From the IMG/VR virus record IMGVR_UViG_3300033182_000162, positions 1 to 44,118 of that record: a stretch of DNA of 44,118 bases, one strand, 5' to 3'. Shown piece by piece: positions 1 to 44,118 of this stretch. Position numbers and translations under genes: made by a program. The notes under the pieces were generated by a model, which worked only from the letters and a program-made list of their open reading frames with translations, was not told where the DNA came from and made no database searches. The first letter of the stretch is position 1, and every line of letters begins with the position of its first letter. Origin of the DNA: a virus.

Positions 1-566
1 ATTGCGTACTCTCCATATCTTTTGTCATGCCCGACTGACGTCCATATATCCAGTCTTCGTTCTGTTTCATCATCTACTTGCCCTTGTATTGTTTTACTTG
101 CTAGTTTAGCGCACTCACGAAATGCGCTGCGCCATGTGCTGTATTCATCTGTGTTGAACGCAGTTATGTTTGACACTTGTTCTACTGCGCAGAACTTATC
201 TGATATGCTTGTTGTCATATCAGGTTTATTTATATCCATTTTAAGTGTAAGTTTACGCGGAAGTAGTTTTACACCACCATAACCATATACTAAATCGTTA
301 ATAGGATTAATGCTACGCCAGACGTGTACGGTTTCTAAGTTATAATCGTCTACTTCGTAGTCAAAAGAAAAGTCGTCAACGAGTTGTGCGTCTGCGTCAA
401 CGACCCAAAACATTTTTGTGAAACATTTTTTTGCTGCTTTGATGTGTGCTTGATGTATGCCTTTTACACCATCAACACGTTTTGCTGTAGGGAATCTACT
501 TTTTAACAGGTTCCAGTTGTCATCAGCGTATGCTTCGTTATATGAGATGAAGACTATATCGTACAT
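1..566 (-). CDS. GT-A-like glycosyltransferase, partial (3' end outside window)
   Basis: I translated this by hand from the ATG at 566; the frame stays open for 188 codons to the left edge, so the C-terminus is missing. A DxD-type motif (VDAD, residues 56-59) follows a Rossmann-like N-terminus (YDIVFISYNE), as expected of a metal-dependent GT-A transferase. It is clearly homologous to the gene at 13441..14334: both have an ISY/LSY motif near the start, AKRV.GV at about residue 30, the VDAD motif, a YG.GG.KL segment, a WR..FRE segment and R.....W.SVG near the right-hand limit. It lies 31 bases after the nucleotide-sugar dehydrogenase and has its own strong promoter rather than an overlap with that gene. 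No Shine-Dalgarno is visible, and the predicted transcript starts at or next to the ATG. Family is fairly sure; donor and acceptor are unknown. Confidence 0.72.
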   Translation of the reverse strand, partial: MYDIVFISYNEAYADDNWNLLKSRFPTAKRVDGVKGIHQAHIKAAKKCFTKMFWVVDADAQLVDDFSFDYEVDDYNLETVHVWRSINPINDLVYGYGGVKLLPRKLTLKMDINKPDMTTSISDKFCAVEQVSNITAFNTDEYSTWRSAFRECAKLASKTIQGQVDDETERRLDIWTSVGHDKRYGEYA

Positions 567-572
567 TTTACA

Positions 573-601
573 ACTATAGCATACGCTAACACGTTTGTCA
601 A
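573..601 (-). promoter_or_regulatory. Sigma70-type promoter for the leftmost glycosyltransferase
   Basis: On the minus strand TTGACA (601-596) is followed by a 17-base spacer, a TG one base before the -10 (581-580, extended -10) and TATAGT (578-573). The -35 overlaps the stop codon of the dehydrogenase gene. The predicted +1 falls at 565-567, on the ATG at 566, so the transcript would be leaderless or nearly so. Motif and spacing are direct observations; activity is inferred. Confidence 0.62.
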
Positions 602-1827
602 CCTCTCATGTATCGTGTGTTGCCGTAATGTATTACAGTACTTGCTTGGGATACAAACTTACGCCAAGGGTCAACTACAATACTACCTGCGGGTATTGTA
701 CAATACAACTCGTCCTTGCTAGTTTTACCAGTATACTCGTATGTAATCTCAGCAGAATGTGCTAACAAGAATACACCTGGGTTCTTAGGCTGATAGTCAT
801 CGCCTGTGTACGGATCTATGTATGTAACACTATGTCCTGCTTCTTCAACATAGTGTCCGATTAACAAACTGTAACTTCCATCTAAATACGGAACCTTTGG
901 CTTGTATGCCTTACCATGAATGTATATTAGCATGTTGTGTTCGCTTGCTTGTTTTACTAGCTCATTTGCTAGGTTCTTTGCTTGTTTCTCACGAGCATTC
1001 ATAATAGCATCAAACAAGTCATAACCTAGATCTAAATCTTCCGCTAGATAACGTAATGCAATGTTATCACGTGGATGACACGCACCGCCGTCGCCCATAC
1101 CGGCAGTCATGTACTGTTTACCCATGATACGCATCGTACTTTCTGCAAGTGCTTTAGTAACAACATCAACGTTAATGTTACCTTGTCGCTCTGCTACGTC
1201 TTGTATCATATTAACCAAACTAATCTTAGTTGAAATGAATGTGTTATAGAAGACCTTAATACATTCACACTCATCCCAGGTGCCAATAACATAACGTGGA
1301 TCGTTTTCCATTACGCTCTTATAAAATTCTACAAGTTGGTGTGCATCGCCTGTTTCAGTGCCATCTTCAGTACCAATCATTACCATCTCTGGATTTACCA
1401 TGTCCCATGCTACACTGCCCATAGCAATAAGATATGGGTTATAAACAAATCGTGTGTTAGTCACTAACTGTACAAACTGTTGACGAGTTGTTCCTGGAAG
1501 AACTGTTGAGATAAGAACAAGCAACTGATCCTTTGTCATATGCTCGTTTGCTTCTGCTAGTACATTCTTAACAATGTCATATGAAAAATCTTTGTTTGGT
1601 AAATGTGCAGTAGGTGCGTTACCGTCATACAATGGATCGTGTGGTGTAGGAACTGCAATAAACACAATGTCCTTACCTAAAACAACATCTTTAATAGTGT
1701 CTACGATTCCAATATGATCGCTGCTTACTTCTGCAACGTCATATCCTTCTACACTGTGACCTTTTTGTGCCATTGCTTCAGCACAAGGCATGCCAAGTTT
1801 TCCTACGCCAATAAACCCTACTTTCAT
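598..1827 (-). CDS. UDP-glucose/GDP-mannose dehydrogenase family protein
   Basis: A 409-aa protein of normal family length (about 390-450). It opens with the NAD-binding glycine motif GFIGVGKLG (residues 4-12). The central domain has K191 and N195 in IKVFYNTF, matching the family's K.....N pattern. The catalytic cysteine is C250 in GGACHPRD, which aligns with the GGSCFPKD of characterised UDP-glucose dehydrogenases. The C-terminal domain has GKAYKP (305-310), the usual GLAYKP-type motif. Family members oxidise a nucleotide-sugar C6 alcohol to a uronic acid using two NAD+. The substrate (UDP-Glc, UDP-GlcNAc/ManNAc or GDP-Man) cannot be assigned. The start ATG directly abuts the previous stop codon, with GGAG a few bases upstream. 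It supplies the clearest sugar-precursor step of the cluster. Confidence 0.88.
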   Translation of the reverse strand: MKVGFIGVGKLGMPCAEAMAQKGHSVEGYDVAEVSSDHIGIVDTIKDVVLGKDIVFIAVPTPHDPLYDGNAPTAHLPNKDFSYDIVKNVLAEANEHMTKDQLLVLISTVLPGTTRQQFVQLVTNTRFVYNPYLIAMGSVAWDMVNPEMVMIGTEDGTETGDAHQLVEFYKSVMENDPRYVIGTWDECECIKVFYNTFISTKISLVNMIQDVAERQGNINVDVVTKALAESTMRIMGKQYMTAGMGDGGACHPRDNIALRYLAEDLDLGYDLFDAIMNAREKQAKNLANELVKQASEHNMLIYIHGKAYKPKVPYLDGSYSLLIGHYVEEAGHSVTYIDPYTGDDYQPKNPGVFLLAHSAEITYEYTGKTSKDELYCTIPAGSIVVDPWRKFVSQASTVIHYGNTRYMRG

Positions 1828-2763
1828 TTAAAACTCCATATTATGTATCTTTAGTCTATTTTTTAAGGCAACTTCTTTAAAAAGTTTTTTATTTTCTATT
1901 AATCTAGGTTGTAAACTTTGAAGAAGTCCTTTTAAATCTTTTTCTTTAGATAAATCAAGTATTACTTGTGTTATCCATTTTATTCTATCAGTATACCATA
2001 TACCTCGATATCCTGTTCCAAATAAATCGTCAAATGTGTCTATGCCCCAATCATGTAACACATTATAAATGTTATCATCTCCAAGTATTACAAATGGTCT
2101 CATTCCAAGGATTGGTTTAAAAACTTTCTCGCTAAGGAATACATTAGTATGTATCGTAGTTTCCGTAACCACATTAAGAAAGTGAGAGTTCCAGTTATGC
2201 GGATGACCTAAACTGGTAATATCGTTGGTGATACCTAAATCGCCTGCTATTGCGTTATCGCCTTCTATATTGCTAATATCTGTGTCTAGTGTTACAGGAG
2301 GTGTTGTTCCTAGACTAACATAACCTTGTGATGTTAAACTACCCAAGATCTCTACAAGCTCTATACGATGTCTATGTGGTTTTCTATTAAGACACATAAA
2401 TGGAGTTGTTATGTTAGTACTATCTATAGCAAATGATTGATACTTATCCAAATGTTCGTATACAAAATCTAACCAGAAACTAAAGTAATGTTCTCCGTAG
2501 GTGTTACCAATATATATAGGATCATATTGTTTTAGAAAATCATTTTGCTCTTTTCTACAAATAGTATTTTCCCAATCAGGACCACTATAACAAATAACAC
2601 GTTTAGGGTTTTTATCTAATAAACTTTTAAGTTCATCTGTAATCTCTAACCAAGTAGTATTAATAAACAAATCGTCTACATCTAGTTGCGACTGTATGAT
2701 ACCTTTTATCTTAGCATCGTGATCGCCTATGATATTATTATTAAATCCCTTATCATAGATCAC
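1828..2763 (-). CDS. GT10-like glycosyltransferase (paralogue 1)
   Basis: Probably 311 aa from a GTG at 2763 that overlaps the preceding stop by 11 bases and has a GGAGAG ribosome-binding sequence just upstream. The in-frame ATG at 2790 would add nine residues, lacks a well-placed Shine-Dalgarno and overlaps the upstream gene by 38 bases. A central motif (FMCLN..P..HR) is followed by VVTETT (about 198-203), FLSEK..KP (about 208-215), PF.ILG and TFDDLFG. The same order occurs in the genes at 2753..4042 and 4842..5846. The VTET/SEK pair resembles the ENS...TEK signature of the nucleotide-binding half of alpha-1,3-fucosyltransferases (GT10), which suggests a GT-B transferase. That assignment is a motif-level inference; donor and acceptor are unknown. 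It is cotranscribed with the dehydrogenase. Confidence 0.55.
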   Translation of the reverse strand: MIYDKGFNNNIIGDHDAKIKGIIQSQLDVDDLFINTTWLEITDELKSLLDKNPKRVICYSGPDWENTICRKEQNDFLKQYDPIYIGNTYGEHYFSFWLDFVYEHLDKYQSFAIDSTNITTPFMCLNRKPHRHRIELVEILGSLTSQGYVSLGTTPPVTLDTDISNIEGDNAIAGDLGITNDITSLGHPHNWNSHFLNVVTETTIHTNVFLSEKVFKPILGMRPFVILGDDNIYNVLHDWGIDTFDDLFGTGYRGIWYTDRIKWITQVILDLSKEKDLKGLLQSLQPRLIENKKLFKEVALKNRLKIHNMEF

Positions 2764-4042
2764 GGTAGCTCTCCAACCAGTTAAACACATCTACCCAGTG
2801 TTGTTTTCCTTTGCGTTCAAAAAAGTTATTTCTGTTATGGATAAGTTTATCTCTAATCTCATTAGAAAAATATATATCCTTATTAAAGTTTTCTATAGAG
2901 TTTAAAATAATCTGCGAGCGTTTTTTAACATCAGTTTCCTTGTCATAACTCTCATCAAATAGTTCAGGAAATGTTGCGTATCCATTTTCTTTTAAATACT
3001 CTAGCGTGTTAATCTGACTTGCTGTAATAAATGGATGGTAGTTTACTATTGGCTGATATGTCTTTTCGGTAATAAACAGCACATCTTCATCGCCTGATTC
3101 TTCGTATGTCGTTTCTGTAACAAAACTAAAATAACTATCCAAGTAATGATTATTAATCAGCACTCTCTGATTTAACCAATCTCCTATTTGGTCGCCGTCG
3201 TAGTCTAGTATATACGGAGCACCTGATAAAAACTCTTGCATGCTTTGAAACAACTCGTTAGAATCTTCACCGTATTTTTGTAATGGAGATCTATCCATTG
3301 AAGGTTTAAAATATCTGTTTAGCCAACTGTAGTACGATTGTTCTAACTGTTTTCTTTTATGCAGTTCAGCGGCAAAAAATATCCGCTGCGGGCGTGGATT
3401 GGCGTTTTTAAAAATAAACTTTTTACTTCTTTCTTTTCCCCAATGATTTAAAAAATCATTTTCTGTAATCAAGTTGATATCGTCCATAGACATTAATGAT
3501 ATTTCTTTATTGTATGTAGTTTCAAAAGAATCCATTCCATAAACATTAATATTAGACAATCCTTTTTTCTTTCTATAATATTCATAGTTTTGTTTAATAT
3601 TTAAATCACCAAACACTAAAAATACCTTATTCTCAGGTATGTTAAAATCTTTAATACAAAAATCAATAATATCAATAAACCTTGGCATGTCTAACGAAAA
3701 TCCTTCGTTAGGAAACCACAATAATAGTTTTAGTTTACTTTTAGGATTACGTAATAACTTTCTAACAGGCTTGTTAATAAAGTTAAACACATTACGATAA
3801 ACAAATGCTTGATCAATCCAATCTATTTCTATATGGTAAAAAGCGTGTTCACCTTGGTATTCTTCTGCGCTAACTTGCTTATACGGCAAGTCTAAATAAT
3901 CACACATTTCAGAAATAAACTTAGGCTTTACGCTTTTAAATACATTTCTCTTATACGACTCATAGTTTCTAAAAGATCGTGGAATAGAGTTTGGGATCCA
4001 CTTAGTTCTATCTTGCCCACTTTGATGGTAGAGTGTTATCAT
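2753..4042 (-). CDS. GT10-like glycosyltransferase (paralogue 2)
   Basis: A 429-aa protein, the largest of three related proteins here. The N-terminal half (about residues 1-210) has no recognisable motif. The C-terminal half has FVTETT (307-312), FITEKTYQP (322-330), a HPF segment, then TFPELFDESYD, ending in a helical tail. These line up with paralogues 1 and 3. FITEK resembles the (V/I)TEK block of GT10 fucosyltransferases, with VTET where ENS usually lies. It has no signal peptide or membrane segment, so it should act in the cytoplasm on a soluble or membrane-linked acceptor. The start overlaps the SGNH gene upstream by ATGA, indicating translational coupling. The coding sequence is noticeably AT-rich, like the other two paralogues. 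Glycosyltransferase function is inferred from motif and context. Confidence 0.52.
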   Translation of the reverse strand: MITLYHQSGQDRTKWIPNSIPRSFRNYESYKRNVFKSVKPKFISEMCDYLDLPYKQVSAEEYQGEHAFYHIEIDWIDQAFVYRNVFNFINKPVRKLLRNPKSKLKLLLWFPNEGFSLDMPRFIDIIDFCIKDFNIPENKVFLVFGDLNIKQNYEYYRKKKGLSNINVYGMDSFETTYNKEISLMSMDDINLITENDFLNHWGKERSKKFIFKNANPRPQRIFFAAELHKRKQLEQSYYSWLNRYFKPSMDRSPLQKYGEDSNELFQSMQEFLSGAPYILDYDGDQIGDWLNQRVLINNHYLDSYFSFVTETTYEESGDEDVLFITEKTYQPIVNYHPFITASQINTLEYLKENGYATFPELFDESYDKETDVKKRSQIILNSIENFNKDIYFSNEIRDKLIHNRNNFFERKGKQHWVDVFNWLESYRDL

Positions 4043-4851
4043 TTATATTCCTCTGAAAACTTCTTTAACCAAAAGTTATTTACAAAATCTTCATGCGCTT
4101 CGTAGCTAGGGTGATTGTCATAACCATCGTCCCAAGTATCTAAGTTGTCTAAGGTATATTCTCTTAATCCGCCATCTGTGTTATCAGTAAACATAAACTT
4201 GTCCCAATCTATTGCATCTTGTATTGTTTTAAACTGGGGAGCACAATATGTTTTATATTCGTTAATATATCTCCTAAAGGTAGTAAATCGATATTTCCAT
4301 CCTTTAAGTTTGCATAAGTTTTGAACATTTAAAATACTCATTAGTGTACTATGCCAATGTAGGTTAGTTGTACTAAAATACATTTGAAACTTCTCAAATG
4401 CTGTAACATATTCTTTGTCTATGCTTTTATTATAACTCCATTGTGTTTTACTAGATACATTTCCGCCGTTAAGTATCCACCAGTTAGCCTCATTTTTATC
4501 GTGCTCACCATATAAACTTTCAATAGCATATAATCCAGGATTCATATCTGAGTTATTACGTTTATTGTTTTCAAATAAGTCTTTAAAATATGGTGTTTCG
4601 TTAGATGTGAGAGGAAACTCTATACGACTAGGTGCGCTCCACATAACGTCAACACTTGGCAAGAACCCTTCTGCTTCTGCTTTCAATGCACAATCTATTA
4701 CAGCAGTGCTAATAAATACATTACCTGCGCCGCTCTTTGCAACATTACGACAGTTACGATCATTTAATACATTCCGGCAGATTACCCTTGCCCAACTGTT
4801 GGGCATATCTGTAAAACTACATCCTCCAAATATATGAAACTTCACAGCCAA
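4039..4851 (-). CDS. SGNH/GDSL-type hydrolase-like protein A
   Basis: A 270-aa protein with the block pattern of the SGNH superfamily. GGCSFT (9-14) holds the likely nucleophile serine S12, GAGN (41-44) lies where block II/III glycine and asparagine are expected, and DNHPSYEAH (245-253) near the C-terminus offers the Asp-His pair. SGNH enzymes are esterases, or acyl- or acetyl-transferases acting on carbohydrates and lipids. In a glycosyltransferase cluster, adding or removing an O-acetyl or other acyl group on a sugar is a natural guess. There is no signal peptide, arguing against a secreted depolymerase. It overlaps the gene before it by 10 bases and the gene after it by 4. Fold assignment is moderately sure; the reaction is unknown. 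Confidence 0.6.
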   Translation of the reverse strand: MAVKFHIFGGCSFTDMPNSWARVICRNVLNDRNCRNVAKSGAGNVFISTAVIDCALKAEAEGFLPSVDVMWSAPSRIEFPLTSNETPYFKDLFENNKRNNSDMNPGLYAIESLYGEHDKNEANWWILNGGNVSSKTQWSYNKSIDKEYVTAFEKFQMYFSTTNLHWHSTLMSILNVQNLCKLKGWKYRFTTFRRYINEYKTYCAPQFKTIQDAIDWDKFMFTDNTDGGLREYTLDNLDTWDDGYDNHPSYEAHEDFVNNFWLKKFSEEYK

Positions 4852-5846
4852 CTTTCTATTTCCTCGTTTGATATGCGCATATTGAGATATTTTTGCTGAT
4901 TAGCGGTTAACCTTTCTTGGAACTTATTCTTATCTAGTGTAGGAAGTACTATTAAAAATTCTTTTAAACTTCTTATTGCTCTATTAAATCGTATTTGATC
5001 TGTATTATAAAGATCATATGAGTGATCTATTACATCGTCGAACATATCAAATCCTAAATCTCTAAAAAACTGTACTATTCCCGGAGTACCAATCCATATA
5101 GCAAAATGACAGTTAGCAATAGGCTTATAACTTTTTTCTGTAATAAACAGTTTTCTTTTAGATTCACCGTATGTTTCTGTTACCAAACTAACAGAACTCT
5201 GACTGTAGATCCATCGTTCGTGACTCCTATCATCTTCGTGTATCTGTTCATTTGATCTATCTAAAGTTAGTATTATTTTATCTTTTACTAAGTTACTAAC
5301 AAAACTAATATCTCCTTTATAAAGTTGTTTAAACTTATCATAATGAGATATATTTTCTATAGAGTCATAGCGATTTAATAAACTAATCAACCCTTTATCA
5401 AATATCTTTACATCGTGCAGCTTCTGTAAGGTATAGTATCTATGCCAGGCCCTATTGCCATTCAGGCATAAAAACTTACTTATAAAAGGATTATTATTAT
5501 TAAGAGTTATCTTATAATCCTTTATACGATTAAGATAATCATAAGCCCAGTAGTTAAAAAATGTACCTTTTGTTTTTGCCAGTTCAGGGTTACAATGTAA
5601 TACAGTTCCATATTTAGAAAAATGATCAATATCAATCCATTGTTCGTCACCTTCAGAATGAAATATTACCAACGGAATATTTTTATCATATTCTGGAACT
5701 CCATTTCCGTCATAATGTTCTAGTATCTGAAACGTTCCTTGCCAATCACTATAGTTAGCAAGAATTGATTTCATACGGTCTCCAGGACAAATATCCATTC
5801 CTGTGCCAGTGACACGTATAAGGTTAATATCTTTTCTCATTCCCAT
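4842..5846 (-). CDS. GT10-like glycosyltransferase (paralogue 3)
   Basis: Up to 334 aa; a second ATG two codons in (5840) is equally plausible and neither has a strong Shine-Dalgarno. The central FLCLNGNR..HR motif (about 125-136) matches the CLN..P..HR motif of paralogue 1. LVTET (221-225) and FITEKSYKP (234-242) are followed by a W.GTPG segment and MFDDVIDHSYD. This is the same domain as in the genes at 1828..2763 and 2753..4042, so the cluster carries three diverged copies. The GT-B/GT10-like reading rests on the TEK block and on context. A sampled 60-base stretch of this gene has only about 22% G+C, lower than the radical SAM genes to the right. It overlaps the radical SAM gene upstream by 10 bases. 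Confidence 0.52.
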   Translation of the reverse strand: MGMRKDINLIRVTGTGMDICPGDRMKSILANYSDWQGTFQILEHYDGNGVPEYDKNIPLVIFHSEGDEQWIDIDHFSKYGTVLHCNPELAKTKGTFFNYWAYDYLNRIKDYKITLNNNNPFISKFLCLNGNRAWHRYYTLQKLHDVKIFDKGLISLLNRYDSIENISHYDKFKQLYKGDISFVSNLVKDKIILTLDRSNEQIHEDDRSHERWIYSQSSVSLVTETYGESKRKLFITEKSYKPIANCHFAIWIGTPGIVQFFRDLGFDMFDDVIDHSYDLYNTDQIRFNRAIRSLKEFLIVLPTLDKNKFQERLTANQQKYLNMRISNEEIESWL

Positions 5847-6679
5847 ATCGATACACTTTCATACCCAAACTGAGTACCGTTAGTATTACAGTTCTTACAA
5901 GCTGGTAACTGTTTTCGATTTCCTTTGCGTAATATTTCCCTAACATCACTAAACTGTTTGCTCATCCATATACTGCTAAAAGTGTCTTTATGTATGTTGC
6001 CAAAACTTTCTTGTGCTCTTGCCCAATCGTTGCAGCACAAACCTACATCACCGTTCCAATCTACAAACGCTTTATAATGAGGCAACCAACACGGACGAAA
6101 CACAGTTTCTGCTTTTTGTATCAGACCACCTCTATTATTATAGTTGTATAGTTCAATAAGTGTTTCCTCACCAGTATCATGATGGTCACGTATCCTATAA
6201 TACAGTTCACACTTTTCTAATAACTTATAAGTTTTCTCTATTTGATCACTACCGTCATAGCAGTCGACTATAAGTGTTTTAAGTCCTGAATTTTTTAACT
6301 GTTCGCATGTTAGTTTATTAGATAATAATCTATCACCATTAGTGATCATTTCGACATTAAAATGTTTAGAAAATACTTTTATGATTTCAAGTATCTCTGG
6401 ATTTAACGTAGGCTCTCCGTATCCTGTAATATGAATATCTCCGTTAAAATCTGCATCTGCTAGTTGTGTCGCTAGTAGCTGGGCAGTTTCAACTGACATA
6501 TTAAGATTTCTATTTGGGTATATTTCTGGGTTGCTACGAGGACAAAAACTACATACACGATTACATAGTTCTGTAGGATTTATTTCTACAAATGCCAGTC
6601 CAAGTAGTTTAGGATTATTAATGCTTACACTAGCATATCTATCATTCCTATACTTTATATGATTTTCAACATTAAACAT
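5837..6679 (-). CDS. Radical SAM protein with C-terminal SPASM/twitch cysteines
   Basis: A 280-aa protein. The CX3CX2C cluster motif (C39, C43, C46 in ELCNRVCSFC) binds the SAM-coordinating [4Fe-4S] cluster, and GYGEPTLNP is the GGEP-equivalent SAM-contact motif. The C-terminal part has further cysteines in the usual SPASM-like order: a CW..H pair, GDVGLCCNDW, GN.....F..IW and finally CKNC. This is the standard radical-SAM-then-auxiliary-cluster layout, unlike the other four radical SAM genes here, whose cysteine-rich module comes first. Family members carry out radical chemistry on peptides or sugars; the substrate here is unknown. It overlaps the ParB-like gene upstream by 8 bases and the transferase gene downstream by 10. 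Soluble, with no targeting signal. Confidence 0.82.
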   Translation of the reverse strand: MFNVENHIKYRNDRYASVSINNPKLLGLAFVEINPTELCNRVCSFCPRSNPEIYPNRNLNMSVETAQLLATQLADADFNGDIHITGYGEPTLNPEILEIIKVFSKHFNVEMITNGDRLLSNKLTCEQLKNSGLKTLIVDCYDGSDQIEKTYKLLEKCELYYRIRDHHDTGEETLIELYNYNNRGGLIQKAETVFRPCWLPHYKAFVDWNGDVGLCCNDWARAQESFGNIHKDTFSSIWMSKQFSDVREILRKGNRKQLPACKNCNTNGTQFGYESVSIWE

Positions 6680-7643
6680 TAAAATAATGATCAGGTATAT
6701 TGATCATTTCTCCTTTGTTAAAGACTTTTATTTTTCCATCGGTGCTTGTTAACGAATGCTCGCTATCCAGTAAGAAAAATAGTTCAAAAATATCTCTATT
6801 AAAAGGTTTATCTAAATAAACTGCTACTTTATCCTTAGGAACTTCTGCTTCGCTTTCAACTAAATGTGTTATAAGCTGAAACTCTTTTTTATTAAATCCT
6901 TTATAAAAGTTCTTACCTAATATATCTGATTTAATAGTATCAAGATCTACATTGTTTGTATAATATACTTGTAATGGTAAACTTTCAAATACCATAGAAT
7001 TCCATTTTTTAAATCTATCATTCTCAGGCCATGCATCTTTACCTAAAAACTCATATGTAAAATCAGTAAACCTTTCTTCTTCAAAAGGCATGTTATCTAC
7101 AAATAGTCTTTCATTACATTCGGTTCTAAATAAAATAGGGTTCGGACTGTTAAGTTCCTTGCGTAAGTCGTCCTCGTTAGTTATTTCTCTAGCAGTACCC
7201 TTTAGTTCGTTATATAGTTTTTGTTTTTTATGAACACTTAACATTATAGGTAGAGTTTTACATCCTAAATATTCAGCTGCTATACATCTATTAGTGCCAG
7301 GATGCACTATCCAGCTACCATTATCCATATGATTTACTGCTTTAACAGAATTCTTCCACCCATTACGAAGGTAGCTTTGTATTAACCACAGAACTTTTTC
7401 AAAGTGATGATGCACTTGATTCTCACCGTTCATTGGTATCGTAAGAACTTTTGCTGAAAAATCTGTTGTAACGCATTTGGCTAGTTCTTTTTCCGTAGAC
7501 CTATTTTGTTTTGCCCACTTGTCTATTAGATCTTCACGTATATCTACGTAATACCGAAGTTTTTCCATTGGTGCATCAACCATAAACACTGTATGGTTCT
7601 CAAACCAATCACTGTCAAAGAAGTCTTGTCCTGCTGTGCTCAT
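6672..7643 (-). CDS. ParB-like domain protein of unknown role
   Basis: A 323-aa protein. The segment SWIVHPGTNRCIAAEYLG (110-127) followed by LPIML resembles the core of the ParB/sulfiredoxin-like nuclease fold, in which a (D/H)G.HR motif precedes an alanine-rich helix and an LG..xIPV strand. The usual HR pair appears as NR (118-119), so nucleotide binding or hydrolysis is not assured. Residues after about 140 match nothing I recognise. In this setting it is unlikely to be a chromosome-partition protein. ParB-like folds also occur as ATP/CTP-dependent kinases and modification enzymes, so a small-molecule or sugar kinase role is possible but unproven. It sits between two radical SAM genes with ATGA-type overlaps and must be cotranslated with them. 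Confidence 0.5.
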   Translation of the reverse strand: MSTAGQDFFDSDWFENHTVFMVDAPMEKLRYYVDIREDLIDKWAKQNRSTEKELAKCVTTDFSAKVLTIPMNGENQVHHHFEKVLWLIQSYLRNGWKNSVKAVNHMDNGSWIVHPGTNRCIAAEYLGCKTLPIMLSVHKKQKLYNELKGTAREITNEDDLRKELNSPNPILFRTECNERLFVDNMPFEEERFTDFTYEFLGKDAWPENDRFKKWNSMVFESLPLQVYYTNNVDLDTIKSDILGKNFYKGFNKKEFQLITHLVESEAEVPKDKVAVYLDKPFNRDIFELFFLLDSEHSLTSTDGKIKVFNKGEMINIPDHYFNV

Positions 7644-8767
7644 TTAATAACCTCATAAAACTCTGGAAACACTTCTTCAAACCGTTCATTGCGGATAACA
7701 TCTATCTTTTTTGTTATCGATATAAACTCGTCTACCTTATTATCGTTTGTAGAGTTTATAAAATCCCTAATAGCTGCAATCTGATTAAATGACACGTTTT
7801 CTAACCTCTTATTTACTACTTGTTTTGTAGAGTTATCTAGATTACTCACACAGTAATATGTTGGATAATGAAGCAAGTTTAAATACAACTGATGTTCTTC
7901 TAGTCCTTGTGTTTTAAACCACGTAATAAACTCTGGGAGATAATACACGTTTAGCATACTTACTGTATGACAAATACTTATATGCAAGTACTGCCTTTCC
8001 TTTGTTTTATTGAATGTGTTCATCACCAAATCCCATTTAGCAGGATGACGTATATAGTTAAAATGTTCTCTTACCCCATCAATGCTAAACATAACCTCAA
8101 CCCATTTAAAATGCTTCCATAGTTCAAACATTTCTTCAGTAGGCATTATTGTGCCATTAGTATTGTAATGTATACTAATATCTTTTGCTAAGTCTCTTTC
8201 AACACACTTCCTAAGAACTTCAACATGTCGTTTAATAAGAAATGGCTCTCCTCCTGTAAAATCAATGTATTCTAAATCATCGAGCATTTCTTCTAGCCCT
8301 TGCCAGAATGGGCTATCTTCTTCCACCCAGTAGTTTCTCAGGTTAGGATTAAGCACACGACCATATATTAGTTGTTCGTCATTTGCCCATTTAAAACTGC
8401 TTTCTGTGCTACACGTTCTACACTTAATATTACATACCGTTCCAAGTTTCAAATCTAAATAAACAGGCTTTTTCAGAGGTTGTGAGATTCTATCTAAATG
8501 ATGAGAAAATCTCTCATTATCTCGCTGTCTTTTAGATTTATAGCCGCCAGCTTCTGCGTCCCAACATGGCTTACACCCGGGTGGCATTTTACCATTAACA
8601 AAATCCTTTCTCAAGTTGTTTAGCTGTTCCGAGTTCCAGACTTCTTCTAACGATGATTTTGTAAGATCCGAATGTTCTAACTCGTTAACATACATACAAC
8701 AAGGTTTGACCTTTCCATTAGGAGTTGCTTCAAGATGGATCCATGGTAAAATACAAGTCTTGTTCAT
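7640..8767 (-). CDS. Twitch-domain radical SAM protein (N-terminal twitch) 1
   Basis: A 375-aa protein whose twitch-like cysteine module comes first: C5 in CILPWIHL, the CC pair C23-C24 in PNGKVKPCCM, a SLEEVWN segment, then C65 and C68 in CKPCW. The radical SAM core follows, with C112, C116 and C119 in CNIKCRTC and TGGEPF (171-176). The C-terminus carries IRNERFEEVFPEF, a tail shared with the neighbouring family members. This order (auxiliary module before the barrel) is known for phage and bacterial proteins annotated as twitch-domain radical SAM. A characterised twitch enzyme, BtrN, oxidises an aminocyclitol, which makes sugar chemistry plausible here, but no substrate can be assigned. ATGA overlaps couple it to both neighbours. 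Confidence 0.85.
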   Translation of the reverse strand: MNKTCILPWIHLEATPNGKVKPCCMYVNELEHSDLTKSSLEEVWNSEQLNNLRKDFVNGKMPPGCKPCWDAEAGGYKSKRQRDNERFSHHLDRISQPLKKPVYLDLKLGTVCNIKCRTCSTESSFKWANDEQLIYGRVLNPNLRNYWVEEDSPFWQGLEEMLDDLEYIDFTGGEPFLIKRHVEVLRKCVERDLAKDISIHYNTNGTIMPTEEMFELWKHFKWVEVMFSIDGVREHFNYIRHPAKWDLVMNTFNKTKERQYLHISICHTVSMLNVYYLPEFITWFKTQGLEEHQLYLNLLHYPTYYCVSNLDNSTKQVVNKRLENVSFNQIAAIRDFINSTNDNKVDEFISITKKIDVIRNERFEEVFPEFYEVIK

Positions 8768-9456
8768 AGGCTACCTTCTATCATAGGTAGAATATATTCT
8801 TCTGCTACTCGTTTGTGACCTGCATTGTTGATGTGAAATCCTTTATCTACATAATAGCCATCACCTAAAAATTCTACCACACTATCCTGACGTATATCTA
8901 CTGGATCTAATGTTTGAGAAAATTCTTTGTACCAATGCAACCAAGGAAAAAATACAATACGGTCTTTTAGATAACTTTTTAATAACTGTAGTTGCATAGA
9001 AATTTTTTCTTGTTTTAAATTTCCGTATACAACATTTTCGTTAAAATATTTTATTGCTGTGCTTTTTTCACTAGGTTTTTCAAGTGCTTCTAAATACCCA
9101 GAAACAGTAATATGTTCTATCGTATTGTCTCCAATGCCGTACAATCTAACATGTTTGCCTTCTTGCTTATAAATTTTTTGTTCTTTACCGTTATGGTACT
9201 TTCCGTTAAGAAAGTTTTGTTTCCCATCGCTACTAAATGTCATTCTGTCAAGTGTTGTTAGTTGGAACAACACTAAGGAAGGATTATATTCCTTAACCAA
9301 TCTATAAGCACTCCATATTGCATATTCAATGTCTGTACCCGGTGCACCTGCATTTATAACCGGTTTGTTCAGCAAGTTCTGTAGGTGCGCAGAATAAGTT
9401 TCATTAGCATTTACGCCAGTTCCGTAAGTCCAACTACAACCTACACTTAATATCAT
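8764..9456 (-). CDS. SGNH/GDSL-type hydrolase-like protein B
   Basis: A 230-aa protein, close to the minimal SGNH domain size. Block I is GCSWTYGTG (6-14) with likely nucleophile S8; block II is INAGAPG (34-40); a LVLFQLTTLDR segment corresponds to the central strand; and DKGFHINNAGH (204-214) supplies the C-terminal Asp/His. The blocks fit better here than in the 270-aa protein at 4039..4851, to which it is only distantly similar. Substrates of the superfamily include O-acetyl sugars, lipids and thioesters. With no signal peptide it should act inside the infected cell. It lies between two N-terminal-twitch radical SAM genes with 4-base overlaps on both sides, which suggests their products act on the same molecule. 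Confidence 0.68.
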   Translation of the reverse strand: MILSVGCSWTYGTGVNANETYSAHLQNLLNKPVINAGAPGTDIEYAIWSAYRLVKEYNPSLVLFQLTTLDRMTFSSDGKQNFLNGKYHNGKEQKIYKQEGKHVRLYGIGDNTIEHITVSGYLEALEKPSEKSTAIKYFNENVVYGNLKQEKISMQLQLLKSYLKDRIVFFPWLHWYKEFSQTLDPVDIRQDSVVEFLGDGYYVDKGFHINNAGHKRVAEEYILPMIEGSL

Positions 9457-10640
9457 TTCATTAACTCTGCAAGTTCTGGAACAATATCTACAAATTTCTC
9501 GTTTCGTATATTATCAATAGTTCCCATTTTAAGTTTAAAGTTAGGTATTAAATCTGTTCGGTCTTCTGCATTCATATAACTAACTAAACTAGCAAACTGG
9601 TTGGCTACTTTTTTATAACCGTTATTAAACAACTCTTGAGCATAATCTGTGTACTGTTTAGTTAATACATCTTTATGATGCTGCGGCAATACTTGTAATC
9701 TTAATGATTCAGGGTGTTGTATTAAATTTACATGAAAATCATTTGGATGTTCAATCATTCCTGTATCTACAGCATGCTTATGAAAATCAACAATATGATA
9801 ACTATTCATTACTCCTATAGTACAGTTTATAAAAAATCTTGCGTTTGGCGCTCTGTCTTTCATTTGTTTACGATTTTCTACAATATCAGACCATATTGTT
9901 CCTTTACGAATGTACTCTGCTAGTTCTCCGTAAGCATCTAAAGAAGCACCCATTTCAACCTGCTTAAATAGAGGCCACACATCAAGCACATCAAGTTTCT
10001 TATATCGAAGTTGGCTAAAGTTGCTATTATATCTAATAACAACATCTGTTTTTTCCATTTCGACTAGTTTATTAAGAATCTTGTAATGTTCTTCCATAAT
10101 AAGTGGTTCGCCACCTGCAAAATAAATATCTTCAACGGTGTCAAACAATGGTTGTATTTGCTCCCATAGATTTACTTTATTATTTGGAACATCGTCAGGA
10201 AGACTTCCAAATATCTGTTTAGTTTCTTCATACCACCCTGTACTCAGCTGGGGGCCGCACATTCTACATCTCATATTACAAATATTTGAAAATCTAAAAT
10301 CCCAATACTTGATGCTGAAGTCATCTAAACTTCCATCTTTATTTGTGCTATCAACAAGTGGCATATGCCGCTCAAATGTTCTATTTAAATGATTGCGCAA
10401 ACTGCTCTGTCCATGATCCTCTTGTTCAAAGCATCTTGCGCAAGTCTCAGGCCTACGTCCTTGTATCATGTCAAAACGAAGTGCTTTCATTTTATCGTTG
10501 TTCCATACTTCTTCTAATGTATTTTCATTTAAACTTCCAACACTATCTTCCATTGCTGTTAAGCAGCATGGATATACATTATTGTTTGGCCATGTGTGTA
10601 AATGTATCCATGGAGCTATACATACAGTTTTATCAGTCAT
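9453..10640 (-). CDS. Twitch-domain radical SAM protein (N-terminal twitch) 2
   Basis: A 395-aa protein with the same layout as the gene at 7640..8767. The N-terminal twitch-like module has C7 in CIAPWIHL, C25-C26 in VYPCCL, TLEEVWNND and C67/C70 in CARC. The radical SAM core has C121, C125 and C128 (CNMRCRMC) and an AGGEPL SAM-contact motif near residue 175. The conserved C-terminal tail reads IRNEKFVDIVPELAEL. It is a paralogue of that gene, but the two are too different to be a recent duplicate. The start has AGGA four bases upstream and overlaps the preceding stop by eight bases. Function beyond radical SAM chemistry is unknown. Confidence 0.86.
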   Translation of the reverse strand: MTDKTVCIAPWIHLHTWPNNNVYPCCLTAMEDSVGSLNENTLEEVWNNDKMKALRFDMIQGRRPETCARCFEQEDHGQSSLRNHLNRTFERHMPLVDSTNKDGSLDDFSIKYWDFRFSNICNMRCRMCGPQLSTGWYEETKQIFGSLPDDVPNNKVNLWEQIQPLFDTVEDIYFAGGEPLIMEEHYKILNKLVEMEKTDVVIRYNSNFSQLRYKKLDVLDVWPLFKQVEMGASLDAYGELAEYIRKGTIWSDIVENRKQMKDRAPNARFFINCTIGVMNSYHIVDFHKHAVDTGMIEHPNDFHVNLIQHPESLRLQVLPQHHKDVLTKQYTDYAQELFNNGYKKVANQFASLVSYMNAEDRTDLIPNFKLKMGTIDNIRNEKFVDIVPELAELMK

Positions 10641-12081
10641 AAGTTCCTAATGCCTCGTCTATATTTTTAGGATCCGGTTCAAGCACCCATCCTTCTGCTT
10701 CTGCTAGTTCTTGTATTTCCTTGTCTGTATCCGGTATGCTCTCTACCCAATCTGTAAGTATGCTAGGAAACACACTTAAACTTTTATTGCGTCTTTCATC
10801 GTACTGCTTATAAAATGTTTTAAAGTCACGCCATAACGTAATAGGATTGCTTGTACGTCTGTGTGGGGCATCTACGGTTACAAGATAATCTAACAATCGC
10901 TCAATACTTGCTTTTTCAAACTCACTCCAGCCAATGTCATTCTTATGATGATCCCACCACCAATCTAAATCATCGTGTAAGTAATCTTTAATATGTGTAG
11001 GTAATGCTAGTGGACTTTGGAAACTAGGAAAGCGTAGCAAGTTTAAACTTACTGACGGTGTGCGACTTTGTGTAAGCTCTTTTAGTTTGTATACTTCATC
11101 TAAGAAGTCTGTGATACTAAACAAACACAAACTATTAATCGTCATCATAATGTGTACGCCTTTGTAGTTTGCTTCTGTAAGAATACGCTTAATATTCTTT
11201 AGCCATACTTCATAATCTAATCCATCACGAATATATTCTGCGTGTGCGCCCGTTGCTTCACAACTTGTATACAACTCAAAGTGTTTTATGCTTTTCGACT
11301 TTTCTATTAACTTGTCAACAATCTCATCTTTAGCAATAAGATTTGTGTTGATAGCAAAACGCATATCGCTGTCTTGTGATTCAAACCAATCAAATAGTTT
11401 CCAAGTGTTAGCACTCATTAGAGGTTCGCCGCCTGTAATACGCAGTTCTTCTAAACTTTCACTAAGTCCATTATCCCACCATTTCCAAAATGCTTGTATG
11501 TAAGGATTGTCTTCATCATCTTTGTAAGGCTGTGTCCAAGAGCCGTCTTGTCTAAATGCGCCTGCGCCGTCACTTACAAGATTTTCATAGTATCCATTCT
11601 TCTTGATATCTTTAGCCCATGTTGTACTGAAACTAGCATTACAATATGAACACGCTAAGTTACAAGTGCGATCAAATGCTATCTCAAATGTTTTTAGGTT
11701 TACACTTTCATTGTGATCCATTTCGTAAGCACGTTGTAGTTCTTCGTCAGAGTAGATAATGCTTTTAAATGTTCTGTCACTTACAGCATCTTTACCCATG
11801 TCTTCCATCTTCCAACAATACTCACACTCGCATGGACGTTCGCCGCACTTCATTTGGCGGCGCATTTCTTTTTTATGTTTGGTATTGTGTATTGCTGTAA
11901 AGTCTACTTCTACTTCTTCAACAGGGATTTTGTGAGCAGGAGGGTGATGGCAACTAGCAGTAGTGCCGCTGCCTAACCATGTAGTAGCGTTATACCACTT
12001 TGCTCCGCAGAAACTTTTACTTTTAGTGTCAAGTACTCTATCTCTATATTGCTGAAGTGTTTCGTCTGGCTTTTTAGGCAT
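10633..12081 (-). CDS. Radical SAM protein with CHHP-type N-terminal module 1
   Basis: A 482-aa protein. The radical SAM core has C140, C144 and C147 (CNLACSYC), and TGGEPLMS follows at about residue 215. The N-terminal 105 residues form a Cys/His-rich module, F-C25-GAKW, S-C44-HHPPAHKIP and C84/C86/C89 in CECEYCW, where the other family members have a CC pair and CxxC. This replaces CC with CHHP, so any auxiliary cluster or metal site may use histidine. The C-terminus keeps the RN....FP motif. It is a close relative of the next gene (12074..13444), sharing both the unusual module and an insert carrying DNPY..AFW. The start has GAGGA upstream and overlaps the preceding stop by 8 bases. Confidence 0.83.
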   Translation of the reverse strand: MPKKPDETLQQYRDRVLDTKSKSFCGAKWYNATTWLGSGTTASCHHPPAHKIPVEEVEVDFTAIHNTKHKKEMRRQMKCGERPCECEYCWKMEDMGKDAVSDRTFKSIIYSDEELQRAYEMDHNESVNLKTFEIAFDRTCNLACSYCNASFSTTWAKDIKKNGYYENLVSDGAGAFRQDGSWTQPYKDDEDNPYIQAFWKWWDNGLSESLEELRITGGEPLMSANTWKLFDWFESQDSDMRFAINTNLIAKDEIVDKLIEKSKSIKHFELYTSCEATGAHAEYIRDGLDYEVWLKNIKRILTEANYKGVHIMMTINSLCLFSITDFLDEVYKLKELTQSRTPSVSLNLLRFPSFQSPLALPTHIKDYLHDDLDWWWDHHKNDIGWSEFEKASIERLLDYLVTVDAPHRRTSNPITLWRDFKTFYKQYDERRNKSLSVFPSILTDWVESIPDTDKEIQELAEAEGWVLEPDPKNIDEALGTYD

Positions 12082-13444
12082 TCCAATCCTCTAACAAATC
12101 TCTATACTCTGGGAACGTATCCGCAAAGTTTTTGTTACGTCTTTTATTGTACTCTAATATGTATCGTACAAAGTCGGCCCTGTGTTCAGTTGCTGGCTTT
12201 TCTGTGCGTAAATAATCACAAAAACGTTTTATTTGATCCCATTCTTCCAAATAAAGTCTAGCATACTTTTCTTTGCGGTAATACTTTAACCATGACTCAC
12301 ATGTTGTTTCTATTACCTCAGCAAACACATTTCGCATGTCTTTATTTAATAGTGTACATTGTAAGTGCGGTGGCCAACGCAAGTAGTTAACGCTAAGTGG
12401 AATACGATTACGCTCAAATGTTGTATTGTAGTCTTTGCGTAGTCTCATTACAAGTTCTACAAACTCTACAAAACTAGGTAAACTTAATATGTTTATCGTT
12501 GTCATAATAGCAACGGTCGAATCTGTATCTTCTAGTATTTTGCGTACATTGGCTATCCATTGTTTATAGTCTAAGCCATCACGAGCATATTCTGCGTCTG
12601 ATCCTGTACTTTCTAAACTTGTATAAACATCAACACGAATGCCTACTTCTTGTAGTTGATTTATTTTTTGTATTAACTTGTTAACAAGTTTTTCTTCAAC
12701 ACACGCATTTGTATTAATAGCAACTTGTATTGGCTTTGGATTTTCTATTAGATAATCTAGCAAACGCCAAGTGTCTTTGCTCATAGTAGGCTCGCCGCCT
12801 GTAATACGTAACACTTCTAAATGTTGTAACGCTTCTGGAAACCATTGCCAAAATGCTGTTACATAAGGATTATCATCACTATGCTTATAGGGCATTTTGC
12901 CTGAAGTAGTCAAATAATCTAAATCGTGCGAGCCATGTCTAGTAGGATAGCGTCCGTTACTTTTTATATCCTCCATCCACTTTGAACTAATCTCAGGTGA
13001 ACAATAAGCACACGCAAAGTTACACGCATTTGAAAAGGATACTTCTAAATAACTAGGATAAACATTTTCACCCGGGTCGCTTTCTGCTATTTCTTCAAAT
13101 CGAGACCAAGCCCAAGTATCTGCTGTTTTATAATGTCTATCTGAAAAATAGTCTTTACCTAAATCTTCAATATTCCAACAATAGTCGCATTCACTAGGAC
13201 GCTTGCCTGTAAGCATTTTAAGACGCTGCTCTTTTTTGTATTGGCTATTATGTAGAGCGGCAGGATCCTTTTCTATTTCTTCTAAAGGAATCTTGTGCGG
13301 AGCAGGATGGTGACAACTATGATTGTATCCGTTTTGTAAGTATAACGTAGTCTGTAACCATTTAGCTGTACAGAACGAGCAACTTACAGCGTTAATCTTT
13401 TCACGCTTTTCTTCTAGTATGCGAATACGTTCTTCGTTGCTCAT
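12074..13444 (-). CDS. Radical SAM protein with CHHP-type N-terminal module 2
   Basis: A 456-aa protein, paralogous to the 482-aa gene that follows it. The N-terminal module has C22 and C25 (SCSFCTAKW), C44-H45-H46 in SCHHPAPHKIP, ALHN, and C86/C89 in ECDYCW. The radical SAM core has C141, C145 and C148 (CNFACAYC), then ITGGEPTMS near residue 212. The tail YNKRRNKNFADTFPEY matches the family's RN..F...FPE ending. It starts at an ATGA overlap with the GT-A-like transferase gene, and its own end overlaps the 482-aa gene by 8 bases. The two related copies side by side suggest either a heterodimer or two sequential reactions on similar substrates; this is inference. No targeting signal. Confidence 0.83.
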   Translation of the reverse strand: MSNEERIRILEEKREKINAVSCSFCTAKWLQTTLYLQNGYNHSCHHPAPHKIPLEEIEKDPAALHNSQYKKEQRLKMLTGKRPSECDYCWNIEDLGKDYFSDRHYKTADTWAWSRFEEIAESDPGENVYPSYLEVSFSNACNFACAYCSPEISSKWMEDIKSNGRYPTRHGSHDLDYLTTSGKMPYKHSDDNPYVTAFWQWFPEALQHLEVLRITGGEPTMSKDTWRLLDYLIENPKPIQVAINTNACVEEKLVNKLIQKINQLQEVGIRVDVYTSLESTGSDAEYARDGLDYKQWIANVRKILEDTDSTVAIMTTINILSLPSFVEFVELVMRLRKDYNTTFERNRIPLSVNYLRWPPHLQCTLLNKDMRNVFAEVIETTCESWLKYYRKEKYARLYLEEWDQIKRFCDYLRTEKPATEHRADFVRYILEYNKRRNKNFADTFPEYRDLLEDWNA

Positions 13445-14334
13445 TTGCGCTTTCTTATTACTCTTGGTGTATTATGATACAATGCCTTAAAGAAATGACT
13501 ACCATTAGCATCAAGTTCTGCTATTTCAATACCTAGCTCTGATCTAAGTTTATCACCTAAATCTTCAACTTCTTCTAACAAGTTTTCTTCAGTGATGTCT
13601 AATGATTCCCAATGTGAGTTTAACCATTTAAAATCACGCACTTCAGCATGGTTCCAGTCTGTACACATTGTTTTATATAAACCTTGTCTTGCGCCTAAAA
13701 CACTCCACAAGCCGTTTTCAACGTCAGCACCTACTGAACACCATACACGCAGTCTATCAAAGTTCTGCCACCATGTTTTGCGTAGGTCCTCTACTTTGGT
13801 ACCTTGGTCTAAACACATTTTAACGCCTTCACGGAAGCCTGCTCTCCAAGCCTGCCACGGTGTTGCGTTTGTAAAGCTCTCTGAGTAGTTTTCGTTAAAC
13901 TGATAATACTTGTCATCAAAGCAAAACTCTACTTGTCCTTTGTCGTCACCGTCTTCACTTGCTTCGTGTGTTTTCATGTTGCGCACAAACTTTCTTGTCC
14001 ACAACTTCAGTCCGCCGTTGCCGTACATTAAGCCATTAACGTGTACTTTGCCGCACCAACTAAAAACGTGTTCAGGTGTTAAGCCTAGTTCGTCTAAGTC
14101 TATTTCAACGTTAAGAAAGTTTGGATCTATAATATTGTCAGCATCAACGGTTACAAAGTATTCCGTTTCGCTCATTTCAGCACACATTTTATGAGCAGCA
14201 TCACTTCCATCTACTCCGTGTACACGTTTTGCCCACGGTACTTTTTGACATAAGTCTGCGTAGTTCTTTTCTGCGTTTGGCTCATCGTAGCTCAAGAAAA
14301 TAATATCTTGGTCTACTACTCTAATCTTACTCAT
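13441..14334 (-). CDS. GT-A-like glycosyltransferase
   Basis: I place the start at ATG 14334 (MSKIRVVDQD, 297 aa): AGAGGA lies four bases upstream and ATGAGTAA overlaps the preceding stop, the arrangement used elsewhere in this operon. An upstream ATG at 14382 would add 16 residues and overlap the previous gene by 56 bases. The VDADN motif (63-67) after an N-terminal Rossmann-like segment indicates a GT-A fold with a metal-binding DxD. MYGNGGLKLW and WQAWRAGFREG are shared with the truncated gene at 1..566, its paralogue. No signal peptide or membrane helix. It probably transfers a sugar from a nucleotide donor; donor and acceptor unknown. Confidence 0.7.
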   Translation of the reverse strand: MSKIRVVDQDIIFLSYDEPNAEKNYADLCQKVPWAKRVHGVDGSDAAHKMCAEMSETEYFVTVDADNIIDPNFLNVEIDLDELGLTPEHVFSWCGKVHVNGLMYGNGGLKLWTRKFVRNMKTHEASEDGDDKGQVEFCFDDKYYQFNENYSESFTNATPWQAWRAGFREGVKMCLDQGTKVEDLRKTWWQNFDRLRVWCSVGADVENGLWSVLGARQGLYKTMCTDWNHAEVRDFKWLNSHWESLDITEENLLEEVEDLGDKLRSELGIEIAELDANGSHFFKALYHNTPRVIRKRK

Positions 14335-14899
14335 AAATCCTCTTATATTGATAAGTGTCGAAACGTCTTGATGTATAAACACTTATAGGTTGATTTGTTG
14401 ATTCAAATGGCATATCAAACGGTGCTATAAAATAGTTATCGCTAACTAGACGCCCAAAGTCAACAAACAGAGTTTTATACAAAATATTAGGATCACCTTT
14501 TTCTGTGATGCTAAACATTATATTTGTGTTTAAACTCACTCCTTTAGAACGTAGATTATTTTTTAGTTCCTTACCTATTTCTATACGCCAGCAACTATTC
14601 GGTATGTCTTGTGTTATTATAATATCAGCATCATTCCCTTGCTCAGGTATTTCATATATGAAATCATTTATAGAATACGCATCTAACACATATTCAAATT
14701 TTGACGCAAACTCTAATGTTTTTGTTTTAGGATTATACTGAACCATATAGTTACTAGTAGGTTCATTACCATCAAGTATACTAATCACTTCTGAAATAGG
14801 TACCATAACATGGTCACGATTTTCGTCTGGAGAATTACTTACGCCCGTAACACGCCCGCTATCTCTCTCAAAAAATACATACATCATTTGTTCAGACAT
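14327..14899 (-). CDS. Unknown protein sharing a motif pair with the 117-aa protein
   Basis: A 190-aa soluble protein that I do not recognise as a named family. It shares two spaced motifs with the 117-aa protein encoded at 16581..16934: SNYMV followed by a short charged stretch (49-53 onward, versus 12-16 there) and EQGNDADI (86-93, versus EQGNDEDI 57-64). The C-terminal half looks beta-rich. It overlaps the GT8-like gene upstream by 16 bases, with AAGGAAA ahead of its ATG, and the transferase gene downstream by 8. Together with the 117-aa gene it brackets the two GT8-like genes, so a shared accessory role is plausible. No catalytic motif is visible. Confidence 0.62.
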   Translation of the reverse strand: MSEQMMYVFFERDSGRVTGVSNSPDENRDHVMVPISEVISILDGNEPTSNYMVQYNPKTKTLEFASKFEYVLDAYSINDFIYEIPEQGNDADIIITQDIPNSCWRIEIGKELKNNLRSKGVSLNTNIMFSITEKGDPNILYKTLFVDFGRLVSDNYFIAPFDMPFESTNQPISVYTSRRFDTYQYKRIYE

Positions 14900-15714
14900 T
14901 GTTCGTGTTTCCTTATTATTTCATTGGTTACAAAACTATTTTCAGTATAGTGGAATACAGTATTCTGCAAATGATTACCTATCTTTAACTTTAGATCATC
15001 TGTTAAATAAACTCCTACACGATCTTGCCAGTCTGTTGCGGTTTCTTGCCAACTTTGTATTGCTGGTTTCATGTGTACTATGTTAGGCATGTCTTGTCTA
15101 GCATTTGTTATTTCTGTATCTATGTCCATAATCTTCGCAGAAATCGCACAAGTTACATCCATGCTTGCTGTTTTAGGAAAATACTCTTTACAAAAATGTC
15201 CGTAAAATAGTTCCCAGTTGTTGTTAATAAGTTCTACCCATGTATAGTATTCTTTACATTTGTCGCATTTTTTGAAGTAATGTAAAGTATTATATACATT
15301 TGGCAGGTTATTTGCTGCGAACGCTTTACGGTAATAGTTTGATGTTACTAGTTCTTGTCTATATGTAAACACTCTTGTTGGATAAAACAAGTTGTAGTTA
15401 GAAACAAAACGCCAAAAATAGTCTAAGTTATGTAACACTAACACATCAGCATCTAGTACAATAGTTTCATCGTAAGGCGTTGCGTGGTATATCTTCCATC
15501 TATGCTCTGTTTGAAAACGACTGTCTGACTTTTCGTACCACGGAATATCAATAATACTATCAAACACCCATTTGTATTCATCTGGCACACTGTCACAAGT
15601 AAGAATACTAACAGGATATTCATTACCACTAGCACGTAAGCTCATAGCACACAGATATGCTTGTTTTACATACTCTGCTCCTTCGGCAAATATAACAAAT
15701 CCTTTACTGCTCAT
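14884..15714 (-). CDS. GT8-like glycosyltransferase (copy 2)
   Basis: A 276-aa protein. The N-terminus (SKGFVIFAEG...YVKQAYLCAMSL) has the form of a nucleotide-sugar-binding strand and helix. TPYDETIVLDADVLV (79-93) contains the DxD pair D88/D90 in the context typical of glycogenin-like GT8 transferases, and IVHMKP near residue 215 resembles the C-terminal H.....K metal/phosphate region of that group. It is a paralogue of the adjacent gene at 15704..16588, which has the same YDETI(V/L)(L/I)D(A/T)DV block. A CDKCKEYY segment in the middle could form a small metal site, though that is speculative. It overlaps the neighbours by 11 and 16 bases. Transferase assignment is reasonably sure; substrate unknown. 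Confidence 0.68.
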   Translation of the reverse strand: MSSKGFVIFAEGAEYVKQAYLCAMSLRASGNEYPVSILTCDSVPDEYKWVFDSIIDIPWYEKSDSRFQTEHRWKIYHATPYDETIVLDADVLVLHNLDYFWRFVSNYNLFYPTRVFTYRQELVTSNYYRKAFAANNLPNVYNTLHYFKKCDKCKEYYTWVELINNNWELFYGHFCKEYFPKTASMDVTCAISAKIMDIDTEITNARQDMPNIVHMKPAIQSWQETATDWQDRVGVYLTDDLKLKIGNHLQNTVFHYTENSFVTNEIIRKHEQCLNK

Positions 15715-16588
15715 CTATACACCTGTTTAAACTAAACTTATTCATAACGTGTAAGTTAATATCTTTTACACGCACAGGAGTATATTCTCCTTTATGTTTT
15801 TCTTTTTCGAGCAATAGTAACATTCTCGTGTTATCTAGTTTCCATAATATACTTCTGTCAGTAGTATGATAAAGTTTGCCTGGCATTATTTTAGCAAAGT
15901 CACCTTCAGTGTATCCGTTCATAACATGTATAGCAATACTAAAACTATAATCATTACGATAAAAAGGAGTATTAACTTGGAATACTCTATCATAATGCTT
16001 CCAGTTTTCTTGTATGTGTTGTAATAAATCAAAGAAAATTTTATTAGTTTTTGTCTTTCTAAAAAACACTACAGTTGCCCAGTAAAACTTTACTGAAGTA
16101 TCTGAAATACGCTTAAACTGTTCGCCTCTATCAATGTCAGTTAAATCAGTACTATCATCGTAGATCAAAAAATCATGTTCTTGTTCAAAACAATATTTGT
16201 ATACATCATTTGATATGATAACATCTGTATCTATTAGTATCGTTTCATCGTAAGGAGAAAGCTCATAAGCAAGTGTGCGTGTTTCATTTTTAAACTGTAG
16301 TTTTTTTTCTATAAGGGTTCCATCGTGGTATGTACGAACACCATGTTGTTCTGTTTTAGATAATGTTGTATTTTCTGCGAGTTGATCTTCTCGCCACACT
16401 ATTGATATTATCTTATCAAACACATCCTTTGCGTCAGGGTATTCTGCCAAAAGAAACTCTGTACTATCAGTTACAATAGTAGTTGGTAAATCCAAATATT
16501 GTTTTGCTCTCTTTGCTAGAAATAATGCTTGTTTACAATAATCAATCTGGGCGTTATTGCGAGCAAAAACTAATACGCCTTTACTCAT
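15704..16588 (-). CDS. GT8-like glycosyltransferase (copy 1)
   Basis: A 294-aa protein, the second gene of the sigma70-promoted operon. KGVLVFARN at the start and SPYDETILIDTDVIIS (111-126) with DxD residues D120 and D122 mark a GT-A, GT8-like fold; the block is nearly the same in the following gene. VMNGYTEGDF and KLYHTTDRS in the C-terminal third occupy the region where GT8 enzymes keep metal-binding histidines. The start overlaps the 117-aa gene by 8 bases in an ATGAGTAA arrangement, with GGTAGA just upstream. It probably transfers a hexose-type sugar; donor and acceptor cannot be read. Confidence 0.66.
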   Translation of the reverse strand: MSKGVLVFARNNAQIDYCKQALFLAKRAKQYLDLPTTIVTDSTEFLLAEYPDAKDVFDKIISIVWREDQLAENTTLSKTEQHGVRTYHDGTLIEKKLQFKNETRTLAYELSPYDETILIDTDVIISNDVYKYCFEQEHDFLIYDDSTDLTDIDRGEQFKRISDTSVKFYWATVVFFRKTKTNKIFFDLLQHIQENWKHYDRVFQVNTPFYRNDYSFSIAIHVMNGYTEGDFAKIMPGKLYHTTDRSILWKLDNTRMLLLLEKEKHKGEYTPVRVKDINLHVMNKFSLNRCIDEQ

Positions 16589-16934
16589 ATTCTACCAGTT
16601 TCTCCACACTTCTATTTTTACGCAGTTTTTCATACTCTGCGTGGTACTCATTTGCTGCTGTAAAATATGTGTTAAGTATTTCTGCTTGGAAATCTGTTAG
16701 ATCCTTTACCATGATAGGCGTTTCATTGTCGTCAACAAGTACAATATCTTCGTCATTGCCTTGCTCAACAAGCATACTAACAAATGTAATAAGCTCTTTT
16801 GTTACTGTAAACTGCCCGCCTTGATAATAATAAACAGTTTGCTCACGGTAACGCTCTTTAAGAACACGCTTTTGGTTGTTTAGCGTGACCATGTAGTTTG
16901 AAAAGTCTAATGCTTTTTGTAATCGTTCATCCAT
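16581..16934 (-). CDS. Small protein of unknown function, first gene of the modification operon
   Basis: A 117-aa acidic, mostly helical protein that I cannot assign to a function. The N-terminus (DFSNYMVTLNNQKRVLKERY) looks like an amphipathic helix, EQGNDEDIVLVDD lies at 57-69, and the C-terminal 40 residues are helical and charged. The SNYMV and EQGND motifs recur in the 190-aa protein at 14327..14899. The start ATG at 16934 is fixed by AGGGG six bases upstream. That Shine-Dalgarno lies in the 3' arm of a terminator-like hairpin, and the predicted promoter start at 16951 leaves a leader of about 17 bases. No transmembrane segment or catalytic motif. A chaperone or accessory role for the adjacent transferases is only a guess. 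Confidence 0.68.
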   Translation of the reverse strand: MDERLQKALDFSNYMVTLNNQKRVLKERYREQTVYYYQGGQFTVTKELITFVSMLVEQGNDEDIVLVDDNETPIMVKDLTDFQAEILNTYFTAANEYHAEYEKLRKNRSVEKLVEYE

Positions 16935-16975
16935 AAAAAACCCCTAATCTATACTTTATTATATAGTATTAGGGG
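16935..16975 (-). terminator. Rho-independent terminator of the structural module
   Basis: On the minus strand CCCCTAAT-A-CTATA (16975-16962) pairs with TATAG-ATTAGGGG (16953-16941) around an 8-base loop, with a single bulged A, followed at once by six T residues (16940-16935). It lies 15 bases after the stop codon of the 336-aa gene. There is no T-tract on the other strand, so termination should act only leftward. Its 3' arm also carries the Shine-Dalgarno of the next gene. Confidence 0.78.
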
Positions 16976-16986
16976 TATTATGTCAA
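16958..16986 (-). promoter_or_regulatory. Consensus sigma70-type promoter of the modification operon
   Basis: TTGACA (16986-16981), a spacer of exactly 17 bases and TATAAT (16963-16958) match the bacterial sigma70 consensus at all twelve positions. The predicted start is at about 16951, giving a leader of about 17 bases with AGGGG before the ATG at 16934. The spacer and -10 lie inside the upstream arm and loop of the terminator hairpin. It points to transcription by unmodified host polymerase (early or middle), in contrast to the late motifs of the tail genes. Confidence 0.75.
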
Positions 16987-16989
16987 GTA

Positions 16990-18000
16990 TTATTCGAAAG
17001 TATTTGCTACGGAAAAACTTGGGGCTGCTACGTCAACCGTTGTGGTTCCTGTAGGCGACTTTGCTCTACGATATCCATAATCAAAAGTTATTGTTCCGGT
17101 GACTTGCTCGTCGATTGCAGGGCCTGGTGGCGCTCCTGGTGGAACTCCTGGTTGTTGATCACCTGCATCATTATCTGTTAATGTGATCTTAAATCTAAGT
17201 ACCGTTGCGCTATCTTGTTTTGCTTCTATCTTGTATTCGTTTTCAGCGTAAACACCAGATCCTGATTTGGTAAAAATAGTTTGGAACGTACTTGTTAAGT
17301 TACTGTTACCAATAGCACTACCTGTACCACTTGACGCGGTAGTATAGTTGTATCCAACTCTAACTGTTGCTGTATTAGATAGCATAGTTGCCCAATCGGT
17401 GTCTTTAGTATTTGTTCCGCTTGACAGGGCGCCAAACATTCTTATTTCGCCACCACTATTAAAGAAATAGCGTCGTTGATTTGCATCTGTAAACGTTACC
17501 GTAAACTCTGAATCTACCACTGAATTCCAATCTGTTGTTCTAGAATCAGTTGTAGACGTTGCTACTTCTGATTGTCCGGCAGCAATATTAAACTTTCCTG
17601 ACTCAACTGTAGTCATTGCCGAAAGATAATCGTTAAATCCTCCAGTTGATTCTTCATTTGTAAACGTGTACGATCCATCAACCGCATATGTTAGATTATC
17701 ACCTGTAACATCAGCGCCAATAACATCACCTACCACAACTTCATGTAATATTGTTGAAAGGGCATTTCCTGTTTGGTGTGTATATGCTCGCTCTATATCT
17801 TCATATAAGTTTTGCATAAAAACTGCTTCTACAGTGTCACCATCACCTGCGCCGGGACTCGTTGGTGGAGTTACCTGACTACTAGCCAAACTTTGTCCAT
17901 ATCCATCAGTACCAGAACCAACTCCAAGAATATTATCTATTCTACCTTGCAGGGTATTATACTGTGCTGCTGTAATACTATCACCGACACTAACTGCCAT
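16990..18000 (-). CDS. Virion structural protein, probably tail-fibre associated
   Basis: A 336-aa protein, last gene of the late module. The N-terminus (VGDSITAAQYNTLQGRID) is the kind seen on phage tail and fibre proteins. The middle is Ser/Thr/Gly-rich and probably beta-structured. A short collagen-like proline-glycine tract (GVPPGAPPGPA, about 285-295) precedes a C-terminal TFDYGYRRA segment. No enzymatic motif. Position after three fibre genes and before the terminator supports a virion role; the exact location in the tail is unknown. It has its own TATAAATA late promoter and a GAGGAAAT ribosome-binding site. Confidence 0.62.
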   Translation of the reverse strand: MAVSVGDSITAAQYNTLQGRIDNILGVGSGTDGYGQSLASSQVTPPTSPGAGDGDTVEAVFMQNLYEDIERAYTHQTGNALSTILHEVVVGDVIGADVTGDNLTYAVDGSYTFTNEESTGGFNDYLSAMTTVESGKFNIAAGQSEVATSTTDSRTTDWNSVVDSEFTVTFTDANQRRYFFNSGGEIRMFGALSSGTNTKDTDWATMLSNTATVRVGYNYTTASSGTGSAIGNSNLTSTFQTIFTKSGSGVYAENEYKIEAKQDSATVLRFKITLTDNDAGDQQPGVPPGAPPGPAIDEQVTGTITFDYGYRRAKSPTGTTTVDVAAPSFSVANTFE

Positions 18001-18029
18001 AACTATATTTCCTCGTTGTTATATGCGTA

Positions 18030-18037
18030 TATTTATA
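18030..18037 (-). promoter_or_regulatory. T4-type late promoter
   Basis: TATAAATA on the minus strand, an exact match to the T4 late consensus, 30 bases before the ATG at 18000. It overlaps the last codons of the preceding gene. Confidence 0.68.
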
Positions 18038-19532
18038 CAGTTAATATACACTCAACTAATTTTTCTTCTTCGTCGCTGTTTGTTTCTAACGCTATACCAA
18101 CCATCTTTTGTGTTCCAATAGTAGTACAAACACCATTTTCCCATGCAAACACTGGCATACCTTTAGAAACTGGGCCTTTAACACGAACAGGTACACGACC
18201 TTTAAGTGCTATTGCTTGACCTTCACAGTCTACGTTCATTAAATATGCAGGTTCTGCAGAAATAACACCAATAGGAATGTCTTTAGCATTTGCTGCTTCT
18301 GCTTCATGTCCTTCATAACTACAAATAGCCATTACCGTTCCTGTTAAGTATTCTTGATCTGTGGTATATTTTTCTGCTAAGTCAGCATATTTTGCTTGCG
18401 TAGCAGTACCTATGAATAGATTTGCTTTTAAATCGCCTGTCGCTGTTCTTACTGCAACAGTGTTATTAGTAGCATTTTGATCGCCTGATCTATTATTTCC
18501 AGCAACTACTAATGTGCTTGCTTTTTCAGAAAGACCTGTAAAGTTAGTAGCATACACATTACTAAATGTACGTGTTGCACTACCTAGTGTAACCGTTTCT
18601 GTAGTAACATTATCTGCTTGTAATCCTGGAAGTACTTCATTAGCAGTAACGATAAGAGGATTGATCAAAGATCCGCTTCCATTTTTTGCTTTAAATAGGA
18701 TCTTCTGTCCTACTTCGTTAGCAATGACACCTTCGTTGTCGTTTTGTATTTGAATTCTTAAATCGTTTGAATCACCAATCGCAATACCAACGTCTGCAAA
18801 CTCTGCCAATGTATTAAATGATGCAGATCCTGTTTGAACAAAGTTTGAAGCATCAACAAAGGCGCCGCTTATAACTAACCCTTTAGCAGCAGATGATGTT
18901 CCCCAATATTGATGATCAGATGACGTAACACCATTTGTTGATGCAAGGGTATTAACCATTGTAGTACCCTTCTTAACAACGTCAAAACCAGGGATTGTAT
19001 TTTCAGCGTCAGTATTATCAATAGTGAATGCGTTATTTGAAATAATATATACAACGGTATCATTTACAATAGCAGTAATAACAGCATGGGCAGTTCCACT
19101 TATATCACGAACAGTGCGTGATTTCATCTGTGTGATACCATCGCCTGCATCTTGCGGACCAACTAGAACATAATCTGTACCATTATAAGCATAAAGTTGC
19201 TCATTTGCAGTATCCCACCAAAAATCACCTTCTGTAAGCCCTGTTGGTGTTGTACCTGCTATTTCTGCGCCACCTGTTGTGCGCCATTTAGAGCCGTCGT
19301 AAAATTTAAGTTTACTGGTACCTGAATCAAACCATACCTGACCACTTATTGGTCTCGATGGAGCAGTTCCACCTGCAAAGTTTTCTAGCAAATATACAAA
19401 GTTTTCATTCTGTATTTCACCGTAACCTGCATAGTTTTTACCGACAAGTTTGATATCAGTACTTTGATCAATAGTACCGTCTTCTACGACTGTTAGTACT
19501 GTTCTGTTGTATCTATCGATAGTATAAGCCAT
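18033..19532 (-). CDS. Tail-fibre-like virion protein (499 aa)
   Basis: The N-terminal module (about 1-125) reads KLVGKNYAGYGEI.NENFVYLLENFA, GQVWFD, LKFYDGSKWR, then WWDTANEQLYAYNG..YVLVGPQ. It recurs in the two preceding genes, so three proteins share a probable attachment domain. The C-terminal domain (about 381-499) has ADLAEKYTTD, the AYLMN stretch, then ALKGRVPVRVKGPVSKG, a domain found at the ends of many phage fibre proteins. The region between is glycine-, threonine- and asparagine-rich and beta-structured. It may bind the host surface or cap the fibre. A GATAAATA late motif and an AGGGG sequence lie upstream. Confidence 0.78.
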   Translation of the reverse strand: MAYTIDRYNRTVLTVVEDGTIDQSTDIKLVGKNYAGYGEIQNENFVYLLENFAGGTAPSRPISGQVWFDSGTSKLKFYDGSKWRTTGGAEIAGTTPTGLTEGDFWWDTANEQLYAYNGTDYVLVGPQDAGDGITQMKSRTVRDISGTAHAVITAIVNDTVVYIISNNAFTIDNTDAENTIPGFDVVKKGTTMVNTLASTNGVTSSDHQYWGTSSAAKGLVISGAFVDASNFVQTGSASFNTLAEFADVGIAIGDSNDLRIQIQNDNEGVIANEVGQKILFKAKNGSGSLINPLIVTANEVLPGLQADNVTTETVTLGSATRTFSNVYATNFTGLSEKASTLVVAGNNRSGDQNATNNTVAVRTATGDLKANLFIGTATQAKYADLAEKYTTDQEYLTGTVMAICSYEGHEAEAANAKDIPIGVISAEPAYLMNVDCEGQAIALKGRVPVRVKGPVSKGMPVFAWENGVCTTIGTQKMVGIALETNSDEEEKLVECILTV

Positions 19533-19557
19533 TCTGCTAAACCCCTGTTATATAACG

Positions 19558-19565
19558 TATTTATC
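19558..19565 (-). promoter_or_regulatory. T4-like late promoter (GATAAATA)
   Basis: GATAAATA on the minus strand, one base from the T4 consensus and matching the nATAAATA form described for marine T4-like phages. It lies 26 bases before the start at 19532. Confidence 0.58.
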
Positions 19566-19583
19566 GTATTATTCTTTTTTTAG

Positions 19584-21443
19584 TTACGGTGTATAAGTTA
19601 CTGCTGAACCTACTTGTGTCCACACTCCGCCACTTATGTCATATGTTCTAACTGTTCTGTTAGGTACAGGAGTTGCTGCACCTGACACTGTTGTAAAACT
19701 AATATCTTGTAATACTGATTGTGCGCTAGAATCATCTGTTAGCACACTTAAATAACTCTTTGTTGCTCCAGCTTCTATATCAATACCAGATATAGTTACC
19801 CCTGCATAATCTACACAATGTATTACTGCTCTTTTTCCATTTGCTGCTGCTGACGCAGGATACATATTTTCTAATATGTTTTTAACATCAGTGTCCGGCG
19901 ATGCTAATCCTGTAATATCTAAAGAAAACACTATCTTTTCGTCTGCTATTTGATCATCTACATACTGCTTTGTTGCTGCGTCTTGCGGATTGCTTGGATC
20001 TACAACATTTGTAATAGTAGCATTATTAATATTAATAACACTAGTAGCAGATACCACATCTATCGGATTTCCTCCTGTAGATGAAATACGATTATTATTA
20101 ATGTTTATATTATCTACATCAAGCGATGTTAATGTGCCTACGTTTGTTAAGGAACTATTAACCACTAATGGTCCGAGTGTTGTAGAACTTAACGCAAGAG
20201 CATTATTAATTCTATACTCATTTCCTTCTAGAAGATTAAAATCTTGGTTAGATGTCCAACAACCTGTGCTTTGTTCCCAAGTTAGATCTTTACTACCTTC
20301 AGTTGATCTTACAATAATACCGGCTCCATCAACATTTGTATCGTTACCTTCAGTACTATCATTCAACATACCAAGTTCGATATTTTTATCTTCAACTGTT
20401 AGTTTACTAACATTAAAATAAGTAGCATCACCTAAAACCGTAAGATTGCCGTCTATTGTAGCATTGCCTGTTGTGTGCAAACTTCCTGTTACGTCTAACG
20501 TATACTGCGGATTATTGTTATAAATGCCTACTCTAGATGTAGAACTTTTAACATATATGGAATTCTTAAATGCGTTTCCAACTCTGGTTTTAATAGCAAC
20601 ATCAGTGCCACTTTGCTGTGTTTCTAATGTAGTAGTTGTTCCTACTATTTTTAAAGTAGCATATTGTGTATCACCTATACCTATTGCTAAACCAGCAGCA
20701 TCTTTAATAATTATACCTTCAGTTGTGATACCAACTGCATCTGTAGGCATAAAGTTTGCTGCTGTTTTTGCGTTTCCAGCTTCGTCAACAAGGGCTCTGG
20801 CATTCGCTGCTGTTCCTCTATACCAATAATCAGAACTAACAAAGTTAAATCCTTTTAAAAATAACTGTCTAGCAGGATATTGTGTATCATCTGGATCATC
20901 TGGATACTCTGGTAACTTATTGCTACCCGCCAAACGAAACTCATCTTTTGTTATTACACCAAATAATGTTCCGCCTACCCATATTTTAAGAATAACACGT
21001 TCTCTAGAAGCAATATCAATAACAGATGCTACTTCAAATCCTGTTTGTCCTTGTCCTGCATCATATTCTGGACCTACTAATACTAGATCTGTACCGTCAA
21101 AAAAGTACATCTTATTATTTTCGTTATCAATCCAAATGTCGCCTGCAACCATGCTTGGTTGTGTATTGCTTACTATAGGTCCATTTGCTTTAAATGAACT
21201 TCCATCATAAACCTTTAGTCTACCTTGTGTTGTATCAAACCATAGTTGACCAGTTAAAGGATTAGTAGGAGATGCTGTACTAGCAAAGTTTTCTAGCATC
21301 TTAACAAAGTTTTCGTTAAAAATCTCACCATAACCCTTGTAGTTTTTTCCTACAAGCGTTACATCAGTAGATGTAGTATCTATCTGGCCATCTGCAAGTT
21401 CTATTAATAGTTCACCATCTGTTTTATTAATCTTATAACTCAT
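19584..21443 (-). CDS. Tail-fibre-like virion protein (619 aa)
   Basis: The N-terminal 125 residues repeat the LVGKNYKGYGEI.NENFV..LENFAS module with GQLWFD, LKVYDG and VLVGP, shared with the 499-aa and 673-aa proteins. The middle contains GNATIDGNLTVLGD and DKNIELG, the short beta-repeat style of phage fibre shafts, then an ATKQYVDDQIAD helix (about 490-501) typical of fibre trimerisation or linker regions. The C-terminal 115 residues form a small domain I do not recognise (GKRAVIH..DYAGV.....), perhaps receptor-binding. It starts 4 bases after the preceding stop, with AGGGAT upstream. It has no enzyme motif. Confidence 0.75.
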   Translation of the reverse strand: MSYKINKTDGELLIELADGQIDTTSTDVTLVGKNYKGYGEIFNENFVKMLENFASTASPTNPLTGQLWFDTTQGRLKVYDGSSFKANGPIVSNTQPSMVAGDIWIDNENNKMYFFDGTDLVLVGPEYDAGQGQTGFEVASVIDIASRERVILKIWVGGTLFGVITKDEFRLAGSNKLPEYPDDPDDTQYPARQLFLKGFNFVSSDYWYRGTAANARALVDEAGNAKTAANFMPTDAVGITTEGIIIKDAAGLAIGIGDTQYATLKIVGTTTTLETQQSGTDVAIKTRVGNAFKNSIYVKSSTSRVGIYNNNPQYTLDVTGSLHTTGNATIDGNLTVLGDATYFNVSKLTVEDKNIELGMLNDSTEGNDTNVDGAGIIVRSTEGSKDLTWEQSTGCWTSNQDFNLLEGNEYRINNALALSSTTLGPLVVNSSLTNVGTLTSLDVDNININNNRISSTGGNPIDVVSATSVININNATITNVVDPSNPQDAATKQYVDDQIADEKIVFSLDITGLASPDTDVKNILENMYPASAAANGKRAVIHCVDYAGVTISGIDIEAGATKSYLSVLTDDSSAQSVLQDISFTTVSGAATPVPNRTVRTYDISGGVWTQVGSAVTYTP

Positions 21444-21446
21444 TTA

Positions 21447-23468
21447 TTAATCCCTACCAGTATAGATAATATAGTTTAATGTCAATGTTGGGTTCATTAT
21501 ATTAAGCGGATCACCTAAACTACCCGTTGTATCAATACCACCACTGTTAGGTAATGCCTGACCATTACCAGATCCTGTTGGTGAATCATAAATAATCGCT
21601 TCTGTATCAGTAGGTGTACCAGAAATGTCACGCAATGCGTAATATTGGTTACCAGCACTACCTTTCATGTCATGTTGGTGCTCTGGTAAGTTATTAACAT
21701 TAATATCTTGTTCTTCAGAACCTCCTGTTGATCCTATTGCGTCTGCATATGTTGCCGTAACAGTATTTGCACTTACGCCGCCCATGTTATCAGCACCCAT
21801 TGGTAATCTGCCTCTGAGATCAGGAACTTTAAAGTATCCTGATGTAACCGTAGGTGCTGCTCCATACGTGTATCCTAACACAGCATATAGTTCGCTGTAT
21901 TCTGAAATACGTACTTCAGAACCATCACATAATAACCAACCTACCGGAACAGCTGAACCTGCATACGGCAATACTACTCCTACAGGGTTTATTGGAACTG
22001 CGTCTAAGAGGTTCTTTCTTGTTATTTTATATAACCCGGTTGTTCCAGAAGTTCTATTTAATATTAACTCGTCGTCTATTTGGCTTTCTGTTGTTTCAGT
22101 TTTGCTTGAAATAATAGCATTACCAATAGTAGTATTAAAGGTCTTTAATGACCCTCCAGTCTGTCCGTCGAATGTAACATCATCTGCTACCACATCGCCT
22201 GTTATTCTAAATGTGCTTGCTGATGTTAACTTGTTGGCGCTGCCTGCAATACCAGATACCGTACCATTAACATTACCAGTTAGATTACCAACAAATGTAG
22301 TAGCATGAACATTTTGCCATTTTTGGGTCGCTGTGCCTAAATTTCTTGTATTATTGCCGTCTGGAACTGTGTTAGACAACGTAATAAGATTCTTTAACGT
22401 GGTATTTCCTAAAACATTTAAGTTTTTAGCTATACCTACACCACCTTTTACTATAAGAGCACCTGTTCCAGAAGTTGTACTGTCTGTAGTTCCATTAATA
22501 AACACACTAGAGTTTGTTTTTATATTACCAACTACGTCTAGTGCCTCATCTGGTGCTTGTGTATTGATACCTACCTTTTGTGAAGAATCAACACGCAATA
22601 CTGTACGAGTCGTTCCTGATGATTTAACCTGTAAATCAATGTTTGAACCTTCAATTTGGTGGCGAATAATACCTGCTTGACCTTCAACACCAATGTTTAG
22701 TGCTGCGTCAGTACCTATGATAATACCAGTATTATTTTGTACATTCAAAGGAAAAAGTGATGTACTTGTTGTATCACTTCTTAAAAAGTTTCCTGCTGCA
22801 ACTGTTTCTCCGCTTACTACAAGACTTTCTGCTTTTTCAGCAGTACCATAATACTTTCCTGCACCATCACCTGAAATATCTTTTGTTGAAAGATTTATTC
22901 CTGGTTTGATGATTGTAAATCCTGCTATAACTGCCTTTGGCGTAAACTCATCATTTGAAATAATAGCAACAGGTTGTGCTTCTACTTCTATTAATACTAC
23001 TGTATATTCTGCATTATCAGTACCTATTACCTTTAATGGGCTGGCACCCGTTGCTAAACCATCGCTAAACTGAGGACCTACTAATACCCAACCTGATCCT
23101 GAGTTAAGATAAAGTTGCTGATTATCAGTGTCTACCCACAAATCACCTGCTTGCGAAAGAGCTACGTCAGGTTCATCTGCGCCTTTATTTAAACCTCCTG
23201 TAGGTACCCAACTCGTCCCATCATATACTTTAAGTTGTTCTGCACCTGGAGTTGTATCGTACCATACTTGACCTTCTGTTGGTCTTGCTGGTTCCGTAGC
23301 ACTTGCAAAGTGCTCTAGTAAATGTAAAAAGTTTTCAGCAATAGCACTACCGTATGCAGTAACGTTTTTACCTGGAAGTTTAATCGTAGTAGTTTGATCA
23401 ATAGTTTGATCAACTATTGTAATAGTACCATTGTTTGCTTCATCTGTATATGCTATAGTATATGGCAT
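21447..23468 (-). CDS. Short tail fibre with phage collar domain (gp12-like)
   Basis: A 673-aa protein. The N-terminal module (KLPGKNVTAYGS...ENFLHLLEHFAS, GQVWYD, LKVYDGTSW, LVGPQ) is shared with the two following genes. The shaft (about 150-490) has beta-rich repeats. Residues about 497-557 are a classical phage tail collar domain: VGVVLPYAG..VPVGWLLCDG, ending in FKVPDLRGRLPMG. After it comes PEHQHDM (599-605 region), an HxH motif like the metal-binding HxH of T4 gp12 and gp37, and the C-terminus ends in NPTLTLNYIIYTG. The known role of such proteins is anchoring the phage irreversibly to the host envelope. GAGGTG precedes the ATG. Its start lies 4 bases after the 204-aa gene. Confidence 0.87.
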   Translation of the reverse strand: MPYTIAYTDEANNGTITIVDQTIDQTTTIKLPGKNVTAYGSAIAENFLHLLEHFASATEPARPTEGQVWYDTTPGAEQLKVYDGTSWVPTGGLNKGADEPDVALSQAGDLWVDTDNQQLYLNSGSGWVLVGPQFSDGLATGASPLKVIGTDNAEYTVVLIEVEAQPVAIISNDEFTPKAVIAGFTIIKPGINLSTKDISGDGAGKYYGTAEKAESLVVSGETVAAGNFLRSDTTSTSLFPLNVQNNTGIIIGTDAALNIGVEGQAGIIRHQIEGSNIDLQVKSSGTTRTVLRVDSSQKVGINTQAPDEALDVVGNIKTNSSVFINGTTDSTTSGTGALIVKGGVGIAKNLNVLGNTTLKNLITLSNTVPDGNNTRNLGTATQKWQNVHATTFVGNLTGNVNGTVSGIAGSANKLTSASTFRITGDVVADDVTFDGQTGGSLKTFNTTIGNAIISSKTETTESQIDDELILNRTSGTTGLYKITRKNLLDAVPINPVGVVLPYAGSAVPVGWLLCDGSEVRISEYSELYAVLGYTYGAAPTVTSGYFKVPDLRGRLPMGADNMGGVSANTVTATYADAIGSTGGSEEQDINVNNLPEHQHDMKGSAGNQYYALRDISGTPTDTEAIIYDSPTGSGNGQALPNSGGIDTTGSLGDPLNIMNPTLTLNYIIYTGRD

Positions 23469-23471
23469 CTA

Positions 23472-24086
23472 TTACACCTCGTTAAAACCTGATAGCGATT
23501 GTACCCTAACAGTATAGTCTATTTGTATTAATCTATTCAACGACTTCTGTACAGGGTGGAAGATAACGTGTGTAAGCAGACGTCCTGTACCTGTTGCTGA
23601 ATATGCTCTTAATCCTAGCTCGTCAAAGATGTAAGAACTGTTTTCGTCAGTAGCATTATCAAATGCGTCCTGTCCATTTGGTTCTCCGTAATCTAGTAAA
23701 CAAGTAATAACGATATCTGTATAGTTAGTACCGCTAACATGTCTTGTTTCAATCTTGTTACGAATAGGATCTACGTTATTGACGCTTCTGTCGTCAATAA
23801 CCTTTGAATAAGTTTCATTATATAAACTAGCATTTGTGCCGGTACTGTTAGGTGTTAGGTATGTAATAATGCCAGTTGGATCAACTGATGTACCGCCATT
23901 GCCTAGTGCCATCTCGTATATCCATCCTGTACCACCATTACCGATGCTCTCCGCTAATGAAATACTCATATTCTCGTAATGTATCGCATTACGCTTATTA
24001 ATCAACACTTCTCCTGTTTCAGGATTGTGTATCTTAATATGCCCTTGTAGCAATACACCGTTTAAATCGTTAAAATTATCTGCCAT
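23472..24086 (-). CDS. Tail or baseplate structural protein (204 aa)
   Basis: A 204-aa protein of unknown exact role. Segments HIKIHNPETGEV, ALGNGGTSVDPTGIITYLTPN and LYNETYSKVIDD look like a beta-sandwich adaptor of tailed-phage baseplates, and SSYIFDELGLRA......LLTHVIFHPV follows. The pattern is familiar from marine myovirus tail regions, though I cannot tie it to a specific T4 gene. It sits between the giant baseplate-associated protein and the collar-domain fibre, where a fibre attachment or baseplate outer protein would be expected. A GATAAATA late motif lies 21 bases upstream of the ATG and AGGAAG is placed correctly. Confidence 0.6.
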   Translation of the reverse strand: MADNFNDLNGVLLQGHIKIHNPETGEVLINKRNAIHYENMSISLAESIGNGGTGWIYEMALGNGGTSVDPTGIITYLTPNSTGTNASLYNETYSKVIDDRSVNNVDPIRNKIETRHVSGTNYTDIVITCLLDYGEPNGQDAFDNATDENSSYIFDELGLRAYSATGTGRLLTHVIFHPVQKSLNRLIQIDYTVRVQSLSGFNEV

Positions 24087-24106
24087 TTTTTATCTTCCTG
24101 CTATAC

Positions 24107-24114
24107 TATTTATC
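24107..24114 (-). promoter_or_regulatory. T4-like late promoter (GATAAATA)
   Basis: GATAAATA on the minus strand, 21 bases before the ATG at 24086, overlapping the end of the giant gene. Same sequence and similar distance as the motif at 19558-19565. Confidence 0.6.
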
Positions 24115-27100
24115 GTGGTAGATCCGTTGTCTTGGCACGTAAGAATCTTGAGATATCACTATCTGCTTGAGATAACGTAGTTCCTAGTTCATTCCAACGT
24201 TTTCCTATTTTTCTAATAATACTAATCTTTAAATGCTCTTCCGGCGGTTCTACCAAAGTTAATATGTTTCCACTAATGCTGAACTCTGCAGGATGCGTTT
24301 CGTCACCTTCTGTAGAATCTTGTGCTAGTTCATTATTATATACTTCAATAGGATCTTTACGTAAACGAGTACCACCTACAAATACTTCTATTAAATCCTT
24401 TGCTTGTCCATATCTTTTATTAAGAATAGATTCATCAAACGGTAGCTCAAACGTTGTTGACGTGCCATCTGCTGTTATAGTAAGTACTTCAGTCTCATCC
24501 TTATACGGCATATTAGTATCTGCACCTTGTTCAACAAACTGAGATCCTGCTTCATACACTTCTTTAACACCAGTGCCTAGTGTACCTCTACGAAGCTGAT
24601 TTAGTGTATTGCCAGTTCTATTAAAGAACTCAATGCGCTCACCGTCTAGGAATATTATACCTGGAGATTTAGTATCATAATCAGGTTCAGGTAACCCAGT
24701 TGCGTCAACTACTTCAATAGTTTTGTCATACCAGTTTAAATCTTCTGCTAATGTATATACATCATCTAGACGCTTATAATGTGTTCTATTGAGCATATCC
24801 TTAAACTGTCTCCAACCAAACTTATCAGATAACAACTCATTACTAAAATGAAGCACATCTATTACATCACCCTGATTAGGTTGGCTAACTAACTGTACGT
24901 AACGTCTATTTTCTGTTAAACTATAATCAACACTCGGAGTTAATAGTTCTCCGTTTAACGATATCCAAACATATTGATCATCTCTTAGTTGATTACGTAA
25001 CGGTACTAAACCTCTCTCCAACAGAGCAAAGGCATAATATGCTTCTGAACTTATCGTTAACTCAGTTTTTTCTGTTACTTCAAGAGCATACCGTTCTATA
25101 CCTTGACTATCATGGTTACTAAACTGATACACAGTTATTACATCATCTTCGTTGTAAGTACTATCAAGATATAATGTAGATGGCGTACTAATAAACTCGT
25201 TTGCACTGTCTAAATAACCAAATCTATACTCACCGCCTGTTACAACAAAAACTTTTAACTCGTCGCCGTTATTAGCAATACCTGGTTCCAGTATAACAGT
25301 ACTACCAGGTTGGGCAGCAGGAAGTAATGAAGAGTCAAATGCGCCGGCACCTTCAAAAGTCCATTCTTGCAGATACTCTAGTTTTCTTCCGTTCAAGTAA
25401 ACCTCTAAATCATAATAGTTTAGGCTTGCTACAGGAACCTGTGCTAAATCAAACTGGTATTCTCTTTCAGAACCTGTTATTGTAAACTCCTGACTATACC
25501 CAGGTGTTAATATTGTATTGTTAACTTTAACTATGGTATAGAAATGTATTGGCTCTTGTGCAAATATAGCACTTGAATCTGCAAGATTGTAAACAGTAGT
25601 ACTTCCGTCTGCTATAATAGTGTCAATACTTACTTGACTATATTGTACATTTTGCTCTTCGCCCTGAGTTATTACAGCAGATATTCTAGCACCATTTTTA
25701 ACTGGTGTTGCTGTTTTTATAACAAAGTTATTTGGATATTCGTATGTATCATCCGATTTAATAAGACTTGCTGGTATTACTTCTCCGTCGGCTGTAACAA
25801 ATACATCGGCATCGTCTTCCCAACGTGCATTTGTTAAGAATTCAACAGTTGCGCCATCACCTTCAAACGTAACAAGGTCTAGAATACTTGCCGCAGAGTT
25901 TTCCAATGTTATTAAACTGATTTCAATACCGCTAGCAGGTGCAGTAACAAATGTTACCGTGCCATTGTCATAATCAATGTTATATTCAGTAGTTATTGTT
26001 GCTGCTGTTCCATTTGTTTTTACAAACAAGTTTTCAGCTTTAACAGGAATAGTTCCTATTTCATATGTTCTAGTTGACCCGTCACCTGTATAGTTTCTTG
26101 AATGTATATTACTGGTTCCTCCGTTTGCTCTCTCGTATACCGTAATATCTACCGTATCTAATACTTGTCCAGGAACAACCTCTTCAGGTCCTTTTGATGT
26201 TGTAGGTGTAACAAATCCGTCACCGTCGATATTAATATCAGCAGCATTTAAACCTGTAGCAGTTGAGTATGCTAAATCGCCGCCTTGTACCAATGTATCA
26301 TAACTATCTGGGTCTGGTAAGAAACTTCCGTCCGATGTAGACTTACGAACAATAACAATCACACTATTTTCAGTTGCGTCTATAGTAGTTGTAGGAATGT
26401 TGTACTCGTCTAAGAATATAGTAGTCGTTGTTCCGTCACCTGTTAGTGGTAACATTCTAGCCGATGGATTATCTTCTGTGCCTATAGTAGAACCATCCCA
26501 ATCTGAATCATCCATTCTCTCATTACGAACTAATACACCATTTACATCATAACTTACTCTGTAGATATTATATTCTACATCAAGCTCTAAAGGTTTGCTT
26601 AGTTCAATGCTTATTGTAGATTCATCTAATCTAAATATCTCATCTTCAAAGGTAGTATCGTAAATATCCCAACCTTGTGTAAACCATGGGTTTGAATCCC
26701 AGCCAGTAGTACCACCAAACTCAAATGAACGCACTTCAACGCCACCGTAGTCAACACCGTCCATCAACTGACCCAGTGTTTTACCAAACTGTTCTGTGGT
26801 TGGGTTATACGCTAGATTAATACGATCTTGCGCTTTAAGCATCTTAATATCTTTATAATATTCTATGCGAAGTTCTTGCCCGCTTACTGGAGGATTATCA
26901 AATATGATCTTACCTTTATAGCGATCATATCCCTTAGACGTATCTAATACATTTTCATACGTATACTGTCCGCCTAATACTTGATCATTATCTAGATAAA
27001 CTGCCACTCTGGTTGTTCTTAAATCCATTGGCCATTCAAGATTGAACTCTTCTCTATTGCCTGTGGTAGTAAACGTTTCTGTAGTAGCAAGATTAACAAA

Positions 27101-30100
27101 CTCATACACACCTGACACTCTGTCAAACTTAACAACAGTGTGCATGGTTCTTACAGGAGTCTGACCTATAGTTGCAACTGCTGTTGCTTCTTCTCCACCA
27201 GTTAACACGCTACCGTTAATATAAACTGTAGGTGCACTTAAATATCCGCTGCCTGTTGCAGTAACTACTATGTTACTGATAGTACCGTTTGGACCTAACG
27301 AAGCTCTTGCTTTTGCTCCTGAGCCGCCACCGCCTGATATCTCAATAACAGGTATTCCTGCATATTTTGCACCAGGATTAGAGATATTAATCTCTAATAC
27401 CTTGTAACCAACATTGTCGTTCCAATGTTTGCTAGGATATGTAGCAATATCTGATCCTAAATTTACTATCTCATTGTCTTTAACTTTAACAGTCTGCGGA
27501 AGTATCTTATTATATGTACTCACGTATCTAGGCGGAAGATCAAAATCACTAACCATAGATTGCGAGTTTTCTATTTTTTCGTAAGAACTTAAATATTCTC
27601 TGATCTTAGATTTATATGGTTTAACTTCATTAATATAATCTTCATAACTTGGTAGATTGTCATTCTGGAAATTAACATACTGTTTAAGATCACCAACATT
27701 ATGCTGTGCTTTAATAAATGACGTCTTAAATGCCCAGTCTACATAACTCTGTTCTGCAAACACATAACGTAAACTTGCAAAGAATAAGTTGTTATATTCT
27801 ATTTCAAGTTCGTCAACAAATATATTATCTCTTAATGTTTCTAAAATAATACGTGTTTCTACTGATGGTACGCTATCAAATAACAATGCATCATATGTAG
27901 TTACGTCAAATCCTACAAGACTTTCCGTTGTGTCATATAAAGTACTCTTAAACTGTATAGTACCATCTTGTCTACCTACTGTTTTATAGTTTACAGAGTA
28001 GTCTGTATTAGCTTGATTATCTACCTTTTCAAGCAATAACCAACCACCAGTTCCTACCGTTTTTATCTTAACAATATCACCGATACTGTCATTTACAGAA
28101 TCTAAATCATATGCGTAATCTATTAAATGATCTATTTCCGTAAATGAACTATATCCAGTATCATACCAATCTGCGTACTCCCAATACAAGTTAGTGTCAT
28201 AAGATTGGCTCTCTACGCGAATCCACTCTTTTGCAGTTGTATCTCTCTCATACAATGCCCACTTACCATTTAATGTTTCATCAGAGTTTACTAATACTGT
28301 ATAGCGTCTTACTGTTAATCTTGTGTTTAAACTATAATATTCTCCAGAGTTCTCAACATTTACTGCGATAACACTACCTACATTATCTATCTCTGTAGTA
28401 ATAACTGCATTCTCACCTGTACCTAAGATGGATACCGTTGGAGGAGTTAAGTATCCTCTGCCCGAATCTTCAATTTCAACTCGAACGATCTTACCGTTTT
28501 CAACGATCGGAGTTAGTTGTGCTTGACGTGCTTTTGCAACACCGACAAACTGTAAATCAATAAGAGCATCAACTGTTCTATCATAACGATTACTTGACTC
28601 TAACGGCGGTTCTTCATTTTGTGTTAACGGTGAAATATCTTTATCATCTGCTAACAAGGTGTTTATTAATACACCATTGACTCTATCGATAACCTGTTTT
28701 AATGCCTCTGCTCTATTAACAAACCAGCTCTGTCTAGGACGATTTAAAGATCCATATTTCTCTTTTGCACTCAACTCAGGAGCAGGTACTTCTCTATTCT
28801 GTTCGTCATATCCTACTAGACTATCAAACCATTTTCTTTCAATGTCAATGTTTGGTTTACTTGATGCTAACCCTTCTGTTAATATCTGATACTGATTGTG
28901 TACGTTAATCTCTTGATTTTCTATAGTCCAATATTGGATGCTTAATGCAATATCTTTACCTCTAATCAAATCCTCGCAGTTATGTAGTGCAAACTCAGTA
29001 GGACTAATAAAGCTAACAAACTTATATCCTTCGGTTGCAGGATCTAATATTAGTTTCTCTACTTGTGCTCCGGAAATAGATCTATTTTCAACATTTGGTA
29101 TTGATGTTTTGCTCTTCACCCAGAAATAATAGTATGTTCCAAAGGTCTTTGATGCACTATCATATACACGTTTAGTAACATATGCATCGTCGCCATATTT
29201 AGTTAGTCCTGTAATACCTTGTGCATCACCTGCTTCTGTTCCGCTTAAATCGTCCCATTCACTTGGTAATATTTCTGATTTAACCCATTCATACACATCT
29301 ATGCTATTTTGATTGGAAAATATTTCATTCCAGTTATTTGCACCATATATTACATTACCTTGATTAGGATCTAAGAACTTAGCATTTGTTAAATCCCACC
29401 ATAGTTTACCTACGTGTGTTTCATTCCAACTATTTGTTGGATCTACAGACACTCCTATACCTGCAGAATAGACTGCTGGATCATAATATGTTTTATAGGA
29501 TAGTTCTTGTTCTGCTGTTCCTGCAACTTTTCCTTGTAATATATCAATGTAATCTAAATATGTTAATAGCTCTTTTGTTTTTGTGTCATATAACATAACA
29601 CGTTTAATCTTAGAAACATCAACAGTATCTTTAGTTTCTCTAAGAGTAGTCCAAATAGTAGTCTTGTCTTGTAATCTATAATCTACTATTGTTCCTTCTC
29701 TTGATGGATTATACGATAGTCTTGGCAACCCTACGTAAATATGATTATTTGATAATATCATATTTCTACCAAAGTATCTAACGATGTTGTCAGTATCATC
29801 AACATCAGTAAAATCAAAGTCTAAGATATGACCAAAGATTAAAGAATCATTTAATCTCTGATAAACATTTATCGTTCCTGCATCTCTATTAAAATCTTTG
29901 AAGTTAGTGAATCCCCTATCAAATGTTGTCGGTGTGTCGTTTAACGCAGAGTCTGAATCTAATACATATCCTTCCAAAGGTCTGCTATGAACATCATATG
30001 TTGTTTCGATTGAAGCGTCGCCATTTTTAGACGATATTGCTAATCTATTTCCATCAAACTGTACTTTATAGCCAAACTGTTCAGCTCTCTCCTTATCAGC

Positions 30101-33100
30101 ATGTTCTAGTTTTTGTGTAAACTCAAAGACTCCATCAGTATTCTGAGCATAAACGTAAACTGCTCCATGATCAACTTCGCCAGCATCATCACCAGATGAA
30201 CCTACCGCTATAATCTTGCCATCAGCACTTATTGATATGCTTCTTCCAAAATTAACATCATCATTAGGTGATTCTATACCTTGAGAATACTCATAATATC
30301 CTTGATAGTTTCTATACACTGCTATCTTAGTAGTCTTATCTTGTGAGTATAGTGCAGTTGCAATAACAACTTCTCCGTCTGCGCTAATATCAAAATCAGT
30401 AGCAAACTCTATTAAATAATCTTGATCTAAGATATTGCTACTATCCCAGTTATCAGCTCTTGAACTATCGTGAACTAAGATGCCTAAATCATTTGGCATA
30501 TAGTTTACATATGCTGTAGGACCTTGTACTATTGCCCAATCTGTATCAACAGCATCACTTGGAACTCCTTGTGGCGGTTCAATATTTGTTAACGCCTGAT
30601 AAAGGATGTTATCGTAGTAAACTATATCATTTTCAAAATATGTTCTAGAAGCGTTGAACTCACCTTTATATTCTTTATCTTTTGCTAAATCCCAGAAATA
30701 TTCGTATCCGTTTTCAATACCGTTTTTAATAACATAAACTCTACCAGGTTTGCCATTATTATTATCTGCTTTTACAAATAATCTATAAAAATCGCCAAGT
30801 TTAGCAAACTTTAAATCAGCACCTAGGTAGTTTCCTGATAATCTTTCTGGAACAATATAAGAGTTTATCTTTATAAACTGTCCAACACCCCTACGTTCAT
30901 ATATGTGATATAAACCTTCATTGGTTAGCCCGCCAGGTGTTCCACCCGACGATGCCGGAATATTATATACTTGTGTCCAATCATTATTATCTTCTGCCGG
31001 ATAACTAGGCAATCTTTCTATACCAAGAACCGTAGCTGTATCATATACCCAATATTCTGAATCTAGGAAAGTATAATATTCGTCAGTTAATGCTGCATCA
31101 GTTGGTCTTTCTAAAGGAATATTAGATCCATAATCTAATACTACCAACTTACCAATACCGTTACCTACCGGGAATGTAGTTCCGTCACCTGGTAGCCCTA
31201 AACTACGAGATTGTATCTGCCCAAACACACGATATCCTGCTGCCGGATCATACAAAGGATCACCACTTCCGTCTGCTAGGAACTGTATCTCTCTATTCTC
31301 GCCAAATAAGTTACCTTGTGCCCATGTACCTGAAACATCTTTAACATATATTCTAATATTTTGCGTGTCAAAACGCTGATAAAATGTAACTTCTGCCGTA
31401 CCAAAGTTTGTAACATCCTGTACTGTTAGCCCTATAATAGGTTCGATATATTCTCCTGTAGGAGCATATGTTTTTGTAAGTTGGATATCAATATAACCAT
31501 CCCATAAGTCATAAACAGTATGTTCTGTGTTAAGTTTGCTAATATCTAGTGCTAGTTCACTAGGATCATTCCACGGCAGTTCATCTAATGCTTCATAGTA
31601 TGATGTGTTATAAGTATAGTCATTAGGATCTGCTGTAGTCAGATCAGGATAATAAAAATCATCTTCGCTTGTATGATCCTGTTTTACTCTCCAATATATG
31701 CTAGGAAATATTCCTGTAACATATTTTAAAATTTGGCCTTCTGTATATTCCGTTTCTGGTTGCCATTCTGCATCTTCATACAATGGCAATGGATTATAAA
31801 ATAAGTTGAACTTAGGATTATTAGAGGAACCAGGTGCATCAAAACCTAAATCTAACTTATTAGAAAACTGCTCAGGCACTCTTAATACATAAAATCTTGA
31901 TTCGTATGTGTCTGCAATAAGTCCTGGAATCCCTTCATATGTTAAAACTGTAAGTTGTGTATTTCTTGTGTTGTAGCTTGACGTTACCGTAGTATCATAA
32001 TCTAGTACATTGTAATAACTTCTATCAGTACTATCGCCTGAATCATTTGTAATAACATCTTTTATAACAAGACCTCTGCTCTCGTCATAGTTAACGTTGT
32101 CAACAAAATACGTCGGCGTAGGTATTAACCAATACCCGCCATATATGTCTGTTACACCTGTTTGTGTTTCAGTTGGACCATAAGTTACATATTCACCAAC
32201 ATATTCACCAATGCTTGTAGTTAACGAACCTTGTGTTCCAAATGTACCATTAACATCTTTAACATATATCGTTGTATTTGCAGTAGTTGTACTTCCGTCG
32301 CTTGGATTAAATGTATATGCAACAGTTCCAAATCCTCCCGGTACTTCTACTATCTGACCTAATAGAGGAATGGTATTTGCTTCTTCAACATACAAGATAG
32401 CATCAATTTTTTGTTTAATATCTAATGTTCCTGTAAAGAAACTACTATCTAGTTCAGGAATATTTCCGCCAAACGGTTCTACATCAGTGGTCGAAGTATA
32501 TGCTTGGTTAGCATATGAGTTAACATTCCAATCGGTTAATATAATATCGTTCAGTAATCCAGGATCAGAAAGATCGTCATATCCCTTAGTACCTTCATAC
32601 ATATCCTTAGGTGCTTTCATCAAGATATGATCTGTATACACTCCTTTAAAAGGATAGTTACCTGTTAGTATGCCTTTTAACTGCTCATCATCGCTTTCAC
32701 CTAACCCCAATGCTACCAATGATTGCGCTGTAGAATGGAAACTGTTAAACCGAATATTGTTTTCTTGCCCTTCAACATCAACAAATGCTTCCCAAAGAGA
32801 ATCGTTATACGAAACTATACTTCCTTGTGGATAATCCGTAGTTTCTTCCCATTCGCCTGAATAAAGTGTTTTAACATTAGATGCATTAGGTGATCCTATT
32901 GCAAGGAACTTACCGTCCGGTGATACTGCAACACTTGCACCAAATCTTTGTGCAATACTTTCATCACTTAGACCATCTTCTGCTGCGATTTCTTGTACAA
33001 GCTGATATGATCCGCTGTTGCCAGCACGAGTGTATATGAATACCTTACCGTCTCCGTTATCTGGAGAGCCGATAGCAAGAACGGTATTTTTATCATTAGT

Positions 33101-36100
33101 AGAAATAACAGCACCGTAGTTGTGCTCTGTTCCTAAGTCAGGATTTGTTAATACTTGATGCTCATTAAAGGTGTTTGTTTTTTCTAACACCTTCCAGTTA
33201 TTAGATCCAGTGTCATCGATCCATATTCTATTTAAATGACCGCTTGCAAACTCGTTTTGCAATAACGTGTTTGCATCTTTTATGTTATTGACACGGACAT
33301 TTAATAATCTAGTGATTCTACCATCTAGTGATTCTAAATCTCTAAACCCTGGTAATGTATAAGCAATCTCAATAATATTATTAGAAACTGAAGTTACTTT
33401 ATAAAAACCATTAGATAAATCAGTAATATCATAAACTCCTATAATATCATCTGGATCAATATTATTAACCGTCATAGACGCTGTTAGTTCAATAACATTA
33501 GTTCCTTGCACTGCTGATTCAATGACTATGTCTGTATTAATATGATTATATACTCCCCATTCGTTACCATCATTGCCGACCCAAATAAGATCGCCGATGT
33601 TACAGGTTTCATAGTCTATTTCACTTATAGCATCATAGTTTGCTACAATAAAATTAACATCTTCTCCGTTTACATAACCACTATTCTTAACATACGTGTC
33701 TGAAGTCTTAATAGTTTTTGCAGGGAATGGAGCATGATTGTAATCAGCAGGCGCAAGGTACGCTTCATAAGGAAGTAATCTATAAACTAAATCAGTTTCA
33801 TTACCTGTAATAGAGTTTACCAGTTCAAAACTTTGTGGACTTAAACGCATCTTAGATTCATCTATGATGTATTCTACTTCTTCAAAACCGTCAGCAGCGC
33901 CATATTGTCCTTGTTTAACAGCCCATTCTTCATAAAAATCTAAACTATCTTTATCTGCTGAACTTAATACATCGAACAGTTTGTCAAGTGCATTACGAGT
34001 ACCCTTATCCTGTATCATTCCTTGGTAGAATTTATACTGACTAACATCGTCGTTAATAATATTTGCTAGATAGTCTCTATTTTGATATCCAATTAAATGC
34101 TGAGCAAACTTTTGTTGTTCAACATCAAAGTTGTCTGTATCTAAGTCATAAAAATCCGCAAACTGATTAACCTTATATTCAAAGTTAGGTATTAACCCCA
34201 TCTTAGGTTCTTCATTTAATCTTGACCATTTAGTCGCATCAAATGTATCGGAACCTGAAATCTTATTTCTTGCTGTGTAATAAAACTCTTTATATTTTAC
34301 TAGATCTCCAATAGCGTAATCAGTCCACTGTTTCCATTCAGTAACCTTAGCATTATCGAATACAAATCCAGGAATATTTAAAGATCCGTCCCAATCCGTA
34401 GTTCTATATCCTAGTACACGAATACGTTCTTGTCTATAACCAGGTTCTTGATCATAGATGATATCTCCAAACACCGTTGTATTATCTAAAAGTACAACGT
34501 GTTCTTTTTGTACTAACGACAATCTAGCAGCAAAAATACCATCTTCGGTCGCCTTAGTTCTTAAAATAAACTCTCTCGGTTCTTCTCTAGTTAAAGATAC
34601 ATAAGTTGGCGACAGTTTTTTACCGTCTGCTTTTAATAATCTATATCCATAAAACGTATCGTATACATCATCAACCATTGCATAATCAGATTTAAACTTG
34701 AGTTGATATGCAACAGGGCTAAGTGTAATAACAGATTCCGCTTTCCAATTTTGTGTGGTCCAAAACATGAACTCTTTCGAGCTAGTTTGCCAATCGGCTA
34801 CAAACTCATCAGTAGGAGAATAGTAATCAAATACAAATCCTTGTTGTTCTAAATAGTTTCCATATCCTAACAAGAAATCAACCACGTCTTGGGTAGTACG
34901 AAGCACTGTGCCATAAGAAACTATCGTTTCTTTGGTGCTAAACTTTTTACGGAAATATGCATTAGTACCCCCTACTAGCGGTAATGCAGGAAGTTTAACA
35001 AATTTCGTTCCTTCAAAGTTATCTGAACTAGTGTGTGCTTCTGTTACACGATAATAAGCATTTTCAAATTCTACTATTGTTCCTTTATAATAAGTCTTGT
35101 TTACGTCCCAATATACAAAGTTTTCACTGACTCCTCCAACATTAATATATGGATCACTTGCTAACGGAAATGGTCGATTATATTTAAAGTATGGTTGATC
35201 ATTATTATATCCTTTTACAACAAAACCATAAGTTTTCTTTTCAATAATAACGCCACTATAATAAACGTTTTGTACAGGAACACTCTTGTTTAAGAATATC
35301 TTATAGTTTTCTTCAGGTACAAAAACATTACCTTCATTTAAAGGTGTTCTACTATCGAGAATAAGTTTAAACTTATCTTTAGATGTAAATCCTGCTAACT
35401 TAAAGCCTATCTGATTAGTTATCGATCTTATATTTTCAATATAGTCTTCGTATGTTGTATTAACATTAGATGCTAGATAGTCGTAGATATAGTTTACAAA
35501 TCCAGATGTATAAGTTCTTATTTTTGCATCAACGCTATTTGGAAACTTGAGATCGCTAAGACGAACTTGTCTATTTGGTGATCCATAAATGACATCTCCA
35601 ACAATACCTCTTAGTTGTCGTGTTCTATCAAACCCAGTTGCTAGTGCCCTTGCAGGTTGATTTAAGAATATTGAAGTTAGCAATGCAAATGGGTACTCTG
35701 ATCCTCTTCTCCAGGCAGACTCTACAGGACTATAATCTCCGTATACAAAATCTTCATTTAATCGCGTTGTTGAATATTCTGTAACATACCCACTAAGAAC
35801 AGGGCTAACTAGATTTCCATCTTCATCAACAGGTAAATGATCTAATAGATTTTCTCTTACATATAACGGATTAACTGTTGGTAATAACCCTGGTTCTCTA
35901 ATAATGCCAGCTTCAATGTCTTCCCACATTAAAAAGTTATTACTAGTATACGGTGCTTCACCGTATTGTTCGTCCCACCAAGTAGGTTTAATAGTAAAAC
36001 CTAGCATTTCCCACGGATGTGTATGCGGACGGTCCGTATCATAAGCATATTTGTATACTGCTCTCCAATAACCACTTAACTGTGCGCCACTAAATGAAGC

Positions 36101-39100
36101 CATTCCTACATGATTAAATGTAAAGGTATCTTCTCTTAAATATGTAGGATTTTGTGTATAATCGTCATCTGTTAACTGTGTCCATTCAACAAAATCACTT
36201 ATCATAGAATCTTCAAGCTGTTTACGTGTTAACTTGGTATTCCTATTTTCACCAGGCATAAAGTTATGTATGTTAAACAGCTCTGGATCATATTCAACTT
36301 TTAAGTTATTGTAGATACGCTTTTCTAGCTCTAATAATAAGTCATCTCTATAATCGCCAAATGCAATAATAATACTTCCATCGTGGCCTTGTATTACTTC
36401 TTGAGATTCTAAATAAGTATCGTCTATAAACTTGCTAGGCTCATATTTCGGATACAAACCTAACTTGGTTGGAGTTGCTGGCACAAAAGATCCGTTAGTA
36501 GTTTCATACTCATAGATATCAATAATATCACCAATCGTTTTTTCTGTAGTGATTATAGCAAACCCTTGATCGTTAAATGTATAATCCTTACCGTATATTA
36601 ACTGGATTTCATTTTGATATATTTCAACTGCTTTATCGCTCGGAGTAGTGATATCAAATATTTCCGACAATGCAAAATACTGTAAGTTTGGATCTTCTAT
36701 TTCAAAAATATTGTGAGTTGCTGCACCATATGGAACCATGTCACTAAAATAAAATGGCATAGTTTTTATCTTATCTTTATTAAGTTCTTTAAAGATAGCG
36801 TCAACGTGAACCTTAACAGAACCACTAAATCCTAGTTTTTCAGATGTTTGTAAAAACTGTCGTTTAAACTTACCGTATTCCTTGCGAGAATACTTTAATG
36901 CTTTAACAAGATTAGCATCTCGATCTACCAAATGATATAATGCTAAGTTAAGAGGTCCGGAGTGTTTAACCACCCTCTTACCATATTTTGATACAGCTCC
37001 TAAATCTCTAAGATTACTTACACCTGGAAATGCTCCATTAAATGTACTAGATTCTTCTATTATGGTTCCTACATGATCGTTTATCTCGCCTAGAGTAAAT
37101 GTCGAAATATCTTCATTCTGCGGATTGCGTTCTAAGTTACTAGGTATTTCATATAGACCATTATTATTCTTATGTGCTGACGATTTTGTCTTTATGAGTA
37201 TAACATCGCCAACTGCTAATCTATTTGTAAAGTTTATAACTGCTCTATTTTGTATGTCTGTTGTAATAGTATATGAATCATTCTCAAACATTAATACATT
37301 GTTTACATAAACTCTTACCCATAGATCATCTAACAAACCGCTATTATCATATACATCAATAGGATAGGATAATAGGCTATTGTCTACCACATATTGTCTT
37401 ATTACCGGTTGTGTGCTTAGTTCGTGAGCTTTTGACCAACCATTTACTACCTGATAATCATCTATACTTGAATATTTTCTCAAATAGCCTGAACCGGTTA
37501 TTTCATCTATAGGATTAGAAGCAAACGGACAATATGTCATTGAATCTGTTAACAAGTTAAAGTTAAAAACAATGTCACCAATGTTTTCTATGCTTCTATA
37601 CTTTAATGGAAACCCTAGCTCATTGTCATTAGCGCCTGAACCTATCTCATAAGAAAAAACTTTCGTGCCAGTAAAAGTTGTTGATTCGTAAACAGTAGCA
37701 TCACTATAACTGTTTCCTTCGCAATCAAATACATCAAACAATGGTGATTGATTAACTGTGGTCTTGTCTTGCGCAGTTATCCAGTTATCACCATTAAACC
37801 AAAGCATCTTACCTTTATAAACATTTCCTTGCTTACAAAGCAAAGTTTCATTTTCTGTAGGTATAGAATCGCTAGTTTCTACAAGAGTTATTTGACGTAT
37901 ATTGTTAAATGTAATAAACTGAACTTCAAATATACGTCCTTTTACTAAAGGATCAGAATCATTTGTAAAAATAATTCTCATACCATTAGTTACATCTATA
38001 CCATCAATATTATAACCAGTTGCGCCTTCAACTATGCTAAATGCATCTGTTGTAAAATCATCTATTAAATCAACATTAGCCTTAATACTCGTACCAAAGT
38101 TATACAGTTTTAAATCAGATTCAAACTCAATAATAGGTCTTGTTGCCCTTGCTGTTTGATCTAGTTCTGATTTAGAACCATTTATTCTTTCTGATTCTTC
38201 AATAACCGATCTATGGAACCAACGATTATACTTAGACCATAAGTTACCGTCTCGGCTCGCACGATTGATAGTAATATAATCTTTGTTTACAGGATACCCT
38301 AATGCCTCACTATAAGGTAATCTGTCAAATCCTTCAGTGTCAAATGCTACTGTAAGATCCTGTGTAAATGAACTTGGAACATTTATTTCTTCTTCTGATA
38401 TTAACCGTATTCCCGTTCCAACTCCTTCAACATACCAAGCACCTTCACTGTACTTACTTGGCGAAGTTTCGCCAGGAAACTCAACCTTCATTCCGTTTGA
38501 TAACGCAAAACCAGATCCGGTAGTATATGTTTTCTTTCCTAATATATCTTTTTCAATATCAATAAATGTTGCTTCTGTTACGTCTTTAACCCTAATAGAC
38601 CCTGAAGCATATATATCAGTACCTGAAGAGTAATAGATTGTATCAGGAGTTGAAAAATCTAACTCTATTTCTACTGTTCCGTTTTCTACACCTTGTTGCG
38701 AAACTTGGGTAGCAAGATTAAACTGAGTATCAAGTTCCCATTTATCACCGTCTGCTTCGAACGTAGGTTGTGAAAGATGAGTACCTACGGCTGTATACAC
38801 CGAACCATTATATAATGCTAGTTCACCAACATCATAATACTTTCCGGCTCTCCATTTAGGTGCTTCAACCTTTCTAGTTCTAAAGTATATAGGATTTCCT
38901 GGAGCATTTATTTCAAACTTATATTTGATTCCTCTATACAATGTTAGTTGTGGATTTTGTGTTAGTCCGTCAGGTGTGAACACATAACCATAGTTGTCAT
39001 TATTATCAACTACCTCAACCGTATATGTGCTTTCTACTTCAACCGTTTCTCCTATAACAGGTACGGTTTGGGGACCGCTAGGAAGCCAATAATATTCACG

Positions 39101-39535
39101 GAAGTTAACAATCTTATCCCAATCAATATGCGGATTCCAAGCATAATATTCTTGTGCATTTAAAATGCTATGATCGTTTATTCCGCCGTCAAAGTTTCTT
39201 ATTTGATTTATGTAATCATTATAGTCTGCATAAAAATCTACATTTCCTAAATCATCTTTAATAACCGCAGCAGGCTCTAACTGATAGTTTTCTCTATCAG
39301 CAGATACATCACCAATATAAGAATCGTTTTGTTGGTATCCTTTAGCATGTTTTCTTCCATAGTATCCGCTTAACTTTTCAGCAGTACCGGGCTGCATTAG
39401 TTGATCTAACGTGCTTGCTAAAAACTTCTTGTTAAACTCAGTTCTAAAATACTTAGGAAGGTGGTAGGCACTATGGCGTCTTTGATCGCCATCGATTGGT
39501 GGCGGATATTCAAACTGATTATTGTTGTAAGCCAT
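24110..39535 (-). CDS. Giant virion structural protein, baseplate or tail associated (5141 aa)
   Basis: One uninterrupted frame of 5141 codons, taking over a third of the window. The N-terminus (HSAYHLPKYFRTEFN, then GYYGRKHAKGY) matches no motif I know. Several repeat types follow. Six W..xxxY..GD(L/I)V.Y...xY.A modules, resembling carbohydrate-binding or chitin-binding motifs, lie near residues 225, 1473, 1730, 2225, 2590 and 2957. FG-GAP-like propeller blades lie at about 2133-2218 and 3040-3290. Two glycine-rich GYL..PTV repeats lie at about 3685-3735 and 4047-4110, and at least six GDG(S/T)T..F-type beta repeats at about 4160-5020. Position after gp6, with a 1-base stop/start overlap, puts it where T4 encodes wedge proteins gp7-gp10, so I infer a baseplate-connected role. 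No enzyme domain is visible. Confidence 0.72.
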   Translation of the reverse strand: MAYNNNQFEYPPPIDGDQRRHSAYHLPKYFRTEFNKKFLASTLDQLMQPGTAEKLSGYYGRKHAKGYQQNDSYIGDVSADRENYQLEPAAVIKDDLGNVDFYADYNDYINQIRNFDGGINDHSILNAQEYYAWNPHIDWDKIVNFREYYWLPSGPQTVPVIGETVEVESTYTVEVVDNNDNYGYVFTPDGLTQNPQLTLYRGIKYKFEINAPGNPIYFRTRKVEAPKWRAGKYYDVGELALYNGSVYTAVGTHLSQPTFEADGDKWELDTQFNLATQVSQQGVENGTVEIELDFSTPDTIYYSSGTDIYASGSIRVKDVTEATFIDIEKDILGKKTYTTGSGFALSNGMKVEFPGETSPSKYSEGAWYVEGVGTGIRLISEEEINVPSSFTQDLTVAFDTEGFDRLPYSEALGYPVNKDYITINRASRDGNLWSKYNRWFHRSVIEESERINGSKSELDQTARATRPIIEFESDLKLYNFGTSIKANVDLIDDFTTDAFSIVEGATGYNIDGIDVTNGMRIIFTNDSDPLVKGRIFEVQFITFNNIRQITLVETSDSIPTENETLLCKQGNVYKGKMLWFNGDNWITAQDKTTVNQSPLFDVFDCEGNSYSDATVYESTTFTGTKVFSYEIGSGANDNELGFPLKYRSIENIGDIVFNFNLLTDSMTYCPFASNPIDEITGSGYLRKYSSIDDYQVVNGWSKAHELSTQPVIRQYVVDNSLLSYPIDVYDNSGLLDDLWVRVYVNNVLMFENDSYTITTDIQNRAVINFTNRLAVGDVILIKTKSSAHKNNNGLYEIPSNLERNPQNEDISTFTLGEINDHVGTIIEESSTFNGAFPGVSNLRDLGAVSKYGKRVVKHSGPLNLALYHLVDRDANLVKALKYSRKEYGKFKRQFLQTSEKLGFSGSVKVHVDAIFKELNKDKIKTMPFYFSDMVPYGAATHNIFEIEDPNLQYFALSEIFDITTPSDKAVEIYQNEIQLIYGKDYTFNDQGFAIITTEKTIGDIIDIYEYETTNGSFVPATPTKLGLYPKYEPSKFIDDTYLESQEVIQGHDGSIIIAFGDYRDDLLLELEKRIYNNLKVEYDPELFNIHNFMPGENRNTKLTRKQLEDSMISDFVEWTQLTDDDYTQNPTYLREDTFTFNHVGMASFSGAQLSGYWRAVYKYAYDTDRPHTHPWEMLGFTIKPTWWDEQYGEAPYTSNNFLMWEDIEAGIIREPGLLPTVNPLYVRENLLDHLPVDEDGNLVSPVLSGYVTEYSTTRLNEDFVYGDYSPVESAWRRGSEYPFALLTSIFLNQPARALATGFDRTRQLRGIVGDVIYGSPNRQVRLSDLKFPNSVDAKIRTYTSGFVNYIYDYLASNVNTTYEDYIENIRSITNQIGFKLAGFTSKDKFKLILDSRTPLNEGNVFVPEENYKIFLNKSVPVQNVYYSGVIIEKKTYGFVVKGYNNDQPYFKYNRPFPLASDPYINVGGVSENFVYWDVNKTYYKGTIVEFENAYYRVTEAHTSSDNFEGTKFVKLPALPLVGGTNAYFRKKFSTKETIVSYGTVLRTTQDVVDFLLGYGNYLEQQGFVFDYYSPTDEFVADWQTSSKEFMFWTTQNWKAESVITLSPVAYQLKFKSDYAMVDDVYDTFYGYRLLKADGKKLSPTYVSLTREEPREFILRTKATEDGIFAARLSLVQKEHVVLLDNTTVFGDIIYDQEPGYRQERIRVLGYRTTDWDGSLNIPGFVFDNAKVTEWKQWTDYAIGDLVKYKEFYYTARNKISGSDTFDATKWSRLNEEPKMGLIPNFEYKVNQFADFYDLDTDNFDVEQQKFAQHLIGYQNRDYLANIINDDVSQYKFYQGMIQDKGTRNALDKLFDVLSSADKDSLDFYEEWAVKQGQYGAADGFEEVEYIIDESKMRLSPQSFELVNSITGNETDLVYRLLPYEAYLAPADYNHAPFPAKTIKTSDTYVKNSGYVNGEDVNFIVANYDAISEIDYETCNIGDLIWVGNDGNEWGVYNHINTDIVIESAVQGTNVIELTASMTVNNIDPDDIIGVYDITDLSNGFYKVTSVSNNIIEIAYTLPGFRDLESLDGRITRLLNVRVNNIKDANTLLQNEFASGHLNRIWIDDTGSNNWKVLEKTNTFNEHQVLTNPDLGTEHNYGAVISTNDKNTVLAIGSPDNGDGKVFIYTRAGNSGSYQLVQEIAAEDGLSDESIAQRFGASVAVSPDGKFLAIGSPNASNVKTLYSGEWEETTDYPQGSIVSYNDSLWEAFVDVEGQENNIRFNSFHSTAQSLVALGLGESDDEQLKGILTGNYPFKGVYTDHILMKAPKDMYEGTKGYDDLSDPGLLNDIILTDWNVNSYANQAYTSTTDVEPFGGNIPELDSSFFTGTLDIKQKIDAILYVEEANTIPLLGQIVEVPGGFGTVAYTFNPSDGSTTTANTTIYVKDVNGTFGTQGSLTTSIGEYVGEYVTYGPTETQTGVTDIYGGYWLIPTPTYFVDNVNYDESRGLVIKDVITNDSGDSTDRSYYNVLDYDTTVTSSYNTRNTQLTVLTYEGIPGLIADTYESRFYVLRVPEQFSNKLDLGFDAPGSSNNPKFNLFYNPLPLYEDAEWQPETEYTEGQILKYVTGIFPSIYWRVKQDHTSEDDFYYPDLTTADPNDYTYNTSYYEALDELPWNDPSELALDISKLNTEHTVYDLWDGYIDIQLTKTYAPTGEYIEPIIGLTVQDVTNFGTAEVTFYQRFDTQNIRIYVKDVSGTWAQGNLFGENREIQFLADGSGDPLYDPAAGYRVFGQIQSRSLGLPGDGTTFPVGNGIGKLVVLDYGSNIPLERPTDAALTDEYYTFLDSEYWVYDTATVLGIERLPSYPAEDNNDWTQVYNIPASSGGTPGGLTNEGLYHIYERRGVGQFIKINSYIVPERLSGNYLGADLKFAKLGDFYRLFVKADNNNGKPGRVYVIKNGIENGYEYFWDLAKDKEYKGEFNASRTYFENDIVYYDNILYQALTNIEPPQGVPSDAVDTDWAIVQGPTAYVNYMPNDLGILVHDSSRADNWDSSNILDQDYLIEFATDFDISADGEVVIATALYSQDKTTKIAVYRNYQGYYEYSQGIESPNDDVNFGRSISISADGKIIAVGSSGDDAGEVDHGAVYVYAQNTDGVFEFTQKLEHADKERAEQFGYKVQFDGNRLAISSKNGDASIETTYDVHSRPLEGYVLDSDSALNDTPTTFDRGFTNFKDFNRDAGTINVYQRLNDSLIFGHILDFDFTDVDDTDNIVRYFGRNMILSNNHIYVGLPRLSYNPSREGTIVDYRLQDKTTIWTTLRETKDTVDVSKIKRVMLYDTKTKELLTYLDYIDILQGKVAGTAEQELSYKTYYDPAVYSAGIGVSVDPTNSWNETHVGKLWWDLTNAKFLDPNQGNVIYGANNWNEIFSNQNSIDVYEWVKSEILPSEWDDLSGTEAGDAQGITGLTKYGDDAYVTKRVYDSASKTFGTYYYFWVKSKTSIPNVENRSISGAQVEKLILDPATEGYKFVSFISPTEFALHNCEDLIRGKDIALSIQYWTIENQEINVHNQYQILTEGLASSKPNIDIERKWFDSLVGYDEQNREVPAPELSAKEKYGSLNRPRQSWFVNRAEALKQVIDRVNGVLINTLLADDKDISPLTQNEEPPLESSNRYDRTVDALIDLQFVGVAKARQAQLTPIVENGKIVRVEIEDSGRGYLTPPTVSILGTGENAVITTEIDNVGSVIAVNVENSGEYYSLNTRLTVRRYTVLVNSDETLNGKWALYERDTTAKEWIRVESQSYDTNLYWEYADWYDTGYSSFTEIDHLIDYAYDLDSVNDSIGDIVKIKTVGTGGWLLLEKVDNQANTDYSVNYKTVGRQDGTIQFKSTLYDTTESLVGFDVTTYDALLFDSVPSVETRIILETLRDNIFVDELEIEYNNLFFASLRYVFAEQSYVDWAFKTSFIKAQHNVGDLKQYVNFQNDNLPSYEDYINEVKPYKSKIREYLSSYEKIENSQSMVSDFDLPPRYVSTYNKILPQTVKVKDNEIVNLGSDIATYPSKHWNDNVGYKVLEINISNPGAKYAGIPVIEISGGGGSGAKARASLGPNGTISNIVVTATGSGYLSAPTVYINGSVLTGGEEATAVATIGQTPVRTMHTVVKFDRVSGVYEFVNLATTETFTTTGNREEFNLEWPMDLRTTRVAVYLDNDQVLGGQYTYENVLDTSKGYDRYKGKIIFDNPPVSGQELRIEYYKDIKMLKAQDRINLAYNPTTEQFGKTLGQLMDGVDYGGVEVRSFEFGGTTGWDSNPWFTQGWDIYDTTFEDEIFRLDESTISIELSKPLELDVEYNIYRVSYDVNGVLVRNERMDDSDWDGSTIGTEDNPSARMLPLTGDGTTTTIFLDEYNIPTTTIDATENSVIVIVRKSTSDGSFLPDPDSYDTLVQGGDLAYSTATGLNAADINIDGDGFVTPTTSKGPEEVVPGQVLDTVDITVYERANGGTSNIHSRNYTGDGSTRTYEIGTIPVKAENLFVKTNGTAATITTEYNIDYDNGTVTFVTAPASGIEISLITLENSAASILDLVTFEGDGATVEFLTNARWEDDADVFVTADGEVIPASLIKSDDTYEYPNNFVIKTATPVKNGARISAVITQGEEQNVQYSQVSIDTIIADGSTTVYNLADSSAIFAQEPIHFYTIVKVNNTILTPGYSQEFTITGSEREYQFDLAQVPVASLNYYDLEVYLNGRKLEYLQEWTFEGAGAFDSSLLPAAQPGSTVILEPGIANNGDELKVFVVTGGEYRFGYLDSANEFISTPSTLYLDSTYNEDDVITVYQFSNHDSQGIERYALEVTEKTELTISSEAYYAFALLERGLVPLRNQLRDDQYVWISLNGELLTPSVDYSLTENRRYVQLVSQPNQGDVIDVLHFSNELLSDKFGWRQFKDMLNRTHYKRLDDVYTLAEDLNWYDKTIEVVDATGLPEPDYDTKSPGIIFLDGERIEFFNRTGNTLNQLRRGTLGTGVKEVYEAGSQFVEQGADTNMPYKDETEVLTITADGTSTTFELPFDESILNKRYGQAKDLIEVFVGGTRLRKDPIEVYNNELAQDSTEGDETHPAEFSISGNILTLVEPPEEHLKISIIRKIGKRWNELGTTLSQADSDISRFLRAKTTDLPR

Positions 39536-42500
39536 TAGTAAGTTAACCCTCCACCAGTTGAGCTAGAATATGAACTACTTTGTACACCTGTATTAGTAGT
39601 AGTTGATTGTGTAACTACAGCACCGGTTGCTTTAAGTCTATTTGCTGTAACTGCATCTATTACTTCAATGTCGTTTACCGTAGCACAACTAATAAACACT
39701 TCATCTGCTTCTGATTTAATTTCATACAAAGAACCAAATGATTGATCTTCTTGCACCGGAACTATAACAAAAGTTACTAAATCAGGAGAAAGTTCATTCA
39801 TTACATAACTTGCTAGTTCTGAAAAATAAAACTTATCACCAAAGTCCCAGTTTTCTAATGCAAAAAATCTGTTTATTGCACTTATAATATTTGATTTAAG
39901 TTGATTATCATTGATAACCAAATCAGTATTTTTAACTATTTTAAATCGTGCTTGCAAATCTGCCTCCGATTTTTCCCCAAACAGTGGTTTATATTTTACT
40001 GGATGATAAATGATTTCATCGCTTAATGATTTTATTTTACTAAGATTCGCAGAATAACTTATAAACAAGTTATCGCTACTAGGTGGTAATGGTTCAGTGC
40101 TTAGTGTTCCATCTAACCATTCCCTATATCTTGTATCATAACTTCTAGTTAATAGATATGTGTCAATGATATTACTCGCGCTAGGATCTATTCTACTATT
40201 TTGATCCGCAGCATGAACATACTGGAACTTCAATCCATCTCGTCCTATTTTTGCTTTATAATCTGTAACTATAGACAAAGTATAGGTAGTTGTATCCAAT
40301 CTTTCAAATATATCTTCATCTATATAATAAAATAACTGTCCATTGCTATATGTACTTAATGGCCCTAGTGAAGATTTTGACTGCAAAATGGTATTGCTAG
40401 TTAAACCTAAATATTCTTTCGTCACGTATACAAAATCATTAACGCCATCAACGGAAACTGTTTTTTCTAAGAATATTAACTTGTCTGTAGGATTTATAGT
40501 TTCGTTTACTATTTCAGCAAAAATATCTGGGTTATCTACAACACCATCATCATCATCGTCGTAAAAACTAACTTGTATTTTTTTAGAATCTACGTATCCT
40601 TCTTGGTCACGATATTCTTCTACTATTTCCCATAAGAAATCATAGTTAAAAGGATTAACTGAATCTGGTTGTTGATTTATACTTAACACTGATATCTTAT
40701 CTTTAACGATTTTACCTGTGCGGTTATTATAAATCTTATCTCCTGAATCATAATAAAAACGTATCTGTTCATCACTTTCAAATATATAACGCATAGCACG
40801 ATATGTTATAGTATACTTTTCTCCGTCTGTCTGGAACAATAATAACCAACTTGCATCAAGTTGTTGATTTGTTAAATCTCCTGTTTTACCAGTTGAAAAC
40901 TCATCTGTTACGTTTAAGTTATTTTCCGTTACCAAACGCCATTCGCCTTGTCCTTGAGCATAACGAAGACCAAATGTCTTATATGCAAAAATTTGATCAG
41001 TAACCTGTGCCTGTACATCTGTTGTTAAAATACTAGGTAATGCTGTTCTAATCTCTACCAGTTTTGCACCAGTAGGTATAACATCATTAAATGTTATAGG
41101 ACCACTGCCGTCTGTTTGAACTTCAGTTCCGTCATCTATAACACTGATAACTTTTACCCAATGATAAGATGATCCTCCTCTATAATCAGGAGAACCTGTT
41201 ACTAACTCGCCACCTAAGAAATGATAACCTTCAGGAGCTTCAAACTTTAATAAAGAGTTTGTTTTAACAAACTTCATATTTGAAGTAGTAAATGATCCTG
41301 TTTTAACAACAACATCATTTGCATTTGTTAGATATCCAGTAGATAAGTTTGTGCTTGTGCTAGATTGATTCCAAACCGCACCCAAGTCTTCTACTAGCAG
41401 TTTAGGAAACTTATCTAAATAATAATTCCTAACTTTAATACTTTCTAAAATAGGTTGAATGGTATTAACTATTGCTCCTTCAACATCTGTTAATGTAGTA
41501 AATGTAAAAGATGTTTTTAAAGACAAATAATCTTTATATACTGCACCATCTGTTCCGAATAAGTTTGTTGTAGAATATTTTCCAGTAGCATCAACTAAAT
41601 CAAAATATCTTGATATTCCACTTGCTGTTCTATTAACAGATTTTGCTTTTACTATTTCTTGGCTAACAGTCAATGGTCCAATCTGATAATCTTCAGCGGT
41701 GACCATTCTGTTTTGTGTATAATAAGTTGCCGGAGCATTTTGCTTGATACTTACAGAACTTTCAGATATTGATCCGTTATCAACTGTATACTGAAGTCCT
41801 AATGTTAACGTAATATTTTCAAGTTTTCCGGAACGAGACACGTAAGGTATTTTAATTGAAATACCTCTTAAATCATCTGGTGCTATTACCATTCTTTGAT
41901 TCTTACTGGTACGATAGTAAACACGGAAGTTTCCTTGGGGTAAGTTACCAAATGTACCGTCACTAAAGATTAAACTTATTCTGTCGTCAACACGAGTTAG
42001 AACAGAATAAATGTTTCTAATACTTTTGCTTAGGCTGTTATAGATAACATTATTACCTTCAACAGATTCAACCTTGGTCCATATAGCTTCTTCATTATCC
42101 AAACTGTCTAACTTATATAACCATACATCGCTATTGTTTACATTTCTAGCATCAACTGCAACTACTTGATTAGTACTAGGATTTGTTATGTTAAATGTGC
42201 CTTGGTCTAGTTTACCCTGGCGGAAATGACAGAAGAATCCTGTGTTAGAACTTGCAGGACCTCTACCATCTTCTCTATAAACAAATGCAAAGTTATTTCC
42301 TGGAAATGGAGGTTCTTCACCTATGCTTTCTGATGTAAGTTCTGTAGACACAACTTCAAACGTTGCGCTTCTTCCGTCTACAGTTTTATTAAAACTGTAT
42401 ACCGGTACTTCTGTATTTGTTGATTGGAATCTATATTGTTCAGTAGGAATTCCATTAATAGTTTCTTTTCTGTTAGGTCTACCTATAGTACCGTTTACTG

Positions 42501-42993
42501 GTAACGCTGAGTTCATTACTCGTATAAACTGTTCATACCAATCTGGGTTACTTGGATCGTTCCAGAGTATTGTTTGGTTTTCTAAGTTAATATTATTTGA
42601 ATCAAACAACTCTTCCGTTGTGCTTACGGATTCTATTTTTAATATACCATTCGCTGCTTGGTTACGCTTTGGGTTATAAGAAAGCAAACGTGCTAGACGT
42701 AGTACATTTTCTCTACGTTCTGCTAACTCTAGATAGTTTTCGCGAGCATTTAGGTCAATACGGAATGCAATGTTTTGACCTAAGAATGAAATCATATCTA
42801 TAAGAGCTAGATATTCTGAACTTTCGATGTAGTCGTTAAAATCCTCTGGATAGTTTTCTCTTAAGTAAGAAATCATCGTACGACGCAGATTGTCAAAATC
42901 ATACGACTTAAACTCAGCATTTCTAAAGGACTGATAAACTCGTTTCCAATCTTCTGCTGCTAATAATCTATTTTGTCTATCCGTTGATGACAT
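39535..42993 (-). CDS. gp6: Baseplate wedge protein gp6-like
   Basis: An 1152-aa protein. The N-terminal 110 residues are the conserved gp6 start: FDNLRRTMISYLRENYPEDFNDYIESS, then FLGQNIAFRIDLNARENYL and ERRENVLRLARLLSY. This is characteristic of gp6 baseplate wedge proteins of marine T4-like phages, which form the ring joining the wedges. The body has beta-rich segments, and the end is Ser/Thr/Gly-rich. At 1152 aa it is much longer than T4 gp6 (660 aa), with the excess in the middle and C-terminal parts. AGAGGAA lies seven bases before the ATG and an AATAAATA motif 21 bases upstream. Its stop overlaps the start of the giant gene, coupling their translation. Confidence 0.86.
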   Translation of the reverse strand: MSSTDRQNRLLAAEDWKRVYQSFRNAEFKSYDFDNLRRTMISYLRENYPEDFNDYIESSEYLALIDMISFLGQNIAFRIDLNARENYLELAERRENVLRLARLLSYNPKRNQAANGILKIESVSTTEELFDSNNINLENQTILWNDPSNPDWYEQFIRVMNSALPVNGTIGRPNRKETINGIPTEQYRFQSTNTEVPVYSFNKTVDGRSATFEVVSTELTSESIGEEPPFPGNNFAFVYREDGRGPASSNTGFFCHFRQGKLDQGTFNITNPSTNQVVAVDARNVNNSDVWLYKLDSLDNEEAIWTKVESVEGNNVIYNSLSKSIRNIYSVLTRVDDRISLIFSDGTFGNLPQGNFRVYYRTSKNQRMVIAPDDLRGISIKIPYVSRSGKLENITLTLGLQYTVDNGSISESSVSIKQNAPATYYTQNRMVTAEDYQIGPLTVSQEIVKAKSVNRTASGISRYFDLVDATGKYSTTNLFGTDGAVYKDYLSLKTSFTFTTLTDVEGAIVNTIQPILESIKVRNYYLDKFPKLLVEDLGAVWNQSSTSTNLSTGYLTNANDVVVKTGSFTTSNMKFVKTNSLLKFEAPEGYHFLGGELVTGSPDYRGGSSYHWVKVISVIDDGTEVQTDGSGPITFNDVIPTGAKLVEIRTALPSILTTDVQAQVTDQIFAYKTFGLRYAQGQGEWRLVTENNLNVTDEFSTGKTGDLTNQQLDASWLLLFQTDGEKYTITYRAMRYIFESDEQIRFYYDSGDKIYNNRTGKIVKDKISVLSINQQPDSVNPFNYDFLWEIVEEYRDQEGYVDSKKIQVSFYDDDDDGVVDNPDIFAEIVNETINPTDKLIFLEKTVSVDGVNDFVYVTKEYLGLTSNTILQSKSSLGPLSTYSNGQLFYYIDEDIFERLDTTTYTLSIVTDYKAKIGRDGLKFQYVHAADQNSRIDPSASNIIDTYLLTRSYDTRYREWLDGTLSTEPLPPSSDNLFISYSANLSKIKSLSDEIIYHPVKYKPLFGEKSEADLQARFKIVKNTDLVINDNQLKSNIISAINRFFALENWDFGDKFYFSELASYVMNELSPDLVTFVIVPVQEDQSFGSLYEIKSEADEVFISCATVNDIEVIDAVTANRLKATGAVVTQSTTTNTGVQSSSYSSSTGGGLTY

Positions 42994-43013
42994 AATGCAT
43001 TCCTCTTATACTA

Positions 43014-43021
43014 TATTTATT
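43014..43021 (-). promoter_or_regulatory. T4-like late promoter (AATAAATA)
   Basis: AATAAATA on the minus strand, 21 bases before the gp6 ATG, in the 54-base gap after gp25. It matches the nATAAATA form and the spacing seen at the other late-gene gaps. Confidence 0.55.
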
Positions 43022-43047
43022 TGTTGTAGTTAAGTGCGTAGTTTATT

Positions 43048-43497
43048 TTATTGCGTTAAAAAGCCTGCATTTTCATCAAACGTCATGCGCATACTTTCTG
43101 AAATGTTGTATGGAAGATATTTAAGATCACACTCTATTTGTATTCCACTTTCGTAAGCACTTACTAAGATATTATTAACTTCTACCCTTGGGTCATAGTT
43201 AATTATTGCAGACACATCAGCAACTATCGTATCTTTTAAACTTTCAGTCAAGGGTTCAAATATTGCGTCCCAGATGATTGTACCAAACTCAGGATTTGAA
43301 AGTTTTTCTCCCTTTCTTATATGGAAATGATTTATAATATCTTGTTTTATTAAAGAAATATCATATAAGTTCCAATCAGTTGCATCAGGATTAACCGTGC
43401 TTATACCTCTGTAAGATTTGCTTTCAGGTACAGATTGCTGTGCTTGGCTGGTAGGTACATTTATTTGCTTATATATATTCTTTTCTAGAGTGCTCAT
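43048..43497 (-). CDS. gp25: Baseplate wedge protein gp25-like
   Basis: A 149-aa protein, close to the 132 aa of T4 gp25. After a short variable N-terminus (1-55) it has the gp25/IraD-like domain: DIINHFHIRKGEKLSNPEFGT, WDAIFEPLTESL and YDPRVEVNNILVSAYE. The RKGE..NPEFGT block is diagnostic. gp25 is part of the conserved baseplate core of contractile machines, including type VI secretion. It lies directly ahead of gp6 in the late module, with a weak AGGT sequence before its ATG. Confidence 0.9.
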   Translation of the reverse strand: MSTLEKNIYKQINVPTSQAQQSVPESKSYRGISTVNPDATDWNLYDISLIKQDIINHFHIRKGEKLSNPEFGTIIWDAIFEPLTESLKDTIVADVSAIINYDPRVEVNNILVSAYESGIQIECDLKYLPYNISESMRMTFDENAGFLTQ

Positions 43498-43515
43498 ATC
43501 GTATTTACCTTACTA

Positions 43516-44118
43516 TTATTTGCCTTTAATAACTCCACTAGATGAACTAGTTTGAGGTTTTTCTGTTGAAGTTTTTCTGCTTTGTCCTTTGCGGAAAGTA
43601 TCTGGAGTAGCAATATGATAGTTTGGGGTTAACGTAATCGGTTCTACTTCTGTCTCTTCAGGCCACTCCATAGGTTCTGGAGGTGTAACTTCTTCTCCAG
43701 ATTCTTCTGCGGCGGCTGCGGCTTCTTCTTCCTGTATTTCTGCTATTTCTATCTTTAGTTCTTCTAGCTCATCTTCAGTGTATTCTGATGCTGGACTATA
43801 TCCGTATTGTTCTAATAAAACTTCTAGGTTAATATCTGTCTTATTACTTGTTACTTCCAACGGATTAAGATTCTCATGATGATACCATGGTTCGTGCATT
43901 GGTACACGTTTCATCATGCTTGTAAACTGTTCTCTATCAGGATCATCATAGTCGCCGTCATCTGGACCCCATTTAACAGGATCAGGTAAATCAAATGTTA
44001 AGAACTTTTCAAGCAGCATAGCGTTTTCAGGAGACGGACCGTTCATATGAATTTCTGTTGCCTGTTCATATCTATTACCTTTAACAGCAACTTCGTCATT
44101 ACCTGCAACTTGTATTAA
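43516..44118 (-). CDS. gp5-like baseplate hub/spike protein, C-terminal part (5' end outside window)
   Basis: The frame is open to the right edge: 24 codons precede the first in-frame ATG (44046) without a stop and read ...VAVKGNRYEQATEIHMNGPSP, so the gene begins outside the window and about 200 codons are visible. A beta-repeat ending in IHMNGP, then LPDPVKW and SMMKRVPMHEPWYHHENLNP, is what I associate with the C-terminal end of gp5-like hub or spike proteins of marine T4-like phages. After this comes an acidic tail with EEEAAAAAEESGEE, proline-rich linkers and a basic Ser-rich end. The lysozyme and OB-fold parts, if present, would lie outside. Family placement is from motif memory and gene order before gp25 and gp6. 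Confidence 0.58.
   Translation of the reverse strand, partial: LIQVAGNDEVAVKGNRYEQATEIHMNGPSPENAMLLEKFLTFDLPDPVKWGPDDGDYDDPDREQFTSMMKRVPMHEPWYHHENLNPLEVTSNKTDINLEVLLEQYGYSPASEYTEDELEELKIEIAEIQEEEAAAAAEESGEEVTPPEPMEWPEETEVEPITLTPNYHIATPDTFRKGQSRKTSTEKPQTSSSSGVIKGK

Follow-up and report, generated by a model that had tools for sequence, protein, structure and literature searches.

A tail-linked radical SAM and glycosyltransferase operon in an uncultivated aquatic phage, and its possible part in remodelling a host surface glycan

The 44,118 nucleotides of DNA analysed here (the window) come from an uncultivated, water-borne phage of a jumbo-phage lineage. Directly behind its tail genes is an operon with its own near-consensus sigma70 promoter, and its products, soluble proteins throughout, include five radical SAM proteins with intact cysteine motifs in the company of glycosyltransferase-like proteins. 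The chances seem roughly even that a widespread lineage of such phages has here an early, tail-linked glycan pathway in which radical SAM enzymes with a permuted twitch domain rebuild sugars on a host glycolipid or a tail protein. If so, radical carbohydrate chemistry would be serving phage–host recognition, something without a characterised counterpart. Since 2010 phage radical SAM gene clusters have had the name of being ‘highly unusual’, with no established function (PMC2853527, PMC12390700). Now the enzymes are tied to a partner set, GT8-like and GT10-like transferases and UDP-glucose dehydrogenase, and, across an abundant uncultivated group, to a fixed site behind tail genes with a dedicated sigma70 promoter. 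A loose oddity becomes a testable system in which to look for new radical enzymes of sugars and to see how recognition is changed by lytic aquatic phages.

The operon, its tail linkage and its promoters

The 17 minus-strand ORFs form one unbroken run, 598–16934 (Table 1), in which every junction is an overlap of 4–16 bases or, at 1827/1828, an abutment; the overlap range holds with the g5 and g16 starts shifted to likelier internal starts. The initial annotation had all genes overlapping or abutting from 16934 to 598, which is true at each junction, and its placing of radical SAM and glycosyltransferase genes in one unit agrees with the single apparent transcription unit seen. Its total of sixteen genes was a miscount, its own gene list adding up to 17. 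None of the 17 proteins reaches the level for transmembrane-like hydropathy, which in related loci is found in only five of 1083 cassette ORFs. Neither g1 nor g4 has a match among cultured phages, and g1, g3, g4 and g5 of the core, with g15 of the cassette, gave zero matches in about 50,000 phage records.

Table 1. Features of the operon and its surroundings, in order of transcription (positions in the window)
Feature	Position	Strand	Evidence or context
T4-type late promoter TATAAATA, 30 bp upstream of t1	18030..18037	-	motif
t1, tail/virion protein (context)	16990..18000	-	PA5oct homologue virion-detected by MS
Operon sigma70 promoter TTGACA-N17-TATAAT, perfect 12/12	16958..16986	-	conserved in related loci
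Intrinsic terminator hairpin, 15 pairs + U6	16935..16976	-	fold -18.4 kcal/mol, z -4.5
g1, conserved 117-aa protein, first module gene	16581..16934	-	adjoins t1 in 36/36 distinct loci
g2, GT8-like glycosyltransferase	15704..16588	-	profile vs glycogenin, E 3.5e-9 (g2/g3 profile)
g3, GT8-like glycosyltransferase	14884..15714	-	PF11051 above cut-off; GT8 profile
g4, small fast-evolving protein	14327..14899	-	adjoins g5 in 30/30 distinct loci; alignment
g5, putative glycosyltransferase, likely start 14334	13441..14382	-	invariant DxD-like motif
g6/rS1, N-terminal-twitch radical SAM	12074..13444	-	NF033640, 329 bits
g7/rS2, N-terminal-twitch radical SAM	10633..12081	-	NF033640, 297 bits
g8/rS3, N-terminal-twitch radical SAM	9453..10640	-	NF033640, 412 bits; N-terminal SPASM PF13186
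g9, SGNH/GDSL-like, candidate O-acyl transferase or esterase	8764..9456	-	PF13472 E 0.001, below cut-off
g10/rS4, N-terminal-twitch radical SAM	7640..8767	-	NF033640, 373 bits
g11, ParB-like protein, HPGTNR motif	6672..7643	-	alignment
g12/rS5, radical SAM with C-terminal SPASM	5837..6679	-	PF04055, PF13186
g13, GT-B (GT10-like) glycosyltransferase family	4842..5846	-	one family with g15/g16
g14, SGNH-like protein	4039..4851	-	sequence motif only
g15, GT-B (GT10-like) glycosyltransferase	2753..4042	-	AF2 pLDDT 85, pTM 0.88
g16, GT-B (GT10-like) glycosyltransferase	1828..2790	-	one family with g13/g15
g17, UDP-glucose (nucleotide-sugar) dehydrogenase	598..1827	-	PF00984/PF03721; phrog_9148 E 1e-99
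Second sigma70-like promoter TTGACA-N17-TATAGT with TG, 11/12, before g0	573..601	-	conserved in relatives
g0, g5-related putative glycosyltransferase, cut by window end	3..566	-	DxD-like motif

How constant is this arrangement? First-pass counts were biased, the loci having been fetched with a radical SAM gene, and were redone with 45 loci fetched by tail gene t2 and not selected on glycan genes. In all 45 the core order g1-GT8-GT8-g4-g5 stands directly behind the tail genes, and in distinct loci the inner pairs g1-g2 and g2-g3 are each adjacent in 42/42. The order is not chance, and the co-occurrence that the initial annotation had proposed as a check is found: across many other phages the same genes keep a fixed order. 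Behind the core sit variable cassettes headed by two strongly conserved radical SAM genes, the first of them present in 34 of the 45 loci. At least about 600 contigs share the tail genes, the uncultivated group being very abundant, and the core is probably present in hundreds of related phages. A Pro/Gly loop of t1 was weighed as a possible acceptor of the glycan and set aside; no claim is made for it, as the loop is variable and there is a single module-free comparator.

The promoter before g1 is shared. Sigma70 boxes within one mismatch of consensus precede g1 in 57 of 89 relatives, versus 1 of 800 shuffles, and in a second set of related loci in 19 of 44 (shuffles, 3/600), with no conserved boxes in related loci before g2–g4 or rS1. 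In the window the terminator closes the tail-gene transcript and overlaps the operon promoter; since it is evident by eye only there and in a few very close relatives, we do not claim that readthrough from late transcription is fully shut off across the group. The late motif precedes t1 in 47 of 137 related loci, and in a subset of relatives a late-like TAAATA stands before g1 where the sigma70 boxes would be. A search of 13 long related contigs found no beta subunit of RNA polymerase, which fits use of the host polymerase, and the sigma70-type promoter suggests early expression of the operon. Given its own sigma70-like promoter (kept in 12/42 loci), g0 is probably a transcription unit apart.

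Radical SAM enzymes and their partners

The initial annotation was right that there are five radical SAM proteins. Four belong to NF033640 (N_Twi_rSAM; curated cut-off 170 bits), and g12, at 35.6 bits, is a separate radical SAM/SPASM protein; SPASM domains are present in g8, g10 and g12. The CxxxCxxC cluster motif is in all five, and is intact in 227/227 N-terminal-twitch relatives and 29/29 of the g12 type. A likeness to BtrN had also been proposed. It stands for the N-terminal domain, which resembles the BtrN twitch (profile positions 4–72 match BtrN 186–256, E 0.0012), while the core resembles BlsE; however, the four twitch proteins are not BtrN orthologues because the domain is permuted, being N-terminal here and C-terminal to the radical SAM core in BtrN.

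Does structure tell the substrate? The AF2 model of rS1 (pLDDT 92.5), a protein 56–80% identical in its closest relatives, matches SkfB, BlsE, MoaA, anSME and viperin within about 2 Z units of each other. The comparison does not tell sugar-type from peptide-type substrates, the distinction on which the initial annotation had wanted its reading checked, and VIA-align listed no sugar-specific radical SAM group apart from others. We infer a sugar substrate from the gene company: sugar tailoring is supported because related cassettes hold epimerases, aminotransferases, methyltransferases and a carbamoyltransferase. Among bacterial N_Twi_rSAM neighbours GT2 occurs in 5/144 and carbamoyltransferases in 3/144. 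For the genome scan a narrower alignment was used, as that of all N_Twi_rSAM was too diverse.

The glycosyltransferases described earlier fall into two grades: g2 and g3 are upheld as GT8-like and g13, g15 and g16 as GT-B, and g5 and g0 stay putative on the DxD-like motif, with no solved or curated relative and no known fold tied to their family. Since the g13/g15/g16 profile had no PDB match by sequence, the family was approached through predicted structure. The best VIA-align match of the g15 model is the alpha1,3-fucosyltransferase FucT (2nzw, Z 12.6), with TarM, T4 AGT/BGT and others within about 1 Z of it, and the family is predicted to have a GT-B fold whose nearest solved fold is that of a GT10 fucosyltransferase. 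The sugar dehydrogenase that had been called is confirmed in g17. Two SGNH-like proteins had been named, and here g9 is a weak, sub-cut-off case and g14 has the motif and no family match. The ParB-like label for g11 lacks family or PDB support, nothing coming from Pfam, PHROG and PDB profiles.

What might be decorated

The reading we favour, though with rather less than even confidence, is of an early-made cytoplasmic glycan pathway, with radical SAM enzymes tailoring its sugars, that remodels a host surface glycan. It would have two layers, a fixed core (g1, the two GT8-like transferases, g4 and the putative transferase g5) permanently joined to tail genes, and an exchangeable cassette. In the latter the radical SAM enzymes would change sugars by H-atom abstraction (epimerising, oxidising or dehydrating them), and GT10-like transferases, SGNH proteins and UDP-glucose dehydrogenase would lengthen and decorate the chain. 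Host RNA polymerase would transcribe the operon early from the operon's own sigma70 promoter, the target would be nascent LPS core or a lipid-linked oligosaccharide at the inner membrane face, and the remodelled glycan would mask, during infection, the receptor to which the neighbouring tail proteins are matched. There is a precedent in the glycosyltransferases of the pelagimyophage host-recognition cluster (HRC), for which modification of the host O-chain has been proposed (PMC7029224). The acceptor is suggested to be the host surface, which is more likely than the virion; supporting this is that g1 has its own sigma70 promoter whereas t1 has the late motif. That early-type promoter leans the acceptor toward a host molecule, though the missing membrane component limits how. 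Three families concerned with lipid-linked surface glycans (PF00953, PF04138, PF01943) have no match in 13 long, possibly partial, contigs, so the pathway would need host carriers and export. Also counting against remodelling of a host glycan are the subset with late-like TAAATA before g1 and the rS1 fold comparison, which reveals no sugar pocket.

Could the acceptor instead be in the virion? That an unusual oligosaccharide is attached to upstream-encoded tail-fibre or other tail proteins, altering adsorption or shielding the virion, is only a little less probable than the host reading. Perfect tail linkage fits decoration of tail proteins equally well, and the lack of a membrane protein among the 17 tells against a host target, wholly soluble enzymes being suited to a cytoplasmic protein acceptor. 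These tail genes also occur in the cultured phage PA5oct, which has t1-type proteins as detected components of its virion and lacks the module, and the GT8 profile finds glycogenin, itself a protein glycosyltransferase. However, the conserved early-type promoter (plus, in the window, the terminator) sets the module apart from late transcription of the tail genes, and a conserved acceptor motif is not established. Further, the most conserved enzymes change more slowly than tail proteins (mean identity 68% for rS1 and, over the close clade, 73% for rS2, versus 36–53%), for which a constant small-molecule or glycan substrate is a better fit than a changing tail protein.

It is unlikely that the SPASM/twitch enzymes alter side chains of phage proteins, RiPP-like or as tail cross-links, with glycosylation to follow. 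Though the nearest rS1 folds include the peptide maturases SkfB, SuiB and anSME, and three of the proteins have SPASM domains, BlsE (nucleoside-sugar) and MoaA (GTP) match equally well, cassettes contain sugar-tailoring enzymes, and end-to-end overlap leaves no gap among the 17 ORFs for a small precursor gene, though one may lie elsewhere. More improbable still is a diffusible secondary metabolite as product, or modification of phage DNA. Metabolite synthesis has been proposed for jumbo cyanophage clusters with carbamoyltransferases (PMC7824862), and DNA, often the target of phage glycosyltransferases, is brought to mind by the GT-B match to T4 DNA glucosyltransferases; but that likeness is no higher than to many GT-B enzymes, no hydroxymethyl-base or hypermodification gene is recognised in the window, and the tail-gene linkage would be left unexplained. 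DNA is an unlikely decorated molecule.

Relation to known systems

Temperate-phage gtrABC, with its GtrA flippase and membrane-bound GtrB/GtrC, is unlike the operon, which has no transmembrane ORF, PF04138 being absent from the 13 long relatives. The same possibly partial relatives lack PF00953 and PF01943, in contrast to an autonomous lipid-linked polysaccharide pathway with its phosphoglycosyltransferase and Wzx-type flippase. Cyanophage LPS-type clusters (P-SSM2; Bellamy) are closer in one respect: the Bellamy UDP-glucose dehydrogenase is 62% identical and lies beside carbamoyl-, methyl- and glycosyltransferases. They have epimerases and a nucleotidyltransferase, no annotated radical SAM gene, and a location apart from tail genes (PMC7824862).

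Campylobacter phages CP220/CPt10 (Firehammervirus; PMC2853527), which are T4-related, have an interchangeable five-radical-SAM cluster with a tail-fibre gene some 10 kb away, and g12 is 26–27% identical to one of these proteins. There, however, the partner is a glycine amidinotransferase rather than glycosyltransferases, the radical SAM types are other ones and there is no tail-fixed core. Aeromonas jumbo phage 332-Vera (Chimalliviridae) is likened by description: it has eight radical SAM genes within a structural/tail-fibre cluster, with no glycosyltransferase linkage reported in the part of PMC12390700 that describes them.

The pelagimyophage HRC, of T4-like marine phages, is a hypervariable tail region whose glycosyltransferases are rich in GT8 and which also has cassettes of radical SAM genes (PMC7029224). 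The window is of a jumbo-phage lineage; in the HRC passages concerned radical SAM is mentioned in passing, and a fixed core order, own promoter and N-terminal-twitch family are not described. In the HRC, tail fibres and glycosyltransferases lie between VrlC and gp14; tail fibres and glycosyltransferases are present in the window too, the downstream end of the region lying beyond it. Some contigs that were binned with MAGs of Pelagibacter and other marine organisms contain relatives with the window's core order.

Gene order behind the tail genes

The core genes g1 to g5, which stand behind the tail gene t1, and the variable cassette that follows them form a module whose order is largely kept in related phages. 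Among 64 loci with distinct rS1 (g6, a radical SAM gene), most of them fetched via radical SAM genes, t1-g1 (36/36), g1-g2 and g2-g3 (42/42 each) and g4-g5 (30/30) were always adjacent, and rS1 and rS2 (g7) were neighbours in 46 of 51. Because of that mode of fetching, a second count was made from the tail gene t2 alone: the order g1-g2-g3-g4-g5 recurs in all 45 loci so obtained with enough downstream sequence, a few having one or two inserted genes, with an rS1-type gene at most eight genes away in 34 and some CxxxCxxC protein in 40. Several contigs, e.g., L016-L022, repeat the whole g8-g17 cassette in order, as does L080 over the extent of its fetched sequence. The tail genes t2 and t5 are common to at least about 600 contigs, and N-terminal-twitch radical SAM genes (N_Twi_rSAM, NF033640) were in 13/13 long related contigs tested, several with at least seven matches.

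g1, g3, g4, g5 and g15 had no match among the cultured-phage collection; the cultured phage PA5oct lacks the module despite keeping the tail order t5-t4-t2-t1, whose products are detected by MS. Five contigs from bacterial MAGs (L114, L115, L117, L118, L187) are phage with the module, in bins of Betaproteobacteria, Verrucomicrobia, Rickettsiales, Pelagibacter and Rhodobacteraceae; they are probably mis-binned or from infected cells. On sequence, the window, a 44,118-base fragment from an IMG/VR virus record, is of a T4-related jumbo-phage lineage, because of its giant ORF, its baseplate-wedge protein (33-34% identity to jumbo phages including Salicola SCTP-2 and Agrobacterium Atu_ph07) and its tail proteins. 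That ORF is flanked by the baseplate-wedge gene and tail genes, and at the equivalent position PA5oct has an MS-detected virion protein of ~3,857 aa.

Coordinates of features in the window and in two related contigs
Sequence	Feature	Position	Strand
Window	g0, partial ORF	3-566	
Window	TATAAATA copy within g0	234-227	
Window	operon g1-g17	16934-598	-
Window	t1, tail gene	16990-18000	-
Window	one 5,141-aa ORF	24110-39535	
L112 (Vibrio phage K566, cultured jumbo phage)	three N_Twi_rSAM genes close together	15974-32286	
L130 (Bacteriovoracaceae MAG)	eight clustered N_Twi_rSAM-type genes, g6- and g7-like included	1-21203	

Enzymes of the operon

All junctions of the 17 minus-strand ORFs overlap or abut. 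Four proteins score far above the NF033640 cut-off, a fifth is a separate radical SAM/SPASM protein, and the module's radical SAM active sites are intact in sequence. In the twitch proteins the BtrN-like domain is N-terminal, which makes their domain order permuted with respect to that of BtrN. The rS1 model (pLDDT 92.5) matches SkfB, BlsE, MoaA and anSME about equally, and therefore its fold cannot separate a sugar from a peptide substrate.

g2 and g3 are both GT8-like, their joint profile finding glycogenin (E 3.5e-9). g13, g15 and g16 form a single family by sequence comparison; the predicted g15 model (pLDDT 85) has a GT-B fold, with an alpha1,3-fucosyltransferase as best VIA-align match (Z 12.6), though other GT-B enzymes tie. 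A DxD-like motif is invariant in g5 and g0, for which similarity searches found no recognised relative. By family matches g17 is a UDP-glucose dehydrogenase; the SGNH and ParB labels are weak, sequence-derived assignments.

Most bacterial relatives of N_Twi_rSAM come from genomes of Bdellovibrio-like bacteria, Elusimicrobia and Bacteroidota; the genes next to them include ones for GT2, carbamoyltransferase and GDSL proteins. Elusimicrobia MAG bin-0981 has tandem arrays of N_Twi_rSAM genes, up to six in a row, on many contigs (L131, L136, L138, L141, L142, L145, L147); no module glycosyltransferase was recognised amid the L130 cluster.

Expression and likely target

The 55-base t1-g1 gap holds a 12/12 sigma70 promoter overlapped by a terminator hairpin (15 pairs) with U6. 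Near-perfect sigma70 boxes precede g1 in 57/89 and 19/44 related loci and g0 in 12/42, and none were found there before g2, g3, g4 or rS1; shuffled controls gave 1/800 and 3/600. What precedes t1 is not sigma70 boxes but TATAAATA (16/56 and 47/137 loci). In the window it is depleted (2 observed, 9.3 expected), a scarcity resembling avoidance of late-promoter words outside promoters. In some of the relatives (L060, L063, L065-L067, L072 and others) a TAAATA-type late-like motif replaces the boxes before g1. RNA polymerase beta subunit was not found in 13 long contigs. By analogy with T4-type biology, the sigma70-type promoters would suggest early expression of the module.

On what might the pathway act? 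No module protein has a transmembrane segment and GtrA, Wzx-type and phosphoglycosyltransferase families had no match in 13 long contigs, so it probably works in the cytoplasm; the acceptor would be a soluble protein, or host lipid-linked or LPS-core intermediates. Cassettes include sugar-tailoring enzymes. The tail linkage fits a host target and a virion target alike. A host glycan is somewhat favoured by the early-type promoter and by rS1 and rS2 evolving more slowly than the tail proteins. Remodelling of the host surface is our tentative choice, somewhat short of an even chance, with glycosylation of the virion only slightly less likely.

Known radical SAM clusters

In the literature searched no description was found of a fixed tail-linked core with promoter and glycosyltransferase partners. 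In Vibrio phage K566 a homologue of the lipid A acyltransferase PagP lies near the N_Twi_rSAM genes, and no tail gene is annotated in the fetched stretch. With function not established, radical SAM genes have been reported as modules in Campylobacter CP220/CPt10 (PMC2853527), as 12 genes in a T4-like marine virus (PMC5332604), in Aeromonas 332-Vera (PMC12390700) and, in the form of cassettes, from the host-recognition cluster of pelagimyophages (PMC7029224).
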